NCBI RefSeq assembly: GCF_009796785.1
Contig: NZ_CP047026.1
Location: forward strand, 3,206,501-3,270,500
DNA from: Polaribacter sp. L3A8
GTDB lineage: Bacteria > Bacteroidota > Bacteroidia > Flavobacteriales > Flavobacteriaceae
Length of the DNA: 64,000 nucleotides
Direction of reading: 5' to 3'
Below the pieces are notes generated by a model. It did no database searches. It saw only the letters and a program-made list of their open reading frames with translations, and was not told the origin of the DNA. Below, piece by piece: positions 1-64,000 of the stretch (positions are counted from its first letter, which is position 1; every line of letters begins with the position of its first letter). Both the position numbers and the translations under genes were made by a program.

Positions 1-84
1 GAAGACTTGGCAAAGAAGTACAATGTAGATCAAGTTACCATTGCACAATTAGGTGGTAAGGAATGTGGTAAATGTCACTACTAG
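1..84 (+). CDS. actA: ActA C-terminal end, alternative complex III multihaem cytochrome c (partial)
   Basis: Only the last 27 codons are in the window, entering in frame at base 1 and ending at a TAG at 82-84. They end in CGKCHY, a c-type haem attachment motif (CxxCH) almost at the C-terminus. ActA is the pentahaem periplasmic subunit that starts the act operon in Bacteroidota, and actB follows 83 bp downstream, so the identity comes mostly from context plus the terminal haem motif. The main alternative is another multihaem cytochrome; the rest of the gene lies outside the window. Confidence 0.8.
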   Translation, partial: EDLAKKYNVDQVTIAQLGGKECGKCHY

Positions 85-104
85 TTAAAAAGAATTAAAA
101 ATTA

Positions 105-144
105 AAAGATTAAAAACTGAATGTAATTTTTAGTTTAAATCTTT
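105..144. other. Imperfect hairpin between actA and actB
   Basis: An A/T-only arm at 105-118 (aaagattaaaaact) pairs with 132-144 (agtttaaatcttt) around a short loop. It lies between actA and actB and has no T-tract, so it is more likely an mRNA processing or stability hairpin than a terminator. It could also be chance in such AT-rich sequence. Confidence 0.3.
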
Positions 145-167
145 CAATCATTAAATAAAAAGTATAA

Positions 168-3100
168 ATGGCTTCAGACAAAAAATACTGGCAAAGTGTT
201 GAGGAACTTAAAGGTAGTTCTATTGTTGAAACGTTAAGTAAAAACGAATTTGTAGAAGAAATTCCTACGGATGAGTTTTTAGGTGATAAAGAAACATTAG
301 AGAATTCTTCTACTTCACGTAGAGACTTTTTAAAATATGTTGGTTTTACTACAGCTGCTGCATCATTAGCTGCTTGTCAAGGACCAGTTAGAAAGGCTAT
401 TCCTTATGTTGTAAAACCAGACGATATAACTCTTGGAGTTGCAGATTGGTACGCAACTTCTATGGCAGATGGATACGATTTTGCAAACGTTTTAGTTAAA
501 ACACGTGAAGGTCGCCCTATTCAAATAATGCCCAATAAAGAAGCAAACGGAACAACAAGCGCAAGAGTACAAGCAGCGGTTCTTTCTTTATATGATGAAA
601 AATTACGTTTAAAAGCACCTACTAAAGGTGGTGAATCTATTTCTTGGTCAGCCGCTGATAAAGAAATTGGTGCTAAATTAAACGAGTTAAAAGAAGCAAA
701 TAAACCTGTTGTTTTATTAACGGGAACAATGGCTAGTCCATCTACAGATAAAATTGTTTCAGAATTTATAGCTGCAAATCCAAATGTAAAACATGTTGTT
801 TACGATGCTATTTCAGAATCTGGAGCAGCAGATGCTTTTATGGCAATGTACGGTAGACGTGTATTACCAAACTATCATTTACAAAATGCTAAAACAATTG
901 TTTCTTTTGGTGCAGATTTTCTTGGAGACTTTCACGGAGGATTAGAAAAACAATTTATTGCAGGTAGACAACCAGCAAAAGGACACATGTCTTACCATGT
1001 GCAGATTGAAAGTAACATGTCTTTAACAGGTGCAAATTCTGATAAAAGAGTGGTTGTAAAACCTTCTGATCAAGTATTTGCATTATTGAATTTATATAAC
1101 GCTATTACAGGAGCTAACGTTCCTTCTAAAGCAACTTCTATAGATGCAACAATTAAAAAATTAGCTTCAGACTTAAAGAAAGCTGGTTCTAAAGCGGTTG
1201 TATTAACAGGGTTAAATGATAAAAATGCACAACTAATTGCATTAGCAATTAACAAAGCATTAAATAGTGAAATTATTGATGTAAACAACACATTAAATAT
1301 CCGTCAAGGAAATGATGCTGAAGTTGCTCAATTAGTTTCTGATATGAAAGCAGGTAAAGTTGCAGGATTAATTTCTTACAATGTAGATCCTATTTATTCA
1401 TTATCAAGTTCATCAGATTTTTCTGAAGGATTAAAAAAATTAGAATTATCAGTAGCATTATCAACAGAAAATAATGATACCGTAAACGCATCTAATTATG
1501 CATTGCCAACTCCACACTTTTTAGAATCTTGGGGAGATACTCAATTTGATGAAGTAACTTATGGTTTAATGCAACCAACAATTCAGCCATTATTTAATAC
1601 ACGTCAGGTTCAAGACACGTTATTAAACTGGACTGGAAATGCAACAAAATATTACGATTATTTAAAATCTTTTGCTACTACTACTATTTTAGTTGGTGGT
1701 TCTTGGAACAAAGCCTTACATAATGGTTTCTTTACAAAAGAAGTTGTTGTTTCTGAAGCTGAGTTACCAGAGATATCTATTTTAGATGCTGCAGCTAAAC
1801 TTTCTAGTGCTGCTAAAAAAGCATCTGGTTTCGAATTAAACTTATATACTAAAACTGGTTTAGGTGATGGTAAGCAAGCAAACAATCCTTGGTTACAAGA
1901 ATTTCCAGATCCAATTACAAGAGCTTCTTGGGATAATTACTTAATGATGTCTATGGCTGATGCCAGAGAATTAGGTTTTTCTAATCCTGTAAAAGATAAC
2001 GGTGCTATAAATGGTGATTATGCCAAAGTATCTGTTAACGGTGTTGATGTTGTTGTTCCGGTAATGGTACAACCAGGTCAGGCAAAAGGTTCTGTAGGTT
2101 TAGCATTAGGTTATGGTAAAACGTTTGGTTTAAATAAAGAAATGCAAGTTGGTGTTAATGGATATCCATTATACAAAAACGGAAACAATATTCAATACGG
2201 AGTTACTATAGAAAAAGTATCTGGAACACATAAGTTTGCTTGTACACAAGTACAAAAAACAATTGCTGGTCGTCATGATATTTTAAAAGTAGCTTCTTTA
2301 AAAGATTATAACAGTAGTGCAGATCCAAAACATTCTTGGAACAAGCCTGCTTTTGTATCTTATGATCATCAAGAAGTAGAAGCAAAAACGATAGATTTAT
2401 GGGATGAGCACAACAGAGAAGTTGGTCATCACTTTAACTTATCAATAGATTTAACATCTTGTACTGGTTGTGGTGCCTGTGTTGTTGCATGTCATGCAGA
2501 AAACAATGTACCAGTTGTAGGTAAAAGAGAAGTTAGAGTTGGTAGAGATATGCACTGGTTGCGTATAGATAGATATTATTCTTCTGAAATAGCTACTCGA
2601 GAAGAGGCTAAAGCACAAGGATTAAGCGGAGGAGACTTATATAAAGCTATCGAAACGGAAGCTGAGAATCCAGAAGTTACTTTTCAACCAATGATGTGTC
2701 AGCACTGTAATCATGCTCCTTGTGAGACTGTTTGCCCAGTTGCAGCAACATCACATGGTCGTCAAGGTCAAAATCAAATGGCATATAACAGATGTGTAGG
2801 TACAAGATATTGTGCAAACAACTGTCCATATAGAGTTCGTCGTTTTAACTGGTTTCAATACTCAGACAATAATGAGTTTGATTTCAATATGAACAATGAC
2901 TATGGTAAAATGGTTTTAAACCCAGATGTTGTAGTTCGTTCTAGAGGAGTTATGGAGAAATGTTCTATGTGTATTCAAATGACACAAGCAACAATTCTAA
3001 AAGCTAAGAAAGAAGGAAGAGCTATTAATACAGATGAGTTTGAAACAGCTTGTTCTTCTGCTTGTACTACAGGAGCTATGGTTTTTGGAGATGTTAACAA

Positions 3101-3221
3101 CAAAGAAGATGAGGTAGCGGCATTAGCTGCAGATGATAGATCTTATCACGTCTTAGATTACTTACAAACGAAACCGAATGTAGTATATCAAGTTAAAATT
3201 AAAAACACAAACGAAGCGTAA
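168..3221 (+). CDS. actB: ActB, iron-sulfur/molybdopterin-like subunit of alternative complex III
   Basis: A 1017-aa protein that oxidises quinol together with the other Act subunits and passes electrons towards cytochrome c. The N-terminus carries a twin-arginine signal (SRRDFLKYVGF, Arg51-Arg52), so the folded protein is exported by Tat. The first two thirds resemble a molybdopterin oxidoreductase domain; in known ActB that domain lacks the cofactor. The C-terminal third is a ferredoxin-like module with four Cys clusters: C765/C768/C771/C775, C844/C847/C852/C856, C876/C882/C886 and C932/C935 with C962/C966. Family knowledge assigns three [4Fe-4S] and one [3Fe-4S] centres, and the three-Cys group fits the latter. 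Length is typical. The gene is second in an actABCDEF-coxBA array. The ATG at 168 is the only sensible start because it includes the whole Tat signal. Confidence 0.95.
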   Translation: MASDKKYWQSVEELKGSSIVETLSKNEFVEEIPTDEFLGDKETLENSSTSRRDFLKYVGFTTAAASLAACQGPVRKAIPYVVKPDDITLGVADWYATSMADGYDFANVLVKTREGRPIQIMPNKEANGTTSARVQAAVLSLYDEKLRLKAPTKGGESISWSAADKEIGAKLNELKEANKPVVLLTGTMASPSTDKIVSEFIAANPNVKHVVYDAISESGAADAFMAMYGRRVLPNYHLQNAKTIVSFGADFLGDFHGGLEKQFIAGRQPAKGHMSYHVQIESNMSLTGANSDKRVVVKPSDQVFALLNLYNAITGANVPSKATSIDATIKKLASDLKKAGSKAVVLTGLNDKNAQLIALAINKALNSEIIDVNNTLNIRQGNDAEVAQLVSDMKAGKVAGLISYNVDPIYSLSSSSDFSEGLKKLELSVALSTENNDTVNASNYALPTPHFLESWGDTQFDEVTYGLMQPTIQPLFNTRQVQDTLLNWTGNATKYYDYLKSFATTTILVGGSWNKALHNGFFTKEVVVSEAELPEISILDAAAKLSSAAKKASGFELNLYTKTGLGDGKQANNPWLQEFPDPITRASWDNYLMMSMADARELGFSNPVKDNGAINGDYAKVSVNGVDVVVPVMVQPGQAKGSVGLALGYGKTFGLNKEMQVGVNGYPLYKNGNNIQYGVTIEKVSGTHKFACTQVQKTIAGRHDILKVASLKDYNSSADPKHSWNKPAFVSYDHQEVEAKTIDLWDEHNREVGHHFNLSIDLTSCTGCGACVVACHAENNVPVVGKREVRVGRDMHWLRIDRYYSSEIATREEAKAQGLSGGDLYKAIETEAENPEVTFQPMMCQHCNHAPCETVCPVAATSHGRQGQNQMAYNRCVGTRYCANNCPYRVRRFNWFQYSDNNEFDFNMNNDYGKMVLNPDVVVRSRGVMEKCSMCIQMTQATILKAKKEGRAINTDEFETACSSACTTGAMVFGDVNNKEDEVAALAADDRSYHVLDYLQTKPNVVYQVKIKNTNEA

Positions 3222-3300
3222 AGGAATAAGAAGTGTTAAGATGTAATAGTCGGTCACTTTTAACCTTTGAAATTAAATATAAAAACTAAGTAATTAAAAT

Positions 3301-4755
3301 ATGTCTCATTACGAAGCACCCATAAGGGAACCTTTAGTATTAGGTGATAAAAGTTATCACGATATTACAGAAGACATTGCAAAGCCTATTGAAGGAGCTG
3401 CAAATAAAAACTGGTACATAGCATTTTATATTTCTTTGGCAGCAATGCTTTGGGGATTTGGATGTATTTTTTACACCGTAGGTACTGGTATTGGAGTCTG
3501 GGGATTGAACAAGAACATTGGATGGGCTTGGGATATTACTAACTTTGTTTGGTGGGTAGGTATTGGTCACGCAGGAACATTAATTTCTGCAGTACTATTA
3601 TTATTCCGTCAAAAATGGAGAATGGCAATTAACCGTTCTGCAGAAGCAATGACAATTTTTGCTGTTTTTCAGGCAGGATTGTTTCCTATTATTCACATGG
3701 GTAGACCATGGAATGGATATTGGGTATTGCCAATGCCAAATCAATTTGGATCATTGTGGGTAAACTTTAACTCGCCATTATTATGGGATGTTTTTGCTAT
3801 ATCAACATATTTATCTGTATCATTAGTTTTCTGGTGGACAGGTTTATTACCAGATTTTGCAATGATTAGAGATAGAGCTGTGAAACCTTTTCAAAAGAAA
3901 ATATATGCTTTATTATCATTCGGTTGGTCTGGAAGAGCTAAAGATTGGCAACGTTTCGAAGAAGTATCTTTGGTTCTTGCAGGTTTAGCAACTCCACTAG
4001 TACTTTCTGTACATACAATTGTATCTATGGATTTTGCTACATCTATTAACCCAGGTTGGCACTCAACTATTTTTCCTCCTTATTTCGTAGCAGGAGCAAT
4101 CTTTTCTGGATTTGCAATGGTACAAACGTTATTAGGAGTAATGAGAAAGGTTACTAATTTAGAAGATTATATTACACGTATGCACATTGAGTATATGAAC
4201 ATTGTAATTATCTTAACAGGTGGTATTGTAGCTGTAGCGTATGCAACAGAATTCTTTATTGCTTGGTATACAGGTTCACCTTATGAAAACTATACCTATT
4301 TATCTGTAGGGGCTGCAACTGGTCCTTATGCTTGGGCATTCTGGTCATTATTGATATTCAATATCTTTACACCTCAGTTATTATGGATTAAGAAATTTAG
4401 AAGAAGTTTTATAATTACTTTTATTATTTCTATCGCAATTAACATTGGTATGTGGTTTGAGCGTTTCGATATTATTGCAATTGTATTAAGTAAAGGTCAT
4501 TTACCATCTACATGGTGGCGTTTTGAACCTACGTTTGTAGATGTTGGTATTTTTGTTGGAACAATAGGATTCTTCTTTGTATTATTCTTATTGTATGCAA
4601 GAACATTCCCAGTTATCGCACAAGCAGAAGTAAAAACTATTTTAAAATCTTCTGGTGAATTTTACAAGAAGAGAAGAGAACAAGGGATACCTACTAAACC
4701 AGCTATTAACGTAGCAAATGCAGCAGGAACATCTGATAAATCTAATAAAGAATAA
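3301..4755 (+). CDS. actC: ActC, NrfD-like quinol-binding membrane subunit of alternative complex III
   Basis: A 484-aa polytopic protein of the NrfD/PsrC family with about ten hydrophobic segments beginning near residue 38. It is the integral-membrane partner of ActB, and in solved ACIII structures it holds the quinol site. The motif region WWVGIGHAGTLISA near residues 80-93 is characteristic of ActC. It lies 79 bp after actB and is followed after 2 bp by actD, so it is clearly in the same operon. ActF below is a diverged paralogue of the same fold. The hydrophilic tail rich in Lys, Thr and Asn is not unusual. Function is assigned from family and operon order. Confidence 0.95.
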   Translation: MSHYEAPIREPLVLGDKSYHDITEDIAKPIEGAANKNWYIAFYISLAAMLWGFGCIFYTVGTGIGVWGLNKNIGWAWDITNFVWWVGIGHAGTLISAVLLLFRQKWRMAINRSAEAMTIFAVFQAGLFPIIHMGRPWNGYWVLPMPNQFGSLWVNFNSPLLWDVFAISTYLSVSLVFWWTGLLPDFAMIRDRAVKPFQKKIYALLSFGWSGRAKDWQRFEEVSLVLAGLATPLVLSVHTIVSMDFATSINPGWHSTIFPPYFVAGAIFSGFAMVQTLLGVMRKVTNLEDYITRMHIEYMNIVIILTGGIVAVAYATEFFIAWYTGSPYENYTYLSVGAATGPYAWAFWSLLIFNIFTPQLLWIKKFRRSFIITFIISIAINIGMWFERFDIIAIVLSKGHLPSTWWRFEPTFVDVGIFVGTIGFFFVLFLLYARTFPVIAQAEVKTILKSSGEFYKKRREQGIPTKPAINVANAAGTSDKSNKE

Positions 4756-4757
4756 TT

Positions 4758-5285
4758 ATGGAATCATCAAAAGTTATTCACGCATTTTATAATGATGACG
4801 AAGTTCTAATGGACGCAGTGAAAGCTGTTAAAGCAGAACATCTTCATATAGAGGAAGTATTTTGTCCTTTTCCAGTACATGGTTTAGACAAAGCAATGGG
4901 ATTAGCTCCTACAAGATTGGCAATTACTGCATTTTTCTACGGAATTACAGGATTAGCTTTTGCTATCTGGATGACTAATTACATGATGATACAAGATTGG
5001 CCACAAGACATTGGTGGAAAGCCTAACTTTTCTTGGTGGACTAACATGCCAGCATTTGTGCCAATTATGTTTGAATTAACAGTGTTTTTTGCAGCCCACT
5101 TAATGGTAATTACTTTTTATATGAGAAGTAGAATATGGCCATTTAAAGAAGCAGAAAACCCAGACCCAAGAACTACAGATGATCATTTTTTAATGGAAAT
5201 ACCTGTAAACAATAATGAAGCTAAAATTACCGCTTTATTAGCAAAAACAGGAGCTGTAGAAATTAATGTAGTAGACAAGCACTAA
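4758..5285 (+). CDS. actD: ActD, DUF3341 membrane subunit of alternative complex III
   Basis: A 175-aa protein of the DUF3341 family. Two transmembrane segments (about residues 53-75 and 96-118) follow a cytoplasmic N-terminal part with the sequence HAFYNDDEVLMDAV. ActD is a structural subunit that packs against ActC in the complex and has no redox centre of its own. Only 2 bp separate it from the actC stop and 10 bp from actE, which points to translational coupling. Length and topology match the family. The motif EEVFCPFPVHGLDKAMGL (residues 33-50) is well conserved in ActD proteins, so the call is firm. Confidence 0.93.
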   Translation: MESSKVIHAFYNDDEVLMDAVKAVKAEHLHIEEVFCPFPVHGLDKAMGLAPTRLAITAFFYGITGLAFAIWMTNYMMIQDWPQDIGGKPNFSWWTNMPAFVPIMFELTVFFAAHLMVITFYMRSRIWPFKEAENPDPRTTDDHFLMEIPVNNNEAKITALLAKTGAVEINVVDKH

Positions 5286-5295
5286 TATATAGATA

Positions 5296-5838
5296 ATGAA
5301 GAATTTTAAATTAATTATCGCTTTAGTTACTCTTACAAGTATCATTTCTTGTAATGATAAACGTACGCGTCAATTGCAATATATGCCAGATATGTATGTG
5401 TCTGTTCCTTATGATGTAAATGGAGCAAATGGTTTAAATGGAGAACCTGTGAACTCTAAACCTGTTGCAGGTACAATACCAAGAGGAGGACATCCTTCTT
5501 ATGACATTCCTGACACAAATGAAGGGTATGAATTGGCTAAAACGACAAGAACGAATCCGTTAGAAGCAAATGAAGCGAATTTAACGAACGGAAAAGCGAT
5601 GTATGATATTTACTGCATATCTTGTCATGGAAAAAATGGTGACGGAAATGGAGTTCTATCTCAAAGGGATAAATTTTCTGGTATTCCTAACTATAAAGAT
5701 AGAGATATTACCGCAGGTAGTATTTACCATGTAATTATGCACGGTAAAAACTTAATGGGGTCACATGCATCTCAAACAACGTATACAGAGCGTTGGCAGA
5801 TAGTACAATACGTAGAAAAATTACGTTCAGAATTATAA
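5296..5838 (+). CDS. actE: ActE, monohaem cytochrome c lipoprotein of alternative complex III
   Basis: A 180-aa lipoprotein. The N-terminal signal ends in SIISC, a lipobox with Cys19. A cytochrome c domain follows with one haem motif CISCHG and a likely Met ligand in MHGKNLMGSH. ActE is a periplasmic haem subunit that hands electrons on to cytochrome c or directly to the oxidase. It starts 10 bp after actD. Its last codons (QYVEKLR) are copied in the intergenic sequence just before actF (see the direct repeat at 5805-5861). Assignment rests on haem motif, lipobox, length and operon position. Confidence 0.93.
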   Translation: MKNFKLIIALVTLTSIISCNDKRTRQLQYMPDMYVSVPYDVNGANGLNGEPVNSKPVAGTIPRGGHPSYDIPDTNEGYELAKTTRTNPLEANEANLTNGKAMYDIYCISCHGKNGDGNGVLSQRDKFSGIPNYKDRDITAGSIYHVIMHGKNLMGSHASQTTYTERWQIVQYVEKLRSEL

Positions 5839-5861
5839 TTACAATACGTAGAAAAATTACG
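5805..5861 (+). repeat. 21-bp direct repeat spanning the actE 3' end and the actE-actF gap
   Basis: Bases 5805-5825 and 5841-5861 are identical over 21 bp and offset by exactly 36 bp. The first copy encodes QYVEKLR at the ActE C-terminus. The second lies after the ActE stop, in the same reading frame, and runs without a stop into the ActF ATG at 5869. This looks like a small tandem duplication whose second copy became the 5' leader of actF. Confidence 0.85.
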
Positions 5862-5868
5862 AAAAGAT

Positions 5869-7314
5869 ATGTATCAATTCTCAGGTAAATTAAAAACATT
5901 CTCATTAGCACTAATTATTGTTGGTTTAGTGGGAATTGCTTATGGTTTTTATTCAGCACCTAAAACGGTTGAAGAAGCTAAAGAAATTATTGCTCAACAA
6001 GCTAGTCATGGTGATAGTCATGCAACTTCTCATGAAGTAGCTAAAACAGATGAGCATAAAGATGAAAGTCATTCTGCAAAAGAAGGACATCATGAAGTTG
6101 TAAAAGATGCTCACGCTACAGCAGACACTCATGGAGAACACCATGATGATGCACATGCAGAACATGTTTTACATCAATTAAAAAATAAACCTTGGTCAGC
6201 TTTATACGTATCGTTATTCTTCTTTTTAGGAATTACTTTATTAGTATTAACTTTTTATGCTATTCAAAGAGTTGCTCAAGCAGGTTGGTCTATTGTTCTT
6301 TTTAGAGTTATGGAAGCAATAACAGCTAATTTAGTACCAACATCTATTGTAATGGTTTTGGTTGTAATTTCAGCTGTGATGCATTGGAATCATATGTTCC
6401 CTTGGATGGGAGAAGGTATTTTCGATCCAACAAGTCCTAACTACGATCCTATAATTGATGGTAAATCTTGGTGGATTAATGTTCCAGGTTGGGCTATTAG
6501 AAGTATTATCTATTTAGCTATATGGAATGCGTACAGATGGTTTATCCGTAGAAATTCTATTAAAGAAGATACAGTTGATGACAATAACAAAACATATAAG
6601 TTAAGTTATAATGTTTCTGTTGGTTACATTTTCTTATTTATGATTACAGAAACTTTAATGTCTTGGGATTGGATTATGGGTCTTGATCCTCACTGGTTCT
6701 CTACATTATTTGCATGGTATGTATTAGCAAGTTTACTTGTAAGTGCATTAACTGTAATTGCTTTTGTAACAATTTATTTACGTTCTAAAGGTGCTTTGCC
6801 AGCTGTAAATGATAGTCATATTCATGATTTAGCTAAATATATGTTTGGTTTTTCTGTATTCTGGACTTATTTATGGTTCGCTCAGTTTATGTTAATTTGG
6901 TATGCAGATATTCCTGAAGAAACCACTTACTTTGCAATGAGGTTTAATGAATACAATTTACCATTTTTAGCAATGGTTGTTATGAATTTTGTTTTTCCAA
7001 TATTGTTATTATTAAATAGTGATTTTAAAAGTATTCCTTGGTTTGTGGTTATTGGAGGTATCGTTATCCTTGCCGGACATTATATTGATATCTTTGTAAT
7101 GGTTATGCCAGCAACTGTTGGTGCTCAATGGTCATTTGGTATTCCAGAAATTAGTTCATTATTGTTCTTTTTAGGAGTCTTTATTTATGCTACTTTTAAT
7201 GCATTTGCTAAAGCAAATCCTATACCAGTAAAGAATCCTTTCTTAGGTGAAAGTGAACATTATCATTATTATAATATTGAACACAGAGGTGAAGGTTCAG
7301 GAGATCATCATTAA
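5869..7314 (+). CDS. actF: ActF, second NrfD-like membrane subunit of alternative complex III, with His-rich insert
   Basis: A 481-aa polytopic protein related to ActC, forming the second large membrane subunit of ACIII. Transmembrane segment 1 spans about residues 10-28. Residues 47-102 form a soluble stretch with 14 histidines among Asp, Glu, Ala and Lys. About nine further membrane segments start near residue 110. The His-rich segment lies between the first helix and the rest of the membrane domain and may bind metal, but no role is known to me. The start at ATG 5869 is preferred; the frame is open upstream to the ActE stop because of the local duplication but holds no better start. The C-terminus is also His-rich (EHYHYYNIEH). 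Confidence 0.92.
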   Translation: MYQFSGKLKTFSLALIIVGLVGIAYGFYSAPKTVEEAKEIIAQQASHGDSHATSHEVAKTDEHKDESHSAKEGHHEVVKDAHATADTHGEHHDDAHAEHVLHQLKNKPWSALYVSLFFFLGITLLVLTFYAIQRVAQAGWSIVLFRVMEAITANLVPTSIVMVLVVISAVMHWNHMFPWMGEGIFDPTSPNYDPIIDGKSWWINVPGWAIRSIIYLAIWNAYRWFIRRNSIKEDTVDDNNKTYKLSYNVSVGYIFLFMITETLMSWDWIMGLDPHWFSTLFAWYVLASLLVSALTVIAFVTIYLRSKGALPAVNDSHIHDLAKYMFGFSVFWTYLWFAQFMLIWYADIPEETTYFAMRFNEYNLPFLAMVVMNFVFPILLLLNSDFKSIPWFVVIGGIVILAGHYIDIFVMVMPATVGAQWSFGIPEISSLLFFLGVFIYATFNAFAKANPIPVKNPFLGESEHYHYYNIEHRGEGSGDHH

Positions 7315-7352
7315 TAAATAATTTAAATTAAAATAATTAAGACGAGATAAAT

Positions 7353-8360
7353 ATGCTAGCTCTATTTTATATTTTTATAGCTGTTGCAATCGGTGTAAGT
7401 TTCTGGCAGATTACCAGAATAATGAACTTAAGAAGCGTAATTGCTACTGATAAAGACAATGCTACCCAAGGTAGAAATGCCATATACTTTATGGTGTTTT
7501 TATATGCAATGATGATTTATTGTTTAATCTTCATGAATGTTGTGATGTTACCAGAATCTGCTTCTTTTGAAGGAGAACATGATGATAACCTTTTTGATAT
7601 TACATTTTGGTTAATCGGTATCGTACAATTTTTAATGCAGTTTATACTTTTCTACTTTACTTTTAAATACAAAGGTGAAAAAGGTAAGAAAGCAAAATTT
7701 TATTCTGATAGTCATAAATTAGAAGCTATTTGGACGATAACTCCAGCGGTAGTTTTAGTGGTTTTAATCGGTTACGGATTATGGCAATGGAATAATGTTA
7801 TGGACTTATCTGATTTAGAAGATCCTGTTGTTATAGAAGTGTATTCTCAACAATTTAGATGGGATGCTCGTTATGCAGGAGAAGACAATACACTTGGTTT
7901 AGGTAACGTAAATTACATTAAAGGTATTAACACTTTGGGTGTTGATATGACAGATAAAAATTCATTAGACGATAAACAAGTTACTGAATTGTATTTGCCA
8001 AAAGGTAGAAAAATTCATTTCAAGTTCCGTTCTCAAGATGTTTTGCATTCTGCATACATGCCTCACTTTAGAGCACAAATGAATTGTGTTCCTGGTATGG
8101 TTACTCAATTTGGTTTTACACCAAAGTATACTACCGAAGAAATGAGACAACAACCTGAAGTAATTGAAAAAACGGCAGGTATCAATAAAATTAGAAAGGC
8201 AAAAGGAGAAGATCCTTATGTATTTGACTACCTTTTATTGTGTAATAAAATTTGTGGAGCTTCTCACTATAACATGCAAATGAAAATTACTGTTGTAGAG
8301 CCAGAAGAATACGACAAATGGATTGCAGAGCAACCAACATTAGCTTCAGTTATTAAATAA
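7353..8360 (+). CDS. coxB: Cytochrome c oxidase subunit II (CuA)
   Basis: A 335-aa subunit II of an aa3-type cytochrome c oxidase. An extra N-terminal hydrophobic segment is followed by the two usual transmembrane helices (about residues 48-68 and 80-103, with another near 130-150). A periplasmic cupredoxin domain follows. CuA ligands are visible: His232 in LHSAYMPH, then Cys297, Cys301, His305 and Met308 in the CNKICGASHYNM block. There is no fused cytochrome c domain, so electrons must come from a separate donor, plausibly ActE or a soluble cytochrome. It lies 38 bp after actF and 35 bp before coxA, in the same operon. Confidence 0.96.
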   Translation: MLALFYIFIAVAIGVSFWQITRIMNLRSVIATDKDNATQGRNAIYFMVFLYAMMIYCLIFMNVVMLPESASFEGEHDDNLFDITFWLIGIVQFLMQFILFYFTFKYKGEKGKKAKFYSDSHKLEAIWTITPAVVLVVLIGYGLWQWNNVMDLSDLEDPVVIEVYSQQFRWDARYAGEDNTLGLGNVNYIKGINTLGVDMTDKNSLDDKQVTELYLPKGRKIHFKFRSQDVLHSAYMPHFRAQMNCVPGMVTQFGFTPKYTTEEMRQQPEVIEKTAGINKIRKAKGEDPYVFDYLLLCNKICGASHYNMQMKITVVEPEEYDKWIAEQPTLASVIK

Positions 8361-8395
8361 TTATAATAAAAAATACACTACAAATTAATAAGATT

Positions 8396-10177
8396 ATGTC
8401 AGATCATCATCATAAAGAAACATTTGTAACAAAATATATTTTTACTCAAGATCATAAAATGATTTCTAAGCAGTTCCTAGTAACTGGTATGTTTATGGGA
8501 ATCATTGGTGTATTAATGTCTATGTTATTTCGTATACAAATAGCATGGCCAGAGCAATCGTTTTCTATTGTAGAAGCGTTTTTGGGACACCACCAAACGG
8601 ATGGAATCATGGATCCAGATATGTACTTAGCATTGGTAACAATACACGGTACAATTATGGTTTTCTTTGTATTAACAGCAGGTTTAAGTGGTACGTTTTC
8701 TAACCTATTAATACCATTGCAAATTGGAGCTAGAGATATGGCTTCTGGTTTCTTAAATATGGTTTCATACTGGTTATTCTTTTTATCGAGTGTAATTATG
8801 GTGATTTCTTTATTTGTTGAAGCAGGACCAGCATCTGCTGGATGGACAATTTACCCTCCATTAAGTGCATTACCACAAGCAATTCCAGGTTCTGGAATGG
8901 GTATGACTTTATGGCTAGTTTCTATTGCTATCTTTATTGCTTCTTCTTTAATTGGATCTTTAAACTATATTGTTACTGTATTCAATTTAAGAACAAAAGG
9001 AATGACAATGACAAGAATGCCTTTAACAATTTGGGCTTTCTTTATTACAGCAGTTATTGGTGTAGTTTCTTTCCCTGTTTTATTATCTGCAGCATTATTA
9101 TTAATTTTTGATAGAAGTTTTGGAACTTCATTTTACTTATCTGATATCTTTATATCTGGAGAAGTTTTACATTATCAAGGAGGATCACCGGTGTTATTTG
9201 AACACTTATTTTGGTTCTTAGGTCACCCAGAGGTATATATTGTAATTTTACCTGCAATGGGTATTGTATCAGAAATTTTAGCAATAAATTCTCGTAAACC
9301 TATTTTTGGTTACCGTGCAATGATTGGTTCTATTATAGCAATTGCATTTTTATCTACAATTGTTTGGGGACACCATATGTTTATTTCAGGAATGAATCCT
9401 TTCTTAGGTTCTGTATTTACATTTACAACATTATTAATTGCAATACCATCTGCAGTAAAATCTTTTAACTGGATTACTACTTTGTGGAAAGGGAACTTAC
9501 AGTTAAACCCAGCAATGTTATTTTCTATTGGATTAGTTTCTACCTTTATTACAGGTGGTTTAACTGGTATTGTTTTAGGAGATTCTGCCTTAGATATTAA
9601 TATTCATGATACGTATTTTGTTATTGCGCATTTCCACTTAGTAATGGGTGTTTCTGCTATATTTGGTATGTTTGCTGGTGTGTATCACTGGTTTCCTAAA
9701 ATGTATGGTAGAATGATGAATAAAACATTAGGTTACTGGCACTTCTGGTTAAGTATTATTTGTGCTTATGGAGTATTCTGGCCAATGCACTTTATCGGTT
9801 TAGCTGGTTTACCAAGAAGATATTATACAAATACTAACTTTCCAATGTTTGATGATTTATCTGATATAAACATTGTAATTACATTATTTGCTTTAGTTGG
9901 TGGTTTTGCTCAAATATTCTTTATTGCAAACTTCTTTATATCTATTTACAGAGGTAAAGTAGCAACTCAAAATCCTTGGAATGCTAATACATTAGAATGG
10001 ACTACTCCAGTTGAACATGTACATGGTAACTGGCCAGGTAAATTACCTGAGGTTCATAGATGGGCATATGATTACAGTAAAAGAGTAGATGCTCAAGATG
10101 ATGATTCTGATTACTTACACGGACAAGATTTTGTTTTACAAACAACACCTTTATTAGACGGAGAAGAGGAATCTTAG
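8396..10177 (+). CDS. coxA: Cytochrome c oxidase subunit I (haem a, a3-CuB)
   Basis: A 593-aa catalytic subunit that reduces O2 to water and pumps protons, with about twelve transmembrane helices. Ligands can be read directly: His84 (haem a), His277 with Glu279 and Tyr281 in GHPEVY, His326 and His327 (CuB) in WGHHMF, and His412/His414 in the AHFHLVMG block (haem a3 and haem a). The Glu in GHPEV fits an A1-type enzyme. The N-terminus starts with a short His-rich run (MSDHHHKE). It is the last gene of the act-cox operon, followed by a strong terminator at 10222. Subunit III is not encoded in this window. Confidence 0.97.
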   Translation: MSDHHHKETFVTKYIFTQDHKMISKQFLVTGMFMGIIGVLMSMLFRIQIAWPEQSFSIVEAFLGHHQTDGIMDPDMYLALVTIHGTIMVFFVLTAGLSGTFSNLLIPLQIGARDMASGFLNMVSYWLFFLSSVIMVISLFVEAGPASAGWTIYPPLSALPQAIPGSGMGMTLWLVSIAIFIASSLIGSLNYIVTVFNLRTKGMTMTRMPLTIWAFFITAVIGVVSFPVLLSAALLLIFDRSFGTSFYLSDIFISGEVLHYQGGSPVLFEHLFWFLGHPEVYIVILPAMGIVSEILAINSRKPIFGYRAMIGSIIAIAFLSTIVWGHHMFISGMNPFLGSVFTFTTLLIAIPSAVKSFNWITTLWKGNLQLNPAMLFSIGLVSTFITGGLTGIVLGDSALDINIHDTYFVIAHFHLVMGVSAIFGMFAGVYHWFPKMYGRMMNKTLGYWHFWLSIICAYGVFWPMHFIGLAGLPRRYYTNTNFPMFDDLSDINIVITLFALVGGFAQIFFIANFFISIYRGKVATQNPWNANTLEWTTPVEHVHGNWPGKLPEVHRWAYDYSKRVDAQDDDSDYLHGQDFVLQTTPLLDGEEES

Positions 10178-10507
10178 ACAAAGAATACAACATGAATCAT
10201 TTATAACAATGATTTAAACATAAAAAAACCAGTGAATTTAATTCACTGGTTTTTATTTTTTATAATAGGTTTGATTAGTATATATAGCTTATTATTAACC
10301 ATTATTATTTTTGATTAAGAACTATATCTTTTGCTTTGCTTATTGTTGTCTGTTTGCTGTATTATAAAGGATGATTTTTAAATACTTAATATTATAAAGG
10401 TACTTTTCCTTGAGTTATATACTCTGGCTTAAATCGGTCTTATTTGTTTATTTAAATGCAGTTTCATCGTCTTTAAAGACTATTGCATTAAAGTTAAAGA
10501 TGATGAC
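10178..10507. other. Intergenic region between coxA and the LysE gene
   Basis: A 330-bp gap between convergently transcribed genes. It holds the coxA terminator at 10222-10260. The remaining sequence to 10507 is AT-rich with no convincing ORF, RNA gene or repeat. Confidence 0.6.
10222..10260 (+). terminator. Rho-independent terminator after coxA
   Basis: The stem ccagtgaat / attcactgg closes over the loop tta. It is flanked by an A-run on the left and a T-rich tract on the right, so it could work in both directions. It closes the act-cox operon 45 bp after the coxA stop. Confidence 0.92.
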
Positions 10508-11173
10508 TTAGTTTATAAGTTCATTTATTTTATCATTAGGAATAAAACCTTTTAGAATTAGAAAAATTCCACAAACAAAAAGTATAATTCCCATTATTCT
10601 TTTCATTCTATAGATAACCAAAGGAGTCATTTTGTTTTTTAGCTGTTTGGCTAAAAGTATCTTGCCTAAATCTGTTACTGCATAACCAAGAATTACCGTT
10701 GCAAAGTACCAAAAAATACTATTAGGATTCATATCTAAAGTAGGACCAATAACTAAAACGGTTCCTAACCAAAATGCCAAAACACCAATATTGATAAAGT
10801 TTAAAAAGTACCCTTTAAAAAACAATTTTATATAATTACTCTTAACAGGAACTTCAATAGTTTTAGTATGTTCTAAGGCTTCTTTTTTGTTTTGTTTATC
10901 AAAGTATGTAATCAATCCGTAGACGATTAAGACCAAACCACCAACAAAATAAAGTCTAGGATCATCTTTTATTTTCTCTAATAAAGACCTACTTCCGTAA
11001 TAAGCTATTAATATAAAAGTAATATCACCTAAGACAACTCCAATATCAAATGAAATAGCAGCTCTAGCACCTTTTAAAATACTAATTTGAATTAGCATAA
11101 AGAATACAGGTCCTATCATAAAAGCCATAAAAAAACCTATTAAGAATGCATTTTTAAAGTCGTAAATATCCAT
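10508..11173 (-). CDS. LysE family amino-acid exporter / translocator
   Basis: A 221-aa inner-membrane protein with about six hydrophobic segments. The N-terminus (AFLIGFFMAFMIGPVFFMLIQISILKG region) resembles the LysE/RhtB fold, where a GP-containing first helix is typical. Family members export amino acids or small related molecules, but the substrate cannot be predicted here. Length is normal. It is the last gene of a minus-strand cluster, separated from the upstream reductase by 95 bp that contain a terminator, so it probably has its own promoter. Confidence 0.8.
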   Translation of the reverse strand: MDIYDFKNAFLIGFFMAFMIGPVFFMLIQISILKGARAAISFDIGVVLGDITFILIAYYGSRSLLEKIKDDPRLYFVGGLVLIVYGLITYFDKQNKKEALEHTKTIEVPVKSNYIKLFFKGYFLNFINIGVLAFWLGTVLVIGPTLDMNPNSIFWYFATVILGYAVTDLGKILLAKQLKNKMTPLVIYRMKRIMGIILFVCGIFLILKGFIPNDKINELIN

Positions 11174-11204
11174 TGTATAAAATTAAGATTTTTATTTGAG
11201 GGAT

Positions 11205-11236
11205 AAAAAAAAGGATGGAGAAACCATCCTTTTTAA
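11205..11236 (-). terminator. Terminator after the PaaE-like reductase gene
   Basis: The inverted repeat aaaaaggatgg / ccatccttttt with loop agaaa lies downstream of the minus-strand reductase gene. Read on the minus strand it ends in a T-run, so it should stop transcription from 11269-12315 before the LysE gene. Confidence 0.85.
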
Positions 11237-11268
11237 ATAAAATATATAATATTGTTTAGATTTAATAC

Positions 11269-12315
11269 TTAAACATCATCAAAATCTATCTTTATTTTGG
11301 AAGTTGTAGGATATGCTTGGCAAGCTAAAACCAATCCTTCTTCAATTTCACTATCCGTTAAAATTGAGTTCTTAACCATTATGGCTTTTCCTTCTGTAAC
11401 TTTACACATACAAGAACTACAAACGCCACCTTGGCAAGAATAAGGTGCATCTAAATTGTTACGTAAACTAGCAGATAAAATATTATCAGTCTGTTTCATT
11501 ATAAATGTAGTTTCCTCGTCATCTAATAAAACAATTACTTCAGAATCCCCTTCTTTAATTTCAGATACTGCTTCCTTATCAATAGAAACCGTAAACAATT
11601 CTAAATGAATATTTTCTTTTGCAAAACCACGCTCTAAAAGCGTTGCCGAAACTTCATTTATCATAGACTCTGGTCCGCATAAATAAGCCGAATCAAATGT
11701 GGTGCCCTTGTAACTGTTATTTATGTAAAAATTAGTGTGTGCTTTGTCTATTCTACCAAATAAAGAACCTTCTTGTTGTTCTCTACTACAAATGTAGTGT
11801 AGGTTAAAACGATCGGAATTTGCTTCCTTTAAAGCATCTAATTCGCTTTTAAAGATTGTATCTTCTGCGGTCTTGTTTCCGTAGATTAAAGTAAAAGTAG
11901 ACGAAGTTTCGTTCTCTAATACATCTTTTATCATAGAAAGAATTGGTGTAATACCAGAACCAGCTGCAAAAGCAATGTAATTTTTATTAGCTTTAGGTTC
12001 TAAAATAAACTTCCCTTCTGGTTCAGAAATCTCTATGAAATTCCCTTCTTTTAATTCAGTGTTAGCATATGTAGAAAAAGTACCATTCTCAACTGCTTTT
12101 ACAGCTACTTTTAAATAACTATCACTTGGCGATGAACAGATAGAATACGCTCTTCTAACTTCTTTACCGTTAATTGTTTTTTTAAGTGTTAAGTATTGCC
12201 CAGAATGAAAAGCAAATTTTGCCTTTAAATTACCGGGTATTTTAAACACAAGAGAAACCGCATCTGCGGTTTCTCTTATCACTTCTTGTATGTTTACTTT
12301 GTGAAATGTTGACAT
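11269..12315 (-). CDS. Flavin/[2Fe-2S] oxidoreductase, PaaE-like ferredoxin-NADP(H) reductase
   Basis: A 348-aa cytoplasmic electron-transfer protein with a reductase module followed by a plant-type ferredoxin domain. The FAD-binding signature is RRAYSICSS (residues 54-62) and the NAD(P)-binding motif is GSGITPILSM (119-128). The [2Fe-2S] ligands C294, C299, C302 and C332 follow the Cx4Cx2Cx29C spacing. This architecture is shared by PaaE, the reductase of phenylacetyl-CoA epoxidase. No other paa genes are nearby, so it may serve another oxygenase or desaturase, and I give no gene symbol. It lies 14 bp downstream of asd on the minus strand, suggesting co-transcription. Confidence 0.87.
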   Translation of the reverse strand: MSTFHKVNIQEVIRETADAVSLVFKIPGNLKAKFAFHSGQYLTLKKTINGKEVRRAYSICSSPSDSYLKVAVKAVENGTFSTYANTELKEGNFIEISEPEGKFILEPKANKNYIAFAAGSGITPILSMIKDVLENETSSTFTLIYGNKTAEDTIFKSELDALKEANSDRFNLHYICSREQQEGSLFGRIDKAHTNFYINNSYKGTTFDSAYLCGPESMINEVSATLLERGFAKENIHLELFTVSIDKEAVSEIKEGDSEVIVLLDDEETTFIMKQTDNILSASLRNNLDAPYSCQGGVCSSCMCKVTEGKAIMVKNSILTDSEIEEGLVLACQAYPTTSKIKIDFDDV

Positions 12316-12329
12316 TAAAAATGTATATT

Positions 12330-13319
12330 TTACACCAAATTATTTTCTATTAAATATTCGGCAATTTGTATTGTGTTAGTTGCTGCTCCTTTTCTAAGGT
12401 TATCTGCAACAATCCACAAATTTAAGGTATTTTCTTGAGATTCATCCCTTCTAATTCGTCCAACAAATACTTCATCTTTATCATGTGCATTTATTGCCAT
12501 CGGATAAACGTTGTTAGCCAAATCATCTTCTACAATAACACCAGGAGTTTCACTTAATATTTTTCTAACTTCTGCCAAGTCAAATGCATTTTCAAACTGT
12601 ACATTTACAGCTTCAGAATGTCCACCAGCGGTAGGTATTCTAACAGCAGTTGCCGTTACAGAAAAAGAATCATCACGTAAAATCTTTTTTGGTTCTTTAA
12701 CTAATTTCATTTCTTCTTTTGTGTATCCATTTTCTAAGAAAACATCACAATGAGGAATTGCATTTCTACCAATTTTATGCGGATATGCCATTTCTCCATC
12801 AATACCAGCCTCTTCATTATCTAGTTGCTGTACCGCTTTAACACCAGAACCAGAAACAGATTGATACGTAGAAATAACTACACGTTTCATTTTATATTTT
12901 AAATGTAAAGGAGACAATACTGCAACTAACTGTATTGTAGAACAATTTGGGTTCGCAATAATTTTATCATCCTTAGTTAAAACATCTCCATTAATTTCTG
13001 GTACCACTAATTTCTTAGTTGGGTCCATTCTCCAAGCAGAAGAATTATCAATAACTGTTGTACCAACTTCAGCAAATTTAGGTGCCCATTCTACAGAAGT
13101 ATCTCCACCGGCAGAAAATAAAGCAACATCTGGCTTCATTTTTACGGCATCTGCTAAGGTTACTATGGTATATTCTTTTCCTTTATAGGTTAATTTTTTT
13201 CCAGCAGATCTTTCAGATGCTACAGGAATCAATTCCGTTATTGGTAAATTACGTTCTTCTAAAACTTTCAACATTACTGTGCCCACCATTCCAGTTGCAC
13301 CAACTACAGCTATTTTCAT
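12330..13319 (-). CDS. asd: Aspartate-semialdehyde dehydrogenase
   Basis: A 329-aa enzyme that converts aspartyl phosphate to aspartate semialdehyde with NADPH, feeding lysine/diaminopimelate, threonine and methionine synthesis. The N-terminal Rossmann motif GATGMVG (residues 7-13) binds NADP, and the catalytic Cys126 sits in NPNCSTIQL. The region SVSGSGVKAV and the later HSEAVNVQFE segment also match the family. Length is standard. It is the first gene of the minus-strand pair with the PaaE-like reductase. The sequence upstream of the start (13350-13357) reads GATATTTG on the minus strand, a near match to a -7 element. Confidence 0.96.
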   Translation of the reverse strand: MKIAVVGATGMVGTVMLKVLEERNLPITELIPVASERSAGKKLTYKGKEYTIVTLADAVKMKPDVALFSAGGDTSVEWAPKFAEVGTTVIDNSSAWRMDPTKKLVVPEINGDVLTKDDKIIANPNCSTIQLVAVLSPLHLKYKMKRVVISTYQSVSGSGVKAVQQLDNEEAGIDGEMAYPHKIGRNAIPHCDVFLENGYTKEEMKLVKEPKKILRDDSFSVTATAVRIPTAGGHSEAVNVQFENAFDLAEVRKILSETPGVIVEDDLANNVYPMAINAHDKDEVFVGRIRRDESQENTLNLWIVADNLRKGAATNTIQIAEYLIENNLV

Positions 13320-13457
13320 CGCCTAAAAATTTAATTATAAATTGAGTTGCAAATATCTTAAAAATAATAATCATACAAATCACTTAAATCGTTCTAAATC
13401 AACTAAAGTTTAAAATTGATTCACAAAAATTTCTAATGTTTAAATTTAAACTTTATT

Positions 13458-13590
13458 GTCATTGCGAGGTACGAAGCAATCTTATTTTATTCTTTAGAAG
13501 CTATTTCCAGCTTTCCGCACTCGCTTTTTTTGTCTAAAAAGCCAAAAAAGAGCTCAAACAAATGCTTCAATCTGGGCTAAACCCGTTTGC
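13458..13590. repeat. Dispersed intergenic repeat-like segment (tcattgcgaggtacgaagca type)
   Basis: It opens with ATTGCgaggtacgaaGCAAT, a palindromic motif, and continues with a GC-richer passage containing paired runs around gctttttttgtctaaaaagc. I recall similar segments between genes of many Flavobacteriaceae, so I call it a dispersed repeat; no second copy is present in this window, so the dispersal is from memory and not shown here. Confidence 0.5.
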
Positions 13591-13662
13591 TAACTTATTT
13601 TAGTATGCTGTAAAAGCTAGTAAATCCCTGATAAAAGTCATAATATCTGTTTCTAAAATTTG

Positions 13663-13670
13663 TAACTTTG
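13663..13670 (+). promoter_or_regulatory. Promoter -7 element for trhO
   Basis: TAACTTTG matches the Bacteroidota -7 consensus TAnnTTTG exactly and lies 57 bp before the trhO start. The -33 region is weak. Confidence 0.6.
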
Positions 13671-13726
13671 CAATTATAGAAACTGAAACAAATTCAGTTT
13701 AAAACGTTAAACCTAATTAGTATAGC

Positions 13727-14758
13727 ATGCAACTGTACAATAAGTTAAGCGCCATAGAACGCGCTGCATTAATAGACGAAGCTGGCAAAGACCGCTTAAC
13801 AATTTCCTTTTATCAATATTTTAAGATAGAAAACCCACAATTACTTAGAGACAAGTTATTTCTAGAATGGAATGCATTAGATGTACTTGGTAGAATTTAT
13901 GTTTCTTACGAAGGTATTAATGCGCAACTTTCTGTTCCATCAGAAAACTTTTATGCCTTAAAAGATCAATTAGACAGTATTTCTTTTTTAAAGGATATCC
14001 GTTTAAATGTGGCAGTAGAGCACGATAATAAATCGTTTTTAAAGCTAAAAGTAAAAGTTAGAAACAAAATTGTTGCCGATGGTTTAAATGACGAAACTTT
14101 TGATGTTACCGCAAAAGGAGTTCATTTAAATGCACAAGAATTTAATGCAATGTTAGCAAATCCAGACACAGTTTGTGTAGATATGCGTAACCATTACGAA
14201 AGTGAAATTGGTCATTTCTTTGGCGCTGTAACACCAGATGTAGATACTTTTAGAGATTCTTTAGACATTATAGAAGAAGATTTAAAAGACAACAAAGAAG
14301 ACAAAAACTTATTGATGTATTGTACAGGCGGAATTCGTTGCGAAAAAGCATCTGCATATTACAAACACAAAGGTTTTAAAAACGTTTTTCAGTTAGAAGG
14401 CGGAATTATAGAATATACGCGTCAAGTAAAAGAAGAAGGAATAGAGAATAAATTTATCGGTAAAAACTTTGTGTTCGATCATAGAAGAGCAGAACGTATT
14501 ACAGATGATGTTGTTTCTAACTGTCACCAATGCGGTAAAGCGTGTGACGAACATACCAACTGCGCCAACGAAGCATGTCATTTATTGTTTATTCAGTGTG
14601 ATGAATGTTCAGAAGCTATGGAAAATACTTGTTCTACAGATTGCCAAGAAATAATTCAACTGACTTTCGAAGAACAAAAAGAGCTTAGAAAAGGGAAGGG
14701 AAATAGCAATAAAATCTTTAAAAAAGGAAGATCGGAAGTTTTAAAGTTTAAGAAGTAA
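13727..14758 (+). CDS. trhO: tRNA uridine-34 hydroxylase TrhO (rhodanese family, YceA-like)
   Basis: A 343-aa cytoplasmic protein that hydroxylates uridine 34 of certain tRNAs on the way to 5-(carboxy)methoxyuridine. An N-terminal UPF0176-type domain (about residues 20-115) precedes a rhodanese domain with catalytic Cys199 in MYCTGGIRCEKA. A C-terminal Cys-rich part (about residues 265-308, with CHQCGKAC, CDECSE and CSTDCQ) probably binds zinc. The last 30 residues are basic. Length is near that of family members with the Cys-rich extension. It stands alone, with its own promoter at 13663. Confidence 0.9.
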   Translation: MQLYNKLSAIERAALIDEAGKDRLTISFYQYFKIENPQLLRDKLFLEWNALDVLGRIYVSYEGINAQLSVPSENFYALKDQLDSISFLKDIRLNVAVEHDNKSFLKLKVKVRNKIVADGLNDETFDVTAKGVHLNAQEFNAMLANPDTVCVDMRNHYESEIGHFFGAVTPDVDTFRDSLDIIEEDLKDNKEDKNLLMYCTGGIRCEKASAYYKHKGFKNVFQLEGGIIEYTRQVKEEGIENKFIGKNFVFDHRRAERITDDVVSNCHQCGKACDEHTNCANEACHLLFIQCDECSEAMENTCSTDCQEIIQLTFEEQKELRKGKGNSNKIFKKGRSEVLKFKK

Positions 14759-14803
14759 GGTTAAAACGTACTTAAATAAGTTCTTTTTTAGCGTCTTTGT
14801 TTT

Positions 14804-15052
14804 ATGGAAACAGTAAATTATACAGATTTTCGTTCCAATTTAAAACATTGGTTCGATAAGGTTTTTAATGATGTAAGCGATATTGTCATTAAAAGAAAAG
14901 GAGGTAAAGATTTAGTTTTAATTTCTTTAGATGAATATAATTCTCTAAAAGAAACTACTTATTTACTTACTGGTAAAAATAGAGATGTTTTGTTAAATTC
15001 TCTAAAAGAACTAGAAGCTGGTAACGGAATTGAAAAAGAAATAATAGATTAA
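14804..15052 (+). CDS. yefM: Antitoxin of the YefM/Phd family
   Basis: An 82-aa antitoxin that should neutralise the YoeB toxin encoded immediately downstream and repress their shared promoter. The N-terminus METVNYTDFRSNLKHWFDKV is the typical Phd/YefM DNA-binding and dimerisation region, followed by the conserved VIKRKGGKDLVLISLDEYNSL block. Its stop codon (15050-15052) is followed directly by the toxin ATG, a tight coupling usual for such pairs. It lies 45 bp after trhO and may be partly read through from it. Confidence 0.92.
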   Translation: METVNYTDFRSNLKHWFDKVFNDVSDIVIKRKGGKDLVLISLDEYNSLKETTYLLTGKNRDVLLNSLKELEAGNGIEKEIID

Positions 15053-15313
15053 ATGAAGTTAATTTGGTCTACATCTTCTTGGAACGATTATATCTATTGG
15101 CAAAAAGTAGATAAAAAAATTGTTAAAAGAATTAATGAACTGATAAAAAATTGCATTCGAGCACCTTTAGAAGGAATTGGAAAACCAGAAGCTTTAAAAG
15201 GAGATTTACAGGGATATTGGTCTAGAAGAATAACATCAGAACATAGATTAGTTTATAAATATGAGAATGAGCAATTGTTAATTGCCGCTTGCAGTTATCA
15301 TTATGGAAAGTAA
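15053..15313 (+). CDS. yoeB: Toxin of the YoeB/Txe family (ribosome-dependent mRNA endonuclease)
   Basis: An 86-aa RelE-superfamily toxin that cleaves mRNA in the ribosomal A site. Active-site residues known from E. coli YoeB are present at the same numbers: Glu46, Arg65, His83 and Tyr84 (motifs GKPEALKG, SEHRLVYKY and CSYHYGK). The toxin therefore looks intact. It follows its antitoxin with no gap, and a terminator lies 28 bp downstream. Such pairs are often mobile, but I see no flanking repeats or integrase. Confidence 0.94.
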   Translation: MKLIWSTSSWNDYIYWQKVDKKIVKRINELIKNCIRAPLEGIGKPEALKGDLQGYWSRRITSEHRLVYKYENEQLLIAACSYHYGK

Positions 15314-15688
15314 GTTTTTAATAAACGTATTTAAATAGTATAAGACCTCATTTTTGAGGTCTTTTTTTGTCTAAAAAAGAGCTTTTTAAACGAATTCTAA
15401 CTTAATCGATGCAAATACTAAACGGTTTAGAGTTTAAACAATTTTCAGACTACATTTGAAGTGTTATCAAAAATAAAAATAGTTATGAGAACTTTATATT
15501 AACCTATTTTTTCATTCTTCGAGAATGCGTATATTTACGAATTAGTGACGATTAGGCTGTGTTTGTGTATCAGTCTGATAATCAATTTATGAACCAAGAG
15601 GTTTTTAGGATTTATAGAGAGGTTTTTTAGTGGATTTGCTGCTAAAAATATGCTATAAAAAATATCAACTATAAAAATATATACTTAC
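15314..15688. other. Intergenic region between yoeB and ricT
   Basis: A 375-bp gap holding the terminator at 15342-15368 and an AT-rich leader upstream of ricT. A candidate -7 element (TATATTTA near 15530) is weak. No small ORF or RNA could be supported. Confidence 0.5.
15342..15368 (+). terminator. Terminator after the YefM-YoeB pair
   Basis: The stem aagacctca / tgaggtctt with a tttt loop is followed by a T-run. It lies 28 bp after the yoeB stop. Confidence 0.92.
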
Positions 15689-17227
15689 ATGGCATGTGGA
15701 AGTTGTGGTACAACAGAAAATGGAGTACCAAAAGGTTGCAAGAGTAATGGTAATTGTGGGTCTGGAACCTGCGGAAGTGGTAGTAATAAACTAGCCGTTT
15801 TTGATTGGTTGTCTAATATGACATTACCAAGTGGACAAGAAAGATTTAATATTTTTGAAGTCCGTTTTAAAAACGGAAGGAAACATTTTTATAAAAATCC
15901 AGAAAATTTACCCATTACAATGGGAGATATTGTTGCTGTAGAAGGATCTCCAGGACACGATATTGGTACAGTTTCTTTGGCAGGAGAATTGGTAAAAGTG
16001 CAAATGAAAAAGCACAAAATTACTGAAGATCATGAAGATGTAAAGAAAATTTACAGAATAGCAAGTCAGAGAGATATTGATATTTGGCAACAAGCAAGAG
16101 GTAAAGAAGAAGAAACGCAGCGAAAAGGAAGAGAGATTCTAGGACGCTTAGGTTTACAAATGAAATTATCTGATGTAGAATATCAAGGTGATGGAAACAA
16201 AGCTACTTTTTACTATACTGCAGAAACAAGAGTAGATTTTAGACAGTTAATTAGAGATTTGGCAAGTGCTTTTTCTATTCGTGTAGAAATGAAACAAGTT
16301 GGTGCAAGACAAGAAGCTGCAAGATTAGGTGGTATTGGTTCTTGTGGTAGAGAGTTGTGTTGTTCTACGTGGTTAACAGATTTTAGAAAAGTAACAACTT
16401 CTGCGGCTCGTTATCAACAATTATCTTTAAATCCTTTAAAGTTAGCCGGTCAATGTGGTAAATTAAAATGTTGTTTAAATTTTGAATTAGATACGTATTT
16501 AGATGCCTTAAAAACATTCCCTAAACAAGATTTAGTATTAAAAACAGAAAAAGGAGATGCTGTTTTTGTAAAGATGGATATTTTTAAAAATCATCTTTGG
16601 TATACATACAAAGAAGAACGTTTTAAATGGTTTAGACTTACTTTAGAACAAGTTTTAGAAATAGTTGATCTTAATAAGAATAACGAGAAATCTATTTCGT
16701 TAGAAGAATATGAAGCAGATGTAGAAATTCCTGTAAAAGTAGATTTCGAAGATGCTGTTGGGCAAGATAGTTTAACACGTTTCGATGTTCCAAAAACGAG
16801 TAATCGTAAGCGAAATAATAGAAATAAAAATAAGAAAAAACCGGTTGCAGTTGCTAATACTACTAATACACGTAATAAACCAACGGCAAAGGTAAACCCA
16901 AATCAAAAGGCAAAACCAACTCCTAACCAGAAGCCAAACCCAAATCAAAAAAGAAAGCCACAGGTAAAGAAGCAACCGAATACAAACCCAAATCAGAAAC
17001 CAAAGCCTAACAATAATCCTAACCAAAACCCAAATCAAAAGGTTAAGCAAGATGTTGTGCAGAAGCCTAAACCAAAACCAAAACCAAGGCCAAGACCAAG
17101 ACCAAAAGCTCAAGGAATAGAAAATAAACCAGAAGGAGAAGTTAAGAAGGTAAATAAACCAAGAAGAAATAATCGAAATAATAAAAACACCAACCCTAAG
17201 AATGATGACAATTCTGAAAAGAAATAA
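15689..17227 (+). CDS. ricT: PSP1 domain protein RicT (YaaT-like), Ric complex subunit
   Basis: A 512-aa protein. The PSP1/RicT core spans about residues 35-300 and carries the paired Cys motifs CGRELCCSTWL and CGKLKCCLNFE. In Bacillus, RicT with RicA and RicF carries [4Fe-4S] clusters and affects RNase Y-dependent RNA processing. An N-terminal extension has five Cys (3, 6, 17, 23, 28) set among Gly and Ser and could bind another metal centre. From about residue 375 the protein is a low-complexity basic tail with many Asn-Pro-Asn-Gln-Lys-Pro-like units, probably disordered and perhaps RNA-binding. The end overlaps gldH by 26 bp. The role in Bacteroidota is inferred. Confidence 0.88.
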   Translation: MACGSCGTTENGVPKGCKSNGNCGSGTCGSGSNKLAVFDWLSNMTLPSGQERFNIFEVRFKNGRKHFYKNPENLPITMGDIVAVEGSPGHDIGTVSLAGELVKVQMKKHKITEDHEDVKKIYRIASQRDIDIWQQARGKEEETQRKGREILGRLGLQMKLSDVEYQGDGNKATFYYTAETRVDFRQLIRDLASAFSIRVEMKQVGARQEAARLGGIGSCGRELCCSTWLTDFRKVTTSAARYQQLSLNPLKLAGQCGKLKCCLNFELDTYLDALKTFPKQDLVLKTEKGDAVFVKMDIFKNHLWYTYKEERFKWFRLTLEQVLEIVDLNKNNEKSISLEEYEADVEIPVKVDFEDAVGQDSLTRFDVPKTSNRKRNNRNKNKKKPVAVANTTNTRNKPTAKVNPNQKAKPTPNQKPNPNQKRKPQVKKQPNTNPNQKPKPNNNPNQNPNQKVKQDVVQKPKPKPKPRPRPRPKAQGIENKPEGEVKKVNKPRRNNRNNKNTNPKNDDNSEKK

Positions 17228-17696
17228 TTTTTCAATTGTTTTAGTAGCTCTTTTTTTGATGTTTTCTTGTGATGATACAACTGATTTTAATCAATATAAA
17301 TCAGTAGGTTCAGAAGGATGGAAAGCGAATGAAAAAGTAGTTTTTGAGTTTGATGTAAAAGATACCATTGCTCCAAAAAACCTATTTATCAATATTAGAA
17401 ATAATAGTGAATACGCCTTTAGCAATTTATACGTTATTACTGAACTTGTTTTTCCGAACGAAACCAAGGTGGTAGATACGCTGCAATATGAAATGGCAGA
17501 TAAAACAGGACGGTTTTTAGGAGAAGGGTTTACAGAGATTAAAGAAAATAAATTATTTTATAAAGAAAAAAAGGCGTTTCCTATTTCTGGAAAATACATT
17601 TTTAATGTGCGCCATGCAATGCGTAAAAATGGTGATGTAAATCCAATTGAGTTTTTAAAAGGAATTCTGGATGTTGGTTTTAGCATCGAAAATTAG
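17202..17696 (+). CDS. gldH: Gliding motility lipoprotein GldH
   Basis: A 164-aa lipoprotein required for gliding in Flavobacterium johnsoniae, where loss of GldH stops cell movement. The signal peptide ends in LMFSC (lipobox, Cys23). The mature protein has the family's order of motifs: YKSVGSEGWKANEKVVFEF, RNNSEYAFSNLYVI and the C-terminal NVRHAMRKNG block. Length is typical. The gene starts inside the end of ricT in another frame (ATG at 17202, or the next codon, ATG 17205), so translation is probably coupled. Penicillin-binding protein 1A follows 71 bp on. Confidence 0.93.
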   Translation: MMTILKRNNFSIVLVALFLMFSCDDTTDFNQYKSVGSEGWKANEKVVFEFDVKDTIAPKNLFINIRNNSEYAFSNLYVITELVFPNETKVVDTLQYEMADKTGRFLGEGFTEIKENKLFYKEKKAFPISGKYIFNVRHAMRKNGDVNPIEFLKGILDVGFSIEN

Positions 17697-17767
17697 ATAA
17701 GGTTCTCGTTTGCACGGGAAAGAGAAATTAATGAAATCTCAGCTATGTTGAGAAACAGTTTTTTATT

Positions 17768-20035
17768 ATGACAAAAGAGAAAACAACAGGTTTTAGAAAA
17801 TATATAAAATGGTTTTGGCTACTAATCCTTGGCGGATTTGCCGCAATACTATTATTGTTTTTAATAGCTTCTTGGGGAGGTTTAGGTAAATTACCAACCT
17901 TTGAAGAATTAGAAAATCCAGAAAATAATTTAGCTACAGAAATTATTTCTTCGGATGGTAAAACCTTAGGTAAGTACGCTACAGAAAACAGAACACCTAT
18001 TAAATTTAAAGACTTACCAGATAATTTGGTAAAAGCTTTAGTTGCAACCGAAGATGAACGTTTTTTCGAACATTCTGGTATCGATTTTAAAGGAACAGCA
18101 AGAGCCATTTTAAAACCAGGTAGTGGAGGCGCAAGTACTTTAACGCAGCAATTAGCAAAAATGTTGTTTACGGGGAGAGCTTCTAGAAATATATTTTTAA
18201 GAGTTGGTCAGAAAGTAAAAGAATGGGTGGTTGCAATTAAATTAGAAAGACAATATACCAAAAATGAAATCTTAACAATGTACTTAAATAAGTACGATTT
18301 CTTAAACCAAGCGGTTGGTATTCGTTCTGCATCCCGTATTTATTTTGGTAAAGAACCAAAAGAGTTAGCGGTTCAAGAATCTGCAATGTTGGTAGGGATG
18401 CTTAAAAATTCGTCTTATTTTAATCCTTTAAGAAGAGAAGAACTTGTTCAAGGTCGTAGAAATGTTGTTTTAAAGCAAATGAACCGTAGCGAGTTTATTT
18501 CATTGCAAGAAAAAGATTCTTTGCAACAATTAGACTTGGGTTTAAATATTAATAAAGAAGGCCATAGCGATGGTTCTGCAACTTACTTTAGAACCTACTT
18601 GCAAAAATATTTAAGAAAGTGGGTACAAGAAAACCCTAAACCAAATGGCGAAGAGTATAATATTTTTAGAGATGGTTTAAAAATTTATGTAACCATAGAT
18701 TCTCGTATGCAAAAATATGCAGAAGAAGCTATAGATGAGCACATGTCTAATTTACAATCTTACTTTTTTAAAGAACAAGAAAGAAATAAAACAGCACCTT
18801 TTTACGATTTAGAGAAAAGTGAAATCAACGGAATTTTAGAAAGAGCTAAGAAAAATTCTGAAAGATATAAACGATTAAAAATAGCAGGAAAATCGAGCAA
18901 GTACATAGATGAAGTTTTTAAGAAAAAAACAAAAATGAGTGTTTTTTCTTGGAAAGGAGATAAAGATACTATTATGTCTCCAATGGATTCTTTAAGGTAT
19001 TACAAGTATTTTTTACGTGCCGGATTGTTATCTATAGAACCACAATCTGGTCATATAAAAGCTTGGGTTGGTGGTATTGATAATAAACATTTTAAGTATG
19101 ATGCAGTTGCACAACAAAAAAGGCAAGTGGGTTCTACATTTAAACCGTTTGTATATGCTACAGCTATTAATCAATTAAAACTATCTCCTTGTGATGAGTT
19201 TCCGAATATTCCATATACAATTCCAAAAGGAAAATACGGAATTCCAAAAGCTTGGACACCAGAAAACGCAAATAAAAAATATGGAGGAATGCTAACCTTA
19301 AAAGATGGTTTGGCAGGTTCTGTAAATACAATGTCTGTTAGATTGATAGATATGGTTTCTCCAGAAAATGTGGTTCGTTTGGCAAAATCTGCCGGTATAG
19401 AAAGTGACATACCTGCAAATCCATCAATTGCATTAGGTGCTGTAGATTTATCTTTATTAGAAATGGTAAGTGCCTATTCTACTTTTGCAAACAAAGGATT
19501 ACGAGTTGCACCAATGATTTTAACAAGAATTGAAGATAAAAACGGAACCGTTCTACAAGAGTTTACACCAGAAACAAAAGAGGTTTTAAGTGAAGAATCT
19601 GCGTATGTAGTTTTAGATTTATTAAAAGGGGTTACTCAATCTGGTTCAGGTGTTCGTTTGCGTTTACCTTGGAAAAAAGCAGATTATATTACAGGACATC
19701 CTTATAAATTTACAAATCCTATTGCTGGTAAAACAGGAACCACCCAAAATCAATCTGATGGTTGGTTTATGGGGATTGTACCTAATTTAGCAACTGGTGT
19801 TTGGGCTGGTGGAGAAGATAGAGCAACCCATTTTGCAGGTATTGCAAAAGGACAAGGTGCAACTATGGCTTTGCCATCTTGGGCATTGTATATGCAAAAA
19901 TGTTATGCAGATAAAGCATTAAATATCAGTTTGGAAGATTTTGAGAAACCAGAAAACTTATCAATCAATATTGATTGTGATGATAAATCGGATGAAAAAG
20001 AAATAAAGGGAGAAGATGAAGATACTGATTTTTAA
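17768..20035 (+). CDS. Bifunctional penicillin-binding protein 1A (transglycosylase/transpeptidase)
   Basis: A 755-aa class A PBP that polymerises and crosslinks peptidoglycan at the outer face of the inner membrane. One N-terminal transmembrane helix (about residues 16-37) is followed by a GT51 domain with catalytic Glu95 in EDERFFEHSG, and later QQLAKMLF. The transpeptidase domain has the SxxK nucleophile Ser456-Lys459 (GSTFKP), an SVN motif, and KTGT beginning at Lys655. The C-terminal tail is acidic. It follows gldH by 71 bp and may share its transcript. Fully intact. Confidence 0.94.
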   Translation: MTKEKTTGFRKYIKWFWLLILGGFAAILLLFLIASWGGLGKLPTFEELENPENNLATEIISSDGKTLGKYATENRTPIKFKDLPDNLVKALVATEDERFFEHSGIDFKGTARAILKPGSGGASTLTQQLAKMLFTGRASRNIFLRVGQKVKEWVVAIKLERQYTKNEILTMYLNKYDFLNQAVGIRSASRIYFGKEPKELAVQESAMLVGMLKNSSYFNPLRREELVQGRRNVVLKQMNRSEFISLQEKDSLQQLDLGLNINKEGHSDGSATYFRTYLQKYLRKWVQENPKPNGEEYNIFRDGLKIYVTIDSRMQKYAEEAIDEHMSNLQSYFFKEQERNKTAPFYDLEKSEINGILERAKKNSERYKRLKIAGKSSKYIDEVFKKKTKMSVFSWKGDKDTIMSPMDSLRYYKYFLRAGLLSIEPQSGHIKAWVGGIDNKHFKYDAVAQQKRQVGSTFKPFVYATAINQLKLSPCDEFPNIPYTIPKGKYGIPKAWTPENANKKYGGMLTLKDGLAGSVNTMSVRLIDMVSPENVVRLAKSAGIESDIPANPSIALGAVDLSLLEMVSAYSTFANKGLRVAPMILTRIEDKNGTVLQEFTPETKEVLSEESAYVVLDLLKGVTQSGSGVRLRLPWKKADYITGHPYKFTNPIAGKTGTTQNQSDGWFMGIVPNLATGVWAGGEDRATHFAGIAKGQGATMALPSWALYMQKCYADKALNISLEDFEKPENLSINIDCDDKSDEKEIKGEDEDTDF

Positions 20036-20184
20036 TAAATAGAATTTTTAAAGGTTTGTCTTAGAAATTGCTGATTTATAAAAATAGTTGTTTTCTATTA
20101 AAATTTCTTGTACTAAATATTTTTTAGTAAATTATTAGAATGTCATTTATGGATACAATTGATAAATTATAAAAAAGAAATAGT

Positions 20185-20886
20185 ATGATTAATAAAAAGG
20201 TAAACAATGTAGAGGAAGCACTGCAAGGTGTTAAAAATGGTATGACTTTTATGTTGGGTGGTTTTGGTTTATGTGGTATTCCTGAAAATGCTATTGCAGC
20301 ATTAGTCAACTTAGATATTAGAGAGGTTACTTGTATTTCTAACAATGCAGGGGTAGATGATTTTGGTTTGGGCTTATTACTTCAAAATAAACAAATCAAA
20401 AAAATGATTTCTTCTTATGTAGGAGAAAATGATGAGTTTGAACGTCAAATGTTATCTGGCGAGTTAGAAGTAGAGCTAACTCCACAAGGAACATTGGCAG
20501 AAAAATGTAGAGCTGCACAAGCTGGTTTTCCTGCATTTTATACTCCTGCCGGATATGGTACAGAAGTTGCAGAAGGCAAAGAAACCAGAGAGTTTGATGG
20601 AAAAATGTATGTCTTAGAACCAGCTTTTAAAGCTGATTTTTCCTTTGTAAAAGCGTGGAAAGGTGATGCTGCAGGTAATTTAATTTTTAAAGGAACATCT
20701 AGAAACTTTAATCCTAATATGTGTGGTGCTGCAACTATTACGGTGGCAGAAGTAGAAGAGTTGGTAGAGGTTGGAGAATTAGATCCAAACAATATTCATA
20801 TTCCAGGAATATTTGTACAACGTATTTTTCAAGGAAAAAATTACGAAAAAAGAATTGAACAAAGAACAGTTCGTACAAGACAATAA
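20185..20886 (+). CDS. scoA: 3-oxoacid CoA-transferase subunit A
   Basis: A 233-aa subunit A of a class I CoA-transferase, most like succinyl-CoA:3-ketoacid CoA-transferase. It moves CoA between succinate and acetoacetate in ketone-body or branched-chain amino-acid breakdown. The motifs [13 protein letters not shown] and [14 protein letters not shown] near the N-terminus, and [18 protein letters not shown] later, are standard. The catalytic Glu is in subunit B. The partner gene follows after 95 bp, unusually far, because a palindromic repeat sits between them. The exact acyl substrate is an inference. Confidence 0.92.
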
Positions 20887-20890
20887 GTCT

Positions 20891-20967
20891 GTAATTCCTG
20901 CGCAGACAGGAATCCATTATATCATAATTATTATCTAATTATAGATTCCTGTTTTTAAAGGAATGAC
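20891..20967. repeat. Palindromic intergenic repeat between scoA and scoB
   Basis: The left part carries attcctgcgcagacaggaat and the right part agattcctgtttttaaagga, with a TA-rich centre. Outer arms (attcctg... / ...aggaatgac) pair imperfectly, giving a decayed hairpin element inside an otherwise compact two-gene operon. It resembles the common Flavobacteriaceae motif with attcctgc arms, which I know from memory only. Confidence 0.6.
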
Positions 20968-20981
20968 AAAAAAAAGAGAAT

Positions 20982-21635
20982 ATGTTAGACAAAATTGGCA
21001 TTGCAAAAAGAATTGCACAGGAAGTTCAAAATGGATTTTATGTAAACTTAGGAATCGGAATTCCAACTTTAGTTGCTAATTACGTTCGTAATGATATAGA
21101 GGTTGAATTTCAAAGTGAAAACGGAGTTTTAGGAATGGGGCCTTTTCCTTTTGATGGAGAAGAGGATGCAGATATTATTAATGCAGGTAAACAAACCATT
21201 ACTACAATGCCAGGAGCAAGCTTTTTCGACTCTTCAATGAGTTTTGCAATGATTCGTGGTAAACATGTAGATTTAACTATTTTAGGCGCTATGGAAGTTG
21301 CTGAAAATGGAGATATTGCCAACTGGAAGATTCCAGGTAAAATGGTAAAAGGTATGGGTGGAGCAATGGATTTAGTGGCTTCTGCAGAAAATATTATTGT
21401 GGCTATGATGCACACTAATAAGCATGGTGAATCTAAGATTTTAAAAAAATGTTCTTTGCCATTAACAGGAGTTGGTTGCGTAACTAAAATAGTTACAAAT
21501 TTAGCTTTTTTAGAAGTAAAAAATGGTGCTTTCCATTTATTAGAAAGAGCTCCTGGGGTTTCTGTTGAAGAAATTAAAAAAGCTACAGAAGGAACTTTAA
21601 TTGTAAATGGCGAGATTCCGGAAATGAATATTTAA
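20982..21635 (+). CDS. scoB: 3-oxoacid CoA-transferase subunit B
   Basis: A 217-aa subunit B that provides the active-site glutamate forming the glutamyl-CoA thioester; it lies in the SENGVLGMGP motif near residue 46. The start region LGIGIPTLVANYV and the later GAMEVAENGDIANWKIPGKM segment are typical. It forms a heterotetramer with the scoA product. It follows scoA by 95 bp because of the repeat, and the next gene starts 1 bp after its stop, so all three are probably co-transcribed. Confidence 0.93.
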   Translation: MLDKIGIAKRIAQEVQNGFYVNLGIGIPTLVANYVRNDIEVEFQSENGVLGMGPFPFDGEEDADIINAGKQTITTMPGASFFDSSMSFAMIRGKHVDLTILGAMEVAENGDIANWKIPGKMVKGMGGAMDLVASAENIIVAMMHTNKHGESKILKKCSLPLTGVGCVTKIVTNLAFLEVKNGAFHLLERAPGVSVEEIKKATEGTLIVNGEIPEMNI

Positions 21636-21636
21636 A

Positions 21637-21870
21637 ATGAAACTATTTAAAAAAACATATTGGTTAATAAACCCTATTTTGATAGCGTTTTTTATGTTGA
21701 TTTTAGATAAAATTTTTCTTATTGAAGAAATTTGGATAAATGGCATGATTGCTGTGAGTTTGGCTTATATTTTATCACCTAGAGTAACAATGGTTGACAG
21801 ACAAAATGGGGAAGAAGAACAGATAAAATTGTTATTCTTTAATAAAGTAATTAATAATAAAGTAAAATAA
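21637..21870 (+). CDS. Small membrane protein of unknown function
   Basis: A 77-aa protein with two hydrophobic stretches (about residues 9-27 and 34-49) and a charged tail. I do not recognise a family. The ATG lies 1 bp after the scoB stop, which favours a real, translationally coupled gene over chance. It may be a small integral membrane protein unrelated to CoA transfer. Confidence 0.65.
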   Translation: MKLFKKTYWLINPILIAFFMLILDKIFLIEEIWINGMIAVSLAYILSPRVTMVDRQNGEEEQIKLLFFNKVINNKVK

Positions 21871-21934
21871 AAAATACTTTTTCCTAAAGTTTGTATCAAA
21901 CGAAGTTGAAAAGGGAAGAAGTAAATATGAACTT

Positions 21935-22696
21935 ATGAAAATAATATCATACAACGTAAACGGAATTAGAGCAGCCTTAAAAAAAGGTTTTTTAGATTGG
22001 TTAGAAGCTGCAAATCCAGATGTAATTTGCATACAAGAAACCAAAGCACATAAAGAACAATTAGATCTTACTGATTTTGAAAACGCAGGTTATCCTTATC
22101 ATTATTGGTTTTCTGCACAGAAAAAAGGGTATTCTTCTGTAGCCATTTTTTGTAAAGAAAAACCAAATCATATAGCATACGGAACCGGAATAGAATCGAT
22201 GGATTTTGAAGGTAGAAATTTACGTGTAGATTTTGATAATGTTTCTGTAATGAGTTTGTATTTACCATCCGGAACAAATTCTGAAAGATTGAGTTTTAAG
22301 TTTAATTATATGGATGAATTTCAAGAATACATCAATAATTTAAAACAAGAAATTCCTAATTTAGTTATTTGTGGCGATTATAATATTTGTCATGAAGAAA
22401 TAGACATTCACAATCCTAAAATGAAAGGAGTTTCTGGGTTTTTACCTGAAGAAAGAACTTGGATGGGAGATTTTATTAAAAACGGATTTATAGATAGTTT
22501 TCGTTTTTTAAATCAAGAAAAACAAGAATATTCTTGGTGGAGTTACAGAGCAAATTCTAGAGCAAATAATAAAGGTTGGCGTTTAGATTATGCTATGGTT
22601 TCTGAGCCCTTAAAAGAGCAGATTTCTAGAGCATATATTTTACCAGAAGCCAAACATTCAGATCATTGTCCTATTGCTGTAGAACTTAAATTTTAA
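21935..22696 (+). CDS. xth: Exodeoxyribonuclease III
   Basis: A 253-aa Mg2+-dependent AP endonuclease and 3'-5' exonuclease for base-excision repair. All signature blocks are present: SYNVNGIRAA at the start (metal-binding Asn7), CIQETKAH (catalytic Glu), CGDYNICHEEIDIHNP, RLDYAM and the terminal HSDHCPI with the catalytic Asp-His pair. Length is standard. It is followed after 8 bp by the lytic transglycosylase gene, so the two may share a transcript. Confidence 0.96.
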   Translation: MKIISYNVNGIRAALKKGFLDWLEAANPDVICIQETKAHKEQLDLTDFENAGYPYHYWFSAQKKGYSSVAIFCKEKPNHIAYGTGIESMDFEGRNLRVDFDNVSVMSLYLPSGTNSERLSFKFNYMDEFQEYINNLKQEIPNLVICGDYNICHEEIDIHNPKMKGVSGFLPEERTWMGDFIKNGFIDSFRFLNQEKQEYSWWSYRANSRANNKGWRLDYAMVSEPLKEQISRAYILPEAKHSDHCPIAVELKF

Positions 22697-22704
22697 AATT
22701 ATAT

Positions 22705-24021
22705 ATGAAGAAACTAATTATATTCCTCCTAATAACTAGTTCTATTTTTTCTCAAGAGAAAAAAGAAACCTTATCTCTTAATGTAAAAAGGGATACTATA
22801 TTTATTGCCAAAGATTCTATAAAAGAACCAATTGAGCAATCATTCTTTTCTGATAACGACTTAGATCTTATTGATAGTTTATTGGTGAATGAAAAATTCA
22901 ATTCATTATTAGTAGATTCTCTGGCTTATGTTATCAATGATAAAGATATTATTGGCAATACAACTACAGTTTTAACAACAGATTTATTAAAGTTACGTCT
23001 TGCTGCATTAAACAATAAAACGCCTTTTAATTTAGCTTATAATTCCTCTTTAGAAAATGTAATTAATAGTTATTTATTGTATCGTAAAAAATACTATCCA
23101 GGTTTATTTGCAAAAGCAAAATATTATTTTCCAATGTTTGAGCGATATCTAGATCAATATGATATTCCTTTAGAAATGAAATATTTGGCCATTGTAGAAT
23201 CGGCTTTAAGACCTAAGATAAAATCGCCCGTTGGGGCAACAGGTTTGTGGCAGTTTATGTATGGTACAGGAATTGAGTTTGATTTAAAAGTAAGTTCTTA
23301 TGTAGATGAACGTCAAGATCCTGTAAAAGCAACCATTGCTGCATGTAAATATTTAAGTCAGTTGTTTACCATTTTTGGTGATTGGGATTTGGCTTTAGCA
23401 GCATATAATTCAGGACCAGGAAACGTAAGAAAAGCCATAAAACGTTCTGGAGGATATAAAAATTACTGGAATATTAGACCTTATTTACCAAGAGAAACGG
23501 CAAGTTATGTGCCTGCTTTTTATGCAACTATGTATATTTTTGAATATGCAAATGAGCATAATATTTATTCTGAATTACCACAATTTTTCAATTTTCAAAC
23601 GGATACAATCCAAATAAAAAGAACCATTAGTTTCGATCAAATTTCAGAAAAATTAGCTATTGATGAAGAAGTTTTATCAGAATTAAATCCATCTTACAAA
23701 TTAGATATTATTCCGTTTATAAAAGACAAAAATTACGCTTTAAGATTACCTAGCGATAAAATTATTGCGTTTTTAGATAAAGAGATAGAAATTTATGCTT
23801 TAGCAGATACAGATGATGCACAAAGAGAAAAACCTTTGCCTAAATACTTTGAAATGGATCAACGTATTCGTTACAAAGTAAAAAGTGGCGATTTTTTAGG
23901 TAAAATTGCAAATAAATTTGGTGTACGTGTTAGTGATCTTAAACGTTGGAATGGTTTAAAAACAAGTCGATTAAAAATAGGGCAAAGATTATCTGTTTAC
24001 CCTAAGAAAATTGGTGGTTAA
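22705..24021 (+). CDS. Membrane-bound lytic murein transglycosylase, MltD-like, with LysM
   Basis: A 438-aa exported wall hydrolase. A Sec signal (about residues 1-16) is followed by a variable region and then an SLT/GH23 domain with catalytic Glu165 in AIVESALRP, the GATGLWQFM block and the AAYNSGPGNV motif. A LysM peptidoglycan-binding repeat (about residues 390-436, RYKVKSGDFLGKIANKFG) closes the protein. It cleaves glycan strands to 1,6-anhydro-muropeptides. Unlike E. coli MltD it shows no lipobox, and it has one LysM. Confidence 0.9.
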   Translation: MKKLIIFLLITSSIFSQEKKETLSLNVKRDTIFIAKDSIKEPIEQSFFSDNDLDLIDSLLVNEKFNSLLVDSLAYVINDKDIIGNTTTVLTTDLLKLRLAALNNKTPFNLAYNSSLENVINSYLLYRKKYYPGLFAKAKYYFPMFERYLDQYDIPLEMKYLAIVESALRPKIKSPVGATGLWQFMYGTGIEFDLKVSSYVDERQDPVKATIAACKYLSQLFTIFGDWDLALAAYNSGPGNVRKAIKRSGGYKNYWNIRPYLPRETASYVPAFYATMYIFEYANEHNIYSELPQFFNFQTDTIQIKRTISFDQISEKLAIDEEVLSELNPSYKLDIIPFIKDKNYALRLPSDKIIAFLDKEIEIYALADTDDAQREKPLPKYFEMDQRIRYKVKSGDFLGKIANKFGVRVSDLKRWNGLKTSRLKIGQRLSVYPKKIGG

Positions 24022-24206
24022 ATAGTATTAATAAAGGAAAATTTTACAAAAAAGAGTATAAAAGGTCTGTGTAATTCTAAAAAGAGAGTTGGTTTTTAAG
24101 TTCTCTATTAAATAAATACTGTTTCTGTGGATTTAAAACTAAAAATGGAACAATATTTGGAGTGTTAAGAATGAAAACTTAGAACGAAACTTAAAAAGCT
24201 AAACTT

Positions 24207-25190
24207 ATGAAAAAAATATTTACCCTATTAGCAATTGTACTGCTACTAACTTCTTGTGGAGGTAATGATAAAATTACACTACGATCATCAGTTGGTAAAG
24301 TAAACAAAGTAATGGTGGTTACCAAAGCGACTGATTGGGCTGGTGATATTGGTAAAGAAATAAGAAACTCTTTTGGAGAACTGATGGTAGGTTTGCCGCA
24401 ACCAGAATCTCTTTTATCGGTATCTCAAGTGGCTCCGAATGGATTTGGAACCATGATGAAAGTGGGTAGAAATATTATGATTATTGGAGTTGGTGACGAA
24501 GAGAAATTTTATGTAAGAAACAACGTGTATGCACAACCGCAAACAGTTGTTTACGTATATGCTAAAGACAGAGCAGGTGTTGTAAAGATGTTTAAAAAGC
24601 ACGAAAAAGAAATCATTAAAACATTTATAGAATCAGACATAAATATGGTTCAGCATTTGTTTGCAAAACATAAATTAGATGATTCTCAATTTAAAACATT
24701 GCAAAATTTAGGAATTTCATTAACCATTAATGACAAGTTTAATACAGTAGATGATACTGGTGATTTTTTATGGTTACGTCAACATTTATCTAGCGGAATT
24801 GCAAAAACAGGAAGTAATAATATTTTAGTGTATTCGGTTCCTTTAGAAGATGAAACTAAAGTTTCTGATAGTATTGTGGCTGTAAGAAACAGAATTGGTA
24901 AAAAATACATTCCGGGTTCAGACCCAGAAACCATGCATATGATTACAGAAAAAGCATATACACCTTTTACTTTTGATGCGGTTATAGATGGTAAAACAGC
25001 CTATGAAACTCGCGGAAAATGGGAAGTGAAAAATGATTTTATGGCAGGGCCTTTTTTAAACTATACTGTGGTTGATAAAAAGAATAATAGGTTAATTATT
25101 TTTGAAGGATTTACCTATGCACCATCTGTAAATAAAAGAGCATTTTTGTTTGAGCTAGAAGCAATAGCTAAATCAATGAAGATTAAGTAA
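24207..25190 (+). CDS. DUF4837 family lipoprotein
   Basis: A 327-aa predicted lipoprotein (lipobox LLLTSCGGN, Cys17) matching the Bacteroidota-specific DUF4837 family, whose function is unknown. Recognisable features are the GKVNKVMVVTKATDWAGDIG block near the N-terminus and the C-terminal ETRGKWEVKNDFMAGPFLNY block. It stands after the transglycosylase across a 185-bp gap without an evident terminator, and a shared bidirectional terminator follows. A role at the envelope is an inference from the lipobox and location. Confidence 0.8.
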   Translation: MKKIFTLLAIVLLLTSCGGNDKITLRSSVGKVNKVMVVTKATDWAGDIGKEIRNSFGELMVGLPQPESLLSVSQVAPNGFGTMMKVGRNIMIIGVGDEEKFYVRNNVYAQPQTVVYVYAKDRAGVVKMFKKHEKEIIKTFIESDINMVQHLFAKHKLDDSQFKTLQNLGISLTINDKFNTVDDTGDFLWLRQHLSSGIAKTGSNNILVYSVPLEDETKVSDSIVAVRNRIGKKYIPGSDPETMHMITEKAYTPFTFDAVIDGKTAYETRGKWEVKNDFMAGPFLNYTVVDKKNNRLIIFEGFTYAPSVNKRAFLFELEAIAKSMKIK

Positions 25191-25204
25191 AAGAACTAAA
25201 TTAT

Positions 25205-25241
25205 AAAAAAAAAACCGAAAGTATTTACTTTCGGTTTTTTT
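25205..25241. terminator. Bidirectional terminator between the DUF4837 gene and trpS
   Basis: A near-perfect hairpin aaaaccgaaagta / actttcggttttt with a ttt loop, A-run on the left and T-run on the right. It serves the plus-strand DUF4837 gene and the convergent minus-strand trpS. Confidence 0.93.
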
Positions 25242-25255
25242 ATGCTCTTATTTTA

Positions 25256-26224
25256 TTAATAACCAATTTTGGCTCTTACTCTTTTTAAAACTCCTTTAGC
25301 AACTACAGATGCTTTTTCTGCTCCGATTTTTAAAGCGGCATCAATTTCATGCTTGTTTTCCATAAAGTGATTATAGCGTTCTCTAATCGTAGCAAAATCT
25401 TCAAGAATCAATTCGTACAAAGCTTGTTTTGCGTGTCCATATCCATAATTACCACCTTCGTAATTTGCTCTCATTTTTGCAATTTGAGCATCAGAAGCTA
25501 ATAGTTTATAAATAGCAAAAACATTATCAGTATCCGGGTTTTTAGGCTCTTCTAAACCTAAGCTATCTGTTTTAATAGACATTATTTGTTTTCTTAATTT
25601 TTTATCTGGTAAGAAAATATTGATAATGTTATTTCTAGATTTACTCATTTTCTCACCATCAGTTCCGGGAACTAATTTTGTGCCTTCTTGTATTTTAGCT
25701 TCTGGTGGCACTAATGTTTCTCCAACAATATTGTTAAATCTATTGGCAACATCACGTGTCATTTCTAAATGCTGTAATTGATCTTTACCAACAGGAACAA
25801 TTTCTGCATCATACAATAAGATATCTGCCGCCATTAACATTGGGTAAGTAAATAAACCTGTGTTTACATCACCTAATCTATCTGCTTTATCTTTAAAACC
25901 ATGTGCCAAAGTTAATCTCTGGTAAGGAAAAAAGCAGTTTAAATACCACGTTAACTCTGTTGTTTGTGGTACATCACTTTGTCTATAAAAAACAGTTTTA
26001 TTAATATCTAAGCCACAAGCAAGCCAAGTAGCAGCGGTGCTATATGTGTTTTCTCTTAATTCTTTTCCATTTTTAATTTGTGTTAAAGAATGCATGTCTG
26101 CAATAAAAAGGAAAGCTTCGTTATCTGGGTTATTAGACATTTTTACAGCAGGTAAAATTGCACCTAATAAATTTCCTAAATGTGGTGTTCCTGTACTTTG
26201 TACACCTGTTAAAATTCTTGACAT
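25256..26224 (-). CDS. trpS: Tryptophanyl-tRNA synthetase
   Basis: A 322-aa class I aminoacyl-tRNA synthetase that charges tRNA-Trp. The HIGH-like motif is TPHLGNLLGA near the N-terminus and the KMSKS loop is GEKMSKSRNN. The QLQHLEMTRDVANRFN segment is typical of bacterial TrpRS. Length is standard and the gene stands alone between a shared terminator and its own promoter near 26320. Confidence 0.97.
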   Translation of the reverse strand: MSRILTGVQSTGTPHLGNLLGAILPAVKMSNNPDNEAFLFIADMHSLTQIKNGKELRENTYSTAATWLACGLDINKTVFYRQSDVPQTTELTWYLNCFFPYQRLTLAHGFKDKADRLGDVNTGLFTYPMLMAADILLYDAEIVPVGKDQLQHLEMTRDVANRFNNIVGETLVPPEAKIQEGTKLVPGTDGEKMSKSRNNIINIFLPDKKLRKQIMSIKTDSLGLEEPKNPDTDNVFAIYKLLASDAQIAKMRANYEGGNYGYGHAKQALYELILEDFATIRERYNHFMENKHEIDAALKIGAEKASVVAKGVLKRVRAKIGY

Positions 26225-26319
26225 TATACTGTGTTTATATTATTTTAAAAAAAAGGTATTTGAAACGTATCAAAAAAGTAAATAATATTTGAGAGAGATT
26301 CAAAAAACATCTTCGACGA

Positions 26320-26327
26320 CAAAAATA
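26320..26327 (-). promoter_or_regulatory. Promoter -7 element for trpS
   Basis: CAAAAATA on the plus strand reads TATTTTTG on the minus strand, an exact TAnnTTTG match, 95 bp before the trpS start. Confidence 0.5.
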
Positions 26328-26368
26328 AGGTTTTGTTTAAGAAAACCAATCAAACAAAAGAATATTAG

Positions 26369-26376
26369 TATTTTTG
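26369..26376 (+). promoter_or_regulatory. Promoter -7 element for the acyltransferase gene
   Basis: TATTTTTG matches TAnnTTTG exactly and lies 75 bp before the start at 26451, back to back with the trpS promoter. Confidence 0.5.
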
Positions 26377-26450
26377 TTTGTAGAGCGCTATTTACAGTCT
26401 CAATTTTATTCTTTTTAATGATAGATACTTAAAGATACTATTAAACGTTT

Positions 26451-27224
26451 ATGAATATTGTGAAGTATATCAAAATCCCTTTTCTTTTAATTTGGCGCTT
26501 GTGGTTCTACATTTTAATGTTTACAACTGTGCTATTAATGTCTCCTTTATTATTTGTTTTTACAATAAAAGAAGATTCTTATCACTTGTTTTGGAAACTA
26601 ATTAGAATTTGGTCTAAAATACTCATTTACGGTATGGGGTTTCGGTTAGACATTCAATTAGATGAAGAAATTGAGCCCAACAAAAGTTATATGTTTTGCC
26701 CGAATCATACTTCTTTGATGGACCCATTTGTGTTAATCGTTTTAAGTAAAAACCCAATAGTATTTGTTGGTAAACAAGAGTTGGCTAAAATACCTGTATT
26801 TGGTTTTTTTTATAAAAGAACTGTTATTATGGTAGATAGAACAAATCCAGAAAGTAGAAGAAAGGTCTATAGAATGGCAAAAAAGAAATTGCAAAATGGC
26901 GTAAGTATGGCTATTTTTCCTGAAGGATTAGTGCCAGAGGAAGAAGTAGTTTTGGCACCCTTTAAAAAAGGAGCTTTTAGTTTGGCTGTAGAATTTGAAA
27001 TGCCAATTGTACCTCAGGTTTATTATGATTGTAAACGGTTGTTTTCTTGGGATATTTTAAAAGGAGGTTTCGGCACACTTAGAGTGCACCAACATAAATT
27101 TATTTTAACAAAAGGATTGCCTGTTGCTAAAAAGAATGCTTTAAAAGATAAGACATTTGATATTATTTACAACGACTTGGTAAATGATACAAAATATATG
27201 AAAGATACAAATAGAAAAAAATGA
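26451..27224 (+). CDS. 1-acyl-sn-glycerol-3-phosphate acyltransferase (PlsC family)
   Basis: A 257-aa membrane-associated acyltransferase with N-terminal hydrophobic helices (about residues 10-38) and the PlsC catalytic motif NHTSLMDPF (His86, Asp91). The substrate-binding FPEG motif follows. It probably makes phosphatidic acid from lysophosphatidic acid, though some relatives acylate other lipids such as ornithine lipids. Its stop overlaps the next start (ATGA at 27221-27224), indicating coupled translation with the hemolysin III family gene. Confidence 0.88.
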   Translation: MNIVKYIKIPFLLIWRLWFYILMFTTVLLMSPLLFVFTIKEDSYHLFWKLIRIWSKILIYGMGFRLDIQLDEEIEPNKSYMFCPNHTSLMDPFVLIVLSKNPIVFVGKQELAKIPVFGFFYKRTVIMVDRTNPESRRKVYRMAKKKLQNGVSMAIFPEGLVPEEEVVLAPFKKGAFSLAVEFEMPIVPQVYYDCKRLFSWDILKGGFGTLRVHQHKFILTKGLPVAKKNALKDKTFDIIYNDLVNDTKYMKDTNRKK

Positions 27225-27859
27225 GCGAAAAATTAAATCATGGATACTCAGAGTTAGAAGAGCGATTAAATGTTTGGTCTCATGGTTTTGGTTTGCTTGC
27301 AAGTATTTTAGTTTTTCCTTTTTTATTGATAAAAGCAAGCACGTATGCTAACTTTTGGGATATTACTAGTTTTGTAATTTATGGGTTGAGTTTAATAATT
27401 TTGTACGCAGCTTCAACTTTTTATCATGCAGCAAAAAATCCGAAGAAAAGAAGACGTTTAAATATTTTTGATCATGCGGCTATTTATGTCTTAATTGCTG
27501 GTAGTTATACCCCTTTTTGCTTGGTCGGTTTGCATTCTAATTTAGGTTGGTATATGTTTATTGCTGTTTGGGTTTTTGCTTTAACAGGTGTTATTTTAAA
27601 GTTGTTTTTTACAGGAAAGTACGATAAACTCTCTACAGCAATGTATCTTTTAATGGGGTGGCAAGTAGTGTTTTTTATAAAACCATTAATGAGTGCGTTA
27701 ACCAGTTTTGGTTTTAATTTATTAATTGCAGGAGGTGTTTTTTATACAATAGGAGCCATTTTGTATTCTATAAAAAAAATGCCATATAACCATGCTACTT
27801 TTCATGTGTTTGTATTATTGGGTAGCTTATGTCACTTTTTGGCAATCTATTACTTATAG
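27221..27859 (+). CDS. Hemolysin III family membrane protein (YqfA/PAQR-like)
   Basis: A 212-aa protein with seven predicted transmembrane helices. The N-terminal EERLNVWSHGFG and central STFYHAAKNP motifs, followed by FDHAAIYVLIAGSYTPF, define the PAQR/hemolysin III family. Conserved Ser, Asp and His residues in these motifs suggest a zinc-dependent hydrolase site in the membrane. Despite the name there is no good reason to expect haemolysis. Start overlaps the acyltransferase stop, so a shared role in membrane lipids is possible. Confidence 0.9.
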   Translation: MSEKLNHGYSELEERLNVWSHGFGLLASILVFPFLLIKASTYANFWDITSFVIYGLSLIILYAASTFYHAAKNPKKRRRLNIFDHAAIYVLIAGSYTPFCLVGLHSNLGWYMFIAVWVFALTGVILKLFFTGKYDKLSTAMYLLMGWQVVFFIKPLMSALTSFGFNLLIAGGVFYTIGAILYSIKKMPYNHATFHVFVLLGSLCHFLAIYYL

Positions 27860-27861
27860 TT

Positions 27862-28335
27862 TTATACCCAGTCTTTAAAAGGATGTTTACTAATGCTAGA
27901 ATTGTAGTATTTTACATCACCAGTTACTTCTTTGTCTAACCATTTTGGTTTGGTAAATGCTTCGTTTTCTGAGTTTAATTCTACTTCTGCAACCACTAAA
28001 CCGTTGTTATCACCATAAAATTCATCAACCTCAAAAGTATGCGGACCAACTTTAACCAAATATCTGGTTTTATCAATAATGCTAGGTTCGCACAATAAAA
28101 GTAAATTTTCTGCTTCGTTTTTGTCAATCTCTTTTTCCCACTCAAAACGTGTAGTTCCAGAAATATTAGATTGTCCTTTAATTGTTATATAAGCTTTATC
28201 GTCGGCAATTCTAATGCGTACTGTTCTGCTTTTATCAGAATTTAAATAGCCTTGTTTAATGCTTTTTTGTGCGTAACTATCACTTTTAAAAGCATCGTTT
28301 TTTACTAAAAATTTTCTTTCTATTTCTAAGCTCAT
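27862..28335 (-). CDS. CYTH domain protein (adenylate cyclase/triphosphatase superfamily)
   Basis: A 157-aa single-domain CYTH protein. It starts with the diagnostic EIERKFLV motif (ExExK, residues 4-8) and continues with alternating charged beta strands (TVRIRIADDKAYITIKG, then FEWEKEI). Small bacterial CYTH proteins are mostly inorganic triphosphatases acting on tripolyphosphate in a beta-barrel tunnel; cyclase activity is less likely. It converges on the hemolysin III gene with a 2-bp gap. Confidence 0.9.
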   Translation of the reverse strand: MSLEIERKFLVKNDAFKSDSYAQKSIKQGYLNSDKSRTVRIRIADDKAYITIKGQSNISGTTRFEWEKEIDKNEAENLLLLCEPSIIDKTRYLVKVGPHTFEVDEFYGDNNGLVVAEVELNSENEAFTKPKWLDKEVTGDVKYYNSSISKHPFKDWV

Positions 28336-28565
28336 AAATTTTCTTTGATTTTTGTTTTAAATGAAGTACCTATAAGAGACGCATTATAATTTACTTTTAA
28401 CAATTTATACAAAAATACTTCTTTTTGATAAACTGAAAGCTCGTAAAATACTTTGAATACATTTTCTATAAACAAGTTTATAATTTTTTTAAAGTCATAC
28501 TAAGTAGCAGCATGTTTACGTTTTATAATAAAAAAGAAATATCTTTGAAATATCAAATTAAAACA

Positions 28566-30926
28566 ATGAAAAAACTCTTTTCACTCTATATATTATTTTT
28601 TACAGTATTCTATTCTGCACAAACAGATTATAGCGATTCTTGGGAAGACTTTTATTCTTACAACAATGTAAAAGATTTTGTTAAGGTAGACGATGTAATT
28701 TATGCCTTGGCAGATAATGCCGTTTTTACGTATGATGTAACATCAGAAGAAATTAATAAGTTGTCTTCTGTACAGGGTTTGTCTGGAGAAACAACAAGTT
28801 CTATTCATTATAGCAGTGCCTTTAAAAGGCTTGTAATTGGTTATGAGAATGGCTTGGTAGAGGTTGTAGATAATGACGGGCAAATAACGATTTCATCGGA
28901 TATTGTAAGTTTTAATCAATTTGGAGAAAAGAGTATAAACCATATAACAGAATTTAATAACAATTTATACTTAGCAACACCTTTTGGTATTGTTGTTTAT
29001 GATATTGATAGATTAGAATTTGGTGACACCTATTTTATTGGAGATGGCTCTAGTTCTTTAGTAGTAAACCAAACAGTAGTTTTTAATGGGTTTATATATG
29101 CCGCTACAGATACAGGTATTTTTAAGGCAGATGTAACCAGTAATTTGTTGATTGATTTTAATAATTGGCAACAGCAGTTTTCTGGCAGATATTTTATACA
29201 AATTACATTGCTAAGTAATCAATTATATGTAGTAGAAAGTTTTTTAATAGGTAGTCAAAAAAACACCACTTTATTTGGTTTAAATGGAAGTGTACTAACG
29301 CCAAAACAAACTTTTTCTGAAGATATTATTACAACTATAAAAGCGTCTGATTCTAATTTGTCTTTAACATTAAATAATACAGCTATTGTTTTAGATTTAG
29401 CAATGAATGAAATGTTAAGGGTTACTGCAAATACGGAAACCAACTTTACATTAAATGCTTCTTTTTTTGAAAATGATACTATTTTTTTAGGGACCAAAGA
29501 GTTTGGTGTTTTAAGTACAACATCAAGTCAATTAACAAGTTTTAAAGAAGTTCATCCAGAAGGACCACTGTTTAATGATGCCTTTTCTATAGCTGCTAAT
29601 AATGATAATGTGTGGGTTGTTTATGGTGGTTATGATGGTACGTATACACCAATTCAGAATAGAAAAGGGTTTAGTCATTTTAATGGCGAAAATTGGATAA
29701 ACACTAAATTTAATCCAAATTTTCCTGTAATAGATTTAAACCATGTTTCTATAGACCCTAATGCAGAAAATAGAGTGTATATAAGTTCTTTTGGAGATAC
29801 AGGTGATATTAATAGTGTTTCTACTGGTGGTTTGTTAGTGGTAGAAAACGATGAAATTAAAACATTCTATAATCATTTAAATAGTCCATTAGAAGATATT
29901 GCTTTAGGAGAACTAAATAGAGTTACCGTAAGGGTAAGTACAACTGTTTTTGATTCTCAAGGAAATTTATGGGTAACAAATATTGGTTTAGGTAACGAAT
30001 TAAAGAAACTATCTGCCACCGGACAATGGTCTAGTTTTGATATGAAACCTGTAGAAACTAGTGCTGGATTTGGTTTAAGTGAGATTGTGGTAGACAGAAA
30101 CAATAGTCTTTGGTATGGCTCTAGAGCAAACGGTGTGTATGTTTTTAATGAAAACGGAAATAGAAAAAAAGCTCTAATTGCAACACCTAACTTAGGAAAC
30201 CTTCCAGATATAAATGTAAGAACAGTTGCTGTAGACGGTAATAATAGGGTTTGGTTGGGTACTAAATCTGGCTTGGTAATGTATAATAATGCATCTGGAG
30301 TTTTTGATGATGCAACGCCAAATGCAAGTACGGTAGTTATTAATGGAAATGATGAAGGTTTTGGAGAAAGACTCTTAGGAGACCAAACCATTAATTCTAT
30401 AGTGGTTGATGGCGCAGAAAATAAATGGTTTGGTACAGATAATGGAGGTGTTATTTATACAAACTCTAACGGACAAACAACTTTGGCAAATTTTAGCATG
30501 CAAAACTCGCCATTACCTTCTAATAAAATTGTAAAAATAGCAGTAGACAATAGTACAGGTAAAGTATATTTTGCCACCAATAAAGGGATTGTTGTTTACA
30601 ATAGTAGAGTAGCGCCTTTTGGCGATGTTTTAGGAGCTGTTTATGCGTATCCTAACCCTGCATTAAAAAACCATGAAACAGTTACAATTGATGGTAGAAA
30701 CGGAACTCATTTACCAAAAGGAACCAACGTAAAGATAATAGATGTTGCTGGTAATTTAGTATATGAATCTAATGTTGTAGAAGGGCAAGAATTGCAAGGA
30801 GGAAAAGTAGTTTGGAATAAAAAAAATCTTGTGGGTACTAAAGTGGCTTCTGGTATTTATATTGTTTTACTCTCTAATGATGATGCTTCTGAAACAGCGG
30901 TTACAAAAATTGCAATTGTAAATTAA
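28566..30926 (+). CDS. porZ: PorZ-like beta-propeller protein, type IX secretion system
   Basis: A protein of 786 aa from ATG 28566, chosen because a Sec signal (MKKLFSLYILFFTVFYSAQ) starts there; an in-frame ATG at 28512 would put 18 charged residues in front of it. Two seven-bladed beta-propellers of the two-component-regulator type (repeated short WxG, LWYGS and VWLGT motifs) are followed by a C-terminal type A sorting-domain-like segment with YPNP and SGIYIVLLS. In Porphyromonas, PorZ is part of the surface attachment complex and delivers A-LPS to T9SS cargo. The neighbouring recO, 1 bp downstream, matches the arrangement I recall in related genomes. Orthology is a strong inference. Confidence 0.85.
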   Translation: MKKLFSLYILFFTVFYSAQTDYSDSWEDFYSYNNVKDFVKVDDVIYALADNAVFTYDVTSEEINKLSSVQGLSGETTSSIHYSSAFKRLVIGYENGLVEVVDNDGQITISSDIVSFNQFGEKSINHITEFNNNLYLATPFGIVVYDIDRLEFGDTYFIGDGSSSLVVNQTVVFNGFIYAATDTGIFKADVTSNLLIDFNNWQQQFSGRYFIQITLLSNQLYVVESFLIGSQKNTTLFGLNGSVLTPKQTFSEDIITTIKASDSNLSLTLNNTAIVLDLAMNEMLRVTANTETNFTLNASFFENDTIFLGTKEFGVLSTTSSQLTSFKEVHPEGPLFNDAFSIAANNDNVWVVYGGYDGTYTPIQNRKGFSHFNGENWINTKFNPNFPVIDLNHVSIDPNAENRVYISSFGDTGDINSVSTGGLLVVENDEIKTFYNHLNSPLEDIALGELNRVTVRVSTTVFDSQGNLWVTNIGLGNELKKLSATGQWSSFDMKPVETSAGFGLSEIVVDRNNSLWYGSRANGVYVFNENGNRKKALIATPNLGNLPDINVRTVAVDGNNRVWLGTKSGLVMYNNASGVFDDATPNASTVVINGNDEGFGERLLGDQTINSIVVDGAENKWFGTDNGGVIYTNSNGQTTLANFSMQNSPLPSNKIVKIAVDNSTGKVYFATNKGIVVYNSRVAPFGDVLGAVYAYPNPALKNHETVTIDGRNGTHLPKGTNVKIIDVAGNLVYESNVVEGQELQGGKVVWNKKNLVGTKVASGIYIVLLSNDDASETAVTKIAIVN

Positions 30927-30927
30927 G

Positions 30928-31650
30928 ATGGCAGTTGTAACAACTAAAGCAATTATTTTAAGCTCTTTAAAATATGGCGATTCTAGTTTAATAGTAAAAT
31001 GTTATACGGAAGAAGAAGGTGTAAAATCATATTTAATTAGAGGGATTTTAAAAGCAAAAAAAGGTGGGCTAAAAGCGGCTTATTTTCAACCTCTAACACA
31101 GTTAATTATTGTTGCAAGCCATAACAATAAAGGAAATTTAAACTCTATTAAAGAGGTTCAAATTTCTAATCCATATCAAACCATTTATAAAGATATTGTA
31201 AAACAATCTGTAGTTATGTTTTTATCTGAAGTTTTATCTTATGCGATAAAAGAAGAAGAAAAAAATGAAGAACTTTTTGAGTATTTAGAATCTGGACTTA
31301 TCTGGTTAGATCTACATGATAAAATTTCAAATTTTCACTTGTTATTTTTATTGAATTTAACTCGTTTTCTAGGCTTTTATCCAGACTTGTCTGAAAGTGA
31401 TAAATTAGGATTTGATTTGGTTGAAGGAAATTTTACAGATTTAACTCCATATAAAAATATTATTTCTGGAAACAGTTATTATCAATTTAAAAAGCTGTTA
31501 GACATCAATTTTGATGCAATAGAAAACGTGTCTTTTGGTAAACAAGAAAGACAAATAGTATTAAAAATAATAATTCAATATTTCGAGTTGCATTTAGATG
31601 GTTTTAGGAAACCTAAATCATTACAAATTTTAGAAACCGTTTTTAGTTAA
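30928..31650 (+). CDS. recO: DNA repair protein RecO
   Basis: A 240-aa recombination mediator that helps load RecA at gaps together with RecR. An N-terminal OB-fold (residues 1-80, with TTKAIILSSLKYGDSSLIVK) is followed by a helical domain. The zinc-binding Cys residues of some RecO proteins are absent, as is common in Bacteroidota. It starts 1 bp after the porZ stop and its own stop touches the convergent SdpI-like gene. Confidence 0.92.
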   Translation: MAVVTTKAIILSSLKYGDSSLIVKCYTEEEGVKSYLIRGILKAKKGGLKAAYFQPLTQLIIVASHNNKGNLNSIKEVQISNPYQTIYKDIVKQSVVMFLSEVLSYAIKEEEKNEELFEYLESGLIWLDLHDKISNFHLLFLLNLTRFLGFYPDLSESDKLGFDLVEGNFTDLTPYKNIISGNSYYQFKKLLDINFDAIENVSFGKQERQIVLKIIIQYFELHLDGFRKPKSLQILETVFS

Positions 31651-32004
31651 TTATTTAATCTTCTTCTTTTTACCTTCTTCGGTAAAATTATCATTTAATG
31701 CTCTTTCTGTTTTTATAACACTTACTATAACAGATAATATTACCAAAACCATTGGTTGCCAAGTTAATTCTTGAGTTGCAAAATTTGCAAAAATCAAACC
31801 ACCTAGAAAAGAAATTCCTGCGTAAATAACTAAGTTTTTATTAAATATACTATTTGCAAAATCCCAAATTTGTTGGTTTAGCGTTGCTTTGGGAGTTCTG
31901 TAACCGTACCAATTGTTTATTTTTTTTGGTGGAAATTTCCAGAAAATAATACTCAATAAAAAAAGTAAACCGTTTGTGGTTAAAATATAGGTAAAGGGAT
32001 TCAT
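31651..32004 (-). CDS. SdpI/YhfL family membrane protein
   Basis: A 117-aa protein with three hydrophobic segments (about residues 5-21, 59-75 and 83-100). The segment WYGYRTPKATLNQQIWDFAN between helices 1 and 2 is the hallmark of the SdpI family. Bacillus SdpI gives immunity to the SdpC toxin, but most family members are of unknown role and no SdpC-like gene is nearby. The ORF converges on recO with no gap. Confidence 0.85.
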   Translation of the reverse strand: MNPFTYILTTNGLLFLLSIIFWKFPPKKINNWYGYRTPKATLNQQIWDFANSIFNKNLVIYAGISFLGGLIFANFATQELTWQPMVLVILSVIVSVIKTERALNDNFTEEGKKKKIK

Positions 32005-32025
32005 CTGTTATAATTTTTTAATTTT

Positions 32026-32095
32026 GCTTACTGCTTACTGCTTACTGCTTACTGCTTACTGCTTACTGCTTACTGCTTACTGCTTACTGCTTACT
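32026..32095. repeat. Ten perfect tandem copies of a 7-bp unit (GCTTACT)
   Basis: GCTTACT is repeated ten times without a mismatch. On the minus strand the unit is AGTAAGC. The last unit overlaps the stop codon of the minus-strand thioesterase gene (TTA at 32091-32093), so slippage should change the 3' untranslated length but not the protein. It lies between two minus-strand genes, 22 bp from the SdpI-like start. Confidence 0.98.
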
Positions 32096-32957
32096 TTTTC
32101 ATCGGTCTTAACAGGCCTTCTTGTGTTACAGAAGCTATTAATTTACCATCTCTTGTAAATATATTTCCTTTAGATAAGCCTCTTGCTCCAAAAGCATTTG
32201 GAGATTCTACTGTATATAACATCCAATCATCAAAGTCAAAATCTCTAAAAAACCACATAGAATGATCTAAACTAGCAGTTTGAGTGTTTCCAAAATTATG
32301 ATTACTTGCATTGGGGTTAAAGGCCGGATTTAGTATGTTATAATCAGAAATATAAGTAAGAATTTCTTGTTTTGTTCTAAAATCTAAATCTTGTTTTTCT
32401 CCTTTTAAACGAAACCAAACTTGTTCTGTTGGTGGTAAATCTTCGGGTTGTAAAGGATTGGGGATTCTAACAGGTTTAAACTCTATGGGTCTTTCTATAC
32501 TTAAAAAGTACTTCATAGATTTTGGTAAAAAATCACCAAATTTTTCTAATATATCATCCCAACTTAACAACTTTTCTGGTTGTTTTATATTGGAATCAAA
32601 TGCTACTTGATGCTCAAAACCTTCTTCTTTTTTATGAAATGAAGCTGCTAGAATAAAAATAGTTTTATCATTCTGACTAGCTGTAACTCTTCTTGTAGAA
32701 AAACTACCTCCGTTTCTAACTTCTTTTACAAGGTAATTTATAGGAATTGTTAAATCTCCTGCTTCTAAAAAATATGCATGTAAAGAGTGTAAAATTCTAT
32801 CTTGTGGTATTGTTTTATAGGCAGCATTTACTGCTTGTGCTAATACTTGTCCGCCAAAAACATGTGGACTTCCAATGGTTACACTGTTTCCACTAAAGTT
32901 ATGATTTCCAGAATCTTTTAAGTCTAATAGGGTAATTAATTCTTTAGTGTTTTTCAT
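32091..32957 (-). CDS. tesB: Acyl-CoA thioesterase II (TesB family)
   Basis: A 288-aa double-hotdog thioesterase that hydrolyses medium and long acyl-CoAs. Family segments seen include GGQVLAQAVNAAYKTIP, LHSLHAYFLEAGD and RNGGSFSTRRV in the first hotdog, and the later SLDHSMWFFRDFDFDDWMLY with the catalytic Asp region, then GLSKGNIFTRDGKLIASVTQEGL. Length is standard. The start overlaps the upstream acetyltransferase stop by 14 bp, so the two share a transcript. Its stop codon falls within the 7-bp repeat array. Confidence 0.93.
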   Translation of the reverse strand: MKNTKELITLLDLKDSGNHNFSGNSVTIGSPHVFGGQVLAQAVNAAYKTIPQDRILHSLHAYFLEAGDLTIPINYLVKEVRNGGSFSTRRVTASQNDKTIFILAASFHKKEEGFEHQVAFDSNIKQPEKLLSWDDILEKFGDFLPKSMKYFLSIERPIEFKPVRIPNPLQPEDLPPTEQVWFRLKGEKQDLDFRTKQEILTYISDYNILNPAFNPNASNHNFGNTQTASLDHSMWFFRDFDFDDWMLYTVESPNAFGARGLSKGNIFTRDGKLIASVTQEGLLRPMKK

Positions 32958-34134
32958 GCTTTGTTTCTACAGTTTTAAAAGGAAGTTTTTGTTGAAATGG
33001 CGTTGGTTGAATTCTTTGCAAAAATAACTTTAAAATTTTGTTTTTAATAGTTTTCTTGTGACGAAAATACATGGTTAAATCTTGTGGAACTGCACCAACA
33101 GAACTTTTTATCTCGCTAGCGGTTCTACCGAAATTTAAAATTTTCAGGTTTTTGTTGATGGCAATTTCTATGTAATCGTACAGCATTCTTTGGTAAATAG
33201 CATGTTCTCTATTTAGTTGATAATCGATGCCTACAAAATGTGCATCCAAAGAATTTTGATTGATAATACCAGAAATAAAACCTATAAGTTTACCCTCTAG
33301 ATGATAAGATTTTAGAATGTAATTTTCTCCAAATTTTTCTTTTAAATCTTTATAAGTTTTTAAATTAAAATTACCTAAATTAAAACCAGCATTAGATGCA
33401 ACTTTTTCATACAAAGCGGTCATTTTAGGCAATTGTTCTTCTATGTTTATTAAAGTTACTTCTTCAATACAAATATGTACACTTTGCTTAAATGCTTTTT
33501 TAGCTTTTACTCTAAATTTCGTTTTCATCGAAGCTAAGTAATCATCAAAATTCTGCCAATTTTCATGAATTTCTAGTTTCATGTTTGGTTCTACAGAAAA
33601 CCGATGATAACCAAAATTTTTTAATTCATCAGAAATAAACAAAGACTCTTTGGCAAAATCTTTAAGTAAGAAGGCATCAATTTGTTTTTTTAGTTTTTTA
33701 TCAGAATTTACAAAATGATTAATGCTCTTTGCTAATTCTTTTATAATGGCTTTTTTATCTTGATTTTCCTTTATAAAAACACCGTGTTCTCCACTTATAA
33801 AGGTGTTTCCGCAGATTAATAGTTTTAAAGGTTTCTTGTCTGGAAATACATGTAGTTTTCTGCCAATATCTTTTAAAAGCTTAAAATCGTTTTTAATTGA
33901 ATTTAATTCGAAATCAATAATTTTTAAGCTAGCAAAAGCAATTGGTTGGTTTTTATCATCAACTAGAACAATATAAGAAAAGGTTATTTTTTGATGATTT
34001 TTTTCTAACGATTTTAAAAAATCTGGATGAAAATAACTGTTTTTTGTACAACCTAATGCTTTCCATATTTTGGAAGGAATTTTATCTATAGAAGAGAAAA
34101 ATAATGCGGTATTTGTGTTTGTACAACAAATCAA
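32944..34134 (-). CDS. GNAT/FemAB-like N-acyltransferase
   Basis: A 396-aa protein whose C-terminal half (about residues 200-360) looks like a GNAT acyltransferase: DYLASMKTKFRVKAKKAF, then the FVGIDYQLNREHAIYQRMLYDY region and a NFGRTASEIKSSVGA stretch that recalls FemAB/peptidoglycan-type acyltransferases. The substrate is unknown. The first codon is a TTG at 34132-34134, 1 bp after the upstream stop, and no ATG appears until well inside, so the start is uncertain. It overlaps the thioesterase by 14 bp and follows the metallophosphoesterase, suggesting a three-gene operon. Confidence 0.7.
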   Translation of the reverse strand: MICCTNTNTALFFSSIDKIPSKIWKALGCTKNSYFHPDFLKSLEKNHQKITFSYIVLVDDKNQPIAFASLKIIDFELNSIKNDFKLLKDIGRKLHVFPDKKPLKLLICGNTFISGEHGVFIKENQDKKAIIKELAKSINHFVNSDKKLKKQIDAFLLKDFAKESLFISDELKNFGYHRFSVEPNMKLEIHENWQNFDDYLASMKTKFRVKAKKAFKQSVHICIEEVTLINIEEQLPKMTALYEKVASNAGFNLGNFNLKTYKDLKEKFGENYILKSYHLEGKLIGFISGIINQNSLDAHFVGIDYQLNREHAIYQRMLYDYIEIAINKNLKILNFGRTASEIKSSVGAVPQDLTMYFRHKKTIKNKILKLFLQRIQPTPFQQKLPFKTVETKHEKH

Positions 34135-34135
34135 A

Positions 34136-35029
34136 TTAATTCATGTAATGTTTTAAGTTTTCTGGCCCTTCTAAAAGGGTTCTCTTTATTTGCAAAGTTC
34201 CGTTTTTTAAAGTTATAATATGCCATTTTATAAGGCAGATTTCATTGTTTTCAATTTCTATACCTGTAATAGATCTAGGGTGCACACAGCTTCCATCATT
34301 AAAAAAAGGAATTTCATTTTTATCAGGAAAACGAGGTCTGTGTGTATGACCAGTAATCATCATTTGATTATTGTTTTCTTGAATCCATTTTTCTAATTTC
34401 TGTTCTACTTTAATACGCTCTTTAAAGTTCTGAGCAGGACTTGTTGGGTCTGAAAAACCTAAAATTTGTAAAGGTTTCCAAAGTACTTTTACTAAGAAAC
34501 TACTAAATCGCCAAAAAACATAATTAAACCAATCTGCTTGATGCCCATGTAATAGAAAAATCTTCTTCCCAGAATTTTCATCTTCTAAAACAATTGCTTC
34601 AGAGAACGTTGCACCTATTAGTAGCTCTTTCTTAGAATTTGTTACAGAGTCGTAATAATAATGTAGGTTTTTACGAATTGCAGTAGGGTTTTTATATTTC
34701 ATGTCGTGATTTCCCCAAATGAAATGCAACCGGTTATTATCATGAAATTTTTTAAGCCATAAATAAATGTGTTTATTGGCTTTAAAGATCTTCGAAAAGT
34801 TTCTATTTTCCCATAATTCATCACCATCACCCAATTCTATATACGTAAAATCGTTGTTGTAATAATATTCTAAAGCATGTTTAAACATGTTTCGGTTGTG
34901 CGCAAAATCATCAGCAAAACCATTGTCTCCTCTATGAGAATCACTAAAAAGCACGTATTTAGAATCTGCATTAAAACAAATTCTTTTCGCATTTTTAAAA
35001 GCACGAGAAATTCTAAAGTTAGAAGACAT
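34136..35029 (-). CDS. Calcineurin-like metallophosphoesterase
   Basis: A 297-aa hydrolase with the full metal-binding set of the calcineurin-like superfamily: FSDSHRGD near the N-terminus, ELGDGDELWEN, WGNHDMKY, LLHGHQADW and TGHTHRPRF. It resembles UDP-2,3-diacylglucosamine pyrophosphatase-type enzymes in motif order, but it lacks features that would let me call LpxH, and the substrate is unknown. It is the first gene of a minus-strand three-gene set and is divergent from the RND operon. Confidence 0.82.
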   Translation of the reverse strand: MSSNFRISRAFKNAKRICFNADSKYVLFSDSHRGDNGFADDFAHNRNMFKHALEYYYNNDFTYIELGDGDELWENRNFSKIFKANKHIYLWLKKFHDNNRLHFIWGNHDMKYKNPTAIRKNLHYYYDSVTNSKKELLIGATFSEAIVLEDENSGKKIFLLHGHQADWFNYVFWRFSSFLVKVLWKPLQILGFSDPTSPAQNFKERIKVEQKLEKWIQENNNQMMITGHTHRPRFPDKNEIPFFNDGSCVHPRSITGIEIENNEICLIKWHIITLKNGTLQIKRTLLEGPENLKHYMN

Positions 35030-35116
35030 CTTTATTTGTTTTTTGAAGATATAAAGATGCTAAAAAAAAGTGGTTCTATAAATTTCAGGGTAAAAATCAT
35101 TAATTATAACGTTTCT

Positions 35117-35136
35117 TTAACATTCTTAAATGTTAA
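35117..35136. promoter_or_regulatory. Operator-like inverted repeat upstream of the first RND operon
   Basis: TTAACAT-N6-ATGTTAA, a perfect 7-bp palindrome with a 6-bp spacer. It lies 42 bp centre to centre upstream of the -7 element at 35165 and between two divergent operons, so it may serve either. The regulator is not known. Confidence 0.45.
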
Positions 35137-35164
35137 CTCTTTAAGGTACTGTGCGTCATAAAAC

Positions 35165-35172
35165 TATATTTG
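35165..35172 (+). promoter_or_regulatory. Promoter -7 element for the first RND efflux operon
   Basis: TATATTTG fits TAnnTTTG exactly, 52 bp before the adaptor start at 35224. Confidence 0.6.
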
Positions 35173-35223
35173 CAAAAACGCAATACTTTTTAAGTATCAA
35201 TATAAAAGTACAATTAACCAATT

Positions 35224-36336
35224 ATGAGAAAAACAATTCTAGCCATTCTAGGAATTTTAACGATTGTAGGAGCCATTTTTTTAGGTAAATACCTTATTGA
35301 TAAAAATCAGAAACCAAAACCAAAATTCAGTAAACAAATAAAAACTGTTTTTGTAGAAAACGTTGCTAATAAAGACATTCCTATTATTTTAACAGCAAGT
35401 GGTACTTTAATAGCAAAGAATAAAATAGAAATATATTCTGAAGTTTCTGGTGTTTTAAAAGCATCTAACAAGTTATTTAAAGCCGGTACAAACTATAGTA
35501 GAGGTGCAACTTTGTTAAGTATTAATAGCGATGAGTTTTACGCAAGTTTACAATCTCAGAAAAGTAATTTAAATAATTTAATTACTGCAATTCTACCAGA
35601 TTTACGTTTAGATTATCCTGTAGCATTTACAAAATGGGAAACTTATGTTAAAGGTTTTGATATGAATAAAACAACGCCTAAACTTCCTGAATTTTCTACA
35701 GATAAAGAAAAGTATTTTATTTCTGGTAGAGGAATTTTAACAGCTTATTACAATGTTAAGAATTTAGAAGTTCGTTTGTTTAAATATCAAATTAGAGCTC
35801 CTTTTACAGGAATCTTAACAGAAGCATTGGTTAGCCCTGGTGCTTTAGTAAGAGTAGGGCAAAAATTAGGAGAGTTTATAGACCCAAGCGTTTATGAAAT
35901 GGAAGTTTCTGTAAATTCTAAATTTGCAGATTTATTAAAAATTGGTAATTCTGTAGCACTTTCTAATTTAGAAAAAACAAAAAAATACGTTGGTAAAGTA
36001 GTTCGTGTAAATGGTAAAGTAGACCAAGTATCGCAAACCATAAAGGCCTTTGTAGATGTTTCTGATAAAGATTTAAAAGAAGGTATGTTTTTAGAAGCAG
36101 ACTTGGTTGCTAAATCAGAAAAGGAAGCTATTGAAATTTCTAGAAAATTATTGGTAGACAATAAAGCTATTTATACTGTTAAAAACGATAGTGTTTTATC
36201 TTTAGTAAACGTTAATCCTGTTTATTTTGGTGATGAAAAAGTGGTTGTTAAAGGATTGAAAAACAATCAGAAAATATTAACACAACTGCTACCTGGTGCT
36301 TTTGATGGTATGATTGTAAAAATTAATAAGAAGTAA
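35224..36336 (+). CDS. RND efflux periplasmic adaptor (membrane fusion protein)
   Basis: A 370-aa adaptor that bridges the inner-membrane RND pump and the outer-membrane channel. One N-terminal membrane anchor (about residues 5-25) precedes a split biotinyl-lipoyl domain (TASGTLIAKNKIEIYSEVSG, later YQIRAPFTGILTEALVSPGALV) and a beta-barrel with VNSKFADLLKIGNSV. The coiled-coil hairpin between the lipoyl halves is short (about residues 115-175) compared with AcrA. It is the first gene of a three-gene operon with permease and TolC; the gap to the permease is 4 bp. Confidence 0.93.
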   Translation: MRKTILAILGILTIVGAIFLGKYLIDKNQKPKPKFSKQIKTVFVENVANKDIPIILTASGTLIAKNKIEIYSEVSGVLKASNKLFKAGTNYSRGATLLSINSDEFYASLQSQKSNLNNLITAILPDLRLDYPVAFTKWETYVKGFDMNKTTPKLPEFSTDKEKYFISGRGILTAYYNVKNLEVRLFKYQIRAPFTGILTEALVSPGALVRVGQKLGEFIDPSVYEMEVSVNSKFADLLKIGNSVALSNLEKTKKYVGKVVRVNGKVDQVSQTIKAFVDVSDKDLKEGMFLEADLVAKSEKEAIEISRKLLVDNKAIYTVKNDSVLSLVNVNPVYFGDEKVVVKGLKNNQKILTQLLPGAFDGMIVKINKK

Positions 36337-36340
36337 TTAG

Positions 36341-39300
36341 ATGAGAAAATTAATTACATATTTTATTAAATATCCTGTTGCTGTAAATGTATTTATTATA
36401 GCATTTGTAGCTTTTGGTTTAGTGGGCGCTTTTAGTATGAAATCGTCTTTCTTTCCATTAACAGATTCAGAATTAATAAACATTTCTTTAGCGTATCCTG
36501 GAGCTTCACCTCAAGAAATGGAAGAAGGTGTTGTATTAAAAATTGAAGACAATTTAAAAGGAATTGTAGGCGTAGAGCGTGTAACGTCTGTTTCTAGAGA
36601 AAACGCAGCAACTGTAAGAATAGAGGTAGAAAAAGGGAAAGATATAGATGTTGTTTTAACAGATGTAAAAAATGCGGTAGATAGAGTTCCGTCTTTTCCG
36701 TCTGGTATGGAGCCGGCTGTAATAGCTAAAGTAGAAAGTATAAGACCAACCATTAGTTTTACAGTAAGTGGAGATAATATTCCGCTAAAATCTTTAAAAC
36801 AATATGCTAGAAATATAGAAAACGATATTAGAGGTATTGAAGGAATTTCTCAAGTTACCATTTCTGGTTTTCCAGACGAAGAAATAGAAATAGCGGTTAA
36901 GGAAAACGATTTACGTGCTTTTAATTTATCCTTCGCAGAAGTAGCAAAAGCAATCCAAAACTCTAACCTTTTAATTACGGGTGGTAATATTAAAACGGCA
37001 CAAGAAGATTATTTAATTAGAGCAAGTAACCGTTCTTATTACGGAGTAGAAATACAAAATCTAATTGTAAGAACAGAAACAAACGGACATATTATCCGTT
37101 TAAAAGATATTGCAGAGGTTAAAGATACGTGGTCGGAAACTCCAGATAGATTGTATTACAATGGCAATTTGGCAATTGATATTTCTATTAGTAATACCAA
37201 TAATGAAGATTTGCTTTCATCAGCAGATAAAATAAAGGTTTATATTGATAAATTTAATCAGCAAAACCAAAACATACACTTAGATATTACAGATGATAGA
37301 AGTGTAACATTACAAGGAAGAACCATGCTTCTAATAGAAAATGGAGTAGTTGGTATTTTATTGGTTTTGTTTTTTCTAGCACTCTTTTTAAACTTACGTT
37401 TGGCAATTTGGGTAGCCTTTGGTTTGCCAGTAGCATTTTTAGGAATGTTTATTTTAGCGGCTCAGTTTGATGTTACCATTAATATTTTATCTCTTTTTGG
37501 GATGATTATCGTAATCGGTATTTTGGTGGATGATGGAATTGTAATTGGAGAAAATATTTATCACCATTATTACGATTTAGGAAAAACCAAAATTCAGGCA
37601 GCGATAGATGGTACAATGGAAGTAATTCCGCCAATTGTTTCAGCAATTCTAACAACTATTATTGCATTTTCTACGTTGTTTTTTGTTGATGGAAGAATCG
37701 GTAATTTCTTTAGTGAAGTCTCTACAATTGTACTTTTAACACTAAGTGTTTCATTAATTGAAGCGTTGGTTATTTTACCTGCACATATTGCGCATTCTAA
37801 GGCTTTAGATAGAAAGCGATTAGAAGAAGGAGCAGAAGCTAAAATGAATAGAATTGATGCCTTTTTTAATAAGGTAAATAGATTTGCAGACGGAGCTTTA
37901 ACTAAGGTAAATGAAAAATTCTATGTTCCTTTTTTAAAGTTTTCTTTAAAAAATAAAATATTTTCTTTTTCAATTCCTATTGCTTTACTAATTTTTAGTT
38001 TAACCTCTATTGGTGGCGGTATTGTTAGAACTTCTTTTTTCCCTTCTGTAGCAAGTGATAAAATTCAGGTAACTTTAAACATGCCACAAGGTACAAACGA
38101 AACAATTACAGATTCTATAATTTCATCTATAGAAGAAAAAGTTTGGTTGGTAAATAAAGAATACACTGCAAAGCAATCTGGAGATGAGCAAGTTGTTCAG
38201 AATGTAATAAAAAGGGTTGGTCCAGGAAGTGCAAATGCAACCTTAAGTATTAATTTATTAGCAGGAGAAAGCAGAGAATTTTCTTCTCCAGAAATAACAA
38301 ATTCTATTAGAGAAAAAGTAGGAAAAGTATATGGAGTAGAAAGCCTAATTTTTGGTTCTGGAGGAAACTTTGGAGGAAGTCCTGTTGCAGTTTCTTTATT
38401 AGGAAATAATATTGAAGAGCTAAAAGCAGCAAAAGCTGAACTAAAATTAGTGTTAGAAAACAATCCGCTTTTAAAGGATATTTCAGACAATGATCCTGCA
38501 GGCATAAAAGAGGTAAATATTTCTTTAAAAGATAATGCATATGTATTAGGCTTAAACTTACAGTCTGTAATGGCGCAAATACGTAATGGTTTCTTCGGGT
38601 TTCAGGCGCAACGTTTTCAGCGTGGTCAAGATGAAATTAAAGTTTGGGTACGTTACAATAAAGAAGACAGATCTTCAATAAAGGATTTAGATGATATGCG
38701 TATTGTTACTCCAAATGGAACAAGAATTCCGTTTTCTGAAATTGGAACTTACGAAATTAGAAGAGGAGACATTGCCATTAATCACTTAAATGGTCAAAGA
38801 GAAATTCAAGTTTCTGCAGATTTAAAAGATGCTAAAGAAAGTGCTACAGAAATTTTAGATGATATTAAAACACGTGTTGTTCCACAAATTATTTCTAAAT
38901 ATCATTCTGTAACGCCACTTTACGAAGGTCAAAATAGAGAAGCTAATAAAACGGTAGATTCTTTAGAATGGTTAAAATGGATAATTTTGGCCTTAATTTA
39001 TATTGTAATTGCGTTTACATTTAGATCTTACAGTCAGCCAATTTTATTGCTTTTAATGATTCCTTTTAGTATGATTGGTGTTGTTTGGGGGCATTTTATT
39101 CACGATTTTTCTATCAATATTTTATCTTGGTTAGGTATTATTGCCTTGGTGGGTATTATGGTAAATGATGGCTTGGTTTTAATAGGGAAGTTTAACAGTT
39201 ATTTAAAAGAAGGCATGTTGTTTGATGATGCATTAATTTTGGCAGGTCAATCTCGTTTTAGAGCAATTTTCTTAACCTCTTTAACTACTGTGGCAGGTTT

Positions 39301-39541
39301 AGCACCTTTAATGTTAGAAAAAAGTAGGCAAGCCCAATTTTTAATTCCGATGGCAATTTCTATTTCTTACGGAATAGCGGTTGCAACTATTTTAACCTTG
39401 GTGATGTTGCCATTGTTACTGTCTGTTTCCAATTCTATAAAAGTGGGCATAAAGTGGTTAAAAACAGGAGAAAAAGTAACGAAAGAAGAAGTAGAAAGAG
39501 CTATTATAGAATCTAAATTTGACGAAAATGAAGATCATTAG
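36341..39541 (+). CDS. RND family efflux permease (AcrB/HAE1-like)
   Basis: A 1066-aa proton-driven exporter with twelve transmembrane helices and two large periplasmic loops. The proton relay is visible as Asp-Asp in the fourth helix (ILVDDGIVIGENIYHHY). The second half repeats the pattern (VGIMVNDGLVLIGKFN). The order adaptor-permease-TolC on one strand makes a complete tripartite pump. The substrate cannot be deduced; drugs, detergents or lipids are all possible. The 3' end overlaps the downstream TolC gene. Confidence 0.94.
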   Translation: MRKLITYFIKYPVAVNVFIIAFVAFGLVGAFSMKSSFFPLTDSELINISLAYPGASPQEMEEGVVLKIEDNLKGIVGVERVTSVSRENAATVRIEVEKGKDIDVVLTDVKNAVDRVPSFPSGMEPAVIAKVESIRPTISFTVSGDNIPLKSLKQYARNIENDIRGIEGISQVTISGFPDEEIEIAVKENDLRAFNLSFAEVAKAIQNSNLLITGGNIKTAQEDYLIRASNRSYYGVEIQNLIVRTETNGHIIRLKDIAEVKDTWSETPDRLYYNGNLAIDISISNTNNEDLLSSADKIKVYIDKFNQQNQNIHLDITDDRSVTLQGRTMLLIENGVVGILLVLFFLALFLNLRLAIWVAFGLPVAFLGMFILAAQFDVTINILSLFGMIIVIGILVDDGIVIGENIYHHYYDLGKTKIQAAIDGTMEVIPPIVSAILTTIIAFSTLFFVDGRIGNFFSEVSTIVLLTLSVSLIEALVILPAHIAHSKALDRKRLEEGAEAKMNRIDAFFNKVNRFADGALTKVNEKFYVPFLKFSLKNKIFSFSIPIALLIFSLTSIGGGIVRTSFFPSVASDKIQVTLNMPQGTNETITDSIISSIEEKVWLVNKEYTAKQSGDEQVVQNVIKRVGPGSANATLSINLLAGESREFSSPEITNSIREKVGKVYGVESLIFGSGGNFGGSPVAVSLLGNNIEELKAAKAELKLVLENNPLLKDISDNDPAGIKEVNISLKDNAYVLGLNLQSVMAQIRNGFFGFQAQRFQRGQDEIKVWVRYNKEDRSSIKDLDDMRIVTPNGTRIPFSEIGTYEIRRGDIAINHLNGQREIQVSADLKDAKESATEILDDIKTRVVPQIISKYHSVTPLYEGQNREANKTVDSLEWLKWIILALIYIVIAFTFRSYSQPILLLLMIPFSMIGVVWGHFIHDFSINILSWLGIIALVGIMVNDGLVLIGKFNSYLKEGMLFDDALILAGQSRFRAIFLTSLTTVAGLAPLMLEKSRQAQFLIPMAISISYGIAVATILTLVMLPLLLSVSNSIKVGIKWLKTGEKVTKEEVERAIIESKFDENEDH

Positions 39542-40847
39542 AAACACCATATTAATAGTCGGATTTTTATCGACTTTACAAGGAATCTCGCAAGAGATTT
39601 TAAGCAAAAAAGAAGCACTAGAAATTACGTTAGAAAATAACTTCGGAATTAAAATTGCGAACAATAATTTAGAAGTTGCAAAAAACAATAAAAGTATTTA
39701 TAATACTGGTTTTTTGCCAACAGCTTCTATTTCTTCTGGCGCAAATTATAGTAATAACAATCAAACAATTTCTCGTCAAGATGGTACTTCTACAAGTATA
39801 GATGGTGCGGTTACAAAATCGTATAATGCCTCAATAGGTTTAAATTATACGCTTTTTGATGGTTTAGGTAGAAAATACAATTATCAACAATTAAAAGAAA
39901 CGTATAATTTAACAGAATTACAAGCTAGAGAAACTATAGAAAACACCTATTTACAGTTATTTACAACGTATTTTCAAATTGCTAGATTTTCTGAAAATCA
40001 GGCAAATTTAAACGAAGCTTTAGCTATTTCTAAACAAAGATTACAACGTGCCAAATATCAATATGAATATGGGCAATCTACCAAATTAGAGTTGTTAAAT
40101 GCTGAGGTAGATGTTAATAATGATAGTATTACTCTAATAAATGCCAACCAACAATTAAGCAATGTAAAACGTGGTTTAAATGTGATTTTAGGGGTTGAGA
40201 AAGAAGTGAATTATGAAGTAGATACAGAGGTTGAGTTTGTTAAAATGATGAATTTTGATGAACTTCAACAAAAAACAATTGCTAACAATGCTACCTTAAA
40301 ACAGAACGAAAAAAATGTGGCTATTAGCGAGTTTAACATCAAAATAAACAAAGCAAATTACTTACCATCTTTAGGTTTAAATACTTCTTATGGATGGAAC
40401 AAAAGTGAAAACCCAGAAACTTCTTTTTTAGCAGCATCTACTTCTAATGGGTTAAATGCTGGTTTAAGTTTATCATGGAGTTTGTTTGACGGTGGAAGTA
40501 CAAAAACCAATGTTGCAAATGCTAAAATTGCTTTAGAAAATCAGCAAGTTTTACTAGAGCAGCAAAAACTAACGATTGATAATAATTTAAAAAATACTTG
40601 GGAGAATTATCAGAACCAATTATTTATTTTAAAAGCACAAGAAAAAAACGTTTTAACTACTCAAAATAACTTTGAGAGAACCAAAGAACGATACAAATTA
40701 GGTCAAGTTACTTCTATAGAATTTAGACAAGCTCAGATTAATTTTATCAACTCTAAAACGGCATTTAACAATGCTAAGTTTGATGCAAAATTAATAGAAT
40801 TACAGTTGCTACAATTAAGTGGAGATATTTTAAATGAGCAGTTTTAA
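39528..40847 (+). CDS. TolC family outer-membrane efflux channel
   Basis: A protein of 439 aa from ATG 39528, which overlaps the permease end by 14 bp. An upstream TTG at 39519 is possible but gives no better signal peptide. The Sec signal (MKIIRNTILIVGFLSTLQGISQ) is followed by two repeats of long amphipathic helices, as expected for a trimeric TolC-type beta-barrel/alpha-barrel channel. Typical motifs are LDYTLFDG-like NYTLFDGLGR in the first half and SWSLFDGGSTKTNVANAKIAL in the second. It is the last gene of the first RND operon. Confidence 0.93.
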   Translation: MKIIRNTILIVGFLSTLQGISQEILSKKEALEITLENNFGIKIANNNLEVAKNNKSIYNTGFLPTASISSGANYSNNNQTISRQDGTSTSIDGAVTKSYNASIGLNYTLFDGLGRKYNYQQLKETYNLTELQARETIENTYLQLFTTYFQIARFSENQANLNEALAISKQRLQRAKYQYEYGQSTKLELLNAEVDVNNDSITLINANQQLSNVKRGLNVILGVEKEVNYEVDTEVEFVKMMNFDELQQKTIANNATLKQNEKNVAISEFNIKINKANYLPSLGLNTSYGWNKSENPETSFLAASTSNGLNAGLSLSWSLFDGGSTKTNVANAKIALENQQVLLEQQKLTIDNNLKNTWENYQNQLFILKAQEKNVLTTQNNFERTKERYKLGQVTSIEFRQAQINFINSKTAFNNAKFDAKLIELQLLQLSGDILNEQF

Positions 40848-40851
40848 AAAC

Positions 40852-40863
40852 TGATTTTAATCA
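40852..40863. promoter_or_regulatory. FNR-type palindrome upstream of the 43-aa protein gene
   Basis: TGAT-TTTA-ATCA, a perfect palindrome equal to the core of the FNR consensus TTGAT-N4-ATCAA. Its centre (40857.5) is 33 bp upstream of the centre of a TAnnTTTG element, placing it near -41, as for a class II activator. Confidence 0.65.
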
Positions 40864-40886
40864 TATGTTAATTTATCCTTATATAT

Positions 40887-40894
40887 TAATTTTG
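40887..40894 (+). promoter_or_regulatory. Promoter -7 element for the 43-aa protein gene
   Basis: TAATTTTG fits TAnnTTTG exactly, 20 bp before the ATG at 40914. Confidence 0.6.
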
Positions 40895-40913
40895 GATTTA
40901 AAATTAGACGAAT

Positions 40914-41045
40914 ATGAATTTTTTGAATATACCACAGGTCTCTTGGGTTAACGGTACAGTCATGATTGGTGTTTTTGCACTGGTTGTTATAGGTTTGGTT
41001 GTAGCTGTTTATTTATTGATGACCACAGATAAAAAAGCAAAATAG
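40914..41045 (+). CDS. Small single-pass membrane protein (43 aa)
   Basis: A 43-aa ORF too short for most gene callers. It starts MNFLNIPQVSWVNGTVMIG, has one strong hydrophobic helix (about residues 16-36) and ends in a basic tail TDKKAK, which predicts an N-out, C-in single-pass protein. Support comes from an FNR-type box and a consensus -7 element in ordered spacing just upstream and from sitting right before a Crp/Fnr regulator gene. I do not recognise the family. It may be a small partner of a respiratory complex, but that is inference only. Confidence 0.6.
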   Translation: MNFLNIPQVSWVNGTVMIGVFALVVIGLVVAVYLLMTTDKKAK

Positions 41046-41217
41046 ATCTTATAACAAATTAATTTTAAAATGTTGTATAAATAATTTGAATTATTTTTTG
41101 TTCAGAAAATATTAGCGTAGTTTGATTACGTTTCTATTTTATATTGAAATATGGACGAAAAAGAAACATAATTATATGCCACATTTTAATGCTAGTTTGG
41201 TATTAAAGTTTTTATAT

Positions 41218-41243
41218 AAGCCTGAGTTAATCTCGGGCTTTTA
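41218..41243 (+). terminator. Terminator-like hairpin between the 43-aa gene and the Crp/Fnr gene
   Basis: The stem aagcctgag / ctcgggctt (one G-T pair) with loop ttaat is followed by a short TTTA. It sits 172 bp after the small gene and 53 bp before the regulator start, so it may end the small transcript or attenuate the regulator. The T-run is weak. Confidence 0.5.
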
Positions 41244-41296
41244 TGGTTGCAATAAAATTCATTTCATTATTTTTATAGTTGAAAAAACAAGTAATA

Positions 41297-41929
41297 ATGA
41301 TAAGTACGTTAGAAAGTAATTTTGGATACCTTTTTGAGAAAGAATTAATTTTAGAAATTCAAGAATTAGGAATTTCTAAAGATTTTAAAGAAGATGTTAC
41401 TATTATTGAGGTTGGAGATTATATAAAATCGATGCCTTTATTAATTTCGGGTGCTATTAAAATTCTTAGAGAAGATGAAAAAGGAGATGAAATTGTTTTA
41501 TATTATTTAGAAAAAGGAGATACTTGTGCCATGACCCTTTCTTGCTGTATGGGGCAAACTAAAAGTAAAATTAGAGCAGTTGCAGAAACAAATGTAGAGT
41601 TGATTATGTTGCCAAAAGAAAAAATGGCAGAATGGTTGGGGAAATATAAAACGTGGCAGGCTTATATTTTACAAACCTATCACAATAGGATGGATGAACT
41701 TTTAGAAGCTTTAGATACTATTGCTTTTTTAAAAATGGATGAACGTCTTTTTAAATACTTAAAAGACAAAGCTATGGTTACTCATAGTGATCTTTTAAAT
41801 GTTACACATAAAGAAATTTCAGAAGATTTACATACCTCTAGAGTTGTTATATCTCGATTGCTAAAAAAATTAGAAAATGAGGATAAAATCAAACTTTTTA
41901 GAAATAGTATTAAAGTCTTAGAACTGTAA
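41297..41929 (+). CDS. Crp/Fnr family transcriptional regulator
   Basis: A 210-aa regulator. ATG 41297 is chosen; an in-frame TTG lies 18 bp upstream. The cNMP-binding-like domain (residues 10-115) carries Cys77, Cys83 and Cys84 in DTCAMTLSCCMG, a motif I have seen in Bacteroidota members, but no N-terminal Fe-S Cys cluster like FNR. The winged HTH has the helix pair HKEISEDL and TSRVVISRLLKKL. Where CRP has Arg180-Glu181 and FNR has Glu209, this protein has Arg182-Val183, so its DNA target should differ. Five Crp/Fnr-like palindromes with fixed promoter spacing lie within 17 kb, one right after the gene. It may sense redox state or haem; the ligand is unknown. Confidence 0.9.
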   Translation: MISTLESNFGYLFEKELILEIQELGISKDFKEDVTIIEVGDYIKSMPLLISGAIKILREDEKGDEIVLYYLEKGDTCAMTLSCCMGQTKSKIRAVAETNVELIMLPKEKMAEWLGKYKTWQAYILQTYHNRMDELLEALDTIAFLKMDERLFKYLKDKAMVTHSDLLNVTHKEISEDLHTSRVVISRLLKKLENEDKIKLFRNSIKVLEL

Positions 41930-41940
41930 CATTAGTTACT
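41925..41940. promoter_or_regulatory. Crp/Fnr-type palindrome upstream of the cytochrome c gene
   Basis: TGTAAC-ATTA-GTTACT, a 5-bp perfect palindrome with a 4-bp spacer, overlapping the end of the regulator gene. Its centre (41932.5) is 33 bp from the centre of the -7 element at 41962. Confidence 0.7.
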
Positions 41941-41961
41941 GAATAATAATAAAATACATGC

Positions 41962-41969
41962 TATTTTTG
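41962..41969 (+). promoter_or_regulatory. Promoter -7 element for the cytochrome c-thioredoxin pair
   Basis: TATTTTTG, an exact TAnnTTTG match, 13 bp before the start at 41982. Confidence 0.65.
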
Positions 41970-41981
41970 TAATAAAAATAG

Positions 41982-42971
41982 ATGAAATTTTTAACTTTAT
42001 TTATAGCAGTGGCTTTTATTTTTGGATGTAAAGATGCTAAAAAGTCTCCTTCTTATTCTAAAAAATCAGTTTCAGAAACACAAGAACATATTGGTAAAAA
42101 GTTAATGGAAACAAACTGTTATGTTTGCCATAATGCTACAACACCAGAAGATAATCGAATTGCACCACCAATGATTGCCATTAAAAAACGTTATTTAATG
42201 GGACATGCTACAAAAGCTGCATTTATAGCATCGATGCAAAATTGGATTAAAAATCCGACCAAAGAAAACGCTATTATGTATGGTGCCGTACAACGTTTTG
42301 GTTTGATGCCTAAACAGGCTTTCCCAGAAGAAACGATTCAGCAGATTGCAGATTATATGTTTGAGTCTGAAATAGAAAAACCCGTATGGTTTGATGAGCA
42401 TTACAATCAACAACATGGAAATGGAAGAGGAAATGGAAACGGAATGCAAGGGCCGTTGCAAGGTGCTAATTTAAAAAACTTATCATACAATGAAAAGGGA
42501 TTAAAGTATGCATTAGCTACCAAAAGTGTTTTGGGTAAAAACTTAATGGGTACAATTCAAAAAAAAGGAACCTTAGCAGCATTAAAATTTTGTAATGTAA
42601 AAGCGTATCCTTTAACAGATAGTATGTGTTTAGTGTATAAAACAAATATAAAAAGAGTTTCAGACAAACCAAGAAACGTAAACAACACAGCTAACAGTTT
42701 AGAGAAAGGATATATTACTGTTTTTAAAAAAGAGGCACAATTAAATAAAGAGTCTAAACCGATTGTTGTTGAATCTGCAGAAAATGTAAATTTTTATTAT
42801 CCAATTAAAACAAGTAGTATGTGTTTGCAATGTCATGGTACACCAACTTCAGATATTAAAAACACTACTTTAGCACAAATAAATAAGTTGTATCCAAATG
42901 ACTTAGCGATTGGTTATAAAGAAAATCAAGTAAGAGGAATTTGGAGTATTACTTTTAATAAACAAATATAA
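41982..42971 (+). CDS. Lipoprotein fusing a cytochrome c domain to a DUF3365 (Tll0287-like) haem domain
   Basis: A 329-aa lipoprotein (lipobox FIFGC, Cys16). The first part (about residues 35-130) is a monohaem cytochrome c with Cys46, Cys49 and His50 in CYVCH and a Met in FGLMPKQAF. A Gly/Asn-rich linker follows near residues 145-160. The second part (about residues 170-328) matches DUF3365, with CLQCH at Cys281-His285. Such domains are often haem sensors or electron carriers in the periplasm. The gene has its own Crp/Fnr-type box and promoter, and thioredoxin starts 11 bp after it. A role in redox sensing or anaerobic electron transfer is an inference. Confidence 0.85.
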   Translation: MKFLTLFIAVAFIFGCKDAKKSPSYSKKSVSETQEHIGKKLMETNCYVCHNATTPEDNRIAPPMIAIKKRYLMGHATKAAFIASMQNWIKNPTKENAIMYGAVQRFGLMPKQAFPEETIQQIADYMFESEIEKPVWFDEHYNQQHGNGRGNGNGMQGPLQGANLKNLSYNEKGLKYALATKSVLGKNLMGTIQKKGTLAALKFCNVKAYPLTDSMCLVYKTNIKRVSDKPRNVNNTANSLEKGYITVFKKEAQLNKESKPIVVESAENVNFYYPIKTSSMCLQCHGTPTSDIKNTTLAQINKLYPNDLAIGYKENQVRGIWSITFNKQI

Positions 42972-42982
42972 AATTCTTAGGC

Positions 42983-43282
42983 ATGAGTAGTTTTACAGAA
43001 ATAATAAATCAAGATAAAGCTGTTTTAGTAGACTTTTTTGCAGAATGGTGCGGACCTTGTAAAACAATGAGCCCTATTTTAAAAGAAGTAAAAGATACTT
43101 TGGGAAATAAGGTTTCTATTATTAAAATTGATGTTGATAAAAATCAATCTTTAGCAGCAAAATACCAAGTAAGAGGTGTACCCACTTTAATATTATATAA
43201 ATCTGGTAAACAAGTTTGGAGGCAATCTGGAGCTGTACAAAAGGCAGCACTAATTACTGTTATAAATAATGCTAATAATTAA
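42983..43282 (+). CDS. Thioredoxin
   Basis: A 99-aa cytoplasmic thioredoxin with the active site WCGPC (Cys23, Cys26) and the cis-Pro loop VRGVPTLILYKSG. No signal peptide, so it acts inside the cell. It sits 11 bp after the haem lipoprotein and is probably on the same Crp/Fnr-controlled transcript. Length is a little shorter than E. coli TrxA but normal for Bacteroidota. Confidence 0.94.
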   Translation: MSSFTEIINQDKAVLVDFFAEWCGPCKTMSPILKEVKDTLGNKVSIIKIDVDKNQSLAAKYQVRGVPTLILYKSGKQVWRQSGAVQKAALITVINNANN

Positions 43283-43306
43283 TTATTATAAGTACAATAT
43301 AGTTAT

Positions 43307-43338
43307 AAGCATCTAAAATTATTTAGATGCTTTTTTTA
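43307..43338. terminator. Bidirectional terminator between thioredoxin and nadB
   Basis: Stem aagcatctaaa / tttagatgctt, T-run to the right, A-rich to the left. It overlaps the nadB stop and separates the two convergent genes. Confidence 0.9.
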
Positions 43339-44922
43339 TTTAATGCAGTCTAAACTGTAGAAACCTCCACAATTTTCAGTTCTCTTTTTAGAGAATTGCG
43401 TAATTAAATATGCCGTTGTAATTAAGTTTCTTAATTCACATAAATCTACAGAAAGCTCCGAGTGATCATATAGGCGCTTGTTATCTTCGTAAAGTACCTT
43501 TAGCTTTTTCTCAGCACGTTTTATGCGCTCGTTAGAACGAACAATACCAACGTAATTGGTCATAATAGTTTTTACTTCATTTCTATCATGAGCAATTAAT
43601 ATTTTTTCCATATTCTTAATAACGCCATTGTCATTCCAAACAGGAATATCTTTTGGCATTTTAGCGCTATTATATTTTTTAGAAACATTTAAAAAAGCGT
43701 TATGAGCATATACTAAGCCTTCTAATAAAGAATTAGATGCCAATCTATTTCCGCCATGTAAACCAGTTCTAGTTACCTCGCCACAAGCATATAATTTCTT
43801 AATAGATGTCTTTGCTTTTTTGTTCACATTTACGCCCCCACAGATATAATGAGATGCTGGTACAACCGGAATATAATCTTTGGTTACATCAATATTTAAA
43901 GTAGCACATTTTTCTGTAATATTAGGAAAATGTTCTATAAATTTCTCCATATCTAAATTAGTACAATCTAAATAGACATGCGGTTTTCCACTTTTCTTTA
44001 ATTCATTATCTATAGCTCTAGCAACAATATCTCTAGAAGCTAATTCTTCTCTTTCATCGTATTTATGCATAAAGAAATCACCATTGTAATCTCTTAATTT
44101 TGCACCAAATCCTCTTACAGCTTCGGAAATTAAAAAAGCAGGATATTCTCCTGGATTGTATAATGCTGTTGGGTGAAACTGAATAAATTCCATTTCAGAA
44201 ATTTCTGCTTTTGCACGGTATGCAATTCCTATTCCATCGCCAGTAGCAACCACAGGGTTAGTGGTGGTTTCATATACTTGTCCATTACCTCCGGACGCTA
44301 AAACGGTAAATTTGCTTACAAAAGTTTTTACTTTTGCCTTTTTCTCGTCTAAAACATAAGCTCCATAACAAGAAATTTTTCCATTTCGTTTTGTCTTTCT
44401 CTTTTTAGTTTGATGTTCGGTAATTAAATCAATTGCATAATGATGGGTAAGAAAATCAATATTTTTAAGTGCATTTACCTTTGCTAATAGTGCACGTTCA
44501 ATTTCTCCTCCAGTAATATCTGTATGGTGTAAAATTCTATTTTGAGAGTGTCCACCTTCACGACCTAAATCGTAATCTCCTTTTTCATTTTCATCAAACT
44601 GTGTTCCCCAATCAATTAATTCTTGCAGTCTTTTTGGGGCATCACCTACCACCATTTTTACTACTTCTTCATCACACAAACCATCACCAGCAACTAAAGT
44701 GTCATTTATATGTTGCTCAAAACTATCTACCGCTTTGTTGTAAACAGTAGCAATTCCACCTTGGGCATACTTTGTGTTAGATTCACTTTGTTCGTCTTTT
44801 GTAATAATTGTGATTTTTGCATCTTTAAACTCTGTGGCCGTTTTTAGCGCAAAAGTTAAACCAGCAATACCAGAACCAATCACTAAAAAGTCAGTGAAGA
44901 TTATTTTTTTATCAGGTAACAT
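43336..44922 (-). CDS. nadB: L-aspartate oxidase
   Basis: A 528-aa FAD enzyme that converts aspartate to iminoaspartate, the first step of NAD synthesis. An FAD-binding GSGIAGLTFAL motif (residues 18-28), the QGGIATV block and the C-terminal GEVTRTGLHGGNRLASNSLLEG stretch are typical of the succinate dehydrogenase/NadB flavoprotein family; the NadB assignment is confirmed by the adjacent nadA. It is 10 bp downstream of nadA on the minus strand. Confidence 0.95.
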   Translation of the reverse strand: MLPDKKIIFTDFLVIGSGIAGLTFALKTATEFKDAKITIITKDEQSESNTKYAQGGIATVYNKAVDSFEQHINDTLVAGDGLCDEEVVKMVVGDAPKRLQELIDWGTQFDENEKGDYDLGREGGHSQNRILHHTDITGGEIERALLAKVNALKNIDFLTHHYAIDLITEHQTKKRKTKRNGKISCYGAYVLDEKKAKVKTFVSKFTVLASGGNGQVYETTTNPVVATGDGIGIAYRAKAEISEMEFIQFHPTALYNPGEYPAFLISEAVRGFGAKLRDYNGDFFMHKYDEREELASRDIVARAIDNELKKSGKPHVYLDCTNLDMEKFIEHFPNITEKCATLNIDVTKDYIPVVPASHYICGGVNVNKKAKTSIKKLYACGEVTRTGLHGGNRLASNSLLEGLVYAHNAFLNVSKKYNSAKMPKDIPVWNDNGVIKNMEKILIAHDRNEVKTIMTNYVGIVRSNERIKRAEKKLKVLYEDNKRLYDHSELSVDLCELRNLITTAYLITQFSKKRTENCGGFYSLDCIK

Positions 44923-44932
44923 TTTTAAGGTG

Positions 44933-45928
44933 TTATTTAGAAAGTTCTAACATTCTGTTAATAGGAATTATTGCTTTTTTACATAATTCTGCATCAACTT
45001 CAATATCAGGTAATTCATGTTTTAAACACAAATACAATTTTTTCATTGTATTCATTTTCATATAAGCACACTCACTACAAGCACAAGTGTTGTCTTCTTT
45101 TGCAGGAGCAGGAATAATTATTTTATCAGGATTTTCTTGCAACATTTGAAACAAGATTCCAGCTTCTGTAGCTACAATAAACTTTTTCTTTTCACTATTT
45201 CTAACATGATTTAAAAGTCCAGAAGTAGAACCAATATATTTTGCAACCTTAAGCATGTGTGCTTCAGATTCTGGATGCGCAATTAATTCGGCATCAGGAT
45301 GCTCTTTATATAAGTCAATCAATTTTTCCATAGAAAAAGCTTCGTGTACCATACAAGCTCCGTCCCAAAGTAACATTTCTCTACCTGTTTCTTTGTTTAA
45401 ATAAGCGCCTAAATTTCTATCAGGAGCAAAAATAATAGGTTGGTCTAAAGGAATAGAGTCTATTATCTTTCTTGCGTTAGACGATGTACAAACGTAATCG
45501 CTTAAAGCTTTAATTTCTGCCGAACAATTAATATAAGTAACAACAAGATGATCTGGATGTTGTTTTTTAAATGCGGCAAAATCTTCTGGCGGACAAGAAT
45601 CTGCCAAAGAACAACCTGCTAATAAGTCTGGTAAAAGAACTTTTTTTGTTGGGTTTAATATTTTAGCGGTTTCTGCCATAAAATGAACACCCGCAAAAAC
45701 AATCATGTCTGCATCTGTTTTAGCAGCTTGTTGTGCTAATGCTAAACTATCACCAACAAAATCTGCAATTTCTTGAATTTCATCAATTTGATAATAATGC
45801 GCTAAAAGAACTGCATTTTTTTCTTTTTTTAGCTTTAAAATCTCCTCGACATAATTAATATCAGGAGTTTTAATATCTAAAAATCCTTTTTCAGTAAGAT
45901 TTTTCTTTGCAGTTTCTAAAGTTTCCAT
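44933..45928 (-). CDS. nadA: Quinolinate synthase NadA
   Basis: A 331-aa [4Fe-4S] enzyme that condenses iminoaspartate with dihydroxyacetone phosphate to quinolinate. Cluster-binding Cys are in [32 protein letters not shown] and the C-terminal [12 protein letters not shown]. It starts the nadA-nadB operon, with a minus-strand -7 element upstream. Confidence 0.96.
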
Positions 45929-45955
45929 AAAAAATGTTTATTTTGAACTAGTGTG

Positions 45956-45963
45956 CAAATATA
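45956..45963 (-). promoter_or_regulatory. Promoter -7 element for nadA-nadB
   Basis: CAAATATA reads TATATTTG on the minus strand, an exact TAnnTTTG match 27 bp before the nadA start. Confidence 0.6.
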
Positions 45964-46032
45964 AACTCTATTTTGTTGCTAAGAAAATGATTGACCTCAT
46001 TCTATTAAATATTGATTATAATTTACTATAAA

Positions 46033-46611
46033 ATGAAATTTTCAGAAGCCTTTTGGGAAAAAAAATATACGAATAATAAGATTGGTTGGGATTTAGGAGA
46101 AGTGTCACCACCATTAAAAACGTATTTTGATCAACTAATAAACAAGAATTTAAAAATTCTAATTCCAGGTGGTGGAAATTCTTATGAAGCAGAATACCTT
46201 TTTAACAATGGTTTTAAAAATGTTTATGTGGTTGATGTTTCTAAAATTCCTTTAGAAAACTTAAAAAAGAGAGCTCCTGCGTTTCCATCAGAACAACTAA
46301 TTCATGCTAATTTTTTTGATGTCGAAACTACTTTTGATTTGGTGATAGAGCAAACTTTCTTTTGTGCTATAGATCCACTTTTAAGAGAAAAGTATGCGTT
46401 AAAAATGCATCACTTATTAAGAGCTAAGGGTAAATTGGTAGGTTTGCTTTTTGATGCAAAACTAAATGAAGATCATCCACCTTTTGGTGGAAGTAAAAAA
46501 GAGTATTTAAATTATTTTAAGCCATTTTTTAAAATACAGAAAATGGATTCTTGTTATAATTCGTATCCTAATAGAGTAGAAATGGAGTTATTTATAAAGT
46601 TAGAAAAGTAA
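46033..46611 (+). CDS. SAM-dependent methyltransferase of the thiopurine S-methyltransferase family
   Basis: A protein of 192 aa from ATG 46033; an in-frame TTG 21 bp upstream is ignored. The N-terminal WEKKYTNNKIGWDLGEVSPPL motif marks the TPMT family, and ILIPGGGNSYEAEYL is the SAM-binding loop. Relatives methylate thiols, halides or tellurite, so the natural substrate is uncertain. It is read towards cydA but the cyd promoter region lies between them. Confidence 0.88.
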   Translation: MKFSEAFWEKKYTNNKIGWDLGEVSPPLKTYFDQLINKNLKILIPGGGNSYEAEYLFNNGFKNVYVVDVSKIPLENLKKRAPAFPSEQLIHANFFDVETTFDLVIEQTFFCAIDPLLREKYALKMHHLLRAKGKLVGLLFDAKLNEDHPPFGGSKKEYLNYFKPFFKIQKMDSCYNSYPNRVEMELFIKLEK

Positions 46612-46629
46612 TTATAAAAGCGAACTGTT

Positions 46630-46645
46630 TGTGATAAATGTTACA
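46630..46645. promoter_or_regulatory. Crp/Fnr-type palindrome upstream of cydA
   Basis: TGTGAT-AAAT-GTTACA, an imperfect palindrome with one half like CRP/FNR (GTGAT) and one like the GTTACA half of the other boxes. Its centre is 32 bp from the centre of the putative -7 element at 46666, one bp less than elsewhere. Confidence 0.6.
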
Positions 46646-46665
46646 GATAAATAGCCTTGTTTTTG

Positions 46666-46673
46666 TATTTTTA
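46666..46673 (+). promoter_or_regulatory. Putative promoter -7 element for cydAB
   Basis: TATTTTTA differs from TAnnTTTG only at the last base and lies 18 bp before the cydA start. Confidence 0.5.
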
Positions 46674-46690
46674 CTATTTAAAACCACAAT

Positions 46691-48022
46691 ATGGAAGACA
46701 TGCTCTTTTATGATCGATTGCAATTTGCATTTACGATTACTTTCCACTACATATTTCCGCAATTAACAATGGGATTGTCATTAATGATTGTTTTCTTTAA
46801 ATGGAAATATTTAAGAAATAATGACGAAAAATATAACAATGCAGCCAAATTTTTTATGAAAATTTTTGCTGTTAATTTTACAATGGGTGTTGTCACAGGA
46901 ATTCCGATGGAATTTCAATTTGGTACCAATTGGGCAAAATTTTCTGAACTAACAGGAGGTATTATTGGTCAGACTTTGGCAATGGAAGGGATGTTTTCTT
47001 TCTTTCTAGAATCGTCTTTTTTAGCGCTCTTTATTTTTGGAGAAAAATTAATGGGACAAAAACTCCATTTTTTAACAGGTTTCTTAGTGTTTTTAGGTTC
47101 TTGGGCAAGTGGTTGGTTTATTTTAGCAACCAATGCTTGGATGCAACATCCTGTAGGTTATGAGGTTTTAGAGAACGGTAAATTCGTATTAGAAAACTTT
47201 TCTGCACTGTTTACAAACCCATGGTTGTTGCCTGCTTTTTTACATAATCAATTGGCATCAGTGGTAACTTCTTCTTTTGTAGTAGCAAGTATTGGTGCTT
47301 TTTACCTTTTAAGAAAAAAACAAGTTGAATACGGAAAGCTATTTTTAAAAACAGGAGTAATTTTTGGTTTAGTGTCAAGTCTTTTAGTGGCTTTTCCTAC
47401 AGGAGATTGGAATGCCAAAAACGTAGCTAAATATCAACCAGCTGCTTTTGCGGCTATGGAAGGAATTTTTGAAACCGAAGAAGCCGGAGCAGAAATTGTT
47501 TTGGTTGGTCAGCCAAATATGGTTGAAAAAAAATTAGATAATAAAATTGCAGTACCAAACATTTTAAGTTTTTTAACGCACCAAGATTGGAATAAACAAA
47601 TTCCGGGAATGGATCAATTTAAAAAAGAAGAATTGCCAGACAATATACCGGCGCTTTATTATTCTTATCATATAATGGTTGGTTTAGGTACTATTTTTAT
47701 TGGTGTTATGTTACTTTCACTTTTCTTTTTATGGCGCAGAAAATTGTATACTTTAAAACCCTTACTTTGGGTAATTATGTTTTTAGTACCGTTTCCATAC
47801 ATTGCAAATCTTACGGGTTGGTACACAGCAGAATTAGGTAGGCAACCTTATTTGGTGTATGGCTTATTAAAAACAAGCGATGGTATTTCGCCAACGGTTT
47901 CATCGGGTAATACTTTATTCACTTTACTAGGGTTTGTTGCTTTATATATGCTACTAGGTTTGTTATTTTTAGTTTTAGTTGGTAAAACGATTAATGAAGG
48001 TCCTAAACATCAAAAACATTAA
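46691..48022 (+). CDS. cydA: Cytochrome bd quinol oxidase subunit I
   Basis: A 443-aa haem-bearing subunit of the high-affinity bd oxidase that reduces O2 at low tension without pumping protons. His19 (haem b595 ligand in FHYIFP), the AMEGMFSFFLESSF segment with the two conserved Glu, the FLHNQLASV His region and GRQPYLVYG are all present. The Q-loop is short, as in the S-type subfamily. It is followed by cydB after 3 bp, and a Crp/Fnr-type box precedes it. Confidence 0.96.
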   Translation: MEDMLFYDRLQFAFTITFHYIFPQLTMGLSLMIVFFKWKYLRNNDEKYNNAAKFFMKIFAVNFTMGVVTGIPMEFQFGTNWAKFSELTGGIIGQTLAMEGMFSFFLESSFLALFIFGEKLMGQKLHFLTGFLVFLGSWASGWFILATNAWMQHPVGYEVLENGKFVLENFSALFTNPWLLPAFLHNQLASVVTSSFVVASIGAFYLLRKKQVEYGKLFLKTGVIFGLVSSLLVAFPTGDWNAKNVAKYQPAAFAAMEGIFETEEAGAEIVLVGQPNMVEKKLDNKIAVPNILSFLTHQDWNKQIPGMDQFKKEELPDNIPALYYSYHIMVGLGTIFIGVMLLSLFFLWRRKLYTLKPLLWVIMFLVPFPYIANLTGWYTAELGRQPYLVYGLLKTSDGISPTVSSGNTLFTLLGFVALYMLLGLLFLVLVGKTINEGPKHQKH

Positions 48023-48025
48023 ACT

Positions 48026-49099
48026 ATGGAAATTTTCTGGTACATTATAATAGCAATTGTTTTAGCAGTATTTTTTATTTTAGATGGGTATGATTTTGGT
48101 ACAGGAATCATTCATCTGTTTTTTGCTAAAAAAGAAAAAGATAAAGAAGTAATTGCAAAATCTGCAGGTTTGTTTTGGGATTCTAATGAGGTTTGGTTAG
48201 TTGCCGCTGGTGGAATGCTTTTTATGGCCTTCCCTACTTTTTATGCATCTGTTTTTAGTGGTTTCTATTTGCCATTAATCATTGTTCTATGGTTAATTAT
48301 TTTTAGAGCGATTGGGTTAGAATTTAGAAGTCAGTTTCATTTTCAAATGTGGAAAGACATTTGGGACAAATCATTTGGAGTTTCTAGTTTACTGTTAGCA
48401 TTGTTTTTTGGAATTGCCTTAGGGAATATTGTAAGAGGTGTAAATTTAGGTGGTGTAGAAAATGGAGTTTCTGTTTACGAAGGGCATTATTTTTTCTTGC
48501 CATTGTGGGACAGTAGTTTTAGTCCATTAACAGAACACCCTGGAGTTATAGACTGGTTTACTATTGTTATTGGTTTAATTTCTGTGGTTACTTTATCAAT
48601 TCATGGTGCTAATTGGGTTATTTTAAAAACCAATTCATCTATTAATAAAAAACTAAAAGGCGTTATTTTTAATTTGAATATTGTGTTAGCAGTTCTTACT
48701 GTTTTTTCTTTATTCGTTTGGCAAATAGTGAATCCTAATTCTTTGTATAATTTTGTTGATAAACCCTACTTTATGGTATTTCCTATTATTTATTTAACAG
48801 GAATCATGGGCTTGTTTTTTATCAAAAAAATAAAAAAAGATATTTATGGATTTGTATTCTCTACTTTATTAATTTTAGGAGGAATTACATCTTCATTGGC
48901 ATCTTTATTCCCTGTTTTACTACCTTCTGTTAATGATATTAATGAGCCTTTAACTATTTATAACACTACCACGTCTGAATACGGATTGTCTGTTGCTTTA
49001 ACTTGGGGAGTTATTGGGTTTATCCTACTTTTTGTATATATGATTATTCAAAAAAGATTAATGGGTGGTAAGGTTGATAAAATGGATTACGGACATTAG
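48026..49099 (+). CDS. cydB: Cytochrome bd quinol oxidase subunit II
   Basis: A 357-aa polytopic partner of CydA with about eight or nine transmembrane helices. The N-terminal FFILDGYDFGTGIIHLFFAK and SNEVWLVAAGGMLFMAFP are hallmarks of CydB. It starts 3 bp after cydA, and a small membrane protein follows after 15 bp. No CydX-type small subunit of the E. coli kind is obvious. Confidence 0.95.
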   Translation: MEIFWYIIIAIVLAVFFILDGYDFGTGIIHLFFAKKEKDKEVIAKSAGLFWDSNEVWLVAAGGMLFMAFPTFYASVFSGFYLPLIIVLWLIIFRAIGLEFRSQFHFQMWKDIWDKSFGVSSLLLALFFGIALGNIVRGVNLGGVENGVSVYEGHYFFLPLWDSSFSPLTEHPGVIDWFTIVIGLISVVTLSIHGANWVILKTNSSINKKLKGVIFNLNIVLAVLTVFSLFVWQIVNPNSLYNFVDKPYFMVFPIIYLTGIMGLFFIKKIKKDIYGFVFSTLLILGGITSSLASLFPVLLPSVNDINEPLTIYNTTTSEYGLSVALTWGVIGFILLFVYMIIQKRLMGGKVDKMDYGH

Positions 49100-49114
49100 T
49101 CTTATACTACTATT

Positions 49115-49411
49115 ATGACAGAAACCTTAATTTCTTTAATTAGTATCTTGGTAGGAATCATTGGTGCTATTAGTGCAGGTTTTGTTTTTAAGAAATATTC
49201 ATTTGGCATTGTTGGAAATACAATTGCTGGGGTTTTTGGAAGTATATTTTTGATAAAGTTTTTTGGACGATTGGGCTTTAATCCGCAATCAATAGTACAA
49301 AACGGAACATTTAATACTTCTTTATTTTTAATTAACTGTATTGTTTCATCTCTAGGAGGTGTTTTTGGGTTAATAGTTCTGAAACTAATCTATAATAAGC
49401 TAAATAAATAA
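49115..49411 (+). CDS. Small membrane protein downstream of cydB
   Basis: A 98-aa protein with three hydrophobic segments (about residues 5-26, 31-50 and 71-92) rich in Gly. I do not recognise the family; it resembles small glycine-zipper membrane proteins in general. The 15-bp gap to cydB suggests the same operon, so it may be accessory to the bd oxidase, but this is only by context. Its last codons form the left arm of a strong hairpin. Confidence 0.75.
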   Translation: MTETLISLISILVGIIGAISAGFVFKKYSFGIVGNTIAGVFGSIFLIKFFGRLGFNPQSIVQNGTFNTSLFLINCIVSSLGGVFGLIVLKLIYNKLNK

Positions 49412-49426
49412 CTGTTTATTTAGCTT
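49397..49426 (+). terminator. Hairpin at the end of the cyd operon
   Basis: A perfect 12-bp stem (aagctaaataaa / tttatttagctt) with loop taactg starts inside the last codons of the preceding gene. There is no T-run after it, so it may protect the 3' end or terminate weakly. Confidence 0.5.
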
Positions 49427-49464
49427 ACATGATATAAGTCATCTTATTTGTTTACAGTTCATTA

Positions 49465-49472
49465 TACATTTG
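49465..49472 (+). promoter_or_regulatory. Promoter -7 element for the TetR-ABC exporter operon
   Basis: TACATTTG, an exact TAnnTTTG match, 31 bp before the TetR start and directly beside the operator-like palindrome at 49473. Confidence 0.65.
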
Positions 49473-49488
49473 TTAACTAGTTGGTTAA
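49473..49488. promoter_or_regulatory. Operator-like palindrome, probable TetR site
   Basis: TTAAC-TAGTTG-GTTAA, an inverted repeat that begins at the base after the -7 element and so covers the start of transcription. A bound TetR repressor there would block its own operon. Confidence 0.6.
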
Positions 49489-49503
49489 ACTATTTAGTTG
49501 ATA

Positions 49504-50115
49504 ATGAAAAATAAGAAAAACGAAAACACCGAAAGTTTAATTTTAGAAGCTGCAAAATCCATTTTTCAAACAAAAGGGATGGATGGTGCTCGTATGCAAG
49601 AAATTGCAGATGAAGCGGATATTAACAAAGCCATGCTTCACTATTATTATAGAAGTAAACAGTTGCTTTTTGAGGCCGTTTTTAAAAATGCATTTTCATT
49701 ATTAGCTCCGCAATTAAATACCATTTTAAATGATGATTCCTCTATAGAGGATAAGGTGAGACATTTTTCATCAAACTATATTTCATTTATAGCAGAACAT
49801 CCTTATCTGCCAAATTTTATTATTCAAGAATTGAATAGAAATCCTGATTTCATTTTAAAAATGAAGGAAAGTAGTGCGTTTCCAAGTCTTGAAAAGTTTA
49901 GAAAACAAGTTGATTTTGAAGTAAAAAAAGGCAATATCAAAAAGATAAATGCAGCACAATTGTTTATTAATATTTTGGCTTTAAATGTATTTCCCTTTAT
50001 AGCAAAACCATTAATTCAAAACTTGATAGATGCAGATGATATAACATTTCAACAAATAATAGAAGAGCGCAAAACTGCGGTTGCAGATTTTATTATTAAT
50101 TCAATAAAAATATAA
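49504..50115 (+). CDS. TetR/AcrR family transcriptional repressor
   Basis: A protein of 203 aa from ATG 49504; an in-frame TTG 6 bp earlier is less likely. The N-terminal HTH (about residues 8-55) reads SLILEAAKSIFQTKGMDGAR, then MQEIADEADINKAMLHYYYRSKQLLF, as in TetR proteins. The C-terminal ligand domain resembles that of regulators of YbhFSR-type exporters. It is first in the exporter operon with the tolC-like gene 1 bp after it, so it most likely controls its own operon through the palindrome at 49473. The inducer is unknown. Confidence 0.92.
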   Translation: MKNKKNENTESLILEAAKSIFQTKGMDGARMQEIADEADINKAMLHYYYRSKQLLFEAVFKNAFSLLAPQLNTILNDDSSIEDKVRHFSSNYISFIAEHPYLPNFIIQELNRNPDFILKMKESSAFPSLEKFRKQVDFEVKKGNIKKINAAQLFINILALNVFPFIAKPLIQNLIDADDITFQQIIEERKTAVADFIINSIKI

Positions 50116-50116
50116 G

Positions 50117-51367
50117 ATGAAAAAAATAGTATTCATTTTAATAGCAAGCATTAGTGTTTCTACATTTTCGCAAGAGCGTTTAACGCTTACTGATTGTTAT
50201 CAATTGCTAGAGATAAATTATCCTCTGGTAAAGCAACATCAATTATTAGAAAATCAGCATCAAAAAGATGCAGAAATTATTTCTAATTCTAAATTGCCTC
50301 AATTTAATATTGATGCACAAGCAACGTATCAATCAGATGTTATAGAATTTCCTGTTGCAATGTCTAGTATTGAGCCGCAAAATAAAGATCAATATAGAGC
50401 AACTGTATCCGTAAATCAGTTAATTTATAATGGCGGCGCCACTGCAGCTAATTTAAAAGTAAAGGCTGCCGCATTAAAGACGAAAAAGAAAAATATTGAA
50501 ACATCTATCTATCAACTAAAAACGCAAATTAATCAGCTTTATTTTTCAATTTTATTAACACAAGAATCTTTAAAATTATTAGAGGTAAAAGAGCTTCAGT
50601 TACAAACTAAATTAAAAGAAGTAAAATCGGGTATTAAATACGGAACATTATTACCTGCTTCTGATACTGTTTTGGAGGCTGAATTATTAAAAATTAAACA
50701 GCAATTTATTGAGGTTGAAAGTAACAAATTATCTTTAATGGAAACGTTATCGAGTTTAATTGGGGAATCTTTAAATAGCGAAACAAAATTTGAAAAACCT
50801 TTAATAAAAACGCAATTACAAAGTGCAATAAATAGACCTGAATTAGACTTATTTCAATTAAAGAAAGAAGAAATAAATAATTATGAATCGCTTATTTCTA
50901 AACAAAATTCACCAAGATTAAATGGTTTTGCAACTGGTGGTTATGGTAACCCCGGATTAAATATGTTGGATAATTCTTTTCAAACGTTTTATACCGTTGG
51001 TGTTAAATTACATTGGAATGTTTTTGATTGGAATACCAATAAAAAACAGCAAGAAGTGGTTGCCATCAATAAAGATTTTATAGAAAATGAAACGGAAATT
51101 TTTAAATTAAATACCAATATAGCATTGGATAAGCAGCAAAAGGAAATTGAAAAAATTACTGCATTTATAAATTCTGATTTAGAGATTATAGCACTTCGTA
51201 AAAAGGTATTGAAGACGTTTGACTCTCAACTTAAAAATGGGGTCATTACATCATCAATTTACACAACAGAATTCACCAATTTATTTGAAGCAGAAAACAC
51301 TTTGTTAAAACATAAAATACAAATAGAATTAGCAAAAACAAATTACAATACTATAAAAGGAGAGTAA
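50117..51367 (+). CDS. TolC family outer-membrane channel of the ABC-2 exporter
   Basis: A 416-aa outer-membrane efflux protein with a Sec signal (MKKIVFILIASISVSTFSQ) and two TolC-type repeats of long helices. YQSDVIEFP and VKLHWNVFDWNTNKKQQEVV are recognisable family segments. It starts 1 bp after the TetR gene and precedes the HlyD gene, so this operon can build a complete envelope-spanning ABC pump. A decayed hairpin repeat separates it from HlyD. Confidence 0.92.
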   Translation: MKKIVFILIASISVSTFSQERLTLTDCYQLLEINYPLVKQHQLLENQHQKDAEIISNSKLPQFNIDAQATYQSDVIEFPVAMSSIEPQNKDQYRATVSVNQLIYNGGATAANLKVKAAALKTKKKNIETSIYQLKTQINQLYFSILLTQESLKLLEVKELQLQTKLKEVKSGIKYGTLLPASDTVLEAELLKIKQQFIEVESNKLSLMETLSSLIGESLNSETKFEKPLIKTQLQSAINRPELDLFQLKKEEINNYESLISKQNSPRLNGFATGGYGNPGLNMLDNSFQTFYTVGVKLHWNVFDWNTNKKQQEVVAINKDFIENETEIFKLNTNIALDKQQKEIEKITAFINSDLEIIALRKKVLKTFDSQLKNGVITSSIYTTEFTNLFEAENTLLKHKIQIELAKTNYNTIKGE

Positions 51368-51370
51368 ATA

Positions 51371-51446
51371 CGCCGCAAATTTCGCAGATCTACGAAGATA
51401 AAAAGTTTGCAAAAAAAATCAGCGATAATCTGTGAAATCAGTGGAA
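51371..51446. repeat. Hairpin repeat (CGCAGAT family), copy 1
   Basis: The left arm has cgccgcaaatttcgcagatc and the right arm ends gataatctgtgaaatcagtg. The arms pair imperfectly. It separates tolC and hlyD of the exporter operon, where the gap is 102 bp. Confidence 0.75.
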
Positions 51447-51469
51447 AAAAAATAAAAAAAAGAACTAAA

Positions 51470-52360
51470 ATGAAAAAATACACTCACATATTAATAGTAA
51501 GCATTATTGCCACAACATTATTTTCTTGCGTAAAAGACAATGGAAAAGCAGATGGTTATGGGAATTTTGAAGCTACAGAAATAATCATTTCTGCAGAAAA
51601 CAACGGAAAACTAATTCAGTTTACTATTGATGAAGGCGATCAACTTAAAAAAGATCAATTTGTAGGTTATATAGATACTGTACAATTGGCTTTAAAACGA
51701 GAACAATTAATGGTATCTAAATCTGTAATTAGTTCAAAATCTAAAGGAGTATTGTCACAAATTTCTGTGTTAAATTCCAAATTAAAAGCTGTCAGAATTA
51801 ATAAAGTTAGAATAGAAAACTTAATTAAAGATAATGCAGGTACACAGAAGCAACTCGATGACGTTTCCGGAGAAATAGATGTTATTAAAAGTCAGATTAA
51901 GAGTGTAGAAATTCAGAATGCACCTGTTGTGAATGAGCTAAAATCTATCGATGTTCAATTGAAACAAATTGATGATCAAATTCAGAAAAGTAAAATTATT
52001 AATCCCGCAAACGGAACCGTTTTAACCAAATATGCAGAGCCAAATGAAATTACTTCTTTTGGAAAATCTTTATATAAAATTGCAGATTTAAGTACGATGG
52101 AATTGCGTGTTTATATTAGTGAAACGCAATTGGCAAATATTAAAATAAGACAAAAAGTTACCGTTAAAATTGATGCTACAGATACAATGAAATCTTTTGA
52201 AGGTGTTGTTAGTTGGATTGCTTCTGAAGCAGAGTTTACACCTAAAATTATTCAAACCAAAGAAGAGCGCGTTGCCTTGGTATATGCTGTAAAAATTAAT
52301 GTTGCAAACGATGGAAGTTTAAAAATAGGGATGCCAGCAGAAATGTGGTTAAACAATTAA
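51470..52360 (+). CDS. HlyD family periplasmic adaptor (lipoprotein)
   Basis: A protein of 296 aa from ATG 51470. The ORF could open at a TTG at 51407, but that lies in the repeat and the ATG gives a clean lipoprotein signal (lipobox TLFSC, Cys17). The lipoyl half-domains (NFEATEIIISAENNGKLI and later INPANGTVLTKYAEPNEI) flank a long coiled coil (about residues 75-165). It is the likely adaptor (YbhG-like) linking the ABC-2 pump with TolC. A small lipoprotein gene follows after 32 bp. Confidence 0.9.
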   Translation: MKKYTHILIVSIIATTLFSCVKDNGKADGYGNFEATEIIISAENNGKLIQFTIDEGDQLKKDQFVGYIDTVQLALKREQLMVSKSVISSKSKGVLSQISVLNSKLKAVRINKVRIENLIKDNAGTQKQLDDVSGEIDVIKSQIKSVEIQNAPVVNELKSIDVQLKQIDDQIQKSKIINPANGTVLTKYAEPNEITSFGKSLYKIADLSTMELRVYISETQLANIKIRQKVTVKIDATDTMKSFEGVVSWIASEAEFTPKIIQTKEERVALVYAVKINVANDGSLKIGMPAEMWLNN

Positions 52361-52392
52361 GTTAATAATTATAATCAATAAAAATAAAGACA

Positions 52393-52830
52393 ATGAAACA
52401 ATTATTTTTAACAATCATACTCATAACTTTAGTAAGTTGTAAAGACGGTAAAAAGGAAGTTTCTATTGAAACCAATGGCGTGTATTCTAATACTTGGGTC
52501 AAAGAAATTAAGTTAAATAATGGTGATAAATGGTTAGCTAATTCAGAAACGAATGAAGGCATTTTAAAAATGAAAAAAAGCCTTAAAAAAGCATCTACAA
52601 ATACGTTAGAGGAATATTATCAATTGGCAGAAAAACTTAATAATGATAAGAATTACGTGATAAAAAATTGCTCAATGAAAGGTGATTCACATGATAATTT
52701 ACACATTTGGCTTTTACCATTAATGGCAAAAATTGATGCACTTTCTAAAACAAAAACTACTGAAGATGCCGCAAAATTGAAACAAAGTATCGAGGATAGT
52801 ATTAATGCATATGCTGATTATTTTGAATAA
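52393..52830 (+). CDS. Lipoprotein of unknown function inside the ABC exporter operon
   Basis: A 145-aa predicted lipoprotein (lipobox ITLVSCKDG, Cys16). The mature part is helical and has a notable block NCSMKGDSHDNLHIWLLPLM (about residues 95-114) with Cys, Met and two His that could bind a metal such as copper. I recall similar short proteins in Bacteroidota but cannot name a characterised family. It is followed directly (0 bp) by the first ATPase gene, so it is clearly within the operon and may modulate the pump or carry its substrate. Confidence 0.75.
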   Translation: MKQLFLTIILITLVSCKDGKKEVSIETNGVYSNTWVKEIKLNNGDKWLANSETNEGILKMKKSLKKASTNTLEEYYQLAEKLNNDKNYVIKNCSMKGDSHDNLHIWLLPLMAKIDALSKTKTTEDAAKLKQSIEDSINAYADYFE

Positions 52831-53733
52831 ATGAGTATTACAATTAGTAACATATCAAAATCGTATAAAAAAGTAAAAGCTTTAGAAAACATTTCTTTTA
52901 CAGTGAAACCGGGTGAACTTTTTGGGTTAATTGGTCCGGATGGAGCAGGTAAAACAACTTTGTTTAGAGTTTTAACTACGCTTTTAATTGCCAATGAAGG
53001 TACTGCGAGTGTTGCTAGTTTTGATGTAATTACAGACTATAAAAGTATTAGAAAGAATGTGGGTTATATGCCTGGGAAATTTTCTTTGTATCAAGATTTA
53101 ACCGTTGAGGAGAATTTGAATTTTTTTGCTACCATTTTTGGAACAACGATCGAAGAAAATTACGATTTAATTAAAGATATTTATATTCAAATAGCACCTT
53201 TTAAAAATAGAAGAGCAGGGAAATTATCTGGAGGAATGAAACAGAAATTAGCTTTGTGTTGTGCCTTAATTCACAAGCCAAAAGTGTTGTTTTTAGATGA
53301 ACCTACAACGGGAGTTGACCCAGTTTCTAGAAAAGAATTTTGGGAAATGTTAAAACGATTGCAGCAAAAGGGGATTACTATTTTGGTTTCTACGCCATAC
53401 ATGGATGAAGCAGCTTTGTGTGACAGAATTGCCTTAATTCAGGCTGGGAAAATTTTAGAAATAGATACGCCACAAGCCATTGTAAAACAGTATCCAAAAC
53501 AAATTTACAATGTAGGTGCTAATAATATGTATCAGCTTATTAATAGTTTAAAGGAGTATAAACACAATCATAGTGTGTATCCTTTTGGAGAATTTGTACA
53601 TTATACAGATGGTAGGTCAGATTTTAATCCAACGGAGTTAGAAACATTTTTAAAGTCTAAAAACCTAACCAATATCAGCATAGAAAAAACAGCCCCAACG
53701 ATTGAAGATACTTTTATGGAATTAGCAAAATAA
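52831..53733 (+). CDS. ABC transporter ATPase, first (YbhF N-terminal-half-like)
   Basis: A 300-aa ABC ATPase of the ABC-2/DrrA type. Walker A is GPDGAGKTT (near residue 37), the signature is LSGGMKQK and Walker B with the catalytic Glu is LFLDEPTTGVDP; all are intact. The C-terminal region (about residues 220-300) is extra. In E. coli the YbhF protein carries two such ATPases in one chain; here they are two genes. It begins immediately after the lipoprotein stop. Confidence 0.93.
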   Translation: MSITISNISKSYKKVKALENISFTVKPGELFGLIGPDGAGKTTLFRVLTTLLIANEGTASVASFDVITDYKSIRKNVGYMPGKFSLYQDLTVEENLNFFATIFGTTIEENYDLIKDIYIQIAPFKNRRAGKLSGGMKQKLALCCALIHKPKVLFLDEPTTGVDPVSRKEFWEMLKRLQQKGITILVSTPYMDEAALCDRIALIQAGKILEIDTPQAIVKQYPKQIYNVGANNMYQLINSLKEYKHNHSVYPFGEFVHYTDGRSDFNPTELETFLKSKNLTNISIEKTAPTIEDTFMELAK

Positions 53734-53735
53734 GT

Positions 53736-53760
53736 ATCAGTTAGAGCGCAGTGGAGAACT
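53736..53760. repeat. Degenerate half of a gagcgcagt-type repeat
   Basis: The segment agttagagcgcagtggagaa resembles the right arm of the hairpin at 59165-59217 (tcgagcgcagtcgaga) with a few changes. It sits in the 74-bp gap between the two ATPase genes and may be a decayed copy. Confidence 0.4.
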
Positions 53761-53807
53761 ATTTTGAATATCAAGACTGGGTTCAATGATACAAAACAGA
53801 AAAAATA

Positions 53808-54536
53808 ATGAGTAGTAACAATGTTATAGAAGTAGAAGGGTTAACCAAAACATTTGGAGATTTTACTGCTGTGAATGCTATTTCTTTTGAAGTTGAAAAA
53901 GGAGAGATTTTTGGTTTTTTAGGTGCAAATGGAGCAGGTAAAACAACGGCTATGAAAATGCTGATTGGTATTTCTAAGCCAACTTCTGGAGCTGCAAAAG
54001 TTGCTGGTTTTGATGTATACACACATGCCGAAGATATTAAAAAAAACATTGGTTATATGAGTCAGAAATTTGCTTTGTATGACGATTTAACGGTGAAAGA
54101 AAACATTACTTTTTTTGGTGGAATTTACGGTTTGTCTAGAAAAATAATCAAAGAAAAATCTGAAATTTTAATAGCAGAATTAGGCTTAGAAAGTGTTGCT
54201 AAAAAATTAGTAGGTTCATTACCGTTGGGTTGGAAACAAAAATTATCGTTTTCTGTGTCTTTGCTTCACGATCCAAAAATTGTGTTTTTAGACGAACCCA
54301 CAGGTGGCGTAGATCCGATTACAAGGCGTCAGTTTTGGGAATTGATTTACAAAGCTGCCCATCAAGGAACCACCGTTTTTGTAACGACACATTATATGGA
54401 TGAAGCAGAATATTGCGATCGTGTTTCCATAATGGTAAACGGAAAAATAGAAGCTTTAGATACTCCGAAGAAATTGAAAGAACAATTTAAGGTTGATAAT
54501 ATGAATGACGTGTTTTTAAAATTGGCTAGAGGATGA
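53808..54536 (+). CDS. ABC transporter ATPase, second (YbhF C-terminal-half-like)
   Basis: A 242-aa ABC ATPase. Walker A is GANGAGKTT and Walker B is VFLDEPTGGVDP, but the signature reads LPLGWKQK instead of LSGGxxQ. In my memory the second ATPase of the YbhF group carries a similar LPLG signature, so this is probably a subfamily trait and not a defect. It likely forms a heterodimer with the first ATPase. The gap of 74 bp before it holds a decayed repeat. Confidence 0.92.
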   Translation: MSSNNVIEVEGLTKTFGDFTAVNAISFEVEKGEIFGFLGANGAGKTTAMKMLIGISKPTSGAAKVAGFDVYTHAEDIKKNIGYMSQKFALYDDLTVKENITFFGGIYGLSRKIIKEKSEILIAELGLESVAKKLVGSLPLGWKQKLSFSVSLLHDPKIVFLDEPTGGVDPITRRQFWELIYKAAHQGTTVFVTTHYMDEAEYCDRVSIMVNGKIEALDTPKKLKEQFKVDNMNDVFLKLARG

Positions 54537-54544
54537 GAAATAGT

Positions 54545-54570
54545 ATTCAGTCACAGTAGCAGTATTCAGT
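54545..54570 (+). repeat. CAGT-rich short repeat tract
   Basis: attcagtcacagtagcagta and a following ttcagt. Similar CAGT tracts occur at 56454-56471 and 60311-60358, and the 7-bp tandem array at 32026 is of the same style (AGTAAGC). Confidence 0.5.
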
Positions 54571-54617
54571 AAAAAAAACAATAACGTTTATCCGCGAAAG
54601 AAAAAAAGTAAAAAACG

Positions 54618-54702
54618 TTGCCCGCTGAAAACGCAGATTTGAGCATAAAAATGACATACATTGATAAAAAAATCTGCGATTAACTATTGAATTAGTGGGA
54701 GT
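54618..54702. repeat. Hairpin repeat (CGCAGAT family), copy 2
   Basis: The left arm cccgctgaaaacgcagattt (54621-54640) pairs imperfectly with a right arm starting aaatctgcgatt and ending attagtggga. It lies between the second ATPase and the GxxExxY gene. Confidence 0.75.
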
Positions 54703-54784
54703 ATAACTAAAAAAGAAGAATGTTCCGTTTTTATAATTAAAGGGATAATGAGAAAAAGTTTACGGCAGAGCTAAATAAAAAAGT

Positions 54785-54816
54785 TTCTCGTAGATAACGC
54801 AGGTTTACGCGGATAA
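54785..54816. repeat. Hairpin repeat (CGCAGAT family), copy 3, left arm only
   Basis: ctcgtagataacgcaggttt then acgcggat: only a left arm, 20 bp before the GxxExxY ATG. It is a close direct repeat of the left arm of copy 4 on the other side of the gene (AGATAACGCAG and TTTACG shared). Confidence 0.75.
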
Positions 54817-54836
54817 AATGAAAAAAAGAAACAGTT

Positions 54837-55223
54837 ATGGAAGAAAAAACAGAAAATGAAATATCTTATATAATTAGAGGAGCAATTTTTAAGGTCTATA
54901 ATGAATTAGGTCCAGGTTTGTTAGAATCAGTTTACGAAACTGTTTTATCCTACGAATTAGAAAATGAAGGTTTATCCGCTAAAAGACAAGTAATATTACC
55001 AATATTTTATGATGACATTAAACTCGATAATGGTTATAGATTAGATTTATTAGTAAATGATAAGGTAATAATAGAAATAAAATCTGTAGAAAAATTAGCA
55101 AAAGTACATCATAAACAAGTACTTACTTATTTAAAACTATCAGGTTTAAAATTAGGAATATTAGTCAATTTTAATGAAGACAATATCACAAAAGGTATTT
55201 TTAGAAAAGTAAATGGATTATAA
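54837..55223 (+). CDS. GxxExxY family protein, PD-(D/E)XK nuclease-like
   Basis: A 128-aa protein named by its motif, here Gly27-Leu-Leu-Glu30-Ser-Val-Tyr33. It also has Asp70 in GYRLDLLV and Glu80-x-Lys82 in IIEIKSVEKL, the pattern of a PD-(D/E)XK nuclease core, followed by HHKQVLTYLKL and GILVNFN. No activity is established to my knowledge. It interrupts the ABC exporter operon between the second ATPase and the first permease and is bracketed by a half copy (54785) and a full copy (55228) of the same hairpin repeat. This suggests it arrived as part of a repeat-borne unit and is unrelated to transport. Confidence 0.9.
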   Translation: MEEKTENEISYIIRGAIFKVYNELGPGLLESVYETVLSYELENEGLSAKRQVILPIFYDDIKLDNGYRLDLLVNDKVIIEIKSVEKLAKVHHKQVLTYLKLSGLKLGILVNFNEDNITKGIFRKVNGL

Positions 55224-55227
55224 AAAG

Positions 55228-55305
55228 TGTCCCGAAGATAACGCAGATTTACGTAGAAAATAACTGTAAAAAAATTCTGCGCTAATCTGTGAAATCAGCG
55301 GGAGA
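55228..55305. repeat. Hairpin repeat (CGCAGAT family), copy 4
   Basis: The left arm cccgaagataacgcagattt and the right arm ttctgcgctaatctgtgaaa then tcagcggga pair over a long imperfect stem. It starts 5 bp after the GxxExxY stop and ends 27 bp before the permease gene. Confidence 0.8.
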
Positions 55306-55332
55306 TGTATCCACAGAAGAAAAAAATATTAA

Positions 55333-56439
55333 ATGAAAAGATTTATAGGCTTCATAAAAAAAGAATTTTACCATATTTTTAGGGATAGACGCTCGTTGTT
55401 TATTCTCTTCGGGATGCCAATTGCTCAAATTATGCTATTTGGTTTTGCAATTACCAACGAAATCAATAATGTAGATATTGCTATTTTAGATCACTCTAAA
55501 GATGCAACTACAGCAGAAATTATTCATAAAATTGCTGCTTCAAAATATTTTAGTATCAAACAAATTATAGAAAAAGAAGCTGATATAGAAACTATCTTTA
55601 AAAAAGGACATGTAAAAGCTGTTTTAAACTTTGAAAAAGACTTTAGTAAAAACCTTTTGAAAGAAAATAAAGCAACTATTCAAATTATTACGGATGCTAC
55701 AGATCCTAACACTGCCAATACCATCAGCAATTTTGTAAATGCAATACTTCAAAAATATCAGAAGGAATTAAATAAAGACATTACAATTGCCTATCAAATT
55801 ATACCAGAAACACGTATGGTTTACAATCCAGAATTAAAAAGTGTGTATATGTTTGTTCCTGGAGTTATGACTATTATTTTAATGCTGGTTTCTGCAATGA
55901 TGACTTCTATTTCAATTACCAAAGAAAAGGAATTAGGAACCATGGAAATACTTTTAGTATCGCCTTTAAAACCATTTCAAGTAATCATCGGTAAGGTATT
56001 TCCTTATATTTTTCTGTCTATTATTAATGCTATTGTAATTGTCTTGCTAAGTATTTTTATATTTAAAATGCCTGTTCAGGGAAGCTTTTTGCTCTTAGGT
56101 TTAGAAAGTGTTTTATTTATTATTTCAGCTTTGGCTTTAGGTATTCTAATTTCAACAATTTCGGCAACACAGCAAACTGCCATGATGATTTCTTTAATGG
56201 GGTTAATGCTACCTGTAATTTTATTATCTGGCTTTATATTTCCTATAACAAGCATGCCTTTACCGTTACAAATTATTAGTAACATTATTCCTGCAAAATG
56301 GTTTATCATCATCATAAAAGGCATTATGCTTAAAGGTGTTGGAATTGAATATGTTTGGAAAGAAACTTTAATTTTATTAGGAATGACAGTGTTTTTTATT
56401 GCATTAAGTGTTAAGAAATATAAAATTAGGTTAGAGTAA
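55333..56439 (+). CDS. ABC-2 type permease, first (YbhS-like)
   Basis: A 368-aa inner-membrane permease. It has one N-terminal helix (about residues 20-40), a periplasmic domain (about 45-170) and five helices in the C-terminal half, the layout of ABC-2 exporters of the YbhS/YhhJ type. EKELGTMEILLVSPLKPFQ is the cytoplasmic coupling segment. Its paralogue follows after 39 bp. Separation from the ATPase genes by the GxxExxY insert is secondary. Confidence 0.92.
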   Translation: MKRFIGFIKKEFYHIFRDRRSLFILFGMPIAQIMLFGFAITNEINNVDIAILDHSKDATTAEIIHKIAASKYFSIKQIIEKEADIETIFKKGHVKAVLNFEKDFSKNLLKENKATIQIITDATDPNTANTISNFVNAILQKYQKELNKDITIAYQIIPETRMVYNPELKSVYMFVPGVMTIILMLVSAMMTSISITKEKELGTMEILLVSPLKPFQVIIGKVFPYIFLSIINAIVIVLLSIFIFKMPVQGSFLLLGLESVLFIISALALGILISTISATQQTAMMISLMGLMLPVILLSGFIFPITSMPLPLQIISNIIPAKWFIIIIKGIMLKGVGIEYVWKETLILLGMTVFFIALSVKKYKIRLE

Positions 56440-56453
56440 AATAGATAACAATA

Positions 56454-56471
56454 TTCAGTTCTCAGTAAGCG
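56454..56471 (+). repeat. CAGT-rich short repeat
   Basis: attcagttctcagtaagc in the 39-bp gap between the two permease genes. It contains AGTAAGC, the unit of the 32026 tandem array read on the minus strand. Confidence 0.4.
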
Positions 56472-56478
56472 GTAAAAT

Positions 56479-57600
56479 ATGAAAACAATTCTATACATTA
56501 TACAAAAGGAGTTTAAGCAAATCTTTAGAAATAAGGGGATGCTTCCAATTATTTTTGTTTTACCATTACTGCAACTGGTTATTTTATCTAATGCGGCTAC
56601 TTTTGAAGTAAAGAATATTAAATTTGGTTATATAGATAATGATCATACAGCAACTTCAAGAGCATTAATAGAAAAATTTAATGCTTCTACCTATTTTAAT
56701 GTATTAACAGATTTCCCTTCAGAAGCATTGGCTAGTTCTGCGATGCTAAAAGGCGAGGTAGATGTCCTTTTACAAATTCCACACTATTTTGAACGAGATT
56801 TACAAAAAGAAAAATACAATAAATTAGGGGTTACACTTAATGCCATTGATGGTGCAGCAGCTGGAGTAGAAAATGTATATGTAACTCAGATTGTACAACG
56901 TTTTAATCAACATTTAAAAATAGATCTTGTACAAATTTCAGACAAACAAATACAACCTGTTAGCATAGAAACGATCCCTTTATTTTGGTATAATAAAACA
57001 TTGAACTATAAAACATTTATGGTTCCCGGAATACTTGTTTTATTGGTAACTATGATTACTTTGTTTTTATCAGGAATGAATGTTGTTCGCGAAAAAGAAA
57101 TAGGAACCTTAGAGCAAATAAATGTAACTCCAATTAAAAAGAGTCAGTTTATAATTGGTAAACTTTTTCCGTTTTGGGTTATTGGAATGGGCTTATTAAC
57201 GGTTGGACTAATTTTAGCAAAAGTTATTTTTAACGTCCCTATGATTGGTAGTTTACCACTTATGTACTTATACACGTCTATTTATATTTTGGTGATTTTA
57301 GGCATTGGGTTATTCATTTCTAATTTTACAGACACACAGCAACAAGCCATGTTTATTGCTTGGTTTTTTACCGTTATCTTTATTTTAATGAGCGGTTTGT
57401 TTACCCCCATAGAAAGTATGCCAAAATGGGCGCAAGTGGTTACTGAGTTTAACCCCATAAAATATTTTGTTGAGGTAATGCGTATGGTCATGTTAAAAGG
57501 TTCTGGTTTTACAGATATTTTTCCGCAGTTATTAAAAACGTTGTTTTATGCTGTAATTATGAATGGTTTAGCTGTTTGGAGTTATAAGAAAACAAACTAA
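56479..57600 (+). CDS. ABC-2 type permease, second (YbhR-like)
   Basis: A 373-aa permease with the same layout as its neighbour: N-terminal helix, periplasmic domain and five or six C-terminal helices, with coupling segment EKEIGTLEQINVTPIKKSQF. It should pair with the first permease and two ATPases to form the pump. It is the last gene of the TetR operon. The gene order TetR-TolC-HlyD-lipoprotein-ATPase-ATPase-permease-permease parallels E. coli ybiH-ybhGFSR, with a split ybhF and added TolC and lipoprotein. The substrate is unknown. Confidence 0.92.
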   Translation: MKTILYIIQKEFKQIFRNKGMLPIIFVLPLLQLVILSNAATFEVKNIKFGYIDNDHTATSRALIEKFNASTYFNVLTDFPSEALASSAMLKGEVDVLLQIPHYFERDLQKEKYNKLGVTLNAIDGAAAGVENVYVTQIVQRFNQHLKIDLVQISDKQIQPVSIETIPLFWYNKTLNYKTFMVPGILVLLVTMITLFLSGMNVVREKEIGTLEQINVTPIKKSQFIIGKLFPFWVIGMGLLTVGLILAKVIFNVPMIGSLPLMYLYTSIYILVILGIGLFISNFTDTQQQAMFIAWFFTVIFILMSGLFTPIESMPKWAQVVTEFNPIKYFVEVMRMVMLKGSGFTDIFPQLLKTLFYAVIMNGLAVWSYKKTN

Positions 57601-57608
57601 AATATTTG

Positions 57609-57624
57609 TGTAACATAAGTTACT
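57609..57624. promoter_or_regulatory. Crp/Fnr-type palindrome, first of two upstream of the second RND operon
   Basis: TGTAAC-ATAA-GTTACT, nearly identical to the box at 57784. Its centre (57616.5) is exactly 33 bp from the centre of the -7-like element at 57646. Confidence 0.65.
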
Positions 57625-57645
57625 GTGTAGGTTTTAAATTGAATT

Positions 57646-57653
57646 TATCTTTA
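57646..57653 (+). promoter_or_regulatory. Putative -7 element of a small-RNA promoter
   Basis: TATCTTTA differs from TAnnTTTG only in the last base and has the same spacing to its Crp/Fnr box as the other promoters. Confidence 0.5.
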
Positions 57654-57659
57654 CTAATC

Positions 57660-57775
57660 ATTATAAATTTTGAGACAGAAAAGTAAATTGATGTGGTTAT
57701 CAGTTTTAGTTGGTTAAAGATGTTGGTTGGTTTCAATATCTTGAAAAAAAGAGAGCTTTATGCTCTCTTTTTGTT
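57660..57775 (+). ncRNA. Candidate Crp/Fnr-controlled small RNA (about 115 nt)
   Basis: No convincing ORF lies between the promoter at 57609-57653 and the terminator at 57744-57773; the only ATG-started frames are 8 and 22 codons with poor composition. A transcript from about 57660 to the T-run would be roughly 115 nt and end in a stable hairpin. The next operon's own box and promoter begin only after the terminator. This layout recalls the FNR-activated sRNA FnrS of enterobacteria, but no sequence homology is claimed. The start point is inferred from promoter spacing. Confidence 0.45.
57744..57773 (+). terminator. Rho-independent terminator before the second RND operon
   Basis: Stem aaagagagc / gctctcttt, loop tttat, T-run after it. 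It lies 144 bp after the last ABC permease gene and could end both that operon and the candidate small RNA. Confidence 0.92.
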
Positions 57776-57783
57776 TTATAGCA

Positions 57784-57799
57784 TGTAACATAAGTTACA
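57784..57799. promoter_or_regulatory. Crp/Fnr-type palindrome upstream of the second RND operon
   Basis: TGTAACATAAGTTACA, a perfect 6-bp palindrome with spacer ATAA, the best box in the window. Its centre (57791.5) is exactly 33 bp from the centre of the -7 element at 57821. Confidence 0.75.
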
Positions 57800-57820
57800 G
57801 ACCACCATGTATTCTAAACT

Positions 57821-57828
57821 TACTTTTG
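57821..57828 (+). promoter_or_regulatory. Promoter -7 element for the second RND operon
   Basis: TACTTTTG, an exact TAnnTTTG match, 22 bp before the start at 57850. Confidence 0.7.
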
Positions 57829-57849
57829 TACTAGATAATAGAACAATAC

Positions 57850-59160
57850 ATGAAAAATACACTATACTTAACCCTACTTTCTTTGTTTGCAAATACATTG
57901 TTTATGCAAGCACAAGAAATAAAACCAATTTCAAAAGCAGAAGTCTTAGCTATTGTTGCAGAAAAAAATACAACAATTAAAATTTCTGAAGAAGCATTTA
58001 ATGCTGCAAAGGGAGATTATAAGCAAACAAATGCGGTGTTTTTACCAAACATAACTGCAAGTCATACCGGGATTTCAACAACAAATCCATTAATGTCTTT
58101 TGGTTCTAAATTAAATCAGGAAATATTAACTCAAAATGATTTTAATCCTACACTATTAAATGACCCAACAACAACTAGAAATTTTGCAACGAAAGTAGAA
58201 ATTCAGCAACCATTAATTAATTTAGATGGTTTCTATCAAAGAAAAGCTGCAAAATCTAAAATGGCAGCAATGTCTTTAAAAACAGAACGTACACAAGATT
58301 ATTTGGTTTTTGAAGTTGAAAAAGCCTACATGCAATTGCAATTGGCTTATAAAGGTGTTGCTGTTTTAAAAAAAGCCTTAGAGGCTGCAAATGCTAATAA
58401 AGAAATGGCAGATAATAGTTTTAAACAAGGGGTTTTACAGCGAGCTGATGTTTTAAATGTAGAAATAAGAGTTACAGAAGTTAAAAATCAATTGCAAATG
58501 GCAAAAAGTAATGTGCAAAATGCCTCTAATTATCTATCATTTTTAATGAATGATGAAAGCGATGTTTTATATCAGCCAACAGAAAGTTTAGTTGTTGCTA
58601 GTTTTAATGTTGATAACAAAACAATTTCTGAAAATAGAGCAGATATAAAAGCGATGCATTTGGCTTCTAAAGCATACGAAGCAATGAATAAAGCAGATAA
58701 AATGGCTTTTCTACCTCGTTTAAATGCCTTTGGAAGTTATGAAATGTATGACAATAAAGTTTTTCAGGGTGATGCTAACGGATATTTAATTGGTGCTCAA
58801 CTAAGTTGGGATATTTTTCAGGGTTCTAAACGTTTTGGAAAAGCACAGAAAAGTAAAGCCGAATTTGAAAAATCTAAGTTAGAATACAATCAATATGTAT
58901 CTAAAAGTAATTTAGAATTGAATAAAGTAAAGCGCCAATTGGTTGATGCAAAAAACAGATTAGAGTTAACGGATTTAGCTGTTAAACAATCTAAAGAATC
59001 TTTAAGAATAAGAAAAAATAGATTTAAAGAAGGCTTAGAAAAAACGTCTGATTTATTATTGGCAGAAACTCAATTTGCACAAAAGCAACTAGAATATTAT
59101 CAAACAATTTACCAATATAATTTTACACAGTCTTATTTAAATTTTCTAACAAAGAAATAA
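57850..59160 (+). CDS. TolC family outer-membrane channel, second RND operon
   Basis: A 436-aa outer-membrane efflux protein with a signal peptide (about residues 1-21, ending FMQAQ) and two TolC-type halves. Here TolC comes first in the operon, unlike the 35-kb RND operon where it is last. The Crp/Fnr-type box and promoter directly upstream suggest control by redox or respiration state. The gap to the adaptor gene (77 bp) holds a palindromic repeat. Confidence 0.92.
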   Translation: MKNTLYLTLLSLFANTLFMQAQEIKPISKAEVLAIVAEKNTTIKISEEAFNAAKGDYKQTNAVFLPNITASHTGISTTNPLMSFGSKLNQEILTQNDFNPTLLNDPTTTRNFATKVEIQQPLINLDGFYQRKAAKSKMAAMSLKTERTQDYLVFEVEKAYMQLQLAYKGVAVLKKALEAANANKEMADNSFKQGVLQRADVLNVEIRVTEVKNQLQMAKSNVQNASNYLSFLMNDESDVLYQPTESLVVASFNVDNKTISENRADIKAMHLASKAYEAMNKADKMAFLPRLNAFGSYEMYDNKVFQGDANGYLIGAQLSWDIFQGSKRFGKAQKSKAEFEKSKLEYNQYVSKSNLELNKVKRQLVDAKNRLELTDLAVKQSKESLRIRKNRFKEGLEKTSDLLLAETQFAQKQLEYYQTIYQYNFTQSYLNFLTKK

Positions 59161-59164
59161 AACC

Positions 59165-59217
59165 TTTCGACTGCGCTAAAGGAGACATCTCCTTGTCTAG
59201 TCGAGCGCAGTCGAGAC
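59165..59217. repeat. Palindromic repeat (cgactgcgct / agcgcagtcg) in the second RND operon
   Basis: The arms ttcgactgcgct (59166-59177) and agcgcagtcga (59204-59214) pair well around an inner near-palindrome ggagacatctcc. It fills most of the 77-bp gap between TolC and the adaptor. I recall similar elements across Flavobacteriaceae. Confidence 0.75.
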
Positions 59218-59237
59218 CTAATATAAAACCAATACAA

Positions 59238-60317
59238 ATGAAAAAATACATACACATAATAGCATTATTTACAGCATCATTAATAATGACGAGTTGTGGA
59301 AGTGAAGAAAAAAAAGGGGCAATAGACACCGCACCTGCAATTAAAGTTACAGTAAGCAAAGTTGCTATAAATAATAACAGTCCGTTTTTGTCTGCAAGTG
59401 GAAAAATTCAAGCATCTAACAGTGCAGATTTAAGCACAAGAATGATGGGGTACGTTAAAAAAGTACACGTAAATGTGGGCGATAAAGTTAGAAAAGGTCA
59501 ATTATTAGTTTCGATTAATAACACGGATTTACAAGCTAAAAAAGGGCAAGTAAATGCTGGCATTACACAAGCTAAAACTACTTTTAAGAATGCTGAAAAA
59601 AATTACAAACGTTTTAAAAATTTATATGAAAGTAAGAGTGTTACTCAGAAAGAAATGGATGACATGACAGCTAATTATCAAATGGCAAAAGCAGGTTTAG
59701 AAGCTGCCAACCAAATGAAAAACGAAATTAACGCTCAGTTTGCATATTCTAATATTACAGCTCCTTTTAGTGGTGTTGTTACTAGTAAAAATATAGAAAC
59801 AGGAGATATGGCAAACCCAGGTATGCCTTTAATTAGTTTAGAAGCTCCTGATGAGTTTGAAGTAATTGCGATGGTTCCTGAAACAGAGATCTCACAAATT
59901 AAAAAAGGAACAACTGTAAATATTTTGGTGAAATCTATGGATAAAATATTAACAGGTAACGTTACGGAAGTAAGTATTTCTGCTAAAAATACAGGCGGAC
60001 AATATTTAGTGAAAATAAATTTAGAGAAAACTGCGGTACCTATTTTATCTGGCATGTTTGCTACGGTACAGTTTCCGGTAGAAAGAAAAGTAAAATCGGA
60101 ATTGGTTTTAATTCCTACACAAGCAATTATAGAAAACGGACAATTATCTGGTATTTATACGGTAAGTGAAACTAATACAGCTATGTTACGTTGGTTGCGT
60201 TTAGGAAGAACTTTTGGTGATAAAGTAGAGGTTTTATCTGGCTTAAATGCCGATGAATCTTACATTGTTTCTGCTGATGGAAAGTTATTTAACGGAGCTA
60301 AAATAAGTGTTCAGTAA
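59238..60317 (+). CDS. RND efflux periplasmic adaptor, second operon (lipoprotein)
   Basis: A protein of 359 aa from ATG 59238; the ORF also opens at a TTG inside the repeat, which I reject. The lipobox LIMTSCGSE (Cys18) marks a lipoprotein. The hairpin coiled coil (about residues 95-165) is flanked by lipoyl half-domains (LSTRMMGYVKKVHVNVGDKV, then FAYSNITAPFSGVVTSKNIE), and a beta-barrel and C-terminal domain follow. It sits between TolC and the permease. Confidence 0.92.
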   Translation: MKKYIHIIALFTASLIMTSCGSEEKKGAIDTAPAIKVTVSKVAINNNSPFLSASGKIQASNSADLSTRMMGYVKKVHVNVGDKVRKGQLLVSINNTDLQAKKGQVNAGITQAKTTFKNAEKNYKRFKNLYESKSVTQKEMDDMTANYQMAKAGLEAANQMKNEINAQFAYSNITAPFSGVVTSKNIETGDMANPGMPLISLEAPDEFEVIAMVPETEISQIKKGTTVNILVKSMDKILTGNVTEVSISAKNTGGQYLVKINLEKTAVPILSGMFATVQFPVERKVKSELVLIPTQAIIENGQLSGIYTVSETNTAMLRWLRLGRTFGDKVEVLSGLNADESYIVSADGKLFNGAKISVQ

Positions 60318-60358
60318 AACAGTTTTCAGTCATCAGTTGGCAGTTGTAGTTATCAGTA
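60311..60358 (+). repeat. CAGT-rich short repeat tract
   Basis: Repeated cagt words (for example agttttcagtcatcagttgg, then cagttgtagttatcagtaag) start at the adaptor stop codon. This is the longest member of the CAGT family in the window. Confidence 0.55.
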
Positions 60359-60418
60359 AGATAAAATAGTAATCAAGAATTATCGCGTTAAGGATAGAAG
60401 TGAAAATCCTTTTTTTTT

Positions 60419-60439
60419 ATACTGAACTTGTTTCAGTAT
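60419..60439. repeat. Small palindrome atactgaa / ttcagtat
   Basis: ATACTGAA and TTCAGTAT pair around a short CTTGT loop, preceded by a T-run. It resembles a common flavobacterial intergenic motif known to me from memory, and could act as a hairpin within the operon. Confidence 0.5.
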
Positions 60440-60548
60440 CTCTTTTAAAAAAGCATTTAGCTTAAATTTAAAGATGCTGAAATTAATTAAGCACAAGAAA
60501 AAAGATTGTAACGGATAGCCTGTTAAAATGCCCAAAAAATAGAAAGAA

Positions 60549-63500
60549 ATGAAAGAAGGTTTAGCAGGGAAAATTGCAAAAGTCTTTATTGGATCAAAAT
60601 TAACCGTGTTGCTAATGATCGTTTTTATGGTGGTTGGTGTGTACGCTTCTTTTTTGATTCCGAGAGAAGAAGAGCCGCAAATTGATGTGCCTATGGCAGA
60701 TATTTTTGTGGGATATCCAGGTGCGAGTCCTACAGAAGTAGAATCGCGCGTGGTAAAACCTTTAGAAAAATTAATCTCGAATATTAAAGGTGTAGAGTAT
60801 GTGTATTCTACGTCTATGAACGAGAAAGCAATGGTAATTGTGCAGTTTTATGTGGGCGAAGATATTGAGCGTTCTTTTGTAAAGTTATACAATGAAATTA
60901 ACAAGCACATGGATCAAATGCCTGCTGGTGTTACGTTTCCGTTGGTTAAAACGCGTGCTATTGATGATGTGCCAATGTTGGGGTTAACGTTGTGGAGTGA
61001 AAACTACAGCGATTATCAGTTAAGCCAAATGGCGCAAGAGTTAGAAAGTGAAATTAAAAAGGTAAATGATGTTTCTATTACCGATAAAATAGGAGGAAGA
61101 AACCGTCAGTTACGTGTGGTTTTAGATAAAGATAAGTTGGCTGCAAGCGGATTGGATTTTTTATCGGTTTCTGAAATGATAAAAGCCAATAACACACAAT
61201 TAAGTGCAGGAAGTTTTGATAAAAGTGATTCAGAATTTTTAGTAAAAACGGGTAAGTTTTTAGCTTCTGCAAAAGATGTAGAAAACTTAGTGGTTGGTGT
61301 ACAGCAAAATAGACCAATTTATTTAAAACAAATTGCAAGTATTGTTGATGGACCAGAAATTCCACAGAATTATGTGTCTTTAGGTTTTGGAAAAGCGAGT
61401 GAAAAAGCCAATACTTATAAATCTGAATATCCGGCAGTAACTATTTCTGTTGCTAAAAGAAAAGGAGCTGATGCTATGAAAATTGCTGAGGTTATTTTAA
61501 CAAAAGTAAATCATTTACGTACCACTTTAATTCCGGATGATGTACATGTAGAAATTACTAGAAATTACGGAGAAACCGCTTCTCATAAAGTGTCTGAACT
61601 GTTGTGGCATTTGATTGGTTCTATCTTTGCAGTTACTTTGGTTGTTATGTTGGCAATGGGCTGGCGTGGTGGTTTAGTAGTGTTTTTATCTGTGCCCATT
61701 ACGTTTGCATTAACGTTGTTAAGTTATTACATGATGGATTATACGCTAAACAGAATTACGTTGTTTGCGTTGGTTTTTGTTACTGGTATTGTGGTAGATG
61801 ACTCGATTATTATTGCAGAAAATATGCACAGGCATTTTAAAATGAAACGACTGCCTTTTAAACAAGCTGCTTTGTATGCAATTAACGAAGTAGGTAACCC
61901 AACAATTTTAGCAACATTTACAGTAATTGCTTCTGTTTTACCAATGGCTTTTGTGTCTGGTTTAATGGGGCCTTATATGGCGCCAATGCCAATTGGAGCA
62001 TCAATAGCAATGATTTTATCATTATTTGTAGCTTTAACAATTACGCCTTATTTAGGATATATTTTCTTAAAAGAGAAAGATAAAAAAGACGTTGAAGAAA
62101 AACCAGAAAAACCTTTAGAAGAAACCTTTATTTATAAAATTTATAACAAATTTGAAAGACCGTTGTTAGAAAACGGAAAGAAACGTTGGTTGTTTTTAGG
62201 CGGAACATTTGTTTTATTGATGGCAACAATGGTGTTGTTTTTTACAAAATCGGTTGCCGTAAAAATGTTGCCTTTTGATAACAAAAATGAGTTTCAGGTA
62301 GTAATTGATATGCCAGAAGGCACTACTTTAGAACGTACAGGTGTTGTAACTCAAGAAATTGCACAGTATTTAGCAACTAGACCAGAAGTGGTTAATTATC
62401 AGAATTATATAGGTACTTCTGCACCGATTACTTTTAATGGTTTGGTACGTCATTACGATTTACGTGGAGGTTCTAATATGGCTGATATTCAGGTAAATTT
62501 AATAGATAAGGAAGAAAGAACTATTCAGAGTCACGGAATTGCAAAGTTATTAAGACCCGAAATTCAGAAAATAGCAAAGAAATACAATGCAAATGTAAAG
62601 TTAGTAGAGGTACCACCAGGACCACCAGTTTTATCTACTATTGTTGCTGAGGTTTATGGACCTGATTATAATGAGCAGATTAAGATAGCAAATAGCGTTC
62701 AGAATATTTTAAAGAATACAGAAGATGTTGTTGATATTGATTGGATGGTAGAAGATGATCAAACAGAATATCAATTTAATATTAATAAAGAAAAAGCCAT
62801 GTTGTATGGTGTTGCACCACAACAAATTGCTTATACCATGAATATGGCTTTGTCTAACCGTGCTATTACTACTTTGTATGATGAAGATGCGGTGAGTCAA
62901 GTTGGGTTGGTATTAGCTTTAGATGAAAAAGAGAAATCTACCATTTCTGATATTTCTCAATTAAAAGTAAAATCTAAACAAGGTAATTTAGTGCCTATTG
63001 CAGATTTGGTAGAGATTAAAGAAAACATTGCTGCAAAAAGTATTTACAGAAAAAACCAAAAGCGTGTAGTTTATGTAGTGGCAGATATGGCAGGAGAATT
63101 AGAGAGTCCGGCATACGCAATTTTAGGAATGGAAGAAAAATTAAATAAGATAACACTTCCTGAAGGATATAAATTGGATGAAATGTATTTGGGGCAGCCA
63201 GAATTTGAAGATAATTATACCGTGAAATGGGATGGAGAATGGCAAATTACTTTAGAGGTTTTTAGAGATTTAGGAATCGCCTTTTTAGGTGCTATTATTT
63301 TAATTTATATTTTAATTGTTGGATGGTTTCAAAACTTTAAAGCACCCATTGTAATGATGGTTGCCATACCGTTATCATTAATAGGAATTGTTTTAGGACA
63401 CTGGATTATGGGCGCATTTTTTACAGCAACTTCTTTTATTGGAATGATTGCACTGGCAGGAATTATGGTTCGGAATTCTGTTTTATTGATAGATTTTATC

Positions 63501-63743
63501 AACTTAAGAACAGATGAAGGCATTCCTTTAAAACAAGCTTGTATTGAGGCAGGAGCAGTAAGAACAACACCAATTTTATTAACTGCCGGAACCGTAGTTA
63601 TAGGAGCATTTGTTATTTTGTTTGATCCTATCTTTCAAGGACTAGCCATATCATTAATGGGAGGAACTATTGTTTCTACAGTATTAACGTTATTGGTTGT
63701 GCCTTTAGTTTACTATATGATAGAGAAGAAAAATTATAAATAA
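60549..63743 (+). CDS. RND family efflux permease, second operon
   Basis: A 1064-aa proton-driven permease with twelve transmembrane helices. The relay Asp-Asp is in GIVVDDSIIIAENMHRHF. It is only distantly similar to the permease at 36341 (for example REEEPQIDVPMADIFVGYPG after the first helix), closer to RND pumps often linked to metals, solvents or lipids; substrate unknown. It follows the adaptor after 231 bp of mostly repeat sequence. A small gene follows after a further hairpin repeat. Confidence 0.93.
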   Translation: MKEGLAGKIAKVFIGSKLTVLLMIVFMVVGVYASFLIPREEEPQIDVPMADIFVGYPGASPTEVESRVVKPLEKLISNIKGVEYVYSTSMNEKAMVIVQFYVGEDIERSFVKLYNEINKHMDQMPAGVTFPLVKTRAIDDVPMLGLTLWSENYSDYQLSQMAQELESEIKKVNDVSITDKIGGRNRQLRVVLDKDKLAASGLDFLSVSEMIKANNTQLSAGSFDKSDSEFLVKTGKFLASAKDVENLVVGVQQNRPIYLKQIASIVDGPEIPQNYVSLGFGKASEKANTYKSEYPAVTISVAKRKGADAMKIAEVILTKVNHLRTTLIPDDVHVEITRNYGETASHKVSELLWHLIGSIFAVTLVVMLAMGWRGGLVVFLSVPITFALTLLSYYMMDYTLNRITLFALVFVTGIVVDDSIIIAENMHRHFKMKRLPFKQAALYAINEVGNPTILATFTVIASVLPMAFVSGLMGPYMAPMPIGASIAMILSLFVALTITPYLGYIFLKEKDKKDVEEKPEKPLEETFIYKIYNKFERPLLENGKKRWLFLGGTFVLLMATMVLFFTKSVAVKMLPFDNKNEFQVVIDMPEGTTLERTGVVTQEIAQYLATRPEVVNYQNYIGTSAPITFNGLVRHYDLRGGSNMADIQVNLIDKEERTIQSHGIAKLLRPEIQKIAKKYNANVKLVEVPPGPPVLSTIVAEVYGPDYNEQIKIANSVQNILKNTEDVVDIDWMVEDDQTEYQFNINKEKAMLYGVAPQQIAYTMNMALSNRAITTLYDEDAVSQVGLVLALDEKEKSTISDISQLKVKSKQGNLVPIADLVEIKENIAAKSIYRKNQKRVVYVVADMAGELESPAYAILGMEEKLNKITLPEGYKLDEMYLGQPEFEDNYTVKWDGEWQITLEVFRDLGIAFLGAIILIYILIVGWFQNFKAPIVMMVAIPLSLIGIVLGHWIMGAFFTATSFIGMIALAGIMVRNSVLLIDFINLRTDEGIPLKQACIEAGAVRTTPILLTAGTVVIGAFVILFDPIFQGLAISLMGGTIVSTVLTLLVVPLVYYMIEKKNYK

Positions 63744-63753
63744 AAAATTAGTA

Positions 63754-63824
63754 GCCCGCGGATTACACGGATTTTCGCAGATAGAAATAGTATTAATCTG
63801 CGATTATCAGCGAAATCAGCGGGG
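63754..63824. repeat. Hairpin repeat (CGCAGAT family), copy 5
   Basis: The left arm gcccgcggattacacggatt continues tcgcagat; the right arm is atctgcgattatcagcgaaa then tcagcgggg. The two arms pair with few mismatches, making this the cleanest copy in the window. Confidence 0.85.
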
Positions 63825-63838
63825 AAAAACAAAAAAAA

Positions 63839-64000
63839 ATGAAATTAGTAATAGTTACAGCAGTAGAAGAGTTTCAGAAAGATATTTTAAACATCTTTAA
63901 AAAAGCAAATATTGAAAATTTTAGTAGTTCTGATATTGATGGGCATAAAAATACTCCTTCATTATTAAAAGCTTCTAATTGGTTTTCTGGAGAGAAAAAT
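63839..64000 (+). CDS. Small protein after the second RND permease, N-terminal part (partial)
   Basis: Fifty-four codons are seen, from ATG 63839 to the window end. It starts MKLVIVTAVEEFQKDILNIF and has no signal or membrane segment. The pattern of a short beta strand and a helix resembles PII-like or ferredoxin-like small proteins that follow RND pump genes in related genomes, but this is a guess from shape. Too short for a firm call. It lies 95 bp after the permease, beyond the hairpin repeat, and probably belongs to the same operon. Confidence 0.6.
   Translation, partial: MKLVIVTAVEEFQKDILNIFKKANIENFSSSDIDGHKNTPSLLKASNWFSGEKN

Follow-up and report, generated by a model that had tools for sequence, protein, structure and literature searches.

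Crp/Fnr-type boxes and genes of the locus

The window, that is, the whole 64,000-nucleotide stretch of Polaribacter sp. L3A8 DNA analyzed here, holds a gene for a Crp/Fnr-family regulator and a series of palindromic boxes, each followed by a -7 element of the TAnnTTTG type. Boxes are termed class A (GTAAC-N4-GTTAC) or class B (TGAY-N4-RTCA), and distances run from box centre to -7 centre.

40852..40863, + strand: class B box TGAT-TTTA-ATCA (TGATTTTAATCA), centre 40857.5; -7 element TAATTTTG at 40887-40894, + strand, 33 bp
40914..41045, + strand: 43-aa membrane-type ORF behind the 40852 box
41297..41929, + strand: Crp/Fnr-family regulator, 210 aa, cNMP-type domain and HTH, recognition helix SRVVISR
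41925..41940, + strand: class A box TGTAAC-ATTA-GTTACT (TGTAACATTAGTTACT), centre 41932.5, overlapping the 3' end of the regulator gene; -7 element TATTTTTG at 41962-41969, + strand, 33 bp
41982..42971, + strand: c-type cytochrome lipoprotein with Tll0287-like domain, a target
42983..43282, + strand: thioredoxin, second gene behind the 41925 promoter
46033..46611, + strand: TPMT-type S-methyltransferase, upstream of cydA
46630..46645, + strand: half-degenerate box TGTGAT-AAAT-GTTACA (TGTGATAAATGTTACA), centre 46637.5, upstream of cydAB; -7 element TATTTTTA at 46666-46673, + strand, 32 bp, one mismatch to TAnnTTTG
46691..49099, + strand: cydA (46691-48022) and cydB (48026-49099), cytochrome bd oxidase
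49430..49472, + strand: second class B box (TGATATAAGTCAT) with -7 element TACATTTG at 49465-49472, 33 bp, upstream of a TetR-type gene (49498-57600 run)
57609..57624, + strand: class A box TGTAAC-ATAA-GTTACT (TGTAACATAAGTTACT), centre 57616.5; -7 element TATCTTTA at 57646-57653, + strand, 33 bp, one mismatch to TAnnTTTG
57658..57775, + strand: predicted small RNA, about 118 nt, fold z = -4.87
57723..57732, + strand: recurring stretch UUGGUUGGUU of this RNA
57746..57772, + strand: intrinsic terminator, 11-bp stem followed by a T-run
57784..57799, + strand: class A box TGTAAC-ATAA-GTTACA (TGTAACATAAGTTACA), centre 57791.5, directly 3' of the terminator; -7 element TACTTTTG at 57821-57828, + strand, 33 bp
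57850..63743, + strand: efflux operon with an outer-membrane efflux protein (TolC, 57850-59160), an ORF ending at 60317 (+ strand) that looks by eye like a membrane-fusion protein, and an RND-type permease (60549-63743, + strand; model matches below their cut-offs)

The first-pass annotation had described five of these boxes, at 33 bp (four) or 32 bp (one) from a TAnnTTTG-like element, and this arrangement is real when read from the sequence. The box at 49430, overlooked there, is the sixth in the window. A GTAAC box with a -7 element at 33 bp and at most two mismatches matches three times in the window (41926, 57610, and 57785), a number reached in none of 100 shuffles (mean, 0.12). Degeneracy keeps the 46630 box out of this set; its left half fits class B (TGAT) and its right half class A (GTTAC). 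The TGAY form with its -7 element, a pattern picked after the sites had been seen, has two matches compared to a shuffle mean of 0.14, and 2 of 100 shuffles reach that number.

The portion of PMC9723704 that reports the start-site map of Flavobacterium psychrophilum places the -7 element at -12 to -5. Combined with the 33-bp distance, this puts the box centre at -41.5, so the class II geometry suggested before stands, and the sites would represent class II Crp/Fnr-type promoters.

GTAAC-N4-GTTAC promoters in the genome and across Flavobacteriaceae

Genome-wide, the GTAAC box with a -7 element at 33 bp has eight matches with no more than one mismatch, three of them exact, compared to none for the reversed pattern. 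With up to three mismatches, the same combination is not enriched in the genome (95 versus 131 reversed). The strict form stands out and the loose one does not, indicating that the signal is a strict box at a strict spacing; the enrichment proposed as a check on the motif was found in the one form and not in the other. The palindrome alone, at up to two mismatches, is mildly enriched (43 compared to a shuffle mean of 27.3, with 43 reached in 0 of 100 shuffles), and loose palindrome scans are of little use at two to three mismatches. Exact palindromes number nine, of which four lie within coding sequence; one of the four is located where a gene ends and is accompanied at 33 bp by a -7 element with one mismatch. 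Predicted box targets in this genome include a rhodanese as well as PDO-rhodanese behind ruvB and sulP; a point against the model is that the -7 element of the box-promoter at 2673149 ends 5 nt upstream of the ruvB ATG.

Across 80 named loci around orthologues of the 41297 regulator, 166 exact GTAAC boxes were found compared to 5 for the reversed word, with at least one box in 74 loci. An exact TAnnTTTG lies at 33 bp in 87 oriented sites and in 0 to 2 at any other distance from 20 to 49 bp, and the sequence beyond the bases adjoining the box shows no conservation in these loci. The GTAAC promoters, first called local, are scattered across both genome and family. Four loci (L080, L081, L082, and L092) have an exact box at the place equivalent to 41925. 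All 15 TolC orthologues, the window included, carry an exact box and an exact -7 element at 33 bp. Only 9 of 16 cydA orthologues and 16 of 37 lipoprotein orthologues have a box within 320 bp, even at up to three mismatches. Only 10 of 81 regulator genes have a class A or B match of their own, and the one in the window is not among them.

The co-occurrence of box-promoters (at most one mismatch) and regulator was examined over 249 genomes, in counts that ignore relatedness. The 198 genomes with a strong orthologue contain 859 box-promoters, on average 4.34, with at least one in 194 genomes; the 14 with a weak homologue contain 12; and the 37 without a regulator match (none at E of 1e-20 or better, with absence in 17 of the 37 inferred from not being listed) contain 14, on average 0.38, with at least one in 8. 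As a control, the reversed pattern occurred 72 times across the 212 genomes that have a regulator match and 4 times across the 37 that lack one. Genomes lacking the regulator are often smaller and less complete. For the 11 of at least 2.6 Mb the count is 5, and one regulator-less genome, 84% complete, has 6 box-promoters. The averages point to the 41297 protein as the likely reader of GTAAC-N4-GTTAC, as the first-pass annotation had proposed.

A second box class with the same geometry

The TGAY-N4-RTCA class has its own 33-bp peak, at the same spacing as the GTAAC class, and ten exact sites in the genome. Among their targets are a nitrite reductase-like copper-oxidase/cytochrome c protein and, following a CcoS-like ORF, a COX1-family oxidase. 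The 40852 box takes this form, as does the one at 49430, so the five boxes do not make up one regulon; both class B boxes are predicted to belong to an FNR-like regulon separate from the GTAAC boxes. The 43-aa ORF has homologues in 19 of the 80 loci, and a TGAY box at the 33-bp distance accompanies several of them; no class B box was seen upstream of the two other TetR-type gene orthologues examined (L081 and L086). The near-sites GTGAC-N4-GTCAC and TGTGA-N6-TCACA show small 33-bp peaks (4 exact each), so the border between the site classes is not perfectly sharp.

The regulator

The 41297 protein matches PF00027 (42.4 bits) and PF13545 (30.6 bits), both above the cut-off, and thus combines the cNMP-binding fold and the Crp-type HTH of the Crp/Fnr superfamily. 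It scores 56.7 bits against the CRP equivalog model (cut-off, 266) and 52.1 bits against that of NtcA (cut-off, 244.95), below both thresholds. C77, C83, and C84 are its sole cysteines, and this Cys-X5-Cys-Cys arrangement, located in the cyclic-nucleotide cassette, is kept in 79 of 80 loci. CRP binds cAMP through Glu72 and Arg82. The aligned residues of the regulator are Met79 and Lys89, with Cys77, Cys83, and Cys84 around them, and the cAMP-contact residues of the phosphate cassette are absent. FNR has four Cys for its [4Fe-4S] cluster, three of them near the N-terminus, and the regulator lacks this set.

In an alignment to CRP and NtcA, the regulator has Val where CRP has Glu181 and retains the equivalents of Arg180 and Arg185. 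Together with the CRP contacts given in the relevant part of PMC11253593, this bears out the earlier argument that Val183 replaces a base-contacting Glu. The presence of SRVV[IV]SR in 80 of 80 loci is no evidence, because it was one of the two seeds used to collect them. Nine other PF00027 matches exist in the genome; eight of these paralogues were translated, L018 being left out of the residue comparison, and three have Glu at the CRP Glu181 place; the Arg-Val pair of the contact places occurs in none of the eight.

The likeness to Escherichia coli CRP thus extends to domain layout, palindromic site, inferred -41.5 centre, and the two Arg equivalents, and ends at Glu181, at Glu72/Arg82, and at the three cassette Cys. 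Cyanobacterial NtcA shares Arg-Val at the two contact places and binds GTAN8TAC near -41.5 (PMC3898017). However, the NtcA model match is far below its cut-off, the aligned NtcA stretch has no Cys, and the regulator's targets are sulfur rather than nitrogen genes.

A predicted small RNA behind the 57609 box

The 57609 box was once thought to face a gene-free stretch, but an RNA ending in a terminator is predicted downstream of it, and roughly a dozen similar elements occur in relatives. It probably drives a transcript of ~118 nt with UUGGUUGG and a terminator, whose start at 57658 was placed by the published -12 to -5 position of the -7 element; one terminator was found compared to a shuffle mean of 0.2. 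An Rfam search of 57400-57950 gave no match at the gathering score; the four with an E value of 1 or less all scored below it. Two scans of the 249 family genomes for a box plus UUGGUUG matched 5 genomes each and gave 11 loci: the window itself (L207), five RNA-like loci (L211 to L215), and five coding matches, which were rejected (TauE in L205; a 4Fe-4S protein in L206, L208, and L209; SulP in L210). The RNA-like loci are partly redundant, L212 and L215 being one place and L211 repeating L155. GGTTGGT occurs near a box in 16 cases; 7 are RNA-like, and 9 were assigned by eye to coding sequence. The RNA alignment (A2) comprises 11 RNAs, with the conserved stretch of L214 misaligned, and leaves out L096 (near-identical to L088), L114 (longer spacer), L211, and L212/L215.

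Alternatively, the UUGGUUG element could act in cis as a leader (attenuator), for the most part in front of rhodanese genes, instead of being a trans-acting small RNA; we rate this only somewhat below an even chance. A rhodanese gene follows the terminator in L123, L132, L139, L150, L155, and L211 to L214, where a second box is missing both from the site list and from the stretch examined. In the window, L085, L088, L096, and L112, however, a second box-promoter lies past the terminator, so that the next gene, TolC in the window and L112, needs no read-through, and the terminator stems vary freely in sequence.

Targets of the GTAAC boxes and alternative readings

Clusters labeled PDO/rhodanese, TauE, YeeE, SQR-like, SulP, or sulfite-oxidase-like lie behind 123 of 215 box-promoters, distributed over 60 of the 80 loci; these labels come from one or two representatives per cluster, and target identity partly reflects neighborhood because the regulator gene was the starting point for choosing the loci. 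A reactive-sulfur regulon should have persulfide dioxygenase, rhodanese, or SQR genes behind a shared site, and the GTAAC boxes show this: their recurring targets are sulfide/persulfide genes, and an oxygen theme is not supported. SQR was dropped as a target in this genome, where a single SQR-like query gave no close homologue and just a partial match at 25% identity. A class A-like box lies upstream of the TPMT-type gene in 1 of 24 orthologues examined (L081), not in that of the window.

A different signal can be envisaged: an oxygen- or NO-responsive FNR-type regulator of bd oxidase and redox proteins, with the sulfur genes as passengers of a micro-oxic regulon. The Crp/Fnr architecture, the class II geometry, and the cydAB and haem/thioredoxin targets of the window would fit, but the regulator lacks the N-terminal Cys cluster, and PDO, rhodanese, TauE, YeeE, SQR-like, and SulP genes recur as targets. 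Furthermore, TTGAT-N4-ATCAA has no exact -7 element at 33 bp among 525 oriented near-sites, a missing peak for which an FNR-type reading of the GTAAC boxes was rejected, nor has TTGAY-N4-RTCAA among 56 sites. The oxidase and nitrite reductase-like genes here carry class B boxes, the class that takes the FNR-like role in this genome, and we regard the FNR-type alternative as improbable.

Equally unlikely are another regulator as the reader of the boxes and a repressor site overlapping -41.5. The genome offers nine further PF00027 matches, but the boxes cluster around the 41297-type gene and co-occur with it, and the Arg-Val pair is missing from the translated paralogues. A fixed -41.5 without conserved sequence past the box-adjoining bases is the pattern of class II activation, against repression. 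The view that one protein of relaxed specificity reads all five boxes draws on the shared spacing, the mixed cydA box, and the small near-site peaks, and is very improbable given two motif classes with separate peaks, different genome-wide targets, and Glu at the contact place in three of eight paralogues.

A probable Crp/Fnr-family activator of reactive-sulfur genes

We consider it highly likely that the product of the 41297 gene is an activator of the Crp/Fnr family and controls a sulfide/persulfide regulon found widely in Flavobacteriaceae, with GTAAC-N4-GTTAC at -41.5 as its site, Cys sensing, and a small RNA among its targets. Its dimer would bind the box and, as a class II activator, touch RNA polymerase at promoters whose -7 element is TAnnTTTG. 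The genes it would activate here are those of the haem lipoprotein and thioredoxin, cydAB, the RND efflux operon, a rhodanese, a thioredoxin-fold gene, and the small RNA 57658-57775, and probably also the ruvB-sulP-persulfide dioxygenase-rhodanese run. Sulfane sulfur or thiol oxidation is the probable signal, sensed by Cys-X5-Cys-Cys at the place of the CRP phosphate-binding cassette. Val at the Glu181 place would make the protein read A where FNR-type paralogues read G, separating the GTAAC regulon from the TGAY-N4-RTCA regulon, also at -41.5.

CstR, SqrR/BigR, and FisR are CsoR-, ArsR-, and Fis-type proteins, and OxyR is LysR-type; like the regulator proposed here, they control sulfide/persulfide genes. 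Section 6 of PMC9774590 describes two or three conserved Cys as the working residues of CstR, SqrR, and FisR and names no Crp/Fnr protein; passages of PMC12345210 and PMC11582611 name no Crp or Fnr. Acinetobacter baumannii Crp is highly persulfidated under sulfide, according to the pertinent part of PMC7315123. A partial literature search found no Crp/Fnr sulfur regulator in Bacteroidota, a weak negative as it missed the slash form "Crp/Fnr."

A bolder joint reading, which we hold tentatively and at less than an even chance, is that the cyclic-nucleotide cassette was exchanged for a Cys-X5-Cys-Cys persulfide switch, and that a single Glu-to-Val change set a -41.5 regulon apart from the oxygen-type one, the two differing in essence by one base in each half-site (TAAC versus TGAY). 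The protein would then command sulfide detoxification across Flavobacteriaceae, share cydAB with the oxygen regulon via the mixed-half box, and drive a trans-acting small RNA whose UUGGUUGG seed would silence genes under sulfide stress.

The proposal specifies the gene, the DNA site, the exact spacing, and the targets, all of which can be tested in one strain. Flavobacteriaceae are described in PMC9723704 as major yet understudied members of marine, soil, and freshwater communities. If the proposal is true, Crp/Fnr would join the reactive-sulfur-responsive regulator families, a small RNA would be implicated in that response, and one recognition-helix residue would be a natural case of separating two regulons of identical geometry. 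The rule of a box centre 33 bp from TAnnTTTG, seen within the family, may find activator-dependent promoters in other Bacteroidota.

Class A boxes and their spacing

The first-pass annotation treated five boxes, 33 or 32 bp from a promoter element, as one local regulon of the Crp/Fnr-family regulator encoded at 41297 (the 41297 protein). All five are in place, with centers lying 33, 33, 32, 33, and 33 bp from that of a TAnnTTTG-like -7 element as read from the sequence; the -7 elements of 46630 and 57609 have one mismatch. A sixth box, absent from that annotation, was also found.

40852, class B box (TGAY-N4-RTCA)
41297..41929 (+), Crp/Fnr-family regulator, 210 aa
41925, 57609, and 57784, class A boxes (GTAAC-N4-GTTAC)
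46630, cydA box, left half class B and right half class A
49430-49472, additional Crp/Fnr-type box (TGATATAAGTCAT) with TACATTTG at 33 bp, ahead of the TetR-type gene in the run 49498-57600

Exact class A boxes occur 9 times in the window's genome (4.22 Mb, single contig, window at 3206501-3270500) versus 6 for the reversed word, and 3 of the 9 fall inside a 16-kb part of the window. The coupling of box and -7 element at a fixed spacing is borne out genome-wide by 3 exact and 5 one-mismatch matches (reversed control, 0), with no enrichment genome-wide at ≤3 mismatches (95 versus 131 reversed).

For the family-wide comparison, we used 80 named loci that surround 41297-protein orthologues, the best 80 of 578 confirmed; the closest orthologues among these named relatives, perhaps not including the source genome itself, are from Polaribacter (88% identity). 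These loci (1.52 Mb) contain 166 exact class A boxes, compared to 5 for the word reversed; two other palindromes gave 1 and 8. An exact TAnnTTTG stands at 33 bp in 87 oriented sites and at each other distance from 20 to 49 bp in only 0 to 2. CTAAG-, GATAC-, and TTGAT-type palindromes (≤1 mismatch) gave no distance peak in the 80 loci, and near-sites of GTGAC-N4-GTCAC and TGTGA-N6-TCACA gave small peaks there (at 33 bp, 4 exact sites for each), as expected of sequences related to one or the other class. When the 87 promoters are aligned, T precedes the box in 71 and TG follows it in 59 and 53, the rest of the stretch to the -7 element being without a strongly conserved base. The TAnnTTTG element of Flavobacterium psychrophilum is placed at -12 to -5 (PMC9723704), so that a box center 33 bp upstream would fall at -41.5, the class II position.

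Candidate reader of the class A box

Among 249 family genomes, 859 box-promoters (box plus -7 element, ≤1 mismatch) were found in the 198 that carry a strong orthologue of the 41297 protein, 194 of which have at least one. The 14 weak-homologue genomes hold 12, and the 37 with no regulator found hold 14 (at least one in 8 of 37, with 6 in one 84%-complete genome); the 11 regulator-less genomes of at least 2.6 Mb hold 5 in all. With the pattern reversed as a control, the 212 genomes having a regulator match gave 72 and the other 37 gave 4. Since relatedness, size, and completeness are uncorrected, this co-occurrence is an association.

In CRP, Arg180 contacts G2, and Glu181 and Arg185 contact the G4:C4 pair of TGTGA (PMC11253593). 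Aligned to CRP, the 41297 protein keeps both arginines (Arg182 and Arg187) and has Val183 in place of Glu181, and the class A half-site GTAAC has A where TGTGA has G4. In old genetics, CRP Glu181Val reportedly favors A:T at this pair. NtcA, whose site is given as GTAN8TAC (PMC3898017), aligns with the same Arg-Val. The CRP alignment, the A in place of G4, and the NtcA parallel all speak for the earlier argument that Val183 for Glu would suit the 41297 protein to this box. The window's genome has ten PF00027 matches, the 41297 protein among them. In 8 of the 9 others, translated and with residues placed by eye, Glu occupies the CRP-181 place in three (L010, L011, and L013) and none has Arg-Val at the two contact places.

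Putative targets of class A promoters

With ≤2 mismatches and 32 to 34 bp allowed, 77 of the 80 loci contain 215 box-promoters.

ORF clusters downstream of the 215 box-promoters, assigned automatically and labeled from one or two representatives per cluster or by likeness to the window's proteins
PDO/rhodanese, 63
TauE, 36
Haem lipoprotein, 19
TolC, 15
YeeE, 8
Peroxiredoxin, 8
SQR-like (best model match type III SQR, below its cut-off), 8
cydA, 7
SulP, 6
The regulator itself, 5
Others, smaller

Sulfur clusters lie behind 123 of the 215, in 60 of the 80 loci.

Putative class A targets in the window's genome
Window, lipoprotein-thioredoxin; TolC/RND operon
3424636, rhodanese
3738951, thioredoxin-fold gene
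3537325, 795-aa protein without a Pfam match (locus L203, 874-3258; G000:C1:3534870-3537257), behind an exact box and a -7 element with one mismatch
2673149, ruvB-sulP-PDO-rhodanese, less sure as a promoter because the -7 element ends 5 nt ahead of the ruvB ATG

With these promoters elsewhere in the genome and in most family loci, the idea of a local regulon is not supported. Among orthologous promoters (window included), the site precedes TolC in 15 of 15, all exact; the lipoprotein and cydA, likewise proposed as targets, retain it in part (16 of 37, and 9 of 16 at ≤3 mismatches), and TPMT genes have it in 1 of 24. In L206, L208, and L209, a class A box precedes a 4Fe-4S protein (CIGCHACTTAC); in the two genomes with a listed position, its gene lies ~1.1 kb downstream of that of the regulator.

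A predicted small RNA at 57658

The 57609 stretch, previously called gene-free, would produce a terminated RNA, starting near 57658 and ending at a terminator (57746-57772) ahead of the second box at 57784. Its predicted fold is stronger than shuffles (z, -4.87). A terminator-like hairpin lies ≤330 nt downstream of 29 of 255 unique box-promoters, 13 of which have no ORF of at least 40 codons running through it. TTGGTTG or GGTTGG occurs in 8 of these 13, of which about six are independent, as one is the window itself, the place where the motif first came to notice, and four form the close pairs L088/L096 and L139/L150; the background for GGTTGGT is 349 occurrences in 3.36 Mb (both strands). Further RNA-like cases are L112, L114, L132, and L212-L214. 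Each of the 11 examples folded scored better than its own shuffles (z, -2.8 to -7.0), and the stems vary in sequence. Most copies of the element stand ahead of rhodanese genes, with TolC following instead in the window and L112; it is quite possible, if somewhat short of an even chance, that the element acts as a cis attenuator of the downstream gene.

A second set of promoters

TGAY-N4-RTCA has 28 exact -7 elements at 33 bp versus 0 to 3 at other distances from 22 to 45 bp (80 loci and window), and 10 exact matches with a -7 element genome-wide (control, 0). With its own peak and targets, class B, including 40852, separates from the single regulon first proposed and looks like an FNR-type regulon with the geometry of class A.

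Candidate class B targets
CcoS-like ORF with COX1-family oxidase
Copper-oxidase/cytochrome c protein like nitrite reductase
Window, TetR-type gene (49430) and 43-aa ORF (40852)
Assigned by visual inspection alone, phosphotransacetylase-, epimerase-, porin-, fumarase-, phosphofructokinase-, and universal-stress-like proteins

No 49430-type site precedes the two other TetR orthologues examined. Our guess from its hybrid halves is that the cydA box may answer to both regulators. A likely reader of class B is the Crp/Fnr paralogue L010, which has Glu in its recognition helix.

The box before the CcoS-like ORF and oxidase (L239, G000:C1:1417550) is ~5 kb from L010 (1422266). The window's 43-aa membrane-type ORF (40914-41045) has no Pfam match; homologues of 42 to 50 aa occur in 19 of the 80 loci, near PDO or thioredoxin genes in L102, L111, and L130, and several have a TGAY box at 33 bp. 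Universal-stress-like proteins (by eye) follow class B boxes in L127 (18609 and 19811) and L242, and one such gene neighbors L013, a response regulator with a fused Crp domain.

Cysteines and sensing

The 41297 protein has homologues (E ≤ 1e-30) in 87 of 247 genomes drawn from the phylum, 27 of these being in the window's family, with 31 to 63% identity among matches listed outside the window's genome. C77, C83, and C84 are invariant in 12 aligned orthologues, and CX5CC is kept in 79 of the 80 loci, which were found without use of this motif. In the alignment to CRP, the three cysteines lie in the phosphate-binding cassette.

In the literature searched, of partial coverage and lacking most subscription journals, no Crp/Fnr protein was seen to regulate sulfide genes in any member of the Bacteroidota, a weak negative. 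The reactive-sulfur regulators in section 6 of one review are CsoR-, ArsR-, and Fis-type proteins, PigP, OxyR, LasR, and OhrR, that section naming no Crp/Fnr protein (PMC9774590). Crp of Acinetobacter baumannii is described as highly persulfidated under sulfide (PMC7315123). From the gene content of its putative regulon and its cysteines, we infer that the 41297 protein may sense sulfane sulfur.
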